Below are positions 1 through 41,293 of a stretch of 41,293 bases of DNA, in pieces. Positions within the stretch are counted from its first letter, which is position 1, and each line of letters begins with the position of its first letter. The stretch is from positions 1-41,293 of the IMG/VR virus record IMGVR_UViG_3300031251_000051; one strand, written 5' to 3'. The position numbers and the translations under genes were made by a program. This DNA is from a virus. The notes beneath the pieces are model-generated. The model was not told the origin of the DNA, ran no database searches, and worked only from the letters and a program-made list of their open reading frames with translations.

Positions 1-60
1 GGCTACGGCTACGGCTACGGCTACGGCGACGGCGACGGCGACGGCGGAGGTGGAAAATGA
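1..60 (+). CDS. 3' end of the Gly/Tyr repeat protein (partial, wraps the circle)
   Basis: The first 57 bases read in frame as Gly-Tyr and Gly-Asp dipeptides ending in GGGGK and a TGA at 58-60. This is the tail of the gene seen whole at 40948-41187, so the window was cut inside this gene. At position 40 this copy has G where the other copy has T (41167), giving Asp instead of Tyr. Its last bases, GGAGGTGGAAA, also serve as the Shine-Dalgarno sequence of the next gene. Confidence 0.85.
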   Translation, partial: GYGYGYGYGDGDGDGGGGK

Positions 61-452
61 CCACCCCTCCCCCGCCCACACCAGCGCACACGCCGGACAT
101 CGTGACGAGGCTGCGGGACAAGAAGAAGCACTGGACCGAGGTGCAACTTGAGGCCGCCGACACCATCGCCCGCCTCGCGCGGGAGCGGGACGAGGCGAGA
201 GCTGACCGCGACGGGCTGGGCATGGCACTGGGCAAGTGCGCCGCCCTGACTGACGACCTCACCAAATCCCGCGACCTGCTCAGGGCCGAGGTGAAGGCGT
301 GGAGAGCACACGATGCCGCCGTCATATTGCTCGACAACAGCAACGACGATTCCGCCGCGCTCGCCGTCGAAGGGTACGAGAACGCTTGCACATCGGTGGC
401 AACCGCCCGCGCCGCCACCGACGCCGCCAACGCACTGGGAGAGACACGATGA
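57..452 (+). CDS. Small coiled-coil protein, unknown function
   Basis: 131 residues. The start is ATG at 57, overlapping the TGA of the repeat gene, with a strong GGAGGTGG ribosome site. The N-terminus is Thr/Pro rich; residues about 20-85 are a charged heptad-like helix (Leu, Ala, Glu, Arg) that should form a coiled coil; the C-terminus is Ala rich. The first 110 bases are repeated at 41184-41293 because the molecule is circular. It opens a chain of small coupled genes running to 4060. I recognise no family. Confidence 0.75.
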   Translation: MTTPPPPTPAHTPDIVTRLRDKKKHWTEVQLEAADTIARLARERDEARADRDGLGMALGKCAALTDDLTKSRDLLRAEVKAWRAHDAAVILLDNSNDDSAALAVEGYENACTSVATARAATDAANALGETR

Positions 453-796
453 GCGACTACGAAGAAATCATGCGGACGTACATTGAACTCAACACCAGCA
501 ACTACGACCACGACGACGTATGCAGGCTGAACGCTTGGGGGATCGAGGCGGTTTCGTTTATCACCGACCTCACCGCCGAACTCTCCACCCTCCGCGACAA
601 ACTCGCCACCGCCGAAGCGGATCGTGAGATCGACGCGGGCAACTACAAGGCCCTCCGCGAGCAGAACGAGAGGATGCGGAAGGCGTTGGAGCACATCGCC
701 GATTACGTTTACAACATGGGCGAGATCGACACGGAGCATTACGCCCGCGTCGCCCTCTCGTCATCCGCCAAGGCGGGGAAGGACGGTGAAGCGTGA
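449..796 (+). CDS. Small helical protein, unknown function
   Basis: 115 residues, started at ATG 449 (ATGA overlap with the previous stop; ribosome site GGGAGAG). The N-terminal half is acidic and Asn/Tyr rich. Residues about 50-90 form a long amphipathic helix, so it may pair with itself or with the preceding coiled-coil protein. No enzyme motif is visible. The overlap suggests co-translation with its neighbours. Confidence 0.75.
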   Translation: MSDYEEIMRTYIELNTSNYDHDDVCRLNAWGIEAVSFITDLTAELSTLRDKLATAEADREIDAGNYKALREQNERMRKALEHIADYVYNMGEIDTEHYARVALSSSAKAGKDGEA

Positions 797-1038
797 GCGG
801 CGACCAAAGACAATGCCCGTCCATCCACAAGTGGAGCGGCCAGCAGTGCATCCGCGAGGCTGGTCACGATGGCTACTGCTGGGGCAAGGGCCAACGGGGG
901 TACAAGAACTTCACTCGCGCGGAGTGGTCGTCGAAGAACGGCCTATTCGCATCCCACCACCAGTACGACACGAAGTATCCGGCCAACGCCGCGCATCACG
1001 AACCCAAGGACAAGAAGGAGAAGCCAGATGGAGATTGA
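793..1038 (+). CDS. Small Cys/His protein, possible zinc binder
   Basis: 81 residues from GTG at 793, overlapping the previous TGA as GTGA. Three Cys and two His within residues 7-30 (CPSIH, QQC, GHDGYC) are arranged like a small metal-binding knot; the rest is polar and Lys rich. Zinc binding is inferred only from residue spacing. Its end overlaps the start of the HNH gene by 11 bases. Confidence 0.65.
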   Translation: MSGDQRQCPSIHKWSGQQCIREAGHDGYCWGKGQRGYKNFTRAEWSSKNGLFASHHQYDTKYPANAAHHEPKDKKEKPDGD

Positions 1039-1564
1039 CGAAGAAGCACGATTCTGGAGCAAGGTCGATCGCTCGGGAGGCCCCGAATCATGCTGGCCTT
1101 GGGTATGCGGAAAGGACACAAAGGGGTATGGGTGCTGTAGGATCGGCCCCCGCAAGCAGACTTGTGCGCACAGGGTGTCTTGGCAAATCTCTCGTGGGGA
1201 CATACCCCCCGGCTTACTTGTTTGCCACAGGTGCGACAACCCGCCGTGCTGTAACCCCGCCCACCTATTTCTAGGCACGAACACGGACAACATGCGAGAT
1301 TGCTCCGCAAAGGGCCGGATACCAAAGGGTGATTCACACCACACCAGAACTCGCCCCGAGTTGGTTCCGCGAGGATCGACCCACAGCAGCGCCAAACTCA
1401 CCGAGGCCGACGTTGTTTGCATTCGCAAAATGCTGGCGAGCGGAAGAACCCATTACGACATAGCCGCTGCGTTTGGGGTGAGCAGGTCGGCGGTGAGCAA
1501 CATCGCCGTCGGAAAGGTCTGGAAACACGTCGCGCCAGTCGCGGCAATAAGGAGCAATCCATGA
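1028..1564 (+). CDS. HNH homing endonuclease with C-terminal helix-turn-helix
   Basis: 178 residues from ATG 1028, ribosome site AAGGAG. The HNH nuclease core spans residues about 45-90: AHRVSW with H48, then a Cys/His-rich loop with H67, and the PAHLFLGTNTDNMRD signature with N76 and H79. Cys residues at 66, 69, 74 and 75 could hold a structural zinc. Residues about 124-166 form a helix-turn-helix (LTEADV, AAAFGVSRSAVSNI), as in NUMOD-type DNA-recognition tails of free-standing homing endonucleases. It is embedded by overlaps in the early operon rather than flanked by its own signals. Its target site is unknown. Confidence 0.88.
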   Translation: MEIDEEARFWSKVDRSGGPESCWPWVCGKDTKGYGCCRIGPRKQTCAHRVSWQISRGDIPPGLLVCHRCDNPPCCNPAHLFLGTNTDNMRDCSAKGRIPKGDSHHTRTRPELVPRGSTHSSAKLTEADVVCIRKMLASGRTHYDIAAAFGVSRSAVSNIAVGKVWKHVAPVAAIRSNP

Positions 1565-1974
1565 GTCCGAACACGATGAGCCTGAAGGATTGTCAGGGGT
1601 GGCTCGCCGCACAAGACGGCTGGTTCTCGCCCGAGGCCGTGCCTGAGTTCGTCCCCGATCATCAGAGGGCGTTCGCTGTCGGTCGATGGACGCGGGAGAT
1701 CGGCAGCGAGGGCCTCGAGTTTACAAGTTTCCATCCCTATCCCCCCACCCTCGACGCGGCTGCGGCTGCGATGCCGGAGGGGTGGTACTTCATGCTCGGC
1801 ATGGGATTGCCAAAAGACCTTGGCGGGTCGGGCGTTGGCTTCTGGTGTGATGCGTTCAAGCCGCGAGAGGACAACACAAATATTCGCGTCGCCGCCGACA
1901 CCGAAATCCTCGCCCGCTTCCGCCTCGCGGTTGCGTGCAGACTCGCCGAGAAAGGAACGACCAATGCCCAGTGA
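1561..1974 (+). CDS. Hypothetical protein
   Basis: 137 residues from ATG 1561 (ATGA overlap; ribosome site AAGGAG six bases upstream). Trp/Phe/Pro-rich globular sequence without membrane segments. Features include a W-F-S-P-E segment near residue 20 and a C-terminal helix (ARFRLAVACRLAEKG). I recognise no family. It is translationally coupled to the HNH gene before it. Confidence 0.7.
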   Translation: MSPNTMSLKDCQGWLAAQDGWFSPEAVPEFVPDHQRAFAVGRWTREIGSEGLEFTSFHPYPPTLDAAAAAMPEGWYFMLGMGLPKDLGGSGVGFWCDAFKPREDNTNIRVAADTEILARFRLAVACRLAEKGTTNAQ

Positions 1975-2317
1975 CATCACGGCGAAGGAACTACATGACA
2001 TGATGAGCCAGTGGCCGAAGGAGGCGCAGGCTCCCGCTCGCTTCAAGGACTCAGACGGGAAGTTTGTCAACGTCGCCAAGTGGATTCACGGCGACGGGAA
2101 GATCAGCAACGAAGCCGCCGCCCTCCTCTTCACCGCGAGCGGCACACAGTGGTTCATCGACCACATCGGAATCACCATCGTCTATCCACCATCCCAGTGT
2201 GACAACGTGTGGTCCGTGATGAAGTTGGGAGAGGGCAAGTTGCACTCCGGCCCCACCCTCCTCCACGCCCTGCACAACGCCATCATCGCCACCAAGGGGA
2301 CCGACAATGCCAAGTGA
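1964..2317 (+). CDS. Hypothetical protein
   Basis: 117 residues from ATG 1964, overlapping the previous gene by 11 bases; ribosome site AAAGGAA. Soluble mixed alpha/beta sequence ending in a helix (LLHALHNAIIATKG). No motif recognised. Its C-terminal end resembles that of other short phage early proteins that finish in an Ala-rich helix, but this is not diagnostic. Confidence 0.7.
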   Translation: MPSDITAKELHDMMSQWPKEAQAPARFKDSDGKFVNVAKWIHGDGKISNEAAALLFTASGTQWFIDHIGITIVYPPSQCDNVWSVMKLGEGKLHSGPTLLHALHNAIIATKGTDNAK

Positions 2318-2696
2318 ACTGACACGAGCGCAGAGAGCGGCATGGCGAAATCAACTCAACCAGCCGTATTACGAGGTGACATTTTCTGAACACACTGTCT
2401 CTGCGCTCCTCGACGCCCTCGACGCCGCCGAAGCGAAGATCGCCCAACTGACAGCCGCGACTCCGGGAGGTTGCAGCCACATTCAGGGCGGCGCGTGCCA
2501 TGCCTGCGTGAACAGGCTGAAATCCACCATCGCCCAACTGACCAAGGAGAGGGACACGCTTCTCAAAACCCTGCTCGGTGTTGCCGGGTTCCACGCGAGC
2601 GGGACCACCGCCCGACGCATGATCGACGCGGGCCTCAACGCCGCCCGCCAGCCATTCACCGCCGCCGCCGACTCATCCAAGGCTCTGGGGGACTGA
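2307..2696 (+). CDS. Coiled-coil protein with internal Cys pair
   Basis: 129 residues from ATG 2307, ribosome site AAGGGGA, overlapping the previous gene by 11 bases. Residues about 25-50 and 65-90 are heptad-like helices (ALLDALDAAEAKIAQL; RLKSTIAQLTKERDTLLK) separated by a loop with three Cys and two His. It could form a hairpin coiled coil with a metal or disulfide at the tip. Function unknown. Confidence 0.7.
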   Translation: MPSELTRAQRAAWRNQLNQPYYEVTFSEHTVSALLDALDAAEAKIAQLTAATPGGCSHIQGGACHACVNRLKSTIAQLTKERDTLLKTLLGVAGFHASGTTARRMIDAGLNAARQPFTAAADSSKALGD

Positions 2697-3247
2697 TGCC
2701 CGGAGCCGCCCCGATCATCCTCGGAATCGACCCCGGCCTGAGCTGCACCGGCTGGGCGGCGATCACCCCCGACATGATCCTCGGAGCGGGAACGTGCATC
2801 CCCAAGGACGGCGGAACGGCGTGGGTAAGGTGTCTGCAACTGATCGACGACATTGGGCAGGTGATCGAATCCCTGCGCCGCGATGGCCACAGTCCCACCA
2901 CGATCGTCGTAGAGACGCCCCAGACCTACACGCGGGGGATGAGCGGGAAAAGGTCGCTGGCGACGCTCCCGGGGTACGGGATGGCCGTTTGTGCGGCTCT
3001 GGTGTCCGCGAACAGCCACAAGGGCGGGTGCTGCGATCTGATCGAAACGTCGGCGAGCGAGTGGAGCCGACACGCGCCGGCGACAAGGGGAGACTCGGAC
3101 AAGCGGGCGAGGGTGGACTACATCGGGCATCTGTACGGGAGGGCAGCACTTGACGGAATGGCCAAGGCGAAGGCCGCGGCGATCGCGGACGCGGTGCTGA
3201 TCGCACGGTGGCAGATGCTGCGGAACTCTGATAGGAGAATCGCATGA
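2696..3247 (+). CDS. RuvC-like Holliday junction / DNA-branch nuclease
   Basis: 183 residues from ATG 2696, joined to the previous gene as TGATG. The RNase-H-fold start is clear: IILGIDPGLSCTGWA puts the first catalytic Asp at residue 12, IVVETPQ gives a Glu at 73, and the C-terminal helix ADAVLIARW supplies an Asp at 165. This is the pattern of RuvC and phage RuvC-like resolvases, which cut branched DNA during recombination and before packaging. It fits with the ERF annealing protein and SSB on the same strand. Confidence 0.82.
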   Translation: MPGAAPIILGIDPGLSCTGWAAITPDMILGAGTCIPKDGGTAWVRCLQLIDDIGQVIESLRRDGHSPTTIVVETPQTYTRGMSGKRSLATLPGYGMAVCAALVSANSHKGGCCDLIETSASEWSRHAPATRGDSDKRARVDYIGHLYGRAALDGMAKAKAAAIADAVLIARWQMLRNSDRRIA

Positions 3248-3435
3248 GCAAAAAGCTTCCAGTTCGGCGGCGCGGAGACAAGGCCATGCCGACGTTCGAT
3301 GAAACCGCCGAGTATGTGCGGATCAAACTTGGGCGATCCATCACCCGCCAGGGCGTGCAGGTTGTTGAGCAGAGAGCGCTGGAGAAGATCCGGGCGTGCC
3401 TTATGGCGCAGGTGTATGAACGGAGGTCGACGTGA
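3244..3435 (+). CDS. Mini-protein resembling sigma-70 region 4
   Basis: 63 residues from ATG 3244 (ribosome site AGGAG, ATGA overlap). After a basic N-terminus, residues 17-53 run as an acidic helix (TFDETAEYVRIKLG) followed by ITRQGVQVVEQRALEKIR. This matches the recognition-helix pattern of sigma-70 region 4 (typically SRERVRQIExxALxKLR). Alone it would bind -35-like DNA or the RNA polymerase flap. In this position, at the end of the early arm, it could be an activator or an anti-sigma/co-sigma partner for late transcription. Function is inferred from similarity only. Confidence 0.62.
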   Translation: MSKKLPVRRRGDKAMPTFDETAEYVRIKLGRSITRQGVQVVEQRALEKIRACLMAQVYERRST

Positions 3436-3821
3436 CGACGCTTGATTACATGCCGGAGCCAAGAGCGATCACCCTTGAACCCCTCGCGCGAGAGCTGGCG
3501 GGAAGGCCGCTGCGGATCGACCGGCTGCCAGAGCCTCCGCCCCCACCGGCGCCCTACGTCATCAAGAACCGGCGAGATCCGCGGGAGCACTGCCGCGCCC
3601 TTGGGCTCGATTACGACTGGGTATTTTCTCTGACCCCGACGAGCAGACTCTGCAGGAAGGGCGGACGAACCTTCGCGCGGAGCAGGGTGTGGGAATCCAT
3701 GTTCAAGCACGGCGTGAGCTTCCACGACATGGCCAATCGCACGATGAGCGATGCGTCGTCGATCCTGGCGATGGGCCGCCGGCACGGCTGGTATAAACAC
3801 GCGAGCGAGCGAGCACGATGA
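3432..3821 (+). CDS. Hypothetical protein, possible helix-turn-helix C-terminus
   Basis: 129 residues from GTG 3432 (ribosome site GGAGG, GTGA overlap). The N-terminal 50 residues are Pro and Arg rich and probably extended. Residues about 80-125 are helical and contain VSFHDMANRTMSDASSILAMG, which could be a helix-turn-helix in which the Ser/Asp-rich turn precedes a recognition helix. Coupling to the region-4-like gene suggests a joint regulatory role, but this is guesswork. Confidence 0.62.
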   Translation: MTTLDYMPEPRAITLEPLARELAGRPLRIDRLPEPPPPPAPYVIKNRRDPREHCRALGLDYDWVFSLTPTSRLCRKGGRTFARSRVWESMFKHGVSFHDMANRTMSDASSILAMGRRHGWYKHASERAR

Positions 3822-4060
3822 GCAACAAGAACAAGAGCAGGACCGACGACAGAATTCCCACCACCCGCGCCGACGTTCGCCTTGATCTGGACGAGGCGGA
3901 TGCGGTCTATGACCTGCTCAATGGCGCGGAATACAAAACGCTGCTGTGGGAGGCCCGCAAGAAGATCGGAGTGGCCGTCGATCGGGCCAAGAGCGGAATC
4001 GGCGGCGCTGTGCGCATGCACCCCATGGCGCTGCTGGTGAACATGCAAAAGAAGAAATAG
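3818..4060 (+). CDS. Small basic protein, last gene of the plus-strand arm
   Basis: 80 residues from ATG 3818 (ATGA overlap). Charged at both ends (SNKNKSRTDDR at the start, QKKK at the end), with a central helix (DEADAVYDLLNGAEYKTLLWEARKKIGVAVDRAK). It ends only 8 bases from the stop codon of the convergent SGNH gene. I see no intrinsic terminator in that gap, so opposing transcripts must overlap or be stopped by another mechanism. Family unknown. Confidence 0.68.
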   Translation: MSNKNKSRTDDRIPTTRADVRLDLDEADAVYDLLNGAEYKTLLWEARKKIGVAVDRAKSGIGGAVRMHPMALLVNMQKKK

Positions 4061-4068
4061 GCGTCGGC

Positions 4069-5817
4069 CTACATCTTGATCGGGATGTACTGCCGCTTGG
4101 TAGTGGTCAGGCCGAGAGCTGTTTGTACGCCCGAATGCCGGGCCAGCGCCTGACCGAGCAGCGTGTGCCCGATGGGTCCGTAGTGCGGCCAGTTGGTGCC
4201 GGTGCCCGCTGCGTCGCCGTGTCCGTCCAGCGTGATGTTCGTACCAGAAGTGTCGATGTGCGGCACCTGCCACGCCGCGCCAAGGGCCTTGGTCTGGATC
4301 GACTTGATATCCGTCTCGCTGGCGTTGCAGCAGAGCTCGGGCACCTCGGCGGGCGTGTTGAACACGAAATCGAAGTTGGCTCCGGTCTTGGCCAGCAGCG
4401 CGGCGTACAAGACTTTGTTCTGCGCCTCGGCTGTGATCCCGCTGAAGACCTGAAGACACGGCAGGATGATCCCCACCGAGGTTGCACCACGGTACTGCTT
4501 GGCGTTCTTGGCGACCTGGTCGATCGCGTTGACCAGCGTTTGCATGTTGCCGCTGGTGGCCGTGCCCGTCCCGTCCCCATTGAGCAGATCGTTCACGCCG
4601 AGATTGATGAGGTAGAGCACCTGGCCGAACGGACGCTGTGTGGTGCTGATCCCGTTGGCGGGGATCATCGCCTGGAATGTCGTCGGGTCCGACCAGTTGT
4701 ACACGGTGCTGTCGTAAGTTCCGCCGCTGGCAACCGTGATGCTCCCGCGGATGCCCGAGGCGGTGGCGAACTCGAAGCCCTTGTTGTACACCGCGACAAG
4801 GTTCTTGCGGAGAGCCGATTCAAGCACGCTGACGTAGTTCACGCCGCTGTGGCTGGTGAGCCCCGCGGTAATGCTGTCGCCGATGCACACGATCGCCTTC
4901 GTCGGCTCGGGATATGTCGCGTCGCCATTCGCGTGATTCAATGCCCACTGGCAGTACGGGTAGAGCGTCGCGTCTGAGAGCGTCCCATCCTCAAACTCGG
5001 CGAGCGAGGTGTAGGTGGAGACGGAGTTACGCGGGTCGAGGTAGACCTGTGCAGATGGGCCGTTAGCGCCCGATCCCACCAGATGCGTGTTGGTGTAGGG
5101 TGTTCGCAGCGTCGCGTTCGCACTGGTGATGGGCGATGTGTATGAAGACCATGTGATCGTGCCGTTGGCGTACCGACCGACGCGCATGCCCGTTGTGTTG
5201 CTCTGACAGATGAGGACTTCCGGGCCGACGCCAACGCACGCAGCGTGCGGTTGATGCTCGTCGGCCTGTGAGGCAACGGCCTGCGACCATGCGCCAGTTC
5301 CGCTCGGAAGCCCATGCAGCGTTGCCGTTGGCCGTCCGTTCACCGTGATGCTCAGACCGAATCCGTTTTCTACGCCAACTCCGGTCTGGTTTGAGAATCC
5401 GTAGAACATCACGCCAGGGCAGCCGGTATCGAACGGTCCGCCGGTCGCTTGCGAGATCAGGTTGCGGTTGCCGATCGGGTGCCGCACGCCGATGATGAAT
5501 GTGAAGTTTCTGAGCTGCGGAGATCGTTCGGTGGAGTTCCCGCCGGTCGCCTTCTCCAGCACCGCCGTGAGATAGCTGTAGTTGTGATTGCAGGAGATCC
5601 CGCGGCCGCCCACGCCCGCGACACTCGCCCCCTTCGACGAGTCCACGCCGAGCGCGATGTCGTAGTTCGCCGCGGCGTCAGCCGTCAGCCACTCGTCGGG
5701 CTGTGCGAAGCCGGGCGGCGCGTGATTGGTGCCAGTGGAAAGGCCGATACCGGCCAGCGTGCGAAGCCGGACGCAGGAGTTTGTTCCAGATGTCGGGATA
5801 GTTGCGGTGACGGCCAT
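4069..5817 (-). CDS. Receptor-binding / tail-fibre protein with SGNH (GDSL) hydrolase domain
   Basis: 582 residues from ATG 5817, the last late gene. Residues about 20-290 are beta-rich and look like a jelly-roll or LamG-type sugar-binding domain. Residues 305-560 are an SGNH esterase: block I IVCIGDSITAG (nucleophile Ser 315), block III INLGVNDLL (Asn 409), and a C-terminal block with His 545 (NWPHYGPIGHTLLG) preceded by Asp residues. SGNH domains on phage tails remove acyl groups from surface polysaccharide. The position at the end of the late operon fits a receptor-binding tail tip. The substrate is unknown. Confidence 0.8.
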   Translation of the reverse strand: MAVTATIPTSGTNSCVRLRTLAGIGLSTGTNHAPPGFAQPDEWLTADAAANYDIALGVDSSKGASVAGVGGRGISCNHNYSYLTAVLEKATGGNSTERSPQLRNFTFIIGVRHPIGNRNLISQATGGPFDTGCPGVMFYGFSNQTGVGVENGFGLSITVNGRPTATLHGLPSGTGAWSQAVASQADEHQPHAACVGVGPEVLICQSNTTGMRVGRYANGTITWSSYTSPITSANATLRTPYTNTHLVGSGANGPSAQVYLDPRNSVSTYTSLAEFEDGTLSDATLYPYCQWALNHANGDATYPEPTKAIVCIGDSITAGLTSHSGVNYVSVLESALRKNLVAVYNKGFEFATASGIRGSITVASGGTYDSTVYNWSDPTTFQAMIPANGISTTQRPFGQVLYLINLGVNDLLNGDGTGTATSGNMQTLVNAIDQVAKNAKQYRGATSVGIILPCLQVFSGITAEAQNKVLYAALLAKTGANFDFVFNTPAEVPELCCNASETDIKSIQTKALGAAWQVPHIDTSGTNITLDGHGDAAGTGTNWPHYGPIGHTLLGQALARHSGVQTALGLTTTKRQYIPIKM

Positions 5818-6168
5818 TTATGCGGCTCCAAACTGTGCGGCGGTGGCGACCCAAATCCAGACCCATGCGATTTTGCACAACAGGTGCAAAGCCTGATCGA
5901 CGTGGATGTTCGTGAGTTTCCGGCATTTCAGCACGTCGATGATGAAGTGCGCGATGAACTCGCACGCTCCGAGGGCGGCGCTTCCGGTAGCCAGTCCGAC
6001 CGCGACGGCATGAGTCGCCGCGTGCGCCGTCAGCCAGTAGTACCAAGGCACGCCAAGGTGGGGCGTGTCAAACTTCCCCTTGCCCACGGCGATCGCATCC
6101 GATTGGAGCGGGAAGTCGCACACGAAGTGCAGACCCCAGAGGAGAAGTAAAAGGTTGAACATCGTCAT
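5818..6168 (-). CDS. DUF3307-like membrane protein
   Basis: 116 residues. The start is ATG 6168, which gives an ATGA overlap with the gene before it. Hydrophobic helices at about 3-15, 37-60, 62-75 and 95-112 carry the DUF3307 pattern: LHFVCDFPLQSD, then a WYYWLTAHAATHA segment, then EFIAHFIIDVLKC and DQALHLLCKIAW. The His/Asp residues inside the membrane segments are typical. DUF3307 proteins are common in phage late regions, where their function is unknown; a lysis-related role is possible here because other small membrane genes are nearby. Confidence 0.7.
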   Translation of the reverse strand: MTMFNLLLLLWGLHFVCDFPLQSDAIAVGKGKFDTPHLGVPWYYWLTAHAATHAVAVGLATGSAALGACEFIAHFIIDVLKCRKLTNIHVDQALHLLCKIAWVWIWVATAAQFGAA

Positions 6169-7247
6169 GCAGACACTCCGAACTGCGACTGGGTGGCGAC
6201 CACGCACCCGTTGAGGGTGACTTGGGTTGCGTCTCTGGGGATCGGCGAGAGGTCGCGGCGGGGTTCGGGGAGAGTGTTGCGAACTACTGTTGCGGCGGCA
6301 CAGATATCACCTAATCCGCGTTCGGTTTGAATACCGGGCTGGCTCCACAGCAGCACAATCTGGTCCGAGGTGTTCCGCCCGATCTCAAAGAACGCTTGGA
6401 AGCTCTCGATGGTCGCTCGGGGCGTCGTGTAGTCGGGATCGGTGACGACGAGAACGCTGTCGGGGTTGGCGCGGGCCGCGTTCACCGCCGTAACGAAGCC
6501 CGACCAGCCTCCATCGAAGTAGCATTGCGGTGAAGCCACCAACATGGTGTTCCCGCGCGAGAGCGAGGGCCAACCATTCTTGTCGTAGACGGTGAAACTG
6601 GGCGATGCCCCCGTCTGCCCGCCCGCTGAGTTGGCGATGGTCGCGCCGAGTTCCTTGAACGGCGAGAGGGCTTCAAAGATCGCCGCGTCCTCAACCTGAC
6701 CCATGCGGCGGCAGACGAGGTCCGCGATGGTGAGGTAGAAGGGCGTCCACATGCCCTTGCCCACTTGGGCAGCCTGCCGCGTCGGGTCGGTCGGGTCGTA
6801 GAGCCGGGCAAGTTCCGGGCCGATCTGCTCGCGAGCGTCGGGGTCCATCACGATCCGGTTGAGAATCGCAAAGGGGTTGCTCTCGCTCCATTCGCCCGTA
6901 TCCATGAACGGACAGGGCCATTCCCGATTGGAGATCACGAGGTCGATGCTGTCCACGCCGATCTTCTTGCACGCTGCGACAACCATCTGCATGATCTGCT
7001 TGGCGCGGGCGATGGGGGCCGGGTCGAGCCTGTTGAGCAGTAGGCTCGTGAACGTCACGGCCATGTCCGAGAGCAGCGTGTGGATGTACAGCACCCGCAT
7101 CCCCAGCGGCTTCGCGGCGAGTTGCTGGGCGATGGAGTCGGCGGAGGCTTGGTCAAAAGTGTTTGCACCTGGCCAAGTCCAAAACACGGCGCTGGTCATC
7201 CCCGCCGCCTTCGTCAGATCAGTCTCTCGATGCGCCACAAGTCTCAT
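6165..7247 (-). CDS. Soluble protein, possible TIM-barrel glycoside-hydrolase-like
   Basis: 360 residues from ATG 7247 (ATGA overlap); an upstream in-frame ATG at 7283 lies inside the preceding gene. Alternating strands and helices (MRLVAHRETD, SAVFWTWPGAN, MRVLYIHTLL, IDLVISNREWPCP, TMLVASPQCYFD, SVLVVTDPDY, QIVLLWSQPGIQT) suggest a TIM barrel. Acidic residues at strand ends (E in SNREWP, D in CYFDGG, D in TDPDY) could be catalytic. It is the best candidate here for a wall- or polysaccharide-active enzyme, since no classical endolysin is seen. I cannot place it in a named family. Confidence 0.6.
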   Translation of the reverse strand: MRLVAHRETDLTKAAGMTSAVFWTWPGANTFDQASADSIAQQLAAKPLGMRVLYIHTLLSDMAVTFTSLLLNRLDPAPIARAKQIMQMVVAACKKIGVDSIDLVISNREWPCPFMDTGEWSESNPFAILNRIVMDPDAREQIGPELARLYDPTDPTRQAAQVGKGMWTPFYLTIADLVCRRMGQVEDAAIFEALSPFKELGATIANSAGGQTGASPSFTVYDKNGWPSLSRGNTMLVASPQCYFDGGWSGFVTAVNAARANPDSVLVVTDPDYTTPRATIESFQAFFEIGRNTSDQIVLLWSQPGIQTERGLGDICAAATVVRNTLPEPRRDLSPIPRDATQVTLNGCVVATQSQFGVSA

Positions 7248-7867
7248 TCGGATTCCTTCGATGCCTTCACAATCGCAACCCACCCTGTCAGCACGCCGCC
7301 GCTATCCAAGACGGGATTGGCAAGTACCGTAATCGGGATTGACTCGCCTTCCGAAGTGGTCCACCTGTACCGGCTTCGGAACTGCCGTCTTTCCCGCACG
7401 GCGTCGTCCCACTCGTCGATGACTCGCGGCACGTCGGCTGGGTGTATGACGTTAACCCAGTTCCGCCCAAGAAAGTCATCTTCCGGGCGGTTGCAGAGTC
7501 GGCACGCCGCCCCGTTGATCCAGATGCATTGTCCATCGGAGTCACTGTGCCACTCTCCAATCTCCATCACGGCTACGAGGGTTCTGCGCCCGATCTCTGA
7601 CGTGGAGACGGTGCGGTCGATCCGCTCTGTGCGCTTGCGAACGTCGGCCATGTGGTCCGCGATGGACGAGCCGCCGTTTGGCTTCAGGGCGACGTAAATC
7701 TCTTCGATCATGTTCTCTTTGCGGACCTGTCGGAGCCGCTCGGTTTCCCGAGTCGCCGCCAGAGCCTTGGCCCTGCGCTGGAGCCAGGCATACCAGCCGC
7801 CGACAATGGCGGTCGCCCCGCTCGCGGCGACAAAGAGTTCTAGGTAGGGGGTTGTAGAGGTGAGCAT
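7244..7867 (-). CDS. Membrane-anchored PAS-domain protein
   Basis: 207 residues from ATG 7867. One hydrophobic segment (residues 8-30) is followed by a charged linker helix (31-98) and a PAS fold at about 100-200: GEWHSDSDGQCIWINGAACRL, then a DDFLGRNWVNVIHPAD stretch typical of the F-helix region, RYRWTTSEGE, and a final strand GVLTGWVAIV that resembles the usual end of a PAS domain. There is no kinase, cyclase or HTH output domain. PAS domains bind ligands or partners and sense redox or small molecules. In a phage late cassette it may sense host state or act on a host PAS-containing kinase; this is inference. Confidence 0.78.
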   Translation of the reverse strand: MLTSTTPYLELFVAASGATAIVGGWYAWLQRRAKALAATRETERLRQVRKENMIEEIYVALKPNGGSSIADHMADVRKRTERIDRTVSTSEIGRRTLVAVMEIGEWHSDSDGQCIWINGAACRLCNRPEDDFLGRNWVNVIHPADVPRVIDEWDDAVRERRQFRSRYRWTTSEGESIPITVLANPVLDSGGVLTGWVAIVKASKESE

Positions 7868-7877
7868 TCATCAGTTC

Positions 7878-8258
7878 TCACTGTGGGATGGGCGCGTCGA
7901 ACGTGATCGCGGCGGAAGTCGCGGGCGGGAGAGTGATCGTCAGGGGCTTGGTGTCCGACACGCTGGCCGTGCCGTCCGCACGCGGCGGCTCGGTCGCGGT
8001 GATGTTGACGGTGCCGACGCCGTTCCCCACACCGTTCACCCAGCACGTCAGGCCGTCAGCGGCGGGGGCCAGCGTCACGAGGGGCTGATCGACCGACCAC
8101 TGCGGAGGCCCAGAGAGCAGACCATTCGCCGAGAAGTGGGCAACGCATTTTTCAGTCGTGAGCATGGTTCGGAGTCCTTTGATCTGTGCCGAGTCTGCCG
8201 GTCCAACAATGTGCAGGACCGCGTAGCAGAGGCGGGTGATGAGGTCGATAAACGTCAT
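7878..8258 (-). CDS. Ig-like domain protein with hydrophobic N-terminus
   Basis: 126 residues from ATG 8258 (ATGA overlap); a later ATG at about 8166 is possible. The N-terminal 30 residues include a hydrophobic helix (FIDLITRLCYAVLHIV). The rest is a BIG-type immunoglobulin fold: PPQWSVDQPLVTLAPAADGLTC, VNGVGNGVGTVNITAT, LTITLPPA. Single Ig-like proteins of this kind are widespread phage accessory virion proteins that touch cell-surface sugars. Being coupled to the membrane gene before it is unusual for a capsid-type Ig domain. Confidence 0.68.
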   Translation of the reverse strand: MTFIDLITRLCYAVLHIVGPADSAQIKGLRTMLTTEKCVAHFSANGLLSGPPQWSVDQPLVTLAPAADGLTCWVNGVGNGVGTVNITATEPPRADGTASVSDTKPLTITLPPATSAAITFDAPIPQ

Positions 8259-8932
8259 TGGAGGTTGTCGGCCTGCTTCACAGCCGAGATAGTGGCCTTG
8301 TCGCGGGCATCTGCGTGCTTGGAAATCTCCGCCTTCACGTCCGCCGCAACGCTCGCGGGCAGGCCCGACACGCCTGCCGCGACTGCCCGAAGTGCTTCAT
8401 TCGCCTTGTTGCCCGTGTGCGAGGCGTAGAGATACCAGACGAGCAGGGCCACAGCGCCGCCAGCGACGAGAAACAGCATGAGGCCGGGAAACATCGCGGC
8501 GCAAACAAACGCCACACCCACGCCGGCGGAAATGAACGTGTCCCGGATCGGCAGGCGGAGGTAGATCGTCACGCCCGAACCGAGCAGGCAGAGGATGCCC
8601 ACCCAGAGAAGTGGATTCCCAAACAGGCTCGCGTCGATCTTGGCCGATCCCGCCGCCTGCATCGTCCCGCCCGTGGCCTTGCCGCCGCCGGAGAGGGAAG
8701 CCGCCGGAGCATCGCCGGTGATCTTCAGATCGGACTTGTCGCCGGTGGCCGTCCCGCTCGCGCCCGTTCCCTTGGCCTCCTCGGTAGTCTTGACCGATCC
8801 GCCGTCGGTGGTGGAGGACTGCGAGATGATGACCTTGCCGCCGCCGGGCAGATCAATCGTCTGTGCGTAGACGGGCCGGATCATGGCCAGAGCAATGCCG
8901 GTGACGACCATAAGGCGAGCCATGTACATCAC
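8255..8932 (-). CDS. Secreted/membrane protein with signal peptide and multiple helices
   Basis: 225 residues from GTG 8932, with ATG 8929 as an alternative. A signal peptide (residues 1-24, ending VYAQT) precedes a Gly/Thr/Ser-rich linker (25-95). Three hydrophobic helices follow (LLWVGILCLLGSGVTIYL, TFISAGVGVAFVCAAMF, LMLFLVAGGAVALLVWYLY), then a charged Ala/Lys helix. The architecture suits a holin- or spanin-like membrane protein but matches no named family I know. Confidence 0.68.
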   Translation of the reverse strand: MMYMARLMVVTGIALAMIRPVYAQTIDLPGGGKVIISQSSTTDGGSVKTTEEAKGTGASGTATGDKSDLKITGDAPAASLSGGGKATGGTMQAAGSAKIDASLFGNPLLWVGILCLLGSGVTIYLRLPIRDTFISAGVGVAFVCAAMFPGLMLFLVAGGAVALLVWYLYASHTGNKANEALRAVAAGVSGLPASVAADVKAEISKHADARDKATISAVKQADNLQ

Positions 8933-9147
8933 TTGGACTCCTTGGGCAGTTGGATCGTGATTGTGGTGGTGGTGGTGGTCTTGGGCCGCACCTCTTCGGT
9001 GACGGCCTTGGCCTCACTCTTCCCGCCTTCGATCTTTGTTGATGCCTGACACCCGAACTGGGTCAGCACGATCACGCCCGCGCCGATCAAAGCGACGGCG
9101 ATGAGAACCCATTGGCACCAGTCGAAACGGCGTTTGGAAATGCTCAT
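8929..9147 (-). CDS. Small membrane protein, possible lipoprotein
   Basis: 72 residues from ATG 9147 (ATGA overlap). A short basic N-terminus is followed by one membrane helix (VLIAVALIGAGVIVLTQFGC). The Cys at residue 33 ends the helix as in a lipobox, but Gln at -3 is poor for signal peptidase II. The tail is polar with a run of Thr and Lys. In size and topology it could be an outer or inner spanin-like partner of its neighbours; this is inference. Confidence 0.62.
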   Translation of the reverse strand: MSISKRRFDWCQWVLIAVALIGAGVIVLTQFGCQASTKIEGGKSEAKAVTEEVRPKTTTTTTITIQLPKESK

Positions 9148-9599
9148 GTTCCCTCCGGTGCATCAGGCTTGGGCATCAGGCCCATGAGAACGGCCTTCCG
9201 CCATGCTCGGTGTTCGGTTGAGTCTGAGGTCTTCCCCAGCCGGATCGCGGCGACCCAGACGGACGCGGAGAACTCTCCGGCAGTGACCAGACGACGGGCT
9301 TCGACAGCAAGACGCCGCCCGTAGGCCCAGACGCCCCAGAGGAGCCCAAGGACGACGCCCAGGGCCAGACCGCCGACGCCCGCGCCAAGGGCCGCCCACG
9401 GGCCAAGGAAGACCGCCGACGCGGCTCCGCCGGTTTCACCGTGGCTCGGCGGGAGTGCCGCGGCGACGGGGGAGACGGAGGGAGACGGGGAAGGTTCGAA
9501 GTTCGGGGCGAGACGGACGCCGACGGTTGCCGACCATGCGCAGAGTGCAACCACGATTAGAACGGCAGCCAGCCAGAATGCACCGCTCAGAATCCGCAT
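9144..9599 (-). CDS. Two-helix membrane protein
   Basis: 151 residues from ATG 9599, ribosome site GGAGGCGATC. Helix one is at residues 4-25 (AFWLAAVLIVVALCAWSA), then a Pro/Ser spacer, then a Gly-rich helix at about 65-92 (LGPWAALGAGVGGLALGVV...), then a basic soluble tail. It is the first of four coupled membrane genes (9599 down to 7878). A holin role is possible from topology and position only. A copy of the GGCATCACCT element lies at 9631-9640, about 30 bases upstream. Confidence 0.65.
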   Translation of the reverse strand: MRILSGAFWLAAVLIVVALCAWSATVGVRLAPNFEPSPSPSVSPVAAALPPSHGETGGAASAVFLGPWAALGAGVGGLALGVVLGLLWGVWAYGRRLAVEARRLVTAGEFSASVWVAAIRLGKTSDSTEHRAWRKAVLMGLMPKPDAPEGT

Positions 9600-9630
9600 G
9601 ATCGCCTCCGGTCGGTCAGCCCGACGCTGG

Positions 9631-9640
9631 AGGTGATGCC
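9631..9640 (-). promoter_or_regulatory. Late-strand element GGCATCACCT, copy 10
   Basis: Perfect core, nine bases past the TAG of the Cys-rich gene. The downstream ATG (9599) is about 30 bases away and has its own GGAGG site, so here the element is not at the start codon. Confidence 0.6.
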
Positions 9641-9648
9641 CACCAGAG

Positions 9649-9954
9649 CTACCACCGGCCTTGTGGGCACTTCTCCGACCCGACGACGGTCTTCCCGGCG
9701 CACAGACAGCCGCAGGTCGTCTCTGTGGCCGTCAGGGGCGTTCCGCACCAATCCGAGGGAGATGATGCCCCCGAGATGGTCAGACGGACGCGGGAGGCAC
9801 AGGACCGGCATTCTGACCGCCTCCGCTCCACCGTCTCCCGGTCGGCCAGATCACCAGTCAGCACCGCCGACAGGAACCGCTCGGCTCCCCGAACCCCGTG
9901 CAGGGATCTCTCGACCAGCCCGCGCCAGCCGACGCGGACAATCTGGACGCTCAT
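9649..9954 (-). CDS. Small Cys-rich protein
   Basis: 101 residues. ATG 9954 is chosen because it overlaps the previous TGA (ATGA); in-frame codons further upstream lie inside the preceding gene. Seven Cys sit in the C-terminal half (ECRSC, DWCG, TCGCLC, KCPQGRW), spaced like a double zinc ribbon or knot. The N-terminal half is helical and basic. It follows directly on the much larger Cys-rich protein, so the two may work together in the virion. Family not named. Confidence 0.72.
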   Translation of the reverse strand: MSVQIVRVGWRGLVERSLHGVRGAERFLSAVLTGDLADRETVERRRSECRSCASRVRLTISGASSPSDWCGTPLTATETTCGCLCAGKTVVGSEKCPQGRW

Positions 9955-11363
9955 ATCGTGATGCCTCCGGTGTTGGCCGGGTCGATCTGGACGCCACACC
10001 CGGCGCATCCGCCGCCCAGATCGCCCAGAGCCCCGCCGGGAGCAACCTGCACATTCCCGCGGTTGGTCCGAATGCCCGACGCTGCCGGATCGTCTTCTCC
10101 AGCGCACTGGCCCGAGCACCGGCCCGAGTAGACCACCGACCACACCGATGACGAGTTGGCCCGCTGCTGGACAACGCCATCACTCCGCCGCGTCTGCGTC
10201 CACGAGCCGCCAAGCTGCGCGTTTTTGCAGAACACCGCCCGGCCGGTCCCGCCGCCGATGATGTTGTCACCGTCGCTGGCCGCCGATGGGTCACACTGCT
10301 CCACCCCGCCGAACGGAGGCGAGAGCGGAAACGGGAACGCGCTCGGAACCTCATCCGCCGCGCACCCCGCCCACGGCGTCATGTTCACCGTCGAAACCTG
10401 CGGAGGGCCGTTGGAATACGTCTCCGTGATCGTCGCCGTGCCGCCGACCTGGTTGTAGAGCACGCCCAGATCGTCATACTGCCAGATGCCCGATCCGCGA
10501 ACCTCCCTCGAGAGCAGGGACGAGAGCATCGGATCGAACATGGTGAGGCTGGAGATCGTCCCCGTCACCGTCCGGGCGTTGGAGCAGCAGCAGTGCCGGG
10601 TGATCGTCGTCGCCGCGCCGATCCCGTTGCAGGCCGTCACGTCCCGATCGACGACGGAGCACGGGAGCAGGCAGGCGCAGCACTTCCCGCCCCGATGCCC
10701 GTCGATCAGTTCAAACCGCTTCACCGCCCCCGCCGGCAGATCCGTCTCGGCGTATGACGTGGTGGGGGCCACCATCACGCACAGGCCGCCGTCGATGCCC
10801 AGCCCGGAGATCCCGTCTCCATGCACCGTCGTCCAGTCGCAGGCGAGGACCGCGCAGGCGAGGAAGTAGATCGGTGGCCCGCTGTAGTTCTGGCCATAGC
10901 ACGGCGAGGCCGCGACGAACCGCCGCCCATACGCGCTCACACACACCGCGTCCGAGCAGTCATTCCACGTCCGCACACAATCCAGATCCGCCGAGTCATA
11001 GATCGGCGTCGCCGGGTCGATCCCGCCGGGAGACTGCTCGACAGGCCGGGAATAGCACCGCCCGTTGACGATGATCTTCAGCACCTGCGATATGGGCGTG
11101 CCGTTACAGGTGGCATCCGAGCAGATCTGAATCGGAGGGAAGACCGACCCGATGCATTCTTCCGGGATCGTGCTATTGGAGCCCGTCCCGGTGATCGTCT
11201 GGGGTGGGCACGCAAAGTACAGATAGGCCGTCGCGCACGATCCGCAGCAGCTCCCGCACGGGGCCAGCAGCATCGCCTCCCCGCCGCCGGAGAGGGCAAA
11301 GAGAGCGTCTTCGCCGGGAGGTACTTGGAAGCTGTCGCCGTCCATCCGGCTGGCTCCCATCAT
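9951..11363 (-). CDS. Large Cys-rich structural protein
   Basis: 470 residues from ATG 11363 (the next codon is also ATG). About 31 Cys, with dense clusters near residues 36-52 (PCGSCCGSCATAYLYFAC), about 230-240 (GKCCACLLPC) and about 258 (RHCCCSN). The remainder is Gly/Ser/Thr-rich beta sequence. Such a Cys density is rare for a protein folded in the cytoplasm and suggests metal clusters or a disulfide-stapled virion part. Its place between distal-tail genes and the membrane cassette suggests a tail-tip or fibre component. I know no family. Confidence 0.72.
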   Translation of the reverse strand: MMGASRMDGDSFQVPPGEDALFALSGGGEAMLLAPCGSCCGSCATAYLYFACPPQTITGTGSNSTIPEECIGSVFPPIQICSDATCNGTPISQVLKIIVNGRCYSRPVEQSPGGIDPATPIYDSADLDCVRTWNDCSDAVCVSAYGRRFVAASPCYGQNYSGPPIYFLACAVLACDWTTVHGDGISGLGIDGGLCVMVAPTTSYAETDLPAGAVKRFELIDGHRGGKCCACLLPCSVVDRDVTACNGIGAATTITRHCCCSNARTVTGTISSLTMFDPMLSSLLSREVRGSGIWQYDDLGVLYNQVGGTATITETYSNGPPQVSTVNMTPWAGCAADEVPSAFPFPLSPPFGGVEQCDPSAASDGDNIIGGGTGRAVFCKNAQLGGSWTQTRRSDGVVQQRANSSSVWSVVYSGRCSGQCAGEDDPAASGIRTNRGNVQVAPGGALGDLGGGCAGCGVQIDPANTGGITI

Positions 11364-12211
11364 TGCGTCAGATCGTCAGACTCATCCGCGAGCACAGTCA
11401 GATCCGCCGCCCCGAGGTACGTTCCCGTCACCGGGAGCGTCACCGCCGCGTGCTGGCTGGCCAGCTTGTTCTTCGGGTTTCGCTTCGCATACGAGTCCAT
11501 CACCAGCTTGGTGATCGTCATGCTCTTGGGTGCGCGGGAGAGGTCGAGCACGGCGTTCGGCCCGTACAGCTCCACGTTGGTGATGTTGCCCATCATCCAC
11601 TCGACCGTGGAATCGTAAATCTTGAGCGTCCCGCCAGTCGGGAGGGACTGCGAGGAGTCCGATCGCTTGGCCGAGACGCGAGCGCCGCCGTAGACGATGC
11701 CCGTGCCGGAGATCCCCCGCTCAGTCTGGAGGTCGGAGCCGGGACCGATCAGCCAGGACGTGTTCGCCGTCGCGTTGTACGGCTGGGTGGTCTTCCCGCC
11801 GAACAGGTAGAGGTTGACCGCGATAACCGCGGCGTTGATGTCCACTGTGCCGGTTCGCTGCTCCAGGTACGTCAGCGTGCCGCCGCCCATGACGTAGAGA
11901 TTTGCCCGGGCGATCATCTTCAGGCGGGTGATCGTGGCGTTGCCGCCGCCCGGCCAGAAGTAGTGCGGCCCGCCGCCGGCGACGAGGACGTAGGGGTTCG
12001 TCCCATAGTCCACGTCCATCTTGTAGGGCGCAAGCGCGGAGTTCTTGATCCGCGACTTTGGGCCGATGACGAAGCGGTTGAGCCCGTCGGTCAGCGCCGA
12101 CAGGTCGAAGGCGGTGATCTCCTGCTCGCCCTCGATTGAGTGGACAAGATCGTGGTCGGAGACGAGCGAGGCGGGCGTAGCGTTGCCCGGAGGGATGATG
12201 GTGACTGCCAT
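11360..12211 (-). CDS. Beta-rich virion protein, unknown
   Basis: 283 residues from ATG 12211. Repeating short strands (NATITRLKMIARANLYVMGG, TVDINAAVIAVNLYLFGG, GTLKIYDSTVEWMMGNITNVELYG) look like a right-handed beta-helix or beta-solenoid. That suggests a fibre or baseplate protein. There is no Shine-Dalgarno sequence; the GGCAACACCT element sits four bases before the ATG. It shares style with the protein at 18991-19470. Confidence 0.7.
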   Translation of the reverse strand: MAVTIIPPGNATPASLVSDHDLVHSIEGEQEITAFDLSALTDGLNRFVIGPKSRIKNSALAPYKMDVDYGTNPYVLVAGGGPHYFWPGGGNATITRLKMIARANLYVMGGGTLTYLEQRTGTVDINAAVIAVNLYLFGGKTTQPYNATANTSWLIGPGSDLQTERGISGTGIVYGGARVSAKRSDSSQSLPTGGTLKIYDSTVEWMMGNITNVELYGPNAVLDLSRAPKSMTITKLVMDSYAKRNPKNKLASQHAAVTLPVTGTYLGAADLTVLADESDDLTQ

Positions 12212-12215
12212 GCGT

Positions 12216-12225
12216 AGGTGTTGCC
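12216..12225 (-). promoter_or_regulatory. Late-strand element GGCAACACCT, copy 9
   Basis: Core with A in place of T at position 5. It ends four bases before ATG 12211, and no Shine-Dalgarno sequence is visible. It lies just after the stop of the upstream gene (12246). Confidence 0.65.
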
Positions 12226-12245
12226 GACGGAGGCCGCCCCCGGGC

Positions 12246-12662
12246 CTACACGGTCTTCCGGCCCGTGAACGAGACGCGGAGCCTCCCCGCCGCCGCCGTC
12301 GTCACCCGGAGGCGGCAGGCGACCTTTCCGGAGCAGGCAAGGGCAAGCTGGGTTTGGGTTGATCCGGTATTGGTGACGCTGACCGAGGAGGCCGTCGTGT
12401 CCCACCGCTCGCCGTTGAGGGTGTCCTCGACGATCAGGGCGGCTCCCGCGGGATAGGCCCCCTCGATCGACTCGACCTTGAACGAGAACTGATCCAGCCC
12501 GGCACAATCGAAGATCGCGGAGTTGGCGAGGAAGTTCAGATCGAGCAGAACGTCGAACGTGCGGATGTTCAGCGGCGTCGCGCCCGCCGCGGCGAGCTTG
12601 GTGAAGCCCCCCGAGAGGATCGGAGGTCCGGCGTCGGTGATGTCGAGAGGGGCGTCGGGCAT
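12246..12662 (-). CDS. Virion protein, unknown
   Basis: 138 residues from ATG 12662, ribosome site GAGGAAG. Beta-rich and Thr/Ala-rich (SVSVTNTGSTQTQLALACSG, RLRVTTAAAGRLRVSFTG), without motifs; probably a small tail or decoration protein. It starts three bases after the stop of the upstream gene. Confidence 0.68.
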   Translation of the reverse strand: MPDAPLDITDAGPPILSGGFTKLAAAGATPLNIRTFDVLLDLNFLANSAIFDCAGLDQFSFKVESIEGAYPAGAALIVEDTLNGERWDTTASSVSVTNTGSTQTQLALACSGKVACRLRVTTAAAGRLRVSFTGRKTV

Positions 12663-12665
12663 GGG

Positions 12666-12989
12666 TCAGCACTTCCTCGATTTGGGCGCTTCCACAAAGT
12701 CAAAGACGAACTCTCCCGGCGTCGATTGGCCGTGGGCGCGGACGCGGGTTCCACGGATCTGGGCTCCCACCGGGAGGGGCTTCAGGAGCAGCACCGCCGG
12801 GTCAGCATCCCAAAACGGGCCGGAGCAGGGCCGGTAGATGGGGACGCCCTGCATCAGCCCGTCGGGAGTCTGGACGATCGCCGTGTAGGCGGGCATCGTC
12901 GAGAACGTGTAGTACCCCGAGGGCGCGGCGGTGATCTTCGCAACCACGTTGTCGATCAGGAAGGGCGTTGGGCGGTCGTTGTTGCGCAT
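12666..12989 (-). CDS. Small tail-region protein, unknown
   Basis: 107 residues from ATG 12989. Strand-rich with Pro/Gly turns and a basic C-terminus ending SRKC. No clear ribosome site: the sequence before the ATG is two tandem copies of a C-rich 9-mer (TTGGGCAGG on the plus strand, about 12997-13014). Function unknown; it lies among distal-tail genes. Confidence 0.62.
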   Translation of the reverse strand: MRNNDRPTPFLIDNVVAKITAAPSGYYTFSTMPAYTAIVQTPDGLMQGVPIYRPCSGPFWDADPAVLLLKPLPVGAQIRGTRVRAHGQSTPGEFVFDFVEAPKSRKC

Positions 12990-13015
12990 GGGCGAGTTGG
13001 GCAGGTTGGGCAGGT

Positions 13016-13873
13016 TTACGGGAGAAGGGCGAGGATCGCGGCGTAGCCGTTGGGGTCGTATTTCTTGCTCAGGACGGAGATGAACTCGGGGAGCGCCGAC
13101 GGATCGCCGCCGGGCTGGGGCCGGAGAATCACGTCATGCAGCGGCGGCTTCGTCCACGGCGTCTGCGGCTCGTTCGGGAGCTTGCTGAACACCTGCGGGA
13201 ACTGCACCGAGCCGTCCAGCGGGAGCGTGTTGATGTCGATGTTCACGATGCCCGAGGACCGCACCCACGAGAGGGAGGCGCGATAGTCGTCGGTCGTGCT
13301 GTCGGCGTCGCCGATCTCCGACGGCTCGAACATGTAATAGCGATTGTTGATCTTGTGGATGTTCCCCGCCTGATCGAAGATCGTTTCAATCGCCGAGCCG
13401 AGAGCGTCGGCCTTGATCCGGCACTCGATGCTGATCCGCATCACCTTCTCGATCATGGCCTGATTCAGGAACAGCCACACGTCTTTGAACACCGGGGGAT
13501 CGGGCGGGCCGGTCTGCCCGGGTCCGAGGACCGGCGTCGCCAGGAGCTGCTTCACCTTCGCCGTCCACGGGATCTCCGGGCGCTGGCTCTCGAAGCTCGT
13601 CCGCCATCGGTAGCCCGTGACGGGGACGACGTTCGCGGTCGGGAACCTGAATCGCCTGTCAGTCGAGTACAGCGCGGTGATCTTCTTGTCCGCACCGCCG
13701 GAGTTGATGCTGTACGAGTCGAGGATCAGACGCGGGTTGTTCGGATGCTTGGCGTTGAAGTTGGGGAGCGGCTCGTTGCCGGAGTTTCCCCCGAGATAGT
13801 CCCCGGGCTTCATGGCGACGGCGACGGGATCGACGCCCGAATTAACCAGCAGATACGGCTGGCTCAGGGTCAT
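13016..13873 (-). CDS. Distal-tail-like protein (start uncertain)
   Basis: At least 285 residues from ATG 13873. Mixed alpha/beta; it follows the tape measure gene, where distal tail proteins lie, but no family is recognised. The chosen ATG has no ribosome site. The same frame stays open upstream to 13939 and reads naturally (GVSVQYDNAQ before the Met), so the N-terminus may be longer, using a non-standard start or a frameshift. See the finding on 13870-13958. Confidence 0.7.
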   Translation of the reverse strand: MTLSQPYLLVNSGVDPVAVAMKPGDYLGGNSGNEPLPNFNAKHPNNPRLILDSYSINSGGADKKITALYSTDRRFRFPTANVVPVTGYRWRTSFESQRPEIPWTAKVKQLLATPVLGPGQTGPPDPPVFKDVWLFLNQAMIEKVMRISIECRIKADALGSAIETIFDQAGNIHKINNRYYMFEPSEIGDADSTTDDYRASLSWVRSSGIVNIDINTLPLDGSVQFPQVFSKLPNEPQTPWTKPPLHDVILRPQPGGDPSALPEFISVLSKKYDPNGYAAILALLP

Positions 13874-13935
13874 CTGAGCGTTGTCGTATTGGACCGAGAC
13901 CCCGGATTCATCAAGTACCCAGCCCAGAAGGTCAC
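13870..13935 (-). CDS. Possible 21-residue coupled leader peptide
   Basis: GTG at 13935 opens a 21-codon frame whose TGA overlaps ATG 13873 as ATGA. It could translate in order to load ribosomes onto the distal-tail gene, or be a remnant of that gene's true N-terminus in another frame. Evidence is only the open frame and the overlap. Confidence 0.3.
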   Translation of the reverse strand: MTFWAGYLMNPGSRSNTTTLR

Positions 13936-13949
13936 CTCAGCGGAGGTGA
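13932..13949 (-). promoter_or_regulatory. Perfect hairpin overlapping late element copy 8
   Basis: TCACCTC and GAGGTGA form a 7-base stem with a 4-base loop. The left arm (mRNA sense) is part of the GGCATCACCT element and the right arm is Shine-Dalgarno-like, so in mRNA the element would hide a ribosome site. Confidence 0.5.
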
Positions 13950-13953
13950 TGCC
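13944..13953 (-). promoter_or_regulatory. Late-strand element GGCATCACCT, copy 8
   Basis: Perfect core, two bases after the tape measure TGA (13956-13958). It contributes one arm of the hairpin at 13932-13949. Confidence 0.6.
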
Positions 13954-13955
13954 CG

Positions 13956-15035
13956 TCAGGTTCCGTTCCCGACCGACCGGAGCCGCGCATCGATGACCTG
14001 GCTGATCCTGCTCACGTCCGCGGCAATGGATGAGAACTGGGCCTGCGTGAAGGAACGCTGGGCGTCGGCGAGCTTGCTTATCGCCCCGGTGATCTCGGCG
14101 GAGAAGGCGGCGGCGAACTTGGAGGCGGCTTCCTCGGCGGCATGGGTAACGGCATCGCTCTCGGCCTGCGTTCGTCGCTTGATCGCTTCAATCTGCCTGT
14201 CGAGGGCTTCCTGTTCGTCTTCGGATTGGGACTTTGCACGCTGGCGTCTCAGCTCTTCGATGTCTCGCTTTTCCTTGGCATAGATCGCGTCTACACCTTC
14301 GAGGCGAGCATCATTGATCTCCTGCGTCTGCTTGCGAATGTCCTCAATCCGCGCCTTCTCCATCTCGGTCTGTGCTGTGATGGACTGTTCGTATTTGTCC
14401 TGCTCGCCCGCGTAGTAGTCGTCTCGCAGCTTTTGCTTTTCTCGCATGAAGAGCGCGGAAGCCTGCTTTGCTGCCGATGCCTGCTCGGCGGCGATCTCTT
14501 TGGGATCGTCTACAAGGTCATTTGCCCACTGGAGCGGGCCTTGAAGCAGGGCCTTCCAGACGGTCGCGGATTTAACCGCTTCCGATGCGCTTTTGGCACT
14601 TGATGCCGTGGCCTCAATGGTCCGCTTCGACAGCGCGTTGATCGCATCATCTAGGCTGTTGTGCTGGCCCGATGCGGAAAGTTGAGCAAGCTCGTTCCGC
14701 AGGCTCCGAAGCCCTGACGTAAGCTCGTCCAGGCTCGCGCGGGCATCCTCCTTGCGGTTGAATACCTTGTCCAGCGACGTGGCGATCGCCGTGGCCGTTC
14801 CGAGGATGATCGCGGGCAAGCCCACAAAATGCTCGAACTCTTTGAGCATTGAACGGATCGGGCTAACAACTTCCTTTGCGGCTTCTCCCAGATCCTCCGT
14901 GGCCTTTTTGACCCCAGACACGCTCCCCTTCGCGCCCTCTCCAGTCTTGGTCAGCTCGTCCCGCGTCTTGGCAACGTCAGCGCCAGCCTCCCGGGCATTT
15001 GTGACGAAGCGGATTATCGCGTCTGCGAATGACAT
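13956..15035 (-). CDS. Short tape measure / coiled-coil tail protein
   Basis: 359 residues from ATG 15035. It starts with a short motif seen in tape measure proteins (MSFADAIIRFVTNAREAGAD), has a hydrophobic stretch near 70-90 (FVGLPAIILGTATAIATSL) and then a very long charged coiled coil (about 190-300). Tape measure proteins set tail length at roughly 1.5 angstrom per residue, so this would mean a tail near 50 nm, short for a siphovirus. A tail-length protein made from only part of a larger set cannot be excluded. Confidence 0.62.
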   Translation of the reverse strand: MSFADAIIRFVTNAREAGADVAKTRDELTKTGEGAKGSVSGVKKATEDLGEAAKEVVSPIRSMLKEFEHFVGLPAIILGTATAIATSLDKVFNRKEDARASLDELTSGLRSLRNELAQLSASGQHNSLDDAINALSKRTIEATASSAKSASEAVKSATVWKALLQGPLQWANDLVDDPKEIAAEQASAAKQASALFMREKQKLRDDYYAGEQDKYEQSITAQTEMEKARIEDIRKQTQEINDARLEGVDAIYAKEKRDIEELRRQRAKSQSEDEQEALDRQIEAIKRRTQAESDAVTHAAEEAASKFAAAFSAEITGAISKLADAQRSFTQAQFSSIAADVSRISQVIDARLRSVGNGT

Positions 15036-15051
15036 TTTAGGGGCCTGTGGG

Positions 15052-15080
15052 GTTTACGGGTGCTGGTTTTTGTGGTACGG
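15052..15080 (+). promoter_or_regulatory. Candidate promoter for the island gene at 15088
   Basis: TTTACG at 15052-15057, a 17-base spacer, then TACGGT at 15075-15080, just before ATG 15088. Both boxes are weak matches to sigma-70 consensus, but a gene against the direction of late transcription needs its own promoter. Confidence 0.35.
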
Positions 15081-15087
15081 TCGTGGC

Positions 15088-15342
15088 ATGAAGCGGATAA
15101 CACTCGTCAAACTCATCGGGGCCGCAGCTCTGATCGTCGTCGTGGTTTTCATGGCCCGAGTGTGGGAGTGGCCGGCCATGTACAAAGACTACTGCGACGA
15201 CGCTCGTCGAGAACGTATGGACGCGCTGACCAGGGGGACGCGAGAACTCAGAGATTCAATGGCCCGTGGCGAAACTGCCGAGCAGCGACGAGAACAAGAA
15301 GTCGATAAGGCCATCAGCACGATCAACGCCTCCAATCCCTGA
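15088..15342 (+). CDS. Small membrane protein of the accessory island
   Basis: 84 residues from ATG 15088. One membrane helix (residues 5-25, LVKLIGAAALIVVVVFMARV) is followed by a strongly charged helical tail with many Arg/Glu. It is transcribed against the late operon, suggesting expression from the prophage (a moron). No family recognised. Confidence 0.65.
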   Translation: MKRITLVKLIGAAALIVVVVFMARVWEWPAMYKDYCDDARRERMDALTRGTRELRDSMARGETAEQRREQEVDKAISTINASNP

Positions 15343-15343
15343 G

Positions 15344-15353
15344 AGGTGATGCC
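15344..15353 (-). promoter_or_regulatory. Late-strand element GGCATCACCT, copy 7
   Basis: Perfect core on the minus strand, but here inside the start of a plus-strand gene (ATG 15349). The nearest downstream minus gene is the tape measure, 300 bases away across an inserted plus gene. It may mark the ancestral junction before that insertion. Confidence 0.5.
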
Positions 15354-15861
15354 CGTGCCAGCCGCCGCCTACACGATCAAGCGGAACAAGCTGACCGCCC
15401 GGGGAACGGTTCACTTTCCCTGCCCGGCATGCGCCGCTGATCTAAACGCTCCGCTGGAAGAGGCGGGTATGCAACAGCACTGCCCAGAGTGCGGGCGGCC
15501 CTTCGCCGTGCCGGGAGTTGAGGATCGGGAGGCTGATCGTCAGGCCCGTGCGAGGGAAGAGGCGGAGGCCGAGCGTCGCAAGGCCGATGCTCAGGCCGAA
15601 CGCGAGCGGCGACAGAAGGCCGCGGACGAAGCACGCCGCATTCACGAGATCAACGCCGCCCGAGCAGTGGCCAGGGCCAAGGAAGTCGCTGCCGCCGCGA
15701 TCCGTAAACGTCCGATCACGCACGGGTTCTTTATTTTGGGTTCGCTGCTGGTAATTGCATCGGTGATTGGGTTCATCGACGGGTGCCAGCGAAACACATC
15801 GGCAATGAGTGATTTGACGCACCAAACACGGACGGAAGCGAAAGAACGCCATGACGCATAA
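15349..15861 (+). CDS. Zinc-ribbon, coiled-coil, single-TM protein (planctomycete style)
   Basis: 170 residues from ATG 15349. Residues about 23-50 are a zinc ribbon (FPCPACAADLNAPLEEAG then QHCPECGRPFAVPG); 58-118 a Glu/Arg/Ala coiled coil; 125-145 one membrane helix (FFILGSLLVIASVIGFIDG). The N-terminal ribbon followed by coil and membrane segment is very common among planctomycete proteins, and this is my best hint to the host. It overlaps no neighbour and opposes the late operon, as cargo genes do. Confidence 0.72.
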   Translation: MPVPAAAYTIKRNKLTARGTVHFPCPACAADLNAPLEEAGMQQHCPECGRPFAVPGVEDREADRQARAREEAEAERRKADAQAERERRQKAADEARRIHEINAARAVARAKEVAAAAIRKRPITHGFFILGSLLVIASVIGFIDGCQRNTSAMSDLTHQTRTEAKERHDA

Positions 15862-15864
15862 CGC

Positions 15865-16053
15865 TCATTTCTTCGGTGGATTGTCTGTGGGTTTCGCCTC
15901 GCGCTGCGCGACGTTGGCGGCGCGTTTCTCCGCGATTCTCGCTTCGACCTTCGCCTTTGGGACGGAGACGACCCGCTTCAACAACTGCTCGAACGATCGG
16001 AGTGCCTTTGCCACGATGATCCTTTCAGGCGAGGCCCATGAAGCCCGCGCCAT
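15865..16053 (-). CDS. Small basic protein overlapping the transposase end
   Basis: 62 residues from ATG 16053, overlapping the transposase C-terminus by 29 bases. Helical and basic (IIVAKALRSFEQLLKRVVSVPKAKVEARIAEKRA). Such a small gene just after a transposase could be an antitoxin-like or DNA-binding accessory gene, but I recognise no family. Confidence 0.5.
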   Translation of the reverse strand: MARASWASPERIIVAKALRSFEQLLKRVVSVPKAKVEARIAEKRAANVAQREAKPTDNPPKK

Positions 16054-16987
16054 CTTTCCCGGTAAGAGTGTGATAGGTGAGACGACGATTGAAGACGCGA
16101 GACAACACTTCCGCGAATCGTTGCGCGTCGGTGGTCTTGCGCTCGTTGAATCGGAAGACCTGCTCGGCGACGTATCGCGTCAGGTGGAAGGGCGCGACGG
16201 CGACGTATGTGCCGCCAAGCGTGCGTTTCAGCAGCGACCAGAAGTTTTCAAGTCCATTGGTGTGGATGTTGCCCAAGACGTAGGCGGAAGAGTGGTCGAT
16301 CGCGGCGTGCGCGAACGAGGATTGAAGATCGGCGTAGGCCCGCGCCTCGTCGGTGTAGACCGGCGCGCCGGTCCTGACGCTCCGCCGGACCTCGCCCACA
16401 AGCGTCTCGGCATCCTCACGCGAAAGCACGATCGCGCGGACCTGACTCGGGCCGCTCTCGGTTGTCCGTTGCAGCACGCCGTGGACAGCGGCTTTGCCGA
16501 CCGAGCCGCGTCCGCCCCGCATGATCTTCTCTCGCCGCTTGGTGTGCATGTTCTCGGCCGCGCCACCGACGTAGGTAGTGTCTGCCTCGGTCGGGCCGTC
16601 GAACTTGCCCTCTTCGTCGATCTCCATCGCCACGCGCACGCGGTGGAGCATGAACCACGCGGTCTTTTGAGTCACACCCAAAGCCCGCGCCAACTCGTGA
16701 CTGCTGATCCCGTTTTTGCAGTTGGCGATGGACCACACGGCGACGAGCCACTTGTCCAGCCCGAGCGGCGAGTCCTCAAAGATCGTGCCGCGCTTGGTGT
16801 AAATCTGGCGGCGGCACTCGCGGCAGCGGAGCAACCGGCGCGTCTTGATCTCGCCGATATTCTTCGATCCGCACTCGGGGCAGACCGGCACACCGCCGGA
16901 CCATCGCGCCGCCCGCATCGTTTCCTCGCACTTGTCGAGGTCGGAAAAGTAACGCACGGCTTCGATGAGGGTTTGGGGCGCGTCCAT
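16025..16987 (-). CDS. IS1595-family (ISXO2-like) DDE transposase
   Basis: 320 residues from ATG 16987. The N-terminal zinc ribbon uses C36, C39, C55 and C58 (VCPEC, LRCREC); a helix-turn-helix follows at 92-115. The ISXO2 domain starts at about 130 with TEADTTYVGG (D136), continues with VYTDEARAY (D213) and ends with HTNGLENFWSLLKRTLGG (E247). Length and order are those of a full, apparently intact transposase. I could not find clear terminal inverted repeats or a target duplication around it, so it may act as a phage gene or be a fixed relic of an insertion. Confidence 0.85.
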   Translation of the reverse strand: MDAPQTLIEAVRYFSDLDKCEETMRAARWSGGVPVCPECGSKNIGEIKTRRLLRCRECRRQIYTKRGTIFEDSPLGLDKWLVAVWSIANCKNGISSHELARALGVTQKTAWFMLHRVRVAMEIDEEGKFDGPTEADTTYVGGAAENMHTKRREKIMRGGRGSVGKAAVHGVLQRTTESGPSQVRAIVLSREDAETLVGEVRRSVRTGAPVYTDEARAYADLQSSFAHAAIDHSSAYVLGNIHTNGLENFWSLLKRTLGGTYVAVAPFHLTRYVAEQVFRFNERKTTDAQRFAEVLSRVFNRRLTYHTLTGKDGAGFMGLA

Positions 16988-16996
16988 AAGCCGACG

Positions 16997-17014
16997 CGCC
17001 GTCTTTCGACGGCG
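16997..17014 (-). promoter_or_regulatory. Hairpin with GAAA tetraloop before the transposase
   Basis: In mRNA sense a 7-base perfect stem (CGCCGTC/GACGGCG) closes a GAAA loop, nine bases before ATG 16987. No Shine-Dalgarno sequence is seen there. It may end transcription of the gene upstream or limit transposase translation. Confidence 0.45.
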
Positions 17015-17026
17015 GATCGGGAATCG

Positions 17027-17266
17027 TCACTTGGCCTCGATGTGCGCGACGACCGGGTAGGACTTCGGCTCAACATTCCACCCGAAATCGGTATAGATGT
17101 CCTCTCCAGCCGCGTCGGCCTGCGCCTCGGTGGCGGGCTTGCTCAGGTCGGAGTCGGTGTACCAGCCGGTCAGCACCCGCTCGGTTGTCAGGCGGAGCCA
17201 TTCGGCTCGGTCATTGATCTTGCGGTAGAGGAGGATGGTCTTGGTGGTCGTCATTGTCGTCTCCAT
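17027..17266 (-). CDS. Small accessory protein with its own promoter
   Basis: 79 residues from ATG 17266; ATG 17254 with a GGAG site six bases ahead is equally possible. A further upstream ATG at 17290 falls inside the -10 box and is rejected. Thr-rich start, then a soluble alpha/beta sequence (ILLYRKINDRAEWLRLTTERVLTGW) with an acidic middle. Unknown family. A near-consensus promoter suggests it is expressed from the prophage. Confidence 0.62.
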   Translation of the reverse strand: METTMTTTKTILLYRKINDRAEWLRLTTERVLTGWYTDSDLSKPATEAQADAAGEDIYTDFGWNVEPKSYPVVAHIEAK

Positions 17267-17288
17267 TTGCCCGCCCCTGACTAGGTAC

Positions 17289-17316
17289 ATGATACACCAT
17301 CGGCCCGGTGTGTCAA
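17289..17316 (-). promoter_or_regulatory. Strong sigma-70-type promoter in the island
   Basis: Minus strand: TTGACA (17316-17311), 16-base spacer, TATCAT (17294-17289). Six of six and five of six matches to consensus, one of the best sigma-70-like promoters I noticed. The predicted transcript begins near 17282 and gives a leader of about 15 bases to ATG 17266. Confidence 0.75.
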
Positions 17317-17381
17317 GTGCCTATAGATAGATTGTGCATATTTCTTTGGTTCGGGAGTCGTCCGGTGCGTCAAGTCAGTCA

Positions 17382-17576
17382 ATGCCAAACACATCCTATC
17401 GAGACATTGAGAACATCGGCATGTTGGCGAGGCAGACCAACTCCATGATCGTGAGCGGATCGCTTTTGCTTGGTGGCATCCTGCTCATCGCTGCGGGTGG
17501 AATCGGTCAGGAGATCGCCAATCGCGCCCGAGAGATCGCCGAACGGCTGGATCGCCGACCCAAAGACTCCGCCTGA
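17382..17576 (+). CDS. Small membrane protein of the accessory island
   Basis: 64 residues from ATG 17382; GTG 17334 upstream in frame is possible. One membrane helix (residues 22-42, SMIVSGSLLLGGILLIAAGG) and a charged C-terminal helix. It runs against the late operon and diverges from the strong promoter at 17289-17316. Function unknown. Confidence 0.55.
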   Translation: MPNTSYRDIENIGMLARQTNSMIVSGSLLLGGILLIAAGGIGQEIANRAREIAERLDRRPKDSA

Positions 17577-17593
17577 CTCACGCCCACCAGCTC

Positions 17594-17719
17594 TCACTTC
17601 CGCTTGGCGCGGGAGGGCTTGCCCATCCGCTTGGGCGGGTCGAAAATCTTGACGTTGGTGAGGGTACAGATGCCGCCGTAGGGGTTGCCGAGCAGGAGCA
17701 CCTTCACGGCGGGCTTCAC
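17594..17719 (-). CDS. Very small basic protein
   Basis: 41 residues from GTG 17719, overlapping the previous TGA as GTGA. A short strand (KVLLLGNPYGGICTL) is followed by a basic tail (KRMGKPSRAKRK). Real by coupling and reading-frame quality, but too short to classify. Confidence 0.5.
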   Translation of the reverse strand: MKPAVKVLLLGNPYGGICTLTNVKIFDPPKRMGKPSRAKRK

Positions 17720-18108
17720 TGCCTTATCACCAGCATGACCCGATCGGCGAGCACTTCGTTTTCCCATTTCAGACGGCATCGGTATTCTCCGGGGTACGGG
17801 AAGGGGATCGTCTCGACTTTGAAAGCCTGATCGTGAACTCTCGTCGGGTCGATGATCTTGACGGGAAACTGGCTTGTAAAGAACACCTCTGGCTCATCGA
17901 GACTTCCAGGAAGCCGGGCGATTTCAAATACCAGCGAGGTTGTGCCGAGCGATCCGCGAACGGAGAAGAACACCCATAGTCCCTCGACGATCGCAGGAAA
18001 ATCCGAACTGATGATCCCTGTGATAATCCGCCGGAGCGTCCAAGATCCGGCCTGATCCTTTTCGGCAGTCTCGCACACGAGCATGTTCTGGATCGTCGGC
18101 TTGGGCAT
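17716..18108 (-). CDS. DUF6941-like protein
   Basis: 130 residues from ATG 18108. Beta-sandwich-like: NMLVCETAEKD near the start, FPAIVEGLWVFFSVRG, then strands ending GEYRCRLKWENEVLADRVML. This resembles the DUF6941 family of small bacterial and phage proteins, whose role is unknown. It sits just after the tail tube gene, where assembly chaperones are expected, but shows no similarity to them. No clear ribosome site. Confidence 0.5.
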   Translation of the reverse strand: MPKPTIQNMLVCETAEKDQAGSWTLRRIITGIISSDFPAIVEGLWVFFSVRGSLGTTSLVFEIARLPGSLDEPEVFFTSQFPVKIIDPTRVHDQAFKVETIPFPYPGEYRCRLKWENEVLADRVMLVIRQ

Positions 18109-18135
18109 CTTCGAGGGTAGCCCGGCCGCCTCCGC

Positions 18136-18930
18136 CTACGCCCACCAGCTCACAGCCCCAGGCTTGTCGATCTTCCCGCGTGTCGGCGTCCCGGTGATGT
18201 CTTTCCACCCCGACCACTCCAGCGGGATCGTGGCGCTGACAAGATCTCCAGCCTCGATCGGCACGCTCTGCTCGGGGTTCGGGACGATGCAGTACCGCAG
18301 CTCGTAGAAGGTTGTGGAGTCAACGTACAGCTTCAGGATGTCGATCGTCCCCGGCTGGATCAGCGTCGCCGGCACGCCTTCATTGAGCGTCAGGGAGGCC
18401 GTCGCGGTCTTGTTCCCGTTGGAGCCGACGCGCATGACGACGCCCGACTGAACGTAGGTCTTCAGGTCGATCGCCAGATCCAGCGTCCACTCCTTGACGC
18501 CCGCAACGTCCGAGCCGCCGAAGTTGGCTTTGCAGGACGTGGCGATGTACATGGCGGGGGAGGTGGAATCCGTGACCGAGGTTGCGCCGGTCGTCAGGGC
18601 GCCGTTGCCCTGAACCGTCAGGGAGCCGCCCAGATACCCGCCAGACTCAATCGGGGCCGTCACCTTGATCGACTGGCAGATGCCCGTCCCGGTCCACGAG
18701 CCTCCGCCGGTCTGGGCGACGAACGAAACCGCGTCGCCGGGGAAGGCCGGGGGGATCTTCCCGTAGTAGTCCATCGTGGCCGACCAATCGGCGTTTCCCG
18801 CCTTCTTGACGGGCGCACTGTTGGTATTGGAGGCCATGCCGCTGGCGATCTGCACCAGAGGCGTGATCTTGATGTTCCGAATCGACGTGAAGCCGTTGAC
18901 GGCTCCGCTGTTTGCGAGAATGACGCCCAT
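18136..18930 (-). CDS. Major tail tube protein
   Basis: 264 residues from ATG 18930. Beta-rich with the pattern of tail tube proteins: an N-terminal strand, a WSATMDYYG segment, Thr/Ser-rich strands and a C-terminal ATIPLEWSGWKDITG motif followed by a short arm. It is preceded by tail completion genes and followed (after the island) by the tape measure, as in siphoviruses. Translation start carries the GGCATCACCT element and no Shine-Dalgarno sequence, although this should be one of the most abundant late proteins. Confidence 0.72.
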   Translation of the reverse strand: MGVILANSGAVNGFTSIRNIKITPLVQIASGMASNTNSAPVKKAGNADWSATMDYYGKIPPAFPGDAVSFVAQTGGGSWTGTGICQSIKVTAPIESGGYLGGSLTVQGNGALTTGATSVTDSTSPAMYIATSCKANFGGSDVAGVKEWTLDLAIDLKTYVQSGVVMRVGSNGNKTATASLTLNEGVPATLIQPGTIDILKLYVDSTTFYELRYCIVPNPEQSVPIEAGDLVSATIPLEWSGWKDITGTPTRGKIDKPGAVSWWA

Positions 18931-18934
18931 GAGC

Positions 18935-18944
18935 AGGTGATGCC
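18935..18944 (-). promoter_or_regulatory. Late-strand element GGCATCACCT, copy 6
   Basis: Perfect core ending four bases before ATG 18930 of the tail tube gene; tandem hairpins lie immediately upstream. Confidence 0.68.
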
Positions 18945-18946
18945 CG

Positions 18947-18989
18947 CCGCTACATCTGGCGTAGCGGTCCGCTACATTCGGCGTAGCGG
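18947..18989 (-). repeat. Two tandem identical-stem hairpins before the tail tube gene
   Basis: Two copies of a 21-base unit, each with stem CCGCTAC/GTAGCGG and a 7-base loop (atctggc and attcggc on the plus strand), separated by one base. Stems are identical and only two loop bases differ. They fill the gap between the stop at 18991 and the late element at 18935. They could stabilise the tail tube mRNA end, reduce read-through, or be a protein-binding operator. Confidence 0.75.
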
Positions 18990-18990
18990 A

Positions 18991-19470
18991 TCACGATCCG
19001 AGGATAACGATCGTCCCGGTGAAGTTCCCCGTCGGGGTGATCGTCATCGTGTCCTTGCCGCCAGAGGTAGACGCCCCGCCGGGGAGGTACGCAAGGGAGA
19101 CGCCACCGCCGATGGTCTGAAACCTGATCGTGCTCCCGTTCTGGCTGTGGATCAGCAGGTTGGAGTCGATGAGCGTCTGGTCGCCCGAATGCTGGATCAC
19201 CATGACCGCCGCGACGTTGGAGAAGACCATCGCGTCCCCGTGCGGATCGACGAGGGATCCGTCGGACACCTTCAGCACCTGCCCGGTCGGGTTGGCGATG
19301 GTGAAGCGCGTGATGTAGGACTTGGTGAACGTCGTCCCGGTGATCTCCGCGATGAGCGCAGGCCAAGCGCCCGTGCCGACGGTCGGGAGGGGAGACGACC
19401 CCGATCCAAGGTCTTTGGACGTGACGAGGTTGATCGCGCCGGTGATCCGGGCGCTTATGCGAGTGCTCAT
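18991..19470 (-). CDS. Tail-region beta-rich protein
   Basis: 159 residues from ATG 19470 (ATGA overlap; GGGGAG site). Strand-rich with short Gly turns (KSYITRFTIANPTGQVLKV, TGNFTGTIVILGS). Between tail completion and tail tube genes; probably a minor tail or decoration protein. Family unknown. Confidence 0.65.
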   Translation of the reverse strand: MSTRISARITGAINLVTSKDLGSGSSPLPTVGTGAWPALIAEITGTTFTKSYITRFTIANPTGQVLKVSDGSLVDPHGDAMVFSNVAAVMVIQHSGDQTLIDSNLLIHSQNGSTIRFQTIGGGVSLAYLPGGASTSGGKDTMTITPTGNFTGTIVILGS

Positions 19471-19982
19471 ACCTGTATTTCTCCCCAAGCCCAGATGAGC
19501 TTGACGTCTACCCGGATGAGCGTCGCCCAGCCGTCGAAGTTGTCGTTGATGTTCGGCCCGGCATCCGAGACGCCCGAGCACCGAACCAGCTTCACAAACG
19601 GCAGATCGGGGATGCCGTCACGCACCCGCGCAAACGCCCGGATCGCCGCCCATTTCAGTTCGTTGATCCCGTCCCGCCCGAAGGCGTCTCCGCCCGTCCG
19701 CTTCTCGTTGGTCAGGAGTTGGACGTTGTACCCCTGCGTCCAGCCGAACGCGCTGGAGGAGTTGTCGGTGTTGGCGATCCCGCCCGCCGGCTCCAGCCGC
19801 AGCTCCGGGGCATCTGCATTCAGCCGGTTGTCCTTCCGGCCCAGCTTCTCGGGCTTGGAGAGGATGGTGATGTTCCCGGCCTTCACGAGCGCGGCGAAGG
19901 CGGGATGGGAGGTCAGCACCCAGCCTAATCCGCTCTCGGTCAGGGTCAGGGGGTCGATGTCGGCGTAGATGGTGACGCTCAT
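19467..19982 (-). CDS. Tail completion-type protein
   Basis: 171 residues from ATG 19982, strong GGAGGAG site, ATGA overlap. Mixed alpha/beta (FAALVKAGNITIL, ELKWAAIRAFARVRDGIP, ATLIRVDVKLIWAWGE). Its size, and its place after the gpG/gp10-like gene and before the tube, match tail terminator proteins, but there is no clear sequence signature. Confidence 0.55.
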   Translation of the reverse strand: MSVTIYADIDPLTLTESGLGWVLTSHPAFAALVKAGNITILSKPEKLGRKDNRLNADAPELRLEPAGGIANTDNSSSAFGWTQGYNVQLLTNEKRTGGDAFGRDGINELKWAAIRAFARVRDGIPDLPFVKLVRCSGVSDAGPNINDNFDGWATLIRVDVKLIWAWGEIQV

Positions 19983-20629
19983 GATGCTCCTCCGGCCATC
20001 GAACGCCCGACGGCGCGGAGAGCGTCCTGCACCATGCCGCCAATCGTCTCCTGATCGGGCGGAGCGACGATGATGCGCTGGGGGAGGTGACGCCCGCCGT
20101 TCTGGTGGTAGGACGCGATCTGGCCCATCGTGGCCCGTCCGCCGGCGTGCGTAGGCCCGCCGCCGATGCCGTACTCGACGCCGCCGGGGATGACGCGGTA
20201 GACGTTCCCGGTCCATCCGATGGTCAGGCAGCGACGCAGGGCGCCGGTGTCATTGAGCACCGTGACGGTTCGCCCGGCGCCGGCGACGATCTTGCCGCCG
20301 TGCTTGGTGTCGCGGGCGAGCGATGAGCGTGCGCCGTCGCCGTTGGGCCTGCCGCCGAACCCCAGAAACGGATTCGCCTTGGTTCCCTTGCCCTGCGCCC
20401 GAGCCTGCCGGGCCTTGATCGTGCTCAGCGCCAGCGGCTTCCAGTCGCCGCCGCCGCGCCCGAACGTGTCGAATCGCCGCATCTCAAACGCCTGAATCCG
20501 CGATCCCCACTGCTTCACCATCGCACCAAACGGCTCATTCCCCGGGCGGCCAGCGGCCAGCCCTTCCAAACCGGCAATGAGCCGATCGGCCCCCGCCTTG
20601 TTGATCGTGATTTTGATGGTGTCCGACAC
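19979..20629 (-). CDS. Mu-G / HK97-gp10-like virion morphogenesis protein
   Basis: 216 residues from GTG 20629. The family pattern is visible: MRRFDTFGRGGGDWKPLALSTIKAR, then LNDTGALRRCLTIGW, then VEYGIGGGPTHAG and a closing SYHQNGGRHLPQRIIVAPP. These proteins finish the tail or joint so that heads and tails connect. It uses the GGCATCACCT element three bases before its GTG and has no Shine-Dalgarno sequence. Confidence 0.78.
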   Translation of the reverse strand: MSDTIKITINKAGADRLIAGLEGLAAGRPGNEPFGAMVKQWGSRIQAFEMRRFDTFGRGGGDWKPLALSTIKARQARAQGKGTKANPFLGFGGRPNGDGARSSLARDTKHGGKIVAGAGRTVTVLNDTGALRRCLTIGWTGNVYRVIPGGVEYGIGGGPTHAGGRATMGQIASYHQNGGRHLPQRIIVAPPDQETIGGMVQDALRAVGRSMAGGAS

Positions 20630-20632
20630 GCG

Positions 20633-20642
20633 AGGTGATGCC
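20633..20642 (-). promoter_or_regulatory. Late-strand element GGCATCACCT, copy 5
   Basis: Perfect core ending three bases before GTG 20629; lies in the 16-base gap after the TGA at 20646. Confidence 0.65.
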
Positions 20643-20645
20643 CGA

Positions 20646-20861
20646 TCAGTCCGCCTTGCGGATCTCGGTGATCCCGCCCTGACGCTCCAGGAGCACGCAC
20701 GCCACTGCCTTGGTGATCGCCCGCCAGAGGTCTTTGGTCTTCTTGTCGGCGGTGGTCCATGGCGCAGCGTCTTTCAGCCCCACCTCGTCCTGCCACGCGA
20801 CGTACGCCCGGCAGGCGGCCATCTCCATCGTCTCGGTGCTGGTCTTGAAGATGATCGACAT
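20646..20861 (-). CDS. Small hypothetical protein
   Basis: 71 residues from ATG 20861, GGGGAG site. Helical (TMEMAACRAYVAWQDEVG, DLWRAITKAVACVLLERQGG). Located among connector genes; may be a small head-tail joining factor. No family recognised. Confidence 0.6.
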   Translation of the reverse strand: MSIIFKTSTETMEMAACRAYVAWQDEVGLKDAAPWTTADKKTKDLWRAITKAVACVLLERQGGITEIRKAD

Positions 20862-20870
20862 GGGCTCCCC

Positions 20871-21281
20871 TCACCAGATAATCATCGGGGCATGCATCCC
20901 GATCGAACCGGAACGGAGACAGTCCAGCCGCCGCGTTCCGGCCATGTATGCGTCGATCTCGCCATGCACCATTTTCTTGTGTGCCGCGATCTGGTTCGCC
21001 GTCTCGTCCTCCACACCCCTGCTCTCGTAGAGCCAGACGCCCGCCAGGCGTGCCGCCCAGTCGGTGACGGTGACGAGGCCCCCCGAGCCGACGGCGGTCA
21101 GGGGGAGGCTGTACGGGCCGCCGCGGAGCCTGTCGTCGATCGACTGCTCGGCAACCGCGATCGCGGAGGCGATCCGCGAGGTGTTCGCCGTGGTGGAGTC
21201 GGAGTCGAGGTTGGACCAAACGGCGACGTTGGCCGTCCCGAAGACCGCTTCCACGTCGGATTGTGCGGCATATCGGCCCAT
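20871..21281 (-). CDS. DUF1320 / gp36-like head-tail connector
   Basis: 136 residues from ATG 21281, ribosome site GAGGGAA. MGRYAAQSDVEAVFG, IASAIAVAEQSIDDRLRGG, YSLPL and TDWAARLAGVWLYESRG follow the DUF1320 order. These proteins form a ring below the portal. The site and start lie directly beyond the terminator hairpin at 21291-21328. Confidence 0.75.
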   Translation of the reverse strand: MGRYAAQSDVEAVFGTANVAVWSNLDSDSTTANTSRIASAIAVAEQSIDDRLRGGPYSLPLTAVGSGGLVTVTDWAARLAGVWLYESRGVEDETANQIAAHKKMVHGEIDAYMAGTRRLDCLRSGSIGMHAPMIIW

Positions 21282-21290
21282 CGTTCCCTC

Positions 21291-21328
21291 AAAGAAAAAG
21301 GCGGTCGGGTCTGTGGTTCCCGACCGCC
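21291..21328 (-). terminator. Intrinsic terminator after the major capsid gene
   Basis: Minus-strand hairpin with a perfect 10-base stem (GGCGGTCGGG/CCCGACCGCC, arms 21319-21328 and 21300-21309), a 9-base loop, then TTTTTCTTT. It follows the capsid stop by about 45 bases. It should cut most transcripts there so that tail genes are made less than capsid. Confidence 0.88.
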
Positions 21329-21371
21329 CGGAGGATCGTCACTGCCCCGTGACGTGAGAGAGAGTCAGGGA

Positions 21372-22442
21372 TCAGGTCAGGACCGTGGCGGAGAAGATCG
21401 CCGACGGGACCGTCAGGCAGGGGAGGAAGGTGTCGCCCGCGAACTGCTGCACGCCGACGGGGTTCGTCTGCATCCGGGCGTAGCTGAACATGCCGTAGAC
21501 CGTCTGGAGGTTGTCCGCGAGGCTCTGGGCGTCGGCGGCGATATTGCCGGAGGTCGGGACCGCGTAGGAGCCCTCCTGCATCTCGTACCAGTTGCCCTCG
21601 TTGGGGTCGGGGGTGAAGACGCAGAGCTTGCTGAACATATCCGTCTGCGTTCCGGCGCCGTTGTCGAAGAACTGGGTGCCGACGGGAATCCACGTCAGGC
21701 CGTAGGCGTTGCCGGGGCGGCCGGTGTTGTAGAGCTGATCGTTCTGGCTCATGCCGCCCTTGATGAGCGCCGCCGTGGTCGGGTCGTTGATGAGAGCGTT
21801 CGCCACACCGACGCCGTAGAAGGCGTACCGGAGCGGGGGGTTGCCGTTCTTGACCGCCACCGACTGGAGCTGCTCGACGTTCGTCAGCACCGTCGAGGTG
21901 GTCTGGTCCCACTTCACGCTGATGATGCCGTTGCAGTTGCCGGTGTTGTTCGCGGGCACGCCGAAGTCGATCGCGTCGGTTGAGCCCGAGGACGACGGGA
22001 GGAGCTGGGTGCCGTTCTTGTAGACCTTGCCCAGGGCGAGCATGGACTGGAGCGCCGCGATGCGCTTGTTCATAAACCGCCGGCGGAAGTCGGCGGTCTG
22101 CCGGGCAAGCTCCTGCTTGCCGAGTTCATCGAACCCGCCGCCCAGCGCCATGAGCTGGTTAAACACGTCCTGCCCGAAGGTCTGATCCTCGAAGCCGTGG
22201 AGCATGATCGAGGAGCGGGTGGAGAAGCCCTGAGCGCCGGTGTGCTTGGCCGGTCCGCCGTAGGTGGTTTCAGCCGCGGAGGCGCGGGTGTTGGGGTAGA
22301 TCTTCCACGAGGCGATGTTGCCCATCTTCGGCCGGGTCTTAGTGAAGAAGCCCGGCGGGAAGCTGTTGGGCAAGCCGCCATCGGGGGAGTTGATGGCTTC
22401 CGAAAGCACTCGTCCGCCCATCAGTTTGAGAAGGTCATTCAT
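21372..22442 (-). CDS. Major capsid protein (lambda E / Pfam phage_cap_E type)
   Basis: 356 residues from ATG 22442. The E-type layout is clear: N-terminal LPNSFPPGFFTKTRPKMGN, then TYGGPAKHTGAQGFSTRSSIMLHGF, a helix with FDELGKQELARQTADFRRRF, and a C-terminal KLCVFTPDPNEGNWYEMQEGSYAVP with YGMFSYARMQTNPVGVQQF, typical of the E family. It assembles the shell with the decoration and scaffold proteins just upstream. The ribosome site is weak (AAGGA, 11 bases away). Confidence 0.9.
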   Translation of the reverse strand: MNDLLKLMGGRVLSEAINSPDGGLPNSFPPGFFTKTRPKMGNIASWKIYPNTRASAAETTYGGPAKHTGAQGFSTRSSIMLHGFEDQTFGQDVFNQLMALGGGFDELGKQELARQTADFRRRFMNKRIAALQSMLALGKVYKNGTQLLPSSSGSTDAIDFGVPANNTGNCNGIISVKWDQTTSTVLTNVEQLQSVAVKNGNPPLRYAFYGVGVANALINDPTTAALIKGGMSQNDQLYNTGRPGNAYGLTWIPVGTQFFDNGAGTQTDMFSKLCVFTPDPNEGNWYEMQEGSYAVPTSGNIAADAQSLADNLQTVYGMFSYARMQTNPVGVQQFAGDTFLPCLTVPSAIFSATVLT

Positions 22443-22512
22443 GGCCGGGTCGTCCTTGTGGTCGTGCGCTGTTGCCGGTGGGCCGCGCGGTGGTGAGATG
22501 CGAGAGAGGAGA

Positions 22513-22535
22513 CGCGGGGGGTTCTCACCCCCGCG
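22513..22535 (-). promoter_or_regulatory. GC hairpin between decoration and capsid genes
   Basis: An 8-base perfect stem (CGCGGGGG/CCCCCGCG) with a 7-base loop, about 70 bases before the capsid ATG, followed by a CT-rich tract but no T run. It may be a processing site or 5' stabiliser for capsid mRNA rather than a terminator. Confidence 0.5.
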
Positions 22536-22541
22536 AGGGGA

Positions 22542-23597
22542 TCAGGCGGGGACGAAGTTGGTGTTGAAGACGAACCGCCCGTAGACGTTCAACTGGTTCT
22601 GCAGCCAAGTGATGAGCGATGTGTCCGTCGGGTAGTTGATGAGCTTGCTCGTGTCGATGACGCCGCCGACGAGCGCCTTGGCGAACGTCGCGTCGGTCGA
22701 GTTGCCGTCGTCGTCGAGCACGCGGAGGCCCCACGGGTCGCCCTGAATGGCGATCGGAAGCTCCGAGCCGTCGGTGGGGCAGATGAGGGAGCCCGCGACG
22801 AAGCGGGGATCGGAGGCGGCGGTGGTGACGGTGTAGACCGGGGCCGTCGCGGAGGTCGGGAGCAGAGCCACCTGAGCCGGGAAGGCCGGGCCGGTGGGGT
22901 AGTTCGCCGCGGTGTAGGTCAGCTCGAACCCGAAGTCGGTATCGACGGCGGAGATCGCGGAGGCGACGATCGCACCGGCGGTGCCCGCGGCGTCCAGAGC
23001 GGTGTTCAGGTTGGAGATGTACGTCGCGTCGGTCGCGGACCACGCGGCGTTGCCGGTGATGGCCAGCGTGCCGTCGGTCTTGGCGATGGCGAGCTGGAGG
23101 TTGCCAGCGGTGGCCGCCGTGCCGAACCGGAAGCGCTCGACCTTCGCAGCACCGAGAGCGGTGATGGTGATTGTGCGGTTGCCGCCGGACGCGCCCGCAA
23201 CAGCGGAGTAGGTGACGGTGGTTGTGCGGACGACGCCCGCGGCCGCGGGAGGCCCGACGACCTTGAACGTGCCGGAGGTTCCGATCCGGCGGACGATCTC
23301 ATCGCCCGTCGGGGAGGGGACCACCAGCGACGTGCCGGAGGAGTAGGCGGTGCCGACGGTGCCGAGGAACGACGGGGCGAACTTGCCGCCCGAAGTCACC
23401 CGGCCCATCAGCAGGCCGCCGCGGAGGTTGCCCAGGTTGCTCGCGTTCTGCGCGTCGCGGCTCTTGGTGCCGTCAACGACGCCGGAGTTGGGCAACAGGA
23501 TCAGGCCCTGGTCAGACCAGAGCGGATCGTTCGGCGTCGCGGTGCGAAGGGACTTCAGGCCGGGAAGGCCGAACGGGATGCCAGGAAAGCTGCTCAT
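22542..23597 (-). CDS. Head decoration protein (lambda D-like, with an inserted domain)
   Basis: 351 residues from ATG 23597, GAGG site. N-terminal part has NASNLGNLRGGLLMGRVTSGGKFAPSFLG, the landmark of D-type capsid decoration proteins; an AT-rich (Ala/Thr) central region at about 115-260 looks like an added beta domain. The C-terminus (LQNQLNVYGRFVFNTNFVP) closes the D-like fold. Lambda D is about 110 residues, so this protein is three times longer. The insertion could project from the shell. Confidence 0.7.
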   Translation of the reverse strand: MSSFPGIPFGLPGLKSLRTATPNDPLWSDQGLILLPNSGVVDGTKSRDAQNASNLGNLRGGLLMGRVTSGGKFAPSFLGTVGTAYSSGTSLVVPSPTGDEIVRRIGTSGTFKVVGPPAAAGVVRTTTVTYSAVAGASGGNRTITITALGAAKVERFRFGTAATAGNLQLAIAKTDGTLAITGNAAWSATDATYISNLNTALDAAGTAGAIVASAISAVDTDFGFELTYTAANYPTGPAFPAQVALLPTSATAPVYTVTTAASDPRFVAGSLICPTDGSELPIAIQGDPWGLRVLDDDGNSTDATFAKALVGGVIDTSKLINYPTDTSLITWLQNQLNVYGRFVFNTNFVPA

Positions 23598-23645
23598 GGT
23601 GTGCCTCGGTGCGTGTCAGCGGTTGGAGCCGCGGGGTTGCTGGTG

Positions 23646-23655
23646 AAGTGATGCC
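23646..23655 (-). promoter_or_regulatory. Late-strand element GGCATCACTT, copy 4 (one mismatch)
   Basis: Nine of ten bases match. It lies eight bases after the protease TAA and about 48 bases before the decoration ATG, which has its own GAGG site. Confidence 0.5.
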
Positions 23656-23663
23656 CGCGCCGA

Positions 23664-24230
23664 TTAGCGCGAGAGCGTGCCGACCTGCTTCTTGAACGAA
23701 TCGAACATGGCCTTGTCTTCGTCGGTGGCGATCTGCGCCCCGGTCTTCTCCCCGACCTTGCGGGGGGCCGAGAGCTTCAGAATGTCGATGACCTGCCGGG
23801 CGATGGGGGCTTCAAGCCCGGCGTGCGTCGCGGCCTTGCGGCTGAGCGCCAGCACCGGACGCTTGCCCTTCTCGCCCAGGATGAGCTTGTCCAGCGCGAT
23901 CTTCTGGGCCGCGTTGATCTGGCCGGAGGCGACCAGCGACCCGATCTCCGAAGCAACCGTGTCGGCGCGCTCTTCGAGGTCGTCCTGGTCGATCGTCGGA
24001 AGGCCCCGGCTGGCTTTGAGCGACACCAGCTCGCTCTTGACCGTCTCGGCCTCGGTCTTCGCGGCGGTCGTCTCGGCCTTGGAGGCGGAGAGGGCGGCGG
24101 CGGCCTGACTGGCCTTCGCGGCGCTGCAGGTCATATCGGTGAGGGCGGCTTTGACGCGGGCCGGGCCGGTCGTGTCGTCGAGGCCCGTCATATCGAGGCC
24201 CATGATCGTTGCGAGTTCGCGCCAGTCCAT
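23664..24230 (-). CDS. Nested scaffold protein (internal in-frame start)
   Basis: 188 residues from ATG 24230 within the protease gene, preceded by CGGAG seven bases ahead. It starts MDWRELATIMGLDMTG, then a coiled coil and a C-terminal TLSR end shared with the long form. It mirrors lambda C/Nu3 and Mu I/Z, where scaffold is made in excess from an internal start. Expression is inferred. Confidence 0.65.
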   Translation of the reverse strand: MDWRELATIMGLDMTGLDDTTGPARVKAALTDMTCSAAKASQAAAALSASKAETTAAKTEAETVKSELVSLKASRGLPTIDQDDLEERADTVASEIGSLVASGQINAAQKIALDKLILGEKGKRPVLALSRKAATHAGLEAPIARQVIDILKLSAPRKVGEKTGAQIATDEDKAMFDSFKKQVGTLSR

Positions 24231-24773
24231 TGTGCTGCTCCGTGTTGCTGAGAAGACCAGTACCTGCTTTGCCTTGCCACCAAGTGATGCCGCCAGCGGA
24301 ACAAACGGTCCCAGCTTCTTGACGGCGGGATCGGGAACGCACGCCAGATGCACGAGTGCGTCCGTGTAGGTATTGCCATCAACCGCATATTCCGGGTCGA
24401 TGTAGACGCTGACCTCCGAGCGGGAGGCGAGCGCGAGAGCGTCCGCGCCGATCATCTCGACGGAGGCGACGAGCCGATCACCTTCGCGGAAAACGTCGGT
24501 GACGTACCCGCGCGTCTGATCGGCGTCCATGTTGTGACCGACCTGCACGGGCACCTTGACGCCCGCGGCCTTCATCGCGGCGAAGGTCTTGACGACCTGA
24601 TCGAGATACGCCGGGGTGATGACAAACTCGCCGGTGGAGGCGTAGACCTTCCCGAGGCGGAGGATCGTCTTGACGTAGGCCCGGACGGGCTGGGCGTTGG
24701 CGTCGGTGCGAATAGCCGCGGAAGGCGACATTGCGCCCTTGTCAGCGATCAGCACCATTCCAGGCTTCGGCAT
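23664..24773 (-). CDS. Capsid maturation protease with scaffold domain (Mu I-like)
   Basis: 369 residues from ATG 24773, the Met that follows the late element. Protease part, residues 1-175: GEFVITPAYLDQVVKTF, VPVQVGHNMDADQTRGYVTDVF, SVYIDPEYA and ALVHLACVPDPAV, as in Mu gpI-like capsid proteases. The rest is a long Ala/Lys/Glu coiled coil, the scaffold. An internal ATG (24230) with its own ribosome site would give scaffold alone. Confidence 0.85.
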   Translation of the reverse strand: MPKPGMVLIADKGAMSPSAAIRTDANAQPVRAYVKTILRLGKVYASTGEFVITPAYLDQVVKTFAAMKAAGVKVPVQVGHNMDADQTRGYVTDVFREGDRLVASVEMIGADALALASRSEVSVYIDPEYAVDGNTYTDALVHLACVPDPAVKKLGPFVPLAASLGGKAKQVLVFSATRSSTMDWRELATIMGLDMTGLDDTTGPARVKAALTDMTCSAAKASQAAAALSASKAETTAAKTEAETVKSELVSLKASRGLPTIDQDDLEERADTVASEIGSLVASGQINAAQKIALDKLILGEKGKRPVLALSRKAATHAGLEAPIARQVIDILKLSAPRKVGEKTGAQIATDEDKAMFDSFKKQVGTLSR

Positions 24774-24777
24774 GGGC

Positions 24778-24787
24778 AGGTGATGCC
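24778..24787 (-). promoter_or_regulatory. Late-strand element GGCATCACCT, copy 3
   Basis: Perfect core ending four bases before ATG 24773. Upstream lies an imperfect tandem of TAGTTGATGGG (about 24790-24815), the only AT-rich stretch in this junction. Confidence 0.68.
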
Positions 24788-24841
24788 GGTAGCCCATCAA
24801 CTACCCATCAACTAACCATGAACTACGGGCCGGAGACCCGC

Positions 24842-25354
24842 CTATCTCTCATCGCCCATTTCAGGATCGACGATCAGCATTGCTGCGCGGATCAGATCAA
24901 CGACCTCCGCCGGCGTCTTCCACATGAGTTCCGCGACGGTCTTCAGCGGCGTGCCGCGCTGGATCAGCCCGACGGCCTCCCGCTGATCGTGCTCGAGCGC
25001 GTCCCAGCATTCCGCCCAGTCAAAGCGCGACAGATCGGGCGTCGCCGGGCCTACCGCCGTTCGCGGGAGACGACGCTGCTCGCCGTCGTCCTTGGATGCT
25101 CCGCCATCGCCCGCCGCCCATTTGTTTCGGTCTCGCCAGTGATCGCGCGGGAGACTTCTCGCCGTGTTGGCATAGGCGAAGGTCGAGAACGCCGATCCGT
25201 ATTTGGGGTTCCATCGCTTCGCCGATTCGGCGAGGTGGATGTACGCCTTTCCGATCTGATCTCCGGTCGGGAGGTTGTTGCGGGCCTCGCACTTCCGGGC
25301 CAGCGCGACGGCGATCCCGACGTGCCGCGCTGGGTCAGGAAACTGTGCTGACAG
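24842..25354 (-). CDS. Sigma-70-family factor without a standard start codon
   Basis: About 170 residues if started at CTG 25354; the frame opens just upstream and has no ATG, GTG or TTG before the conserved part. Region 2 is recognisable (DQIGKAYIHLAESAKRWNPKYG then SAFSTFAYANTARSL), matching the sigma-70 helix that contacts the core enzyme and -10 DNA. Region 4-like residues follow near the end (LEHDQREAVGLIQRGTPLKTVAELMWKTPAEVVDLIRAAM). It overlaps the preceding gene by 20 bases. Translation must use CTG (an AGGG lies upstream) or a +1 frameshift at the upstream stop, UCC UGA C. Likely a late-gene sigma factor; role inferred. Confidence 0.62.
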   Translation of the reverse strand: MSAQFPDPARHVGIAVALARKCEARNNLPTGDQIGKAYIHLAESAKRWNPKYGSAFSTFAYANTARSLPRDHWRDRNKWAAGDGGASKDDGEQRRLPRTAVGPATPDLSRFDWAECWDALEHDQREAVGLIQRGTPLKTVAELMWKTPAEVVDLIRAAMLIVDPEMGDER

Positions 25355-25883
25355 GAAAGACCCTGCGGTTGTCGTCCAGCCTCACCTCCCCGGACTTGGC
25401 GGCGGCCATGATGATCTGCCGTACACGCTTCTTGCGGGAGGCGGAGGCGGTTGGAATGACGCCCGCGAGCTTCATTTCCAGCGCGTCGGCGGAGGTGCCG
25501 GGGTTGGCGGCGATCTCCGCCATGACGACTTTCTTAATGCTCCCGATCTTCTTCTTCGGGGCGGAGGCCGTCCGTTCCGGCTGGTCCGAACTGGCTGATG
25601 TTGTGTCCGCCTGCCGCGGCGGGATTCGCTCGGGAGGCGGTTTCGCGGCCTTCCGCTTGGGCTTCTTTTTCTTATTGGGCCAGCGTCCTGGCTTCTTCTC
25701 GGGCTTGGTCGTCGGCCTCACCTGCTCGATCAAGTCCCCGACGCGGACCATGACGATCTTCGTGCGGCCGGTGATGAGATCCGAGAGCGTCGCCATCTCA
25801 TCGGCCATCGCCTTGGCTTGCTGTTCGAGCGTCTCAATTCGAGCCTTGGCGGCGACGGTCAGCACGCCAGTAATCGCGTCCAT
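25335..25883 (-). CDS. Coiled-coil and winged-helix-like protein, partner of the sigma gene
   Basis: 182 residues from ATG 25883 with GGAGGATG ahead. A coil (residues 8-50), a Lys/Pro/Arg linker (60-110) and a folded C-terminus (SIKKVVMAEIAANPGTSAD, then ASRKKRVRQIIMAAAKSGEVRLDDNRRVF) that looks like a winged helix. Its stop UGA is followed by C and lies inside the sigma frame, so a +1 shift would fuse the two. It has its own promoter. It could be a DNA-binding activator. Confidence 0.68.
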   Translation of the reverse strand: MDAITGVLTVAAKARIETLEQQAKAMADEMATLSDLITGRTKIVMVRVGDLIEQVRPTTKPEKKPGRWPNKKKKPKRKAAKPPPERIPPRQADTTSASSDQPERTASAPKKKIGSIKKVVMAEIAANPGTSADALEMKLAGVIPTASASRKKRVRQIIMAAAKSGEVRLDDNRRVFPVSTVS

Positions 25884-25910
25884 GCGGGCATCCTCCGATA
25901 GATGCCAGTG

Positions 25911-25919
25911 ATAATAGCA
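25911..25919 (-). promoter_or_regulatory. Extended -10 promoter for the regulator pair
   Basis: Minus strand TGCTATTAT: a TATTAT box with the TG-N extension. No good -35 box is visible. The start point near 25904 gives a 20-base leader with GGAGG before ATG 25883. It lies inside the late arm and would allow the pair to be expressed before late transcription. Confidence 0.6.
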
Positions 25920-25964
25920 GAAGGTGTGATAGACGTGCGTTATGCGCTGTCGTTCACCCGACGA

Positions 25965-26852
25965 TCACGCGGCGCGGAGCAGATCCGCAAACACCTTGCC
26001 CGGGTTGAAGCCGAAGCCCGCGGCGGCGGAAACGTCGGGCACTTCCGTCGGCGTCGCCAGCACGCCGTGGTTGAAGACTTCGATGACGGTTGACCTGCAA
26101 TTGTAGTGGTTCGGAGGCGTCAGCCGGTCCCAAACCGGATCTCCCGCGGCACGGCGCATCCCGTCCAGCGACGAGCAAAGCTCGGTGGTTCGGTCGTCCA
26201 TGACCGCCGAATACTCGTATCCCCAGAGGATCTCCTGAATCGCCGGGTCTTCGTTGGCGCTCCACCGTCCCGCCGAGTACGCCGTCTGCACCGACGTCCG
26301 ATAGATCGTGCTGATCTGGTAGGGGTTGGAGATCGTCAGGCCGCGGGAGTCGAGAGCCTGGCGGATCGCCGATACCGCACCGGAGGTCGTCAGGCCGCCG
26401 GCGACGGTATCGACGGCCACCTGCTCCGCGATCTTAAGAACGCCGTCGCCCAGCGTCCCCGCCGCCGTCGTCGCCGCCTGCCCGTACTGGGCCTGGATCT
26501 GTGCCGCCGCCTGTGGTGAGAGGTTCAGCCGCCGCGTCAGGAACTCCATCGCGTCGTCGATCGTGGAGAGTTTCAGAGCCTTGCCGTTCCGCCCGCGCAT
26601 GAAGCGTTCGGCGGTGATCGCACTGCGGAGCCTGCCCTGAAGGTGGGCCGTCACCATGCCCGAGTGAATCGACTTGGCCATGCTGCTCTGAAACGTGTGC
26701 AGGATCGGGCCGAGCGGAATATGCCCCTCGACGTGCTGGATCAGCCCGGCGCGGAGATCGCGTACCGCCGCCGTCGCCGAGCGGATGGAGGCGTTTTCGA
26801 TCCGCGTCCGCTCCCGATCGATCGTCGCGGCCATGACGATCGCCTGGCTCAT
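25965..26852 (-). CDS. Mu F / SPP1 gp7-like head morphogenesis protein
   Basis: 295 residues from ATG 26852, ribosome site GAGGTGA. The family hallmark is C-terminal: QTAYSAGRWSANEDPAIQ, YEYSAVMDDRTTELCSSLDG, then WDRLTPPNHYNCRSTVIEVF, with conserved Cys and His. Members are minor capsid proteins near the portal that are injected or help assembly. Portal and protease neighbours agree. Confidence 0.88.
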   Translation of the reverse strand: MSQAIVMAATIDRERTRIENASIRSATAAVRDLRAGLIQHVEGHIPLGPILHTFQSSMAKSIHSGMVTAHLQGRLRSAITAERFMRGRNGKALKLSTIDDAMEFLTRRLNLSPQAAAQIQAQYGQAATTAAGTLGDGVLKIAEQVAVDTVAGGLTTSGAVSAIRQALDSRGLTISNPYQISTIYRTSVQTAYSAGRWSANEDPAIQEILWGYEYSAVMDDRTTELCSSLDGMRRAAGDPVWDRLTPPNHYNCRSTVIEVFNHGVLATPTEVPDVSAAAGFGFNPGKVFADLLRAA

Positions 26853-26856
26853 CGCG

Positions 26857-27132
26857 TCACCTCAGATCCGAGGACCATCGCTGTATGAGCGCCCGCATTT
26901 CGTTGGCATGGTGCACTTCCCCAGCCTCGCGCAGGTTCTGCTCGAAGACGCGGAGCTGCTCGAACAACTCGACGAGCGCCGACGCTCCCATCGGATCGAG
27001 CGTCACGCCGATCATGCCCGTCTTTGTGATCCCGTCCCGCTTCCGCTTCTCCCGCTCCTCGGCGTCCTTTTTTAGGACATCGATCGGCAGCATGAAGCCG
27101 CACTGCGGGCATGTCTCGGGCGTGAAGGCCAT
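26857..27132 (-). CDS. Small Cys-pair protein
   Basis: 91 residues from ATG 27132. N-terminal TCPQCGFMLP is half a zinc ribbon; the rest is helical and charged, ending in HANEMRALIQRWSSDLR. No second Cys pair, so zinc would need a dimer. A TATACT box just upstream suggests its own, nearly leaderless, transcript. Function unknown. Confidence 0.65.
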   Translation of the reverse strand: MAFTPETCPQCGFMLPIDVLKKDAEEREKRKRDGITKTGMIGVTLDPMGASALVELFEQLRVFEQNLREAGEVHHANEMRALIQRWSSDLR

Positions 27133-27139
27133 TTCCGCG

Positions 27140-27145
27140 AGTATA
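27140..27145 (-). promoter_or_regulatory. Candidate -10 box giving a leaderless transcript
   Basis: TATACT on the minus strand, seven bases before ATG 27132, with a TTACCG box 16 bases upstream. The start point would fall on the A of the ATG. Confidence 0.4.
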
Positions 27146-27147
27146 CA

Positions 27148-28590
27148 TCAGGCCGCCTTGCCGGTAAGGGCCAACTGGGTTTTCCGCCAGATCTGGGCCG
27201 CGATCGCCGCCGCCTTGGGGTCGGCGCCGACCCCCGGCGCCGTCGGGTCGGCCATGTCCGCCGCCGCGGCCTTCCGGGGTATGCCGGTCATGTCCATCGC
27301 GGCATCCATGTCCATCATCCCCAGCAGCAGATCGACGTTCGCGGGGTTCTCCAGAACGGTGGCGACCAACGTCCGAATAAAATCCTTCTCCTCGTCCACC
27401 AGCGGAGCGGCCTTGACGATCGCCGTGCCCTCGGCGCCCGGCCCGAAGTTGGCGACCAGCATCTTGTCCACCAGATGCCAGTTGATCGCCAGCATGATCT
27501 GGTCGAGCGTGTCCTGGGCGATGACGATGGCCACGTCGCCGTGGGCGCCCGCCTCCGCCTTGGTCCCGTACTGGCCTTCCAAGGCCGTCCGCTCGGGCAC
27601 GAGCAGCCCGCGCATCATCAGGCTCTCGAACTTCCCGAGGAGCTGCTGGAACTCGTCGCCGTGGGCGGTCTTCGCCTCCAGAAACTCAATCTGCCATGCC
27701 GCGAGCTTGGTCGGATCGACGTTGGCATTGATGAGCGTTTCGGCCCACTTGGCGAGCACCTGGGGCATGGTGACGCCCGAGCCGGAGCCCAGACGCTGGA
27801 GGATTCGGGCCGCGATGACGCCGTTATCCACCGTTGCTCCACCGGCATCCAGAGACTGGCCCGTCGGGTAGCGGATGATCGGGATGATCCCCGCCGCCTT
27901 GGTCGTGTACAGGCCGGTGCGCTCGAGGGTCTGCTTCCACGGCCACCATGCCTCGGCCCGGCAGTTCTCCAGCCGGGATCGGCCCCGGAGGTCGCCGGAT
28001 TCCGAGTCGTGGGGAATGACGAGGCAGTCATCGGGGGTAAGTGTGACGCCGCCGTTCTTGACGCCCGCGAATGCTCCGGTCTGGGGATCGTGCATGATCT
28101 CCGTCAGCTCCGGGCGGAGGGGCTTGAGCTTCTTCGGGACGGTGTATCCGTCCACCACGTCCCAGACGATCTCGAAGGCGGAGAATCCGAACTCAATGCA
28201 CCGGAGGCCATCGCTCAGGATCGTCGAGCGCAGGGGTAGGATGTAGTCCTTGATGAGCTGCTCGGCATCTTCGTTTCCGTCGTCGGCTCCGTCGGGCTTT
28301 GTCGCGGACCAGTTCGCGGCCTTGATCGGCGCTTTGCAGACGGCCAGACCCAGCGCCACCGTCGGGTTGTGCAGCATCTTCCGGTAGGTGGAGATGGAGC
28401 CTGAGGGCGGAACGCCGAAGCCGTGGTGGTTGAACCCCGCCGCCATCGCCCAGTTGGAGGCGAGGTAGGCGGAGGCGTCTACGCCGCCGTTCTCTCCGGT
28501 GATCTGGTTGCCCGTCTGGGCCTCGCCTGAGGCCGGAGGGGCGGACAGGATCAGGCTACGGGCCTTGCTGGCGAGTGTTCGGAGGTTCAT
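27148..28590 (-). CDS. Portal protein (DUF935, Mu gp29-like)
   Basis: 480 residues from ATG 28590. The portal pattern is evident: ISTYRKMLHNPTVALGLAVCKAPI, GFSAFEIVWDVVDGY, then DDCLVIPHDSESGDLRGRSRLE and a long helix region with LGKFESLMMRGLLVPERTALE. The C-terminus is Ala/Met rich. It forms the dodecameric DNA gate to which the terminase docks. No Shine-Dalgarno sequence; the late element is four bases before the ATG and lies inside the small upstream gene. Confidence 0.88.
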   Translation of the reverse strand: MNLRTLASKARSLILSAPPASGEAQTGNQITGENGGVDASAYLASNWAMAAGFNHHGFGVPPSGSISTYRKMLHNPTVALGLAVCKAPIKAANWSATKPDGADDGNEDAEQLIKDYILPLRSTILSDGLRCIEFGFSAFEIVWDVVDGYTVPKKLKPLRPELTEIMHDPQTGAFAGVKNGGVTLTPDDCLVIPHDSESGDLRGRSRLENCRAEAWWPWKQTLERTGLYTTKAAGIIPIIRYPTGQSLDAGGATVDNGVIAARILQRLGSGSGVTMPQVLAKWAETLINANVDPTKLAAWQIEFLEAKTAHGDEFQQLLGKFESLMMRGLLVPERTALEGQYGTKAEAGAHGDVAIVIAQDTLDQIMLAINWHLVDKMLVANFGPGAEGTAIVKAAPLVDEEKDFIRTLVATVLENPANVDLLLGMMDMDAAMDMTGIPRKAAAADMADPTAPGVGADPKAAAIAAQIWRKTQLALTGKAA

Positions 28591-28732
28591 CGGCAGGTGA
28601 TGCCGGAAGGTTCGCCGGAGCCTCCGCTACCTGAGTGGCATCGACGGGGATCGGGCCGGTGGGCTTGACTGGCGGAGTTTCGACCTTGGGAGGGCTGGTC
28701 GCGCTCGCCTGTTTCGCGTCGTCGGCGTCCAT
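28556..28732 (-). CDS. Small Pro/Ala-rich protein between terminase and portal
   Basis: 58 residues from ATG 28732 with GGAG eight bases ahead. Low-complexity sequence (SPPKVETPPVKPTGPIPVD, EAPANLPASPADEPP), probably disordered. It overlaps the first 35 bases of the portal gene, so the late element at 28595-28604 is coding here (PASPADE). Translation through it may open or close the portal start. Confidence 0.5.
   Translation of the reverse strand: MDADDAKQASATSPPKVETPPVKPTGPIPVDATQVAEAPANLPASPADEPPNTRQQGP
28595..28604 (-). promoter_or_regulatory. Late-strand element GGCATCACCT, copy 2
   Basis: Perfect core ending four bases before portal ATG 28590, embedded in the coding sequence of the small upstream gene, so it is kept at nucleotide level within a coding frame. 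Confidence 0.68.
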
Positions 28733-28735
28733 CGC

Positions 28736-30205
28736 TCACACTCCAAACCGCCCCTCGGGCAGTTCGATCCGTTGCCCCCTCAGCCTCCACACACGATAGC
28801 CCTCTGCGTCCGATCCGTGCGTGAGGTCGGGGTCGCTCTTGTCTATCGCGCCCTTGGAATCCAACTGCACGCCCGTGAAGTCGCGGATCAGGCGTGTACA
28901 CCGCGGGTGCACGCGGTATCGGATCAGCCCATGCCCGTCGGGTCCGTCGGCGTCGCGCAGGGCGTAGTTCACGGTGTTCAGCCGGTCGATGACCTTGGGA
29001 TTCGCCGCCGGCACGCGCAGGCTCACCTCCAGCCCCATCTTCGAGAGCGACTGGAGCATGAGCTGGTATTGCGTCATGCCCGTGGCGACCGAGCGGGCGG
29101 AGCCAGATGAATCGCCGTACAGCTCCACCGATGCCCACCTGTGCGGGAGTGACGCGAGAAGCCTGTCGAGCGCCGCCATCGACGCCTGCACGCTCATGTT
29201 CGGGGCGTGGATCTCGTGCACGCATGTCAGCACGTCCGCGACGGGATCAAACTGGCCCAAGTAGACATGCATACCCGGAACGATGTTGAAGTCCACGGAG
29301 ATTTGCAGGGGCAGATCGGGCCGGAGCGTGATCGCGTTGTCGATGTTCTCCGGGGTAAACCGGGAGTATGCCGCGCCTGCCGCCACAAGGTGCGGGTTCT
29401 GCTGGTGCAGAGCATCGAACGCCGCGCCCATCTGCACGCGCATGGCCGTGAGTTGTGACGCCGTGTATCGCTCCGGGCAGATCGCTTCCCCGACAGCCCG
29501 GCCCATCGGATCACCGGCAATGGCCAGAGACGGGAGTGAGACGTGCTTCCACCGATGCCCGTCCTCACCGGCGAGCAGTTGCCCGGTCAGGTCTTGCGCG
29601 TGCATCCGGTGGTGCAGGATAATGACCGTGGCGCCGGGTTCCAATCGTGAAGATGCTGTGGCCCGGAACCAGTTGTAGACACCGTTTCGCACGGTCCCGG
29701 ATTGACCGTCGGACCATGACGCATACGGATCGTCGATGATGAGCACGTTGCCGCCGCGGCCCATGACCGACTCGGAGACGCCGACGGTCTTCATCCCGCC
29801 ACCCTGCGTCGTCGCCCACTCATCCTTCGCAACCGTGTCGTCTTTGAGCTTCACGCGCAGGATCGGATTCGCGTTCAGGATGTCACGCACCCGTCCACCG
29901 TAGAACTTGGCGAGCGGGCTGGTGTTCGTTGCGAGCAGCACCCTTTTCGTCGGGTTGAGCGAGAGGAACCAAGCGGGCGTCCATTCGCTGATGAGCGTGC
30001 TCTTGCCCGTGCGTGGCCCGAGGTTCACCAGCAGGCGGGAGTCTTTGGTGTTCACCGCTGCGGCGATGATCCGGCTCAGGAAGCGAACGTGCGGGAACAT
30101 GCGGAACGGCTCGGCGCTCTGGCGCGTAAGTTGATTCGCCAGAATGTGCGGAGCGGCCCACCCCTGCGATTCAATCGCCGCGATGGTGTCTTCAGCCGCC
30201 TGCAT
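28736..30205 (-). CDS. terL: Terminase large subunit
   Basis: 489 residues from ATG 30205 (AGAGGG site; this start avoids a Pro-rich false N-terminus that overlaps the small subunit). ATPase: variant Walker A GPRTGKST at 63-70 and Walker B VLIIDDP at 154-160. Nuclease: RNase-H-like QISVDFN (Asp 305), ELYGDSSG (Asp 365) and a C-terminal acidic segment (KSDPDLTHGSDAEG). It cuts and pumps DNA into the prohead. It overlaps the small subunit by 14 bases. Confidence 0.93.
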   Translation of the reverse strand: MQAAEDTIAAIESQGWAAPHILANQLTRQSAEPFRMFPHVRFLSRIIAAAVNTKDSRLLVNLGPRTGKSTLISEWTPAWFLSLNPTKRVLLATNTSPLAKFYGGRVRDILNANPILRVKLKDDTVAKDEWATTQGGGMKTVGVSESVMGRGGNVLIIDDPYASWSDGQSGTVRNGVYNWFRATASSRLEPGATVIILHHRMHAQDLTGQLLAGEDGHRWKHVSLPSLAIAGDPMGRAVGEAICPERYTASQLTAMRVQMGAAFDALHQQNPHLVAAGAAYSRFTPENIDNAITLRPDLPLQISVDFNIVPGMHVYLGQFDPVADVLTCVHEIHAPNMSVQASMAALDRLLASLPHRWASVELYGDSSGSARSVATGMTQYQLMLQSLSKMGLEVSLRVPAANPKVIDRLNTVNYALRDADGPDGHGLIRYRVHPRCTRLIRDFTGVQLDSKGAIDKSDPDLTHGSDAEGYRVWRLRGQRIELPEGRFGV

Positions 30206-30623
30206 CGGCCCTCTTTTCGGCGGCGGCGATGAGGATCTCACGGGCAGCGGGATCGGCGAGCATGGCGCGGGCGGCGGCACGGCTCGCGTCGATGCCGATG
30301 CTCTCGGTGTTCAGCCCGGCGTCGAGGCGGGCATACTTCTCGTCCTGGTGGTCGTCGGCCTGGTCCTGCCCGGCCATGCCGAGATACGTCTTCACTCCGC
30401 TGAAAACGCCGTCATAGTCGCCCGCGTTCTCTGCCATGTCCAAAGCACGGTCGAGTTTCAGTTTGAGGTCTTCCCGCTTGGCCTCTGGCACATGCCACCG
30501 GGGACGCTTGCGGGCCGCCTGACGAACCAATGCCCGATCCTTCTCGCAGGCCATGTCGAGTTCGCCGGATGTAGTTTCCCCCTCCCGCGGCGCAGGCGGG
30601 GCAGACTTGTCTTCTTCGCCCAT
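30192..30623 (-). CDS. Probable terminase small subunit
   Basis: 143 residues from ATG 30623, the Met after the late element; an upstream in-frame ATG (30686) would add an unlikely basic leader. Helical and charged, with a basic N-terminal half (RQAARKRPRWHVPEAKREDLKLKLDRALD) and an Ala-rich end (RAAARAMLADPAAREILIAAAEKR). The position directly before terL and the size support the call; sequence similarity is not decisive. Confidence 0.65.
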   Translation of the reverse strand: MGEEDKSAPPAPREGETTSGELDMACEKDRALVRQAARKRPRWHVPEAKREDLKLKLDRALDMAENAGDYDGVFSGVKTYLGMAGQDQADDHQDEKYARLDAGLNTESIGIDASRAAARAMLADPAAREILIAAAEKRADAGG

Positions 30624-30627
30624 GCCA

Positions 30628-30637
30628 AGGTGTTGCC
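30628..30637 (-). promoter_or_regulatory. Late-strand element GGCAACACCT, copy 1
   Basis: Core with A at position 5, ending four bases before ATG 30623; it heads the whole late arm. Confidence 0.65.
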
Positions 30638-30699
30638 GACGCGAGACAAGCAATGCCGCAGGCTCTCCACATGATCTTCCCCTCATCTAATGTTCGGTA

Positions 30700-30727
30700 T
30701 TGACTCGCCTATCCGATTCCGTACATT
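30700..30727 (+). promoter_or_regulatory. Sigma-70-type promoter for the integrase
   Basis: TTGACT at 30700-30705, 16-base spacer, TACATT at 30722-30727. The predicted start is near 30734, which is the A of an in-frame ATG. The integrase mRNA is therefore probably leaderless. Confidence 0.68.
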
Positions 30728-32218
30728 GTGCGGATGTTGAGACTGGCGGGGACAGAGCGGGAAGCGACCGATAACCGGGAATCATCCCTCATTCTGAGGG
30801 GAGTTATTGCGTTGGAGCAGATCGCTTGCACCCTTGCGGGAATGGGTGGAATCCCCCGAGTCCGGGAAGATCATTCGCCTGTGCGAGCGGTGGGAATATC
30901 CATCGACGACGCGAGCCGGGCGTGGGTTGATGATCTGACCTCGGGCGGCTGCACACCCGGAAGCATCTCCCGGATGACGAGCACGCTCGAGCGCGTGGCC
31001 GAGTCGGCGGGGTGGAGTTCTGTCGCCGACGTGGACTATGACGGGGCGGTGACATTCCTTGCAGCACGCCGACGTGGAGACAACAAGAGCCTCTGGAGCG
31101 GGCCGACGCACGATCAAGCCGTGAGCACGCTCAGGGTGTTCGGCGAGTTCCTGCGGCGTTCCGGGCGGCTGGCGACGAATCCCCTGATGGACCTGCAAGC
31201 CTGCGGGATCAAGGGCGCGGACGGCTCCCGAGCGATCACAGTGGAAGAGGCCCGACGGGTTCTCGCGGTGTCCATCGACCGGCACATGGTCAGCCGACGC
31301 GCTCGAGGTATCGCCCCGCTTTTCTGGCTTCACCAGATGTACACGGGCTTGCGGTATTCCGAGGCACAATCGGCGAAATGGCGGGATTATGCGCTCGAGG
31401 GGTACAACGACGATCCGCCGGCGATCTTCACCGATCCAGAATGGCGCGGGAACAAGGGCAAGCGGAGAGAGCGGATTCCTCTGCACCCCCTCCTGCTCCG
31501 GTTCTTGAAGCAGCACAAAGAGCGGGTTCCCAACGGCGACGCCGATCTGGTGTTCCCGCACGTTCCGACGCGGGAGACGTGGCACCTCGAGCGCGAAGCC
31601 GCGAACATCCCGAAGTTTGACGGGCGACGAAGGCCCTGCACGCCGCACTCGCTGCGGAAGAGTTATTGCACCTGGCTTGATGCGATGACGCTGCCGCGCG
31701 GACTGGTGTCGAAACTCGCCCGGCACGCGGAAACGCTCACGGAGGAAAAATACATCGACCACGGGACCGATCTGGAAGTGCTTGCGATCAAAGACCTTCC
31801 GTCGGTTTGGCCGGAGGGCGTGGAACTATTTTCGATCCGCGCAACGAAAAAGGCTGGACTTCGACCAAATCCGGTCGATAGTTACAGCACTACGTCCGGC
31901 AGTCAGCAGATAGATCGCATGACCACCAACGAACGCATCCAATCCGCCCGCCCCGAGAAGCGATCTTCTGCTTCCGGCGTAGTAACCAGCCCGAATGGGC
32001 CGGGGCGGGCTGATTCCATGCGTTTGCACGAAACCGAGTCGCCGCGTTCTACCGGAACAGCAGATGCGATTCAGGTCGGAAATGGGCATTTCCAACCTGA
32101 ATCAACCCCCACCGATGAGGTGGTGGTAAGGGCATTGGCCCGCTGGCTGGATCGGACTGACCGCGGCGGCTCCATTCAGGAGCCTGCCCATGAAGATCGC
32201 CGAAGTTTCGACCGCTGA
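30728..32218 (+). CDS. int: Tyrosine recombinase (integrase) with long C-terminal tail
   Basis: 496 residues from GTG 30728; ATG 30734 is more likely because the promoter overlaps the GTG. N-terminal core-binding domain about 55-160. Catalytic domain with Arg 209 (YTGLRYSEA), Lys near 243-245 in a beta turn (EWRGNKGKR), His 307 and Arg 310 (TPHSLRKSYCTWL), His 333 (LARHAE) and nucleophile Tyr 342 (KYIDH). About 130 further residues are low-complexity Ser/Thr/Arg rich. Integrates and excises the phage; attP not identified. Confidence 0.9.
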   Translation: MRMLRLAGTEREATDNRESSLILRGVIALEQIACTLAGMGGIPRVREDHSPVRAVGISIDDASRAWVDDLTSGGCTPGSISRMTSTLERVAESAGWSSVADVDYDGAVTFLAARRRGDNKSLWSGPTHDQAVSTLRVFGEFLRRSGRLATNPLMDLQACGIKGADGSRAITVEEARRVLAVSIDRHMVSRRARGIAPLFWLHQMYTGLRYSEAQSAKWRDYALEGYNDDPPAIFTDPEWRGNKGKRRERIPLHPLLLRFLKQHKERVPNGDADLVFPHVPTRETWHLEREAANIPKFDGRRRPCTPHSLRKSYCTWLDAMTLPRGLVSKLARHAETLTEEKYIDHGTDLEVLAIKDLPSVWPEGVELFSIRATKKAGLRPNPVDSYSTTSGSQQIDRMTTNERIQSARPEKRSSASGVVTSPNGPGRADSMRLHETESPRSTGTADAIQVGNGHFQPESTPTDEVVVRALARWLDRTDRGGSIQEPAHEDRRSFDR

Positions 32219-32969
32219 GCAAGTCGCCCGCGCCTTGGGATACCGGGGGCCGGTGAAGCCCTCCCAGACCGCCAAACTCTCTGCCGATGTTGCGGCTGCG
32301 GATCTGGCTGAATCGCCCGAGTGGGTGGGCGAGCGTCTGCTCGTGCTCGTCCCCGGCATGTTCTGCTTGCTCCCGCCGACGGCGGCGGTGCTCATCGTCA
32401 CCGGCGAGATGGTCCGGGAAGGGCTTGTGACCGTCCGCTGCGATGGCCATCACCTGCGGATCTCCAAGGTGGTGCGGGAATCGGATCGGCCCGTGAAGGC
32501 CGTGAAGCCCTACAGCGAGGCGACAGACGACGAGCGGGCGCAGGCGTGCGTTGATGCGTTTAAGCCGCTGGCCGACTTGGGCAAGCCCTCCAAGCCGGTG
32601 ACGGCAGGCCCGACAAACGACGCGACGACGGACGCGCTCCCGCTGGCGATCCTTGGGCCGGGTGGGGACTTCACCACGACGATCGGCCCGGAGGTTCGCG
32701 TCTCCATCCCCTCTCTGGACGCGCTGGCGATGGTCAACCGTCGTCAGGCTCTGCTCGTCTCCGATCTGAATGCCGAGCAGGCCGGAACCCTCTGCCCCGA
32801 GTGCAAATCACCCGACGTAGGCCCGTGGGAAAACGTGCTGGTTGATGCGGGCTATTCGACCGAGCGCCGCGCACGCCCACACCGTCAGTTCCGGTTCTGC
32901 CCGCACTGCGATACGCGGTTTGAGCGTGGCGCGAGTGAGGACGGGATCGGCAGAGCAGTGCGGGACTGA
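32190..32969 (+). CDS. Unknown protein with C-terminal zinc ribbon
   Basis: 259 residues from ATG 32190, AGGAG site, overlapping the integrase end. Residues 1-130 are globular with a hydrophobic beta pair (ERLLVLVPGMFCLLPPTAAVLIVTG is only partly membrane-like). Residues about 205-250 form a zinc ribbon (LCPECKSPDVG and RFCPHCDTRF). It may be an integrase accessory factor or regulator; family not recognised. Confidence 0.7.
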   Translation: MKIAEVSTAEQVARALGYRGPVKPSQTAKLSADVAAADLAESPEWVGERLLVLVPGMFCLLPPTAAVLIVTGEMVREGLVTVRCDGHHLRISKVVRESDRPVKAVKPYSEATDDERAQACVDAFKPLADLGKPSKPVTAGPTNDATTDALPLAILGPGGDFTTTIGPEVRVSIPSLDALAMVNRRQALLVSDLNAEQAGTLCPECKSPDVGPWENVLVDAGYSTERRARPHRQFRFCPHCDTRFERGASEDGIGRAVRD

Positions 32970-33055
32970 ATCACGACCACGACCCGGAGGGCTTCCTGTG
33001 GCGGGGAGCCTGACGGGTCTGGCCGTGGTGGTCAGACAGAAACGGAGCCTGCCAA

Positions 33056-33244
33056 ATGCAACCAGTTATTGCGAACGAGATCAGGAAAGCGATCGCGGAC
33101 CCGCCCGCGCTCGAACGTGAGGAAGTGGAGGAGCGGGTAACGCCCGGCCACTGCAACGACGAGCGCGAAGCGAAGAAGATGCGGGCGTGCGGACACGCGG
33201 ACGAGCAGAGCAAGGCGGGGCGGGGACAGGAGAGCAACCAGTGA
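33056..33244 (+). CDS. Small charged protein before the ERF gene
   Basis: 62 residues from ATG 33056, GGAG site. Highly charged with Glu/Arg/Lys, two Cys and three His near the middle. Its TGA overlaps the ERF start as GTGA. No family. The 86 bases before it contain a long imperfect inverted repeat (ACCACG near 32976 and CGTGGT near 33025). Confidence 0.5.
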   Translation: MQPVIANEIRKAIADPPALEREEVEERVTPGHCNDEREAKKMRACGHADEQSKAGRGQESNQ

Positions 33245-33945
33245 AGCAGACCGAAACCATTTCCGACCTTGCCGCCGCGCTCGTGGCCGCACAATCCGAA
33301 ATGCCCGCAGTGGGCAAGAGCGGCAACAACGCTTTCGACAAGTACACCTATGCGAAGTTGGAGGATTACGTCAAGGTGATCCGCCCGATCTTCGCCAAGC
33401 ACGGGCTGTCGATGGTGACGAGCGTTGAAGCGGTCGAGCGGCTGCCGAACCGCACCACAAAGAACGGCGGAACAGAGTTCGGATCACAGGTCAAGATCGA
33501 CCTGACGATCATGCACAAGTCCGGCCAGTTCTTCACCGTGTCATCGTTCGGCGAAGGCCAGGATCGCACGGATAAGTCGATCTACAAGGCGATCACAGGG
33601 GCAAGGAAGTACGCCCTTGCGTCCGCGCTCGGGCTGGCGACCAGCGACGACCCCGAGGCGTTCGACCCCGAACCGCCGCCCGTCGCCCCGCCCGCGACAC
33701 CACCCAAGCCCAAACCGATGAAGGTCCAGTTGGCCAACGCGGTATCAAAGTGGTCAGGCATTTCGTCAACCAGCGAGGACGAGCAGACCAAGGGCGACTT
33801 CAAGAAAGCGTGCGCCGACGCGATCCGCTACCACGACAAGACGTGGACGAAGATCGACGACACACAGGCCGCGCTCGTGCTGGGGACCGTAAACAAGGCC
33901 ATCGACAACGGCGTGAAGTTCGCCGGGGCGGTGGGCAATGTCTGA
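33241..33945 (+). CDS. ERF-family single-strand annealing recombinase
   Basis: 234 residues from GTG 33241 (GTGA coupling). ERF signature: TISDLAAALVAAQSEMPAVGKSGNN, YAKLEDYVKVIRPIFAKHGLSMV and, most telling, DRTDKSIYKAITGARKYALASALGLATSDDPEAFD. The C-terminal 70 residues (after a Pro-rich linker) may bind partners. It anneals complementary single strands in phage recombination, working with the SSB and RuvC-like nuclease. Confidence 0.88.
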   Translation: MKQTETISDLAAALVAAQSEMPAVGKSGNNAFDKYTYAKLEDYVKVIRPIFAKHGLSMVTSVEAVERLPNRTTKNGGTEFGSQVKIDLTIMHKSGQFFTVSSFGEGQDRTDKSIYKAITGARKYALASALGLATSDDPEAFDPEPPPVAPPATPPKPKPMKVQLANAVSKWSGISSTSEDEQTKGDFKKACADAIRYHDKTWTKIDDTQAALVLGTVNKAIDNGVKFAGAVGNV

Positions 33946-34423
33946 CGACAACCAGTTACAGCGGTGTGATGACGCGATCGGTGTTATCGAAACCGGACTC
34001 GCCACCCGCGAGGAGTTTGTCGCGGCGCAGGCGTTCGTCAAGAAACTCGGCGAGATTCAACGCGCGATCAGGCACCGTTGGGAGCAGGCGGCTATCGCGT
34101 GGATCGAACAGAACGGCGAGATCACCGAGGGCGAGATTCGGTACTACGTCGGCTCCGAAACCAAAGTGAAATGCGTGAGTGCCCCGCTCGCGTGGAAGGC
34201 GATATTGGCAGCCGTCGATGGTGACGAAGAGAAGGCGATCACCGCATTCAAGTCTGAGCCGTTCAAGCCGTCAGTGGCAAAGAAACTGCTCGACAAGCAG
34301 GCCGACAAGCACTTCGTTTCCAAGACCGAGAAGAGTCTGGAAACGGGCAAGCCGTTGAAGAAACTGAAAGCCGTAAACCCCAAGTTCCTGCCCGGTCAGG
34401 AAGAAGACGAGAGCGACGAATGA
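33938..34423 (+). CDS. Helical protein between ERF and SSB genes
   Basis: 161 residues from ATG 33938, overlapping the ERF gene by 8 bases. N-terminal helices (CDDAIGVIETGLATREEF and QRAIRHRWEQAAIAWIEQNG), a beta patch, then a Lys-rich tail (EKSLETGKPLKKLKAV) and acidic end. Likely DNA metabolism from its place between ERF and SSB; no match recognised. Confidence 0.68.
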   Translation: MSDDNQLQRCDDAIGVIETGLATREEFVAAQAFVKKLGEIQRAIRHRWEQAAIAWIEQNGEITEGEIRYYVGSETKVKCVSAPLAWKAILAAVDGDEEKAITAFKSEPFKPSVAKKLLDKQADKHFVSKTEKSLETGKPLKKLKAVNPKFLPGQEEDESDE

Positions 34424-34860
34424 GTTACAACCGCGTGATCCTGATGGGCAACATCACCCGCGACGTGGAGTTGCGAGCGATCCCCAACGGCACGTCCATT
34501 GCCCAGATCGGGCTGGCCGTGAATCGGAAGTGGAAGGACAAAGACGGCGTGCAGCAAGAGGAAGTAACGTACATCGACTGCGAGGCGTGGGGCAAGACCG
34601 CCGAAAACATCGCCCGGTTCTTTTCCAAGGGCAAGCCGATCTTCATCGAAGGCCGGTTGAAACTGGACACTTGGAAGGACAAGACGGACGGTTCCAACCG
34701 CTCGAAGTTGAAGGTGGTGGTGGACACGTTCGAGTTTGTGGGCGGGAAGACCGACGACGCGCCCCAGGGCGCACGTCCCGCCGCAAGCAAGCCCGCCACC
34801 CGCGCCGCCGTCCCCACCGCTGTTGGCGAAGAGATCAGCCCCGACGACATCCCATTCTGA
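34420..34860 (+). CDS. ssb: Single-stranded DNA-binding protein
   Basis: 146 residues from ATG 34420 (ATGA overlap). OB fold with NRVILMGNITRDVELRAIPNG, TYIDCEAWGKTAENIARFF, KGKPIFIEGRLKLDTWKDK; Ala/Pro-rich linker and acidic tip DDIPF, the standard site for binding repair proteins. Full-length family member. Confidence 0.95.
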   Translation: MSYNRVILMGNITRDVELRAIPNGTSIAQIGLAVNRKWKDKDGVQQEEVTYIDCEAWGKTAENIARFFSKGKPIFIEGRLKLDTWKDKTDGSNRSKLKVVVDTFEFVGGKTDDAPQGARPAASKPATRAAVPTAVGEEISPDDIPF

Positions 34861-34868
34861 CGAACAAC

Positions 34869-34921
34869 CCCCGCGCCCTCACCCCGCGAACTGGCAAGCT
34901 CCGGGGTGGGGCCGGGGCTTT
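34869..34921 (+). terminator. Strong hairpin after ssb
   Basis: Left arm 34869-34886 and right arm 34902-34917 pair through CACCCCG/CGGGGTG, GCCC/GGGC and an outer CCCC/GGGG; followed by CTTTAT. A probable terminator, a few bases after the ssb stop. Confidence 0.65.
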
Positions 34922-34933
34922 ATCGAGAACACC

Positions 34934-35323
34934 ATGAAACTAGACATCCCCAAGCAGACATTCGGCAAGTGCGACGGGCAGACCATGCCCAAGCCATCCC
35001 GCGCAAAGCGGGAGAGCGTCAAGGCCGGGAAGCGTGCCGAGATCGAGCAGATCAAGAAGGACGCGGCGAAGGGCGCTGGGCTGGTGAAGGTCCGCAAGCC
35101 CATCGGTGCAAAGCTCCGATCGATGGTTCTGGACCGCGATGGGAGGAAGTGCGTTCTCTGCGGGAAGGCCGCCAAGGACAAGCACGCGGACGGCTCGCCC
35201 GTCACCTTGGAAGTCGATCACATCCTGCCCGTGGCACAAGGCGGGACGAACTGCGAGAGCAATCTGAGAGCGGCGTGTAACAGGTGCAACCTCGGACGCG
35301 GTGCGCGGCGTGATCCAATGTGA
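34934..35323 (+). CDS. HNH endonuclease cassette
   Basis: 129 residues from ATG 34934. Basic N-terminus, then zinc and HNH core: KCVLCGKAA (C73, C76), LEVDHILPVAQGG (D95, H96), ESNLRAACNRCNLGRG (N110, C115, C118). It is enclosed by two terminators, so it is likely a separately mobile or separately controlled gene. Either a homing or packaging-linked nuclease; since the packaging genes are far away, homing seems more likely. Confidence 0.88.
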   Translation: MKLDIPKQTFGKCDGQTMPKPSRAKRESVKAGKRAEIEQIKKDAAKGAGLVKVRKPIGAKLRSMVLDRDGRKCVLCGKAAKDKHADGSPVTLEVDHILPVAQGGTNCESNLRAACNRCNLGRGARRDPM

Positions 35324-35331
35324 TGCGTTAC

Positions 35332-35365
35332 CCCGGCTCGCACCGAGACGTGCCGCCGGGTTTTT
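35332..35365 (+). terminator. Intrinsic terminator after the HNH gene
   Basis: Stem CCCGGC/GCCGGG (35332-35337, 35355-35360) with inner stem GCAC/GTGC and loop CGAGAC, followed by TTTTT at 35361-35365. Confidence 0.88.
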
Positions 35366-35413
35366 AGACACGGACACGGACGCGGCCTGTTTGGCGCAAG
35401 GAAGCGAATCGGT

Positions 35414-36280
35414 ATGGCTTGGATCAAACTGCAAATCCACCCGGAGCATGACAAGGTGCTCGCGCTGGCTGACCTGACCGGCGCAACGCCCGAGCGGGTC
35501 TTTGCCGCCGCCGTGCGATGGTTCAGGTGGGCTGACGAGCACGCGGAGGACGCGAGCATCGGCCTGTCCCGCCGGGCCTTCCGGGAAGTCACCAGATGGA
35601 AGGGCGACGGTCTGGCGGACGCGATGCTGCACGAGCGTGTCGATTGGCTGACCGAGGAAGATGGCGTGCTCTCGCCGACGCGGTGGGAGACGCACATGAG
35701 CCGGGGCGCGAAGGTACGCGCTCTGGACGCGAGCCGGGAACGTCGTGGGAAAAAATCCAGATCAAAACCGGATGAACGTCCGGTCGGTGTACCGGAATCG
35801 GATGGTACAAAAAAGGTACTAGATGAGAGTAAGAGAAGAGAAGAACAAGACAAAGACCAAGAGTCATCATCGCGCGGGCGTGCGAGCGAGCCGCCCGACA
35901 AGCCGCCCCGCACAATCGCCGTCACCTTCTCCGCGATTCACGACGCGGCGATGGCCGAGCGTCCCCAGGGCGAGGCGATCAACCCGGACTTCAACGCCGT
36001 GCGGGATGCTCTTGTCGCCGCCGGATTCGACCGTGGACGGGCCTACACGCTTGCCAACAGGCCCGAGAGCACGCTGGATCGGGTGACGTGGCTGATCGAG
36101 CGGGCGCGGGCTTCAGATCACGCTGGGGCTATGGGCCTGATCGTCCGGGGCATCCAGCGGCCCGAGGAGTACCCCATCGAACGCCTGACCGTCGCCGAGA
36201 GCACAGCCGCCGCGGATGGCATCGCCGACGGCATACGCCGCGCAGAAGCCCGTAGAGCCAAGCAGGGAGCCGCCCAATGA
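35414..36280 (+). CDS. Probable phage replisome organiser / replication initiation protein
   Basis: 288 residues from ATG 35414, AAGGAAG site. N-terminal winged-helix-like domain (WIKLQIHPEHDKVLALADLTG, WADEHAEDASIGLSRRAFREVTR) like that of phage replication organisers; a charged disordered linker (about 115-165); C-terminal helices with FNAVRDALVAAGFDRGRAYTLAN. It starts the replication block after the terminator. No origin repeats were found inside it. Confidence 0.58.
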   Translation: MAWIKLQIHPEHDKVLALADLTGATPERVFAAAVRWFRWADEHAEDASIGLSRRAFREVTRWKGDGLADAMLHERVDWLTEEDGVLSPTRWETHMSRGAKVRALDASRERRGKKSRSKPDERPVGVPESDGTKKVLDESKRREEQDKDQESSSRGRASEPPDKPPRTIAVTFSAIHDAAMAERPQGEAINPDFNAVRDALVAAGFDRGRAYTLANRPESTLDRVTWLIERARASDHAGAMGLIVRGIQRPEEYPIERLTVAESTAAADGIADGIRRAEARRAKQGAAQ

Positions 36281-36990
36281 CACCGAGCGAGATTCAGACC
36301 GCCGCATCCGCCGCCAAGCGTCTGTGGCCCCGCCTTGCCACACCAAGGGGCTGGACGAACGACGAGTGGAGCGTGTTCGCCGCCAAGTGCTCGGGCATCT
36401 CCGTTGACTCCGAGCAGGCCGAGGCTGCGCTGCGGGAGTTGAAGGGGACGAGCGACAAGTACCCGACCGTGGCGAGTCTGGTGAAGGCGATCAAGGGCAC
36501 CGAGAGCCGCAAGCCCAGGACGGCGGAGGCGGTCGAGGAGGAGGTGGTCGGCCCCCGCGCCCGGCTCTACCGGATGAAGGCCCACCTGGGCATCGACCTC
36601 AACACGTCCGACTCAGACACGGTGAAGGCATGGTGGATCGACGGGTTGAACCGGGCGGTCAAACTCCGGGGGTTCGTCCCCTCCTGGTGGGCGAAGGACG
36701 CGCACCGCGACCTGATGGAACTGGCGAACTGGGGGAGCAACGAAGCCGACGAGTGGCTGGCCGAGCAGGAAGGGCAATGCCCGACCGAGCCGCCCGCGCC
36801 GGAGGATCGAACACCAGCCCAGCGGATGTTTGCGAACCTGTACAAGACCGGCATGGTTGCCGAGCCGGAGAAGTGGGCGCGAGCGTGGGGACGGGACCAC
36901 AACGCCAAGCCAACGACGGACATGAATATGCGAGAGCGCGTGACTTCCGAACTCGCCCATGTAGCGGCGAAGCAGGGGGTGCAATCTTGA
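36277..36990 (+). CDS. Possible helicase-loader-type protein
   Basis: 237 residues from ATG 36277 (ATGA). N-terminal helices (AASAAKRLWPRL, EQAEAALRELKGTSDKYPTVASLVKAIKG) recall loader/inhibitor proteins that act on replicative helicases; a Pro-rich linker precedes a helical C-terminus. It has no Walker motif. It is coupled to the organiser gene. Weak similarity; could be any replication adaptor. Confidence 0.5.
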   Translation: MTPSEIQTAASAAKRLWPRLATPRGWTNDEWSVFAAKCSGISVDSEQAEAALRELKGTSDKYPTVASLVKAIKGTESRKPRTAEAVEEEVVGPRARLYRMKAHLGIDLNTSDSDTVKAWWIDGLNRAVKLRGFVPSWWAKDAHRDLMELANWGSNEADEWLAEQEGQCPTEPPAPEDRTPAQRMFANLYKTGMVAEPEKWARAWGRDHNAKPTTDMNMRERVTSELAHVAAKQGVQS

Positions 36991-37025
36991 CCCCCTCCCC
37001 CGACAACCAAGCGAAAGAGCAAAGC

Positions 37026-37058
37026 ATGAAAGCCCTAGAGCAGGAGAGCCAGCGATGA
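37026..37058 (+). other. Ten-codon remnant/leader with 17-base repeat
   Basis: ATG 37026 opens MKALEQESQR and stops in the ATGA of the next gene. Bases 37027-37043 are identical to 37545-37561 at the 3' end of that next gene. It is probably the leftover end of a duplicated gene that now serves as a translated leader. Confidence 0.45.
37027..37043 (+). repeat. 17-base direct repeat, copy 1 (copy 2 at 37545-37561)
   Basis: tgaaagccctagagcag occurs just before and again at the 3' end of the ABA-sandwich gene, 518 bases apart, in the same frame (KALEQ). Confidence 0.8.
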
Positions 37059-37582
37059 ACTACGAGACGATGACGGACTTGGAGTTGGAAGCGGCGGTGC
37101 ATACCCGCGTGATGGGCAAGGAGGCCGAGACCGTTTGGATCGCCCGCGACGACGACGACAAGCCCGATGGACTGTCTGGTGCTTATGTGTTCACAAGCGA
37201 CCGTCTCGATACGGCGTTCTACACGAAAGAGCAGATAGAGGCGTGGATCGCCGAACACCCAAACATCTGCGGCAAGAAGATCAGGCTCGGCAAGTGGGAG
37301 CAGTACCCAGACTACACCACCGACCCCTCCGCATGGTGGAGCGTGGTGGAGAAGATGCGGCTGAAGCCCCGAGAGGGCCACTGCGATGTTTCAGTATCGC
37401 GCACCGCAGCCCTCAATCCTGAATACGTCTACACCTGCACAATCTGCGAACGCATCTACGAGCCGGGCGGATGGGCAAATCCCGATCTGTACACGGTTCA
37501 CGCAAACGCACCGACACCCGGCCGCGCCGTCTGCATCGCCGCCCTGAAAGCCCTAGAGCAGAGCGGAGGGAAGCCAGCATGA
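37055..37582 (+). CDS. Phage ABA-sandwich domain protein
   Basis: 175 residues from ATG 37055, AGGAG site. MTDLELEAAVHTRVMG at the start, YTTDPSAWWSVVEKM in the middle and TPGRAVCIAALKALE at the end are the landmarks of the phage ABA-sandwich family, which has no known role. A Cys-rich insert (HCDVSVS and TCTICERIYEPGG) is not typical of the short members. The 3' end repeats a sequence found just before the gene. Confidence 0.75.
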   Translation: MNYETMTDLELEAAVHTRVMGKEAETVWIARDDDDKPDGLSGAYVFTSDRLDTAFYTKEQIEAWIAEHPNICGKKIRLGKWEQYPDYTTDPSAWWSVVEKMRLKPREGHCDVSVSRTAALNPEYVYTCTICERIYEPGGWANPDLYTVHANAPTPGRAVCIAALKALEQSGGKPA

Positions 37583-38649
37583 GCAATATGAAAACCGCCC
37601 TCGATAAACTGGCAGTAGAGGGCTTGGTGGCGACCGTTCGGCACGACAACCTGACGATCTACAACTACTCCGATAAGACCGTGTGGGATCGGCTGTGGAC
37701 CCCCGAAACGCTCGCGGCGCGCGGGTTGGTTCTCGCCGATGATGGGCGCATCGTCGCCCGCCCGTGGCCAAAGTTCTTCAATCTTGGCGAGTGCGGGTGG
37801 GAGGCCGACAAACTCCCCGCTGAAACACCGGAGTTGGCAGACAAGTACGACGGGAGCCTTGTCATCTGCTTTTGGCACGCGGGCGCGTGGCGGTGCATCA
37901 CTCGCGGGAGTTGGGAGAATCCACAGACGAGGGCGGCGCAGGAGTGGGTCGATAAGAACCGCGCCGGGTTCGACCGTGACTACACCTACCTGTTTGAGTT
38001 GGTCGCCCCGTGGAACCGGATCGTTTTGCCCTACGAGCGATTCGACATGATCCTGCTCGGGCGCGTTCACACAGAGAGCGGCGTAGATACGTCCTACGCA
38101 GACGCGGCGGATCACGCGGAGGACTTGGGCATTACGCCCGTCCGGTTCACCTCTCGCCCGCTGGCCTCCCTCAACATGGCCGATCCGTCCGTGACGGACG
38201 CAGAGGGCTACGTCGCTCGCTACAGCAACGGCGTGCGCGTGAAGCTGAAGTATGCCGAATATCTGCGACTGCACAAACTGATGACCGGGCTATCGGTTCT
38301 GGCGATTTGGGAAGGGTTGGCGGCTGGCAAAGATGAACCACCCGCTGGAGTTCCAGACGAGTTCGTGACGTGGTGGAACCTTCACAGGAACACGATCGTC
38401 GGCGACTACGACATGATCGACAGGCAGGCTAAGCGGGTGTTCGAGTCTGTTCCGGCCGGCCTGAACCGCAAGGAATGCGCCGCAATCTTCGTGCGCGATC
38501 CCGCACTCGCCCCCGTCCTGTTCTCGATGCTGGACGGGAAGGACTACAGCCAAGCCATTTGGAAGCGTGTCAGGCCCGTTGCTGGTGCGCGTTCGTTCAT
38601 GGAAGCCAAGCCCGAGCAGATGACCATGCTCGATGGAGGCAAAGCATGA
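37579..38649 (+). CDS. T4 Rnl1-type RNA ligase
   Basis: 356 residues from ATG 37579 (ATGA; CGGAGGG site). Nucleotidyltransferase motifs in order: ARGLVLADDGRIVARPWPKF, motif I KYDGS with Lys 89, motif III YLFELVAP with Glu 140, motif IV EGYV at 209-212, motif V VKLK at 221-224; a helical Rnl1-like C-terminal domain follows. It should seal 5'-phosphate/3'-OH RNA breaks, such as cut tRNA. No polynucleotide kinase/phosphatase is seen beside it. Confidence 0.9.
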   Translation: MSNMKTALDKLAVEGLVATVRHDNLTIYNYSDKTVWDRLWTPETLAARGLVLADDGRIVARPWPKFFNLGECGWEADKLPAETPELADKYDGSLVICFWHAGAWRCITRGSWENPQTRAAQEWVDKNRAGFDRDYTYLFELVAPWNRIVLPYERFDMILLGRVHTESGVDTSYADAADHAEDLGITPVRFTSRPLASLNMADPSVTDAEGYVARYSNGVRVKLKYAEYLRLHKLMTGLSVLAIWEGLAAGKDEPPAGVPDEFVTWWNLHRNTIVGDYDMIDRQAKRVFESVPAGLNRKECAAIFVRDPALAPVLFSMLDGKDYSQAIWKRVRPVAGARSFMEAKPEQMTMLDGGKA

Positions 38650-38972
38650 GCGAACAGCACTTCACGCCGATCCCGGCATTGTTCGCGCCGTCAATCGAAC
38701 CGCACGCGCGGGAGGACGCGGCGTTCGACGCTGAGAACCCAGGCGTCTACCGCCTGTTCTGCGAGCTGGCTGAGAAGATCATGGGCCTCGGTTGGGAGCG
38801 GTATTCGGCGGACGCGATCCTGCACCAGATTCGCTGGCACAGGCGGATTGAGAAGGGGGACCGGCTGTTCAAGTGCAATGACCACTGGACGGCGTATCTG
38901 GGCCGGCGGTTGGCACGGGAGCGGGTCGAGTTCAAAGAGTTTTTTGAGTTCAGGGAGCGGCGGGTCGGGTGA
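38646..38972 (+). CDS. Conserved small phage protein
   Basis: 108 residues from ATG 38646 (ATGA). ENPGVYRLFCELAEKIMG, RYSADAILHQIRWH, FKCNDHWTAYLGRRLA form a pattern I know from many phage hypothetical proteins, probably a helical DNA-binding-like fold. No tested function is known to me. Directly coupled to the RNA ligase. Confidence 0.68.
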   Translation: MSEQHFTPIPALFAPSIEPHAREDAAFDAENPGVYRLFCELAEKIMGLGWERYSADAILHQIRWHRRIEKGDRLFKCNDHWTAYLGRRLARERVEFKEFFEFRERRVG

Positions 38973-39000
38973 GAGTCCACACACAGGAGGTCCGAAGATC

Positions 39001-40272
39001 ATGGCGAACAGCACGAAGGTACGAAACGGCAAGAGGATTCCAGCAGACGCGCCCAAGGGGAAGAAGGCCGGGAAGTCTGAGAAAAAGAAGCCCGCAACGG
39101 GGGACAAAAAAGCGCCCGTTTCTATTACAAAAACGATTACTCCGGCTGCTACGGCGGCGGAGTCCACCGAGCAGCCTGTGCGCCGCAAAGCCCCCGGACC
39201 ATCCAAGGGCGGCAAGCCAATGGTCCGCATGGACATCCCGACCAAGATCGCGGCGTGCTGCGCGGATGAGGCGGGCCGGTACGCGATGACGGATGTTGCG
39301 GTCCTCGGATTGGAGAATGAGCGGGTATTGCTCGCCGCAACCGATGGCCGGTGCATGGCCTTGGTCGAGACGGGCGCGGAGAAGATCAACGATCCCGACG
39401 CATCTGGCCTGATCCCGACGTGGGTTCCCCGCGCGTTCGGCAAGTGCAACAGCGACAGCCCCCGCGCCCTGCGGCTAGTGAATGGCGAGGCGACGAGCCT
39501 GTTCTCTGGCGGGAATACATGGGTCGATGACGAGGGCGGATCGTTCCGCGAGCAGCACGAGGGCGGCCTGTTCCCGCCGATCGACAACATCATCCCCTCG
39601 GTCCTGACCGGCGTTCAGCAGGTCACGATCAACGTGGATCTGCTCGTGAAGTTGGCGAAGGGCTTGAACAGCCCGGACCACGGCGCGGGCCTCACGCTGT
39701 TCATTCCGATCACTCCGGGCAAGCAGTGCGATCGCGCTATCGCGGTCATCGGGTCCAATGGCATCGGTGTTGCCATGCCGATTCAGCATTCCGACGGCTA
39801 CCACGGAAGGCGCGACGGGTACACGATCGCGCGGCAGCGGGCCTTGAACGCCGTTGGCGCGGTCCGTCCGGCGCACATGGGCGCACCAGACGCGGAGGCT
39901 CCCGCCGATGGCTCCCTCGTCCCGGAATCCGACACGGAAGGGAACGAACAGCAGACGTTCAAGCCGGAGGAGACCGCGACGGGAAAGCCCGTCTCGTCGG
40001 AGTCCGCTACCGATTCAGCGCCGACAACCGCGACGAGCGAATCTACCGCGTTGGAATCCGCAGCGCCAGCCGATCCCCCCTTCAGGCCCAAGGTGGGCAA
40101 GGTCTACCGCCTGACAGTCATTGAGAGCGGGGTAGTGCTCGACAACCTCGTGAAGGTCCAGCGCACATACGACCGCAAAGCAGTGGTCGAGAACGCCGAG
40201 ACGGGCCTGGGCGCGAGAGAAGTGAACATCGACCTGTACTCGTGGGAGTTGATGACGCCCGCGACGGTGTAA
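39001..40272 (+). CDS. Possible beta-sliding-clamp-like protein
   Basis: 423 residues from ATG 39001 (strong AGGAGGT site). Basic Lys/Ala N-terminus (1-70), then a domain with RYAMTDVAVLGLENERVLLAATDGRCMAL, which resembles the clamp signature of a hairpin plus ATDGHRL. GGLFPPIDNIIPS recalls the clamp YPDYxxVIP. A disordered acidic Ser/Thr linker follows, then a small C-terminal SH3-like piece. Might hold a host polymerase on phage DNA; only partial similarity. Confidence 0.5.
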   Translation: MANSTKVRNGKRIPADAPKGKKAGKSEKKKPATGDKKAPVSITKTITPAATAAESTEQPVRRKAPGPSKGGKPMVRMDIPTKIAACCADEAGRYAMTDVAVLGLENERVLLAATDGRCMALVETGAEKINDPDASGLIPTWVPRAFGKCNSDSPRALRLVNGEATSLFSGGNTWVDDEGGSFREQHEGGLFPPIDNIIPSVLTGVQQVTINVDLLVKLAKGLNSPDHGAGLTLFIPITPGKQCDRAIAVIGSNGIGVAMPIQHSDGYHGRRDGYTIARQRALNAVGAVRPAHMGAPDAEAPADGSLVPESDTEGNEQQTFKPEETATGKPVSSESATDSAPTTATSESTALESAAPADPPFRPKVGKVYRLTVIESGVVLDNLVKVQRTYDRKAVVENAETGLGAREVNIDLYSWELMTPATV

Positions 40273-40293
40273 CAGAAATCCCTGGTTTCCCCT

Positions 40294-40323
40294 CCCCGCC
40301 TGAGAGATCGGGCGGGGCGGTTT
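40294..40323 (+). terminator. Probable terminator/attenuator hairpin
   Basis: CCCCGCC (40294-40300) pairs with GGCGGGG (40311-40317), 10-base loop, then CGGTTTC. Short T tract, so read-through into the genes to 4060 is likely. Confidence 0.55.
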
Positions 40324-40342
40324 CAACAACGGAGGAATGACC

Positions 40343-40393
40343 ATGACCAAGCAGACCAAGGTGAGGGCGAGCGTGGGGGAGGATCAGCTTTGA
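40343..40393 (+). CDS. Possible 16-residue leader peptide
   Basis: ATG 40343 with GGAGG seven bases ahead; MTKQTKVRASVGEDQL, whose TGA overlaps the TTG start of the next gene. Its role would be to couple translation; no function is suggested by the sequence. Confidence 0.4.
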   Translation: MTKQTKVRASVGEDQL

Positions 40394-40578
40394 TACACGG
40401 ACTTTACAAGCCGATCAAGTGCAAGTTCTGCGGGAAAGAGGTCATCTTCCACCAAGGAACGGGCCGCGTCGTCGAAGCCGACGGCCTCACTCCGCACGTT
40501 GACAACTGCGAGCGCCGGAAGGCCCATTACAAAAACGAGCGGTACATCGCCGCCCAATCCAAGAGGGACCGTAAATGA
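40390..40578 (+). CDS. Small zinc-finger-like protein
   Basis: 62 residues from TTG 40390 (TTGA overlap). CKFCGKEVIFHQ, then PHVDNCERRK: a C-x2-C ... H-x3/4-C pattern, followed by a basic tail. Typical of tiny phage zinc-finger proteins; target unknown. Confidence 0.62.
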   Translation: MIHGLYKPIKCKFCGKEVIFHQGTGRVVEADGLTPHVDNCERRKAHYKNERYIAAQSKRDRK

Positions 40579-40958
40579 CCACCAACCAAAGGAGCATTGA
40601 AATGAATCTGAGCATGTCCGATCTTCGTGAACTTCTCTGCCCGACCATATCGCCATCTCCGGCCGGGTGCGCATCACCCCTTGGCGGCACACTCCACAAG
40701 ATCGTGGTCGCTGACAAGGGCTTCGTGCTCGCTGGCGATGTGCGAGCCGAGGGCGAGTACATCATCATCGAGAACTGTGTCTGTATCCGCTACTGGGGAA
40801 CGCCGACGAACAAGGCCAACGACAGCGGTTTGGGATTCCTCGCCAAGAATGGCGTGCAGGCGGATACGAAACTCGATCCTCAGCCGACCACTCGCATCCA
40901 CAAGTTGCAGGTTGTCCAGATGATCGACTGCGTAAGGGAGATTCGCCGTGCAAGTTGA
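40575..40958 (+). CDS. DUF6948-like protein
   Basis: 127 residues from ATG 40575 (ATGA); ATG 40602 with a GGAG site is an alternative start. HKIVVADKGFVLAGDVRAEGEYIIIENCVCIRYWGTP and GLGFLAKNGVQ follow the pattern of the short phage family DUF6948, in which a beta sheet precedes a Tyr-Trp motif. Function unknown. Confidence 0.58.
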   Translation: MTTNQRSIEMNLSMSDLRELLCPTISPSPAGCASPLGGTLHKIVVADKGFVLAGDVRAEGEYIIIENCVCIRYWGTPTNKANDSGLGFLAKNGVQADTKLDPQPTTRIHKLQVVQMIDCVREIRRAS

Positions 40959-41187
40959 AACTGCAATCGTGACGAACGGCTCCGGCTCCGGCTCCGGCTC
41001 CGGCTACGGCAACGGCTACGGCTACGGCGACGGCTACGGCTACGGCGACGGCTACGGCTCCGGCGACGGCGGAGGCTCCGGCGACGGCAACGGCTACGGC
41101 AACGGCTACGGCTACGGCGACGGCTACGGCTACGGCTACGGCTACGGCTACGGCGACGGCGACGGCTACGGCGGAGGTGGAAAATGA
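40948..41187 (+). CDS. Gly-X repeat protein (X = Tyr, Asp, Ser, Asn)
   Basis: 79 residues from GTG 40948 (GGGAG site; 11-base overlap). After MQVETAIVTN, every second residue is Gly; the others are mostly Tyr, with Asp, Ser and Asn, ending GGGGK. Codons are GGC plus TAC, GAC, AAC or TCC, so the DNA is a hexanucleotide repeat. No signal peptide. Such tracts resemble phase-separating or hydrogel-forming sequences. Function unknown; it sits between two operon-coupled genes and is clearly translated. Confidence 0.72.
   Translation: MQVETAIVTNGSGSGSGSGYGNGYGYGDGYGYGDGYGSGDGGGSGDGNGYGNGYGYGDGYGYGYGYGYGDGDGYGGGGK
40975..41178 (+). repeat. Imperfect hexanucleotide repeat GGCTAC/GGCGAC/GGCTCC/GGCAAC
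   Basis: About 34 units in frame with the Gly-X protein; the window start (1-48) holds the same tract. Such repeats can gain or lose units by slippage. Confidence 0.85.
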
Positions 41188-41293
41188 CCACCCCTCCCCC
41201 GCCCACACCAGCGCACACGCCGGACATCGTGACGAGGCTGCGGGACAAGAAGAAGCACTGGACCGAGGTGCAACTTGAGGCCGCCGACACCAT
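41128..41293. repeat. Terminal 166-base repeat of positions 1-166 (circle closure)
   Basis: Identical to 1-166 except T at 41167 against G at 40; the last 126 bases match exactly. It indicates a circular or circularly permuted molecule of 41,127 bases. Confidence 0.88.
41184..41293 (+). CDS. Second copy of the 5' end of the gene at 57-452 (partial)
   Basis: The first 110 bases of the coiled-coil gene, present again because the window runs past the closure point. Not a separate gene. Confidence 0.88.
   Translation, partial: MTTPPPPTPAHTPDIVTRLRDKKKHWTEVQLEAADT

Follow-up and report, generated by a model that had tools for sequence, protein, structure and literature searches.

What does a ten-base word that recurs just ahead of late phage genes do there, and is it read in DNA or in mRNA? 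The window analyzed here, a 41,293-base virus record from IMG/VR, contains the word GGCAWCACCT in nine exact copies, all on the minus strand and none on the plus strand. Dinucleotide shuffles gave 0.19 ± 0.42 copies, in agreement with the original prediction that the word should occur less than once. Seven exact copies read GGCATCACCT and two read GGCAACACCT (12225 and 30637). That prediction had listed ten minus-strand copies; the coordinates and the count of seven perfect copies plus two with A are right, but the tenth, GGCATCACTT at 23655 on the minus strand, carries one mismatch and is weak because one-mismatch matches to GGCAWCACCT are common in the window. Alignment of the window copies extended the conserved block from the ten bases originally proposed to 12 (YSGGCAWCACCT), with no other strong conservation between −70 and +40 and with variable flanks. 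The copies and the genes with an element at their start are the following.

30628–30637, minus strand: copy GGCAACACCT, 4 nt before the TerS ATG (30623), without a Shine–Dalgarno sequence (SD)
28595–28604, minus strand: copy GGCATCACCT, 4 nt before the portal ATG (28590)
24778–24787, minus strand: copy GGCATCACCT, 4 nt before the head maturation protease ATG (24773)
23646–23655, minus strand: copy GGCATCACTT, intergenic, 48 nt before ATG 23597 (GAGG); doubtful copy
20633–20642, minus strand: copy GGCATCACCT, 3 nt before the GTG (20629) of a tail completion/Neck1-type gene
18935–18944, minus strand: copy GGCATCACCT, 4 nt before the ATG (18930) of a late gene
15344–15353, minus strand: copy GGCATCACCT, spanning the start codon of the plus-strand gene 15349–15861
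13944–13953, minus strand: copy GGCATCACCT, 2 nt past a stop codon and 70 nt before ATG 13873
12216–12225, minus strand: copy GGCAACACCT, 4 nt before the ATG (12211) of a late gene
9631–9640, minus strand: copy GGCATCACCT, intergenic, 31 nt from ATG 9599, a start with a GGAGG of its own
30192–30623, minus strand: TerS candidate by position (first late gene, upstream of TerL), no family match
27148–28590, minus strand: Mu-type portal protein (Portal_Mu, 5e-26), element at start
23664–24773, minus strand: head maturation protease (family match), element at start
19979–20629, minus strand: tail completion/Neck1-type protein (family match), element at start
18136–18930, minus strand: late gene without family match, conserved in two prophages, element at start
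11360–12211, minus strand: late gene without family match, element at start

Six of the nine exact copies lie 3–4 nt before a start codon in a single orientation, and the measured gaps (4, 4, 4, 3, 4, and 4 nt before 30623, 28590, 24773, 20629 (GTG), 18930, and 12211, respectively) are those given originally. When nine copies were scattered at random among the 34 late starts, no more than two fell at this distance in any of 100,000 trials, which confirms the enrichment at starts. For the portal gene and the genes at 20629, 18930, and 12211, the start adjoining the element is the earliest possible in the ORF, so these assignments are independent of the motif. Closely spaced or overlapping genes come next after the TerS, portal, and neck genes and after 12211, and element genes tend to head gene clusters. 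GGCAWCACCT is a phage-specific start-associated element heading groups of late genes. Family matches bear out the portal, protease, and neck assignments of the original prediction; TerS is named from position, and the names "tail tube" and "fibre" for the genes at 18930 and 12211 are unsupported, since neither has a family match.

The remaining copies are less uniform. The description of all copies as sitting at late gene junctions holds for the six at late starts and fails for the copy at 15353, which is probably a chance occurrence; the plus-strand gene whose start it spans is convincing and reads as a zinc-ribbon-like plus membrane protein with weak family support. The copy at 13944–13953 sits in a TCACCTC/GAGGTGA hairpin, and the reading frame of the 13873 gene extends upstream without interruption to a TGA standing where the ATG stands in other copies, which leaves the true start of this gene ambiguous. 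The portal copy had been described as coding in the upstream gene, which depends on a 58-aa Pro/Ala-rich ORF (28556–28732). Repeats of other kinds occur nearby: 11-bp tandem repeats precede the copy at 24778–24787, and two 22-nt hairpin repeats precede that at 18935–18944.

Anti-SD pairing energies were calculated at hand-listed starts, taken mostly from a simple codon-usage caller. The six element starts (−1.7, −1.7, −1.7, −2.5, −5.5, and −1.7) did not differ from random minus-strand positions (mean −2.9, p = 0.42), whereas the remaining late genes averaged −5.6 (p = 7e-7 versus random, p = 0.005 versus element genes) and early genes also lay clearly below background. Pairing is at background in five of the six element genes; the moderate −5.5 at 18930 derives from a G-rich stretch adjoining the motif. 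Because pairing is at background in element genes and clear elsewhere, the element replaces the SD. The claim that these six genes have no ribosome site is therefore upheld, as is the presence of normal sites at 9599 (GGAGG) and 23597 (GAGG).

Base pairing with the ribosome finds no support as the basis of this replacement. The tail of a Phycisphaerae 16S is ordinary (GGATCACCTCC), and complementarity of the Shine–Dalgarno kind was not found: in the one Phycisphaerae 16S searched, the element complement AGGTGWTGCC is absent and its best match is 8/10, and the W position varies. Ribosome recruitment, one of the options raised originally, is therefore not supported in the form of base pairing, although the likeness of the element to the 16S tail itself (ATCACCT) is real. 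No shared RNA structure was found, the start-proximal copies being about as unpaired as random stretches, and scans for Rfam families and tRNAs gave nothing.

Start-associated sequences (SAS) have been described in other phages. That of cluster K mycobacteriophages, GGGATAGGAGCCC, contains AGGAG and marks non-structural genes (PMC3203893, PMC11373665); about half of its copies are accompanied by inverted repeats (ESAS) in which a SigA-like promoter lies (PMC11373665), and a role in translation has been proposed (PMC3203893). In cluster EF Microbacterium phages, ten copies of GGGAAAGGACCCC, complementary to 16S, occupy the ribosome-site position before start codons, each with an upstream ESAS centred on GTAGAG (PMC7302621). 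The window element resembles the cluster K SAS as a short, asymmetric, phage-specific repeat that stands in one orientation a few nucleotides before several start codons (within the ~3–9 nt typical of that family), in the position of the ribosome site, and it resembles the cluster EF SAS in its ten copies at that position. Both known families contain SD-like cores, unlike the window element, whose duplex energies are at background; it also differs from the cluster K SAS in marking structural genes and in lacking a shared inverted repeat, hairpin repeats being found only before 18944. The cluster K 13-mer itself was not found at gene starts in the window with ≤2 mismatches: its best match (two mismatches, 12450, plus strand) is not before a start, and the minus strand has at least three mismatches throughout. 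The window element is a phage start-associated sequence outside the known SAS families, and we found no published description of it in the open-access literature.

In leaderless bacterial promoters, the −10 element (TANNNT) spans positions −12 to −7 relative to the ATG and no SD is present. The window element shares this geometry: the hexamer CAWCAC occupies −12 to −7 in the five ATG genes and sits one base nearer the start codon in the GTG gene (20629), so that, taken as a −10 element, it ends ~6 nt before the start codon, with the SD absent. It differs in reading CAWCAC instead of TANNNT and in having no −35. The element has a G+C content of 60% and does not have the T found at −7 in ordinary −10 boxes. 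A second (−35-like) block, as in bipartite sigma-type promoters, was not found upstream of the window copies (p > 0.98), and a consensus scan of 9000–28999 gave no sigma-70 promoter at any copy in that range. Neither a sigma factor nor an RNA polymerase, including any polymerase family of the single-subunit phage type, turned up when most genes were scanned against Pfam and PHROGs, and the conserved block measures 12 bp versus the ~20 bp expected of single-subunit phage RNA polymerase promoters.

The phage host is probably a Phycisphaerae bacterium, judging from sequence relationships. The best relative (73%) of the window's IS1595-type transposase comes from a Phycisphaerales genome, and a portal search covering 397 Phycisphaerae genomes gave matches at E ≤ 0.001 in 10, of which nine are clear and eight show 33–40% identity over most of the length, several with the same gene order. 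Host gene starts make no comparable use of the element (0–1 matches per genome in 13 host-class genomes, same as the control). A portal alignment retrieved 80 IMG/VR contigs (30–46% identical); close relatives were not found by nucleotide and single-protein searches, and a TerL alignment scan retrieved only distant contigs, in which the motif is absent. The window element is not at starts in the 80 IMG/VR relatives or in nine Phycisphaerae prophages; the 80 contigs together contain five exact coding-strand matches and three on the other strand, and it is multi-copy in none. No locus with more than two copies occurred among the matches listed for an IMG/VR scan with GGCATCACCTNNNCATG or in a complete IMG/VR scan with GGCATCACCTGCNNATG (95 stretches). 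Several IMG/VR scan matches lie antisense near a MuF-like gene. Words before starts cluster on plain SD sequences in most relatives, and exact-word repeats found there (GGTCGCTG, TCACCGGC, TGCGAGTT, and others) were rejected as coding or tandem repeats. Relatives thus literally lack the element, an outcome that the original prediction had counted against itself; however, the closest relative has another element at its portal and protease starts, so absence in relatives is not enough to dismiss the phenomenon.

This relative is covered by a search for words that recur ahead of ORF starts, in which the window motif was recovered as a positive control. In the closest prophage (G095, portal 40% identical), CGTATMAC stands exactly 4 nt before the ATG in five late genes, portal and protease included, none with an evident SD, and the 4.8 Mb genome contains five matches altogether, every one inside the prophage. 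The sequence GAAT lies 17 nt upstream in four of the five copies (p = 0.001). Portal and protease are common to the window and G095 sets, i.e. two shared among nine orthologous genes, which taken alone is not significant (1.3 expected). Scanning IMG/VR completely with CGTATAACNGGCATG brought up G521, a 135-kb contig from a relative of Microbacterium phage Magritte, with six element copies, all on one strand and two of them directly 3′ of terminator-like hairpins; GGAT 17 nt upstream of two copies was rejected as a block, being located in hairpin loops. In 83.7 kb of Magritte sequence, the coding strand has 12 copies of CGTATMAC, 10 of which lie exactly 4 nt before an ATG (start element CGTATCAC), with a GAG-rich block conserved 21 nt upstream (p = 3e-4). 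The sequence TTAGCGCGTAY, part of the element in some Magritte copies, is found also away from start codons, where some sites are flanked by −35/−10-like hexamers. No published description of CGTATMAC as a start element was found in the open-access literature.

The CGTATMACNNNNATG elements of G095, G521, and Magritte are like the window element in being multi-copy at a fixed short distance before the start codon (4 nt before the ATG), in standing at SD-less starts in the five G095 genes, and in sharing YAWMAC. They differ in their sequence and in having a further block upstream, which is GAAT in G095 and GAG-rich in Magritte, and the TATMAC hexamer of G095 and Magritte is 2 nt nearer the ATG than its window counterpart. 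Their features suit gene-start promoters better than they do translation signals.

We tentatively propose, at somewhat less than an even chance, from the geometry and by analogy with these phages, that the element forms the DNA core of a late promoter from which transcripts start on the initiation codon or no more than a few bases away from it. Because the analogues resemble promoter cores placed at gene starts, leaderless late promoters are favored over an RNA-level signal. The element would act in DNA and be read by some polymerase factor; transcription would begin at or a few bases from the initiation codon, and the six late messages would be leaderless and thus have no need of an SD. At farther start codons (9599, possibly 23597), the message would have a short leader with a normal SD. 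The fixed 3–4 nt spacing, the lack of an SD in six genes, and the SDs of other late genes all speak for this, as do the exact copy at 9640, off a start and followed by GGAGG-ATG, and the tendency of element genes to head clusters. CAWCAC at −12 to −7 would match leaderless −10 geometry, and the five-gene G095 element with GAAT and the Magritte and G521 elements may be parallels. The −10-like, leaderless option of the original prediction is supported indirectly, in that the nearest prophage and two actinophages have elements at this position together with a second block conserved upstream. Against a promoter stand the missing second block in the window, the 60% G+C and lack of T at −7, the failure to find a sigma-70 promoter match or a sigma factor or polymerase in the scanned genes, the TATMAC hexamer of G095 and Magritte lying 2 nt nearer the ATG than ideal, and the copy at 13953, which has no clear start nearby. 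The window element and CGTATMAC resemble each other weakly (YAWMAC), and the analogy may therefore fail to carry over.

The main rival is an RNA-level initiation or regulatory site, at which a phage or host protein or RNA would read the element in mRNA and recruit or block the ribosome at SD-less starts. This possibility, doubtful but substantial, parallels the role in translation proposed for the cluster K SAS (PMC3203893) and fits the fixed spacing, single orientation, SD replacement, and lack of a second DNA block in the window. However, the element is neither complementary to 16S nor part of a shared RNA structure, its start-proximal copies being about as unpaired as random stretches; the copy at 9640 is 31 nt from a start with its own SD, and the conserved block further upstream in the G095 and Magritte analogues suggests DNA recognition. 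An operator, at which a phage regulator, either a repressor or a late activator, binds DNA separately from the promoter core, would be consistent with a ten-base, asymmetric, intergenic site in one orientation and with TTAGCGCGTAY in Magritte, which also occurs off start codons and in some cases amid −35/−10-like hexamers; by itself, an operator leaves the missing SDs and the exact start-codon distance unexplained, and we consider it improbable. That the repeat marks recombination boundaries, or has recently spread among gene junctions with no expression role, is very unlikely: within the searches made, the element is restricted to this genome and its flanks vary, but SD replacement at a fixed distance is not expected of such a repeat, and another sequence stands in the corresponding place in the nearest prophage. 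A chance or composition artefact would draw on the G+C-rich genome and the many one-mismatch matches; set against nine exact copies where 0.19 are expected, and six start-proximal copies where simulations reached at most two, it has a negligible probability overall and is excluded for these six.

That G095 has a different sequence at the same position points to a mode of initiating late-gene expression that has been little described. More broadly, and rather unlikely in our estimation, unrelated phages of Phycisphaerae and Actinobacteria may share SD-less start elements, with YAWMAC cores in phage-specific sequence a fixed distance before the ATG, as a common expression switch, acting either as leaderless promoters with a dedicated factor or as an SD-bypassing translation signal. 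If the window element does start leaderless mRNAs or bypass the SD, it would show how virion genes in a phage of a little-studied bacterial class are moved to an initiation mode of their own, with ordinary ribosome sites kept elsewhere in the genome, and it would tie together scattered phage start-associated repeats whose role has been in question since 2011.

Two copies of the GGCAWCACCT element are immediately preceded by repeats. Upstream of the copy at 18944, two 22-nt hairpin repeats, CCGCTACGCCGAATGTAGCGG and CCGCTACGCCAGATGTAGCGG, lie in tandem (18947-18989), and an 11-bp sequence, TAGTTGATGGG, is tandemly repeated three times (24793-24826) ahead of the copy at 24787. Several early genes share an extended Shine-Dalgarno sequence of the form GGAGCCTGCC or GGAGCCGCCC 5' of the start codon (32190, 33056 and 36277, plus strand). 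Further genes of the window, the second to fourth inside the late region, are:

869-1564, plus strand: HNH endonuclease with a helix-turn-helix at its C-terminal end
15060-15308, plus strand: small membrane/zinc-ribbon-like gene
15349-15861, plus strand: small membrane/zinc-ribbon-like gene
16025-16987, minus strand: IS1595-type transposase
37579-38649, plus strand: T4 Rnl1-type RNA ligase (PHROG 562), here carried by a temperate phage of 41 kb

Outside the window, two related contigs (L383 and L384) contain numerous CACCTTGTCACC tandem repeats on both strands. In the Microbacterium phage Magritte (L568 and L569), TTAG[CT]GCGTA[TC] is repeated at sites away from start codons, some of these copies being flanked by -35/-10-like hexamers, so the motif may be an operator.

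Near its two termini (1-45 and 40976-41173) the window carries arrays of hexanucleotides, (GGCTAC)n and (ACGGCT)n respectively, which suggests that the phage genome is circular or permuted and was opened within a single repeat array.
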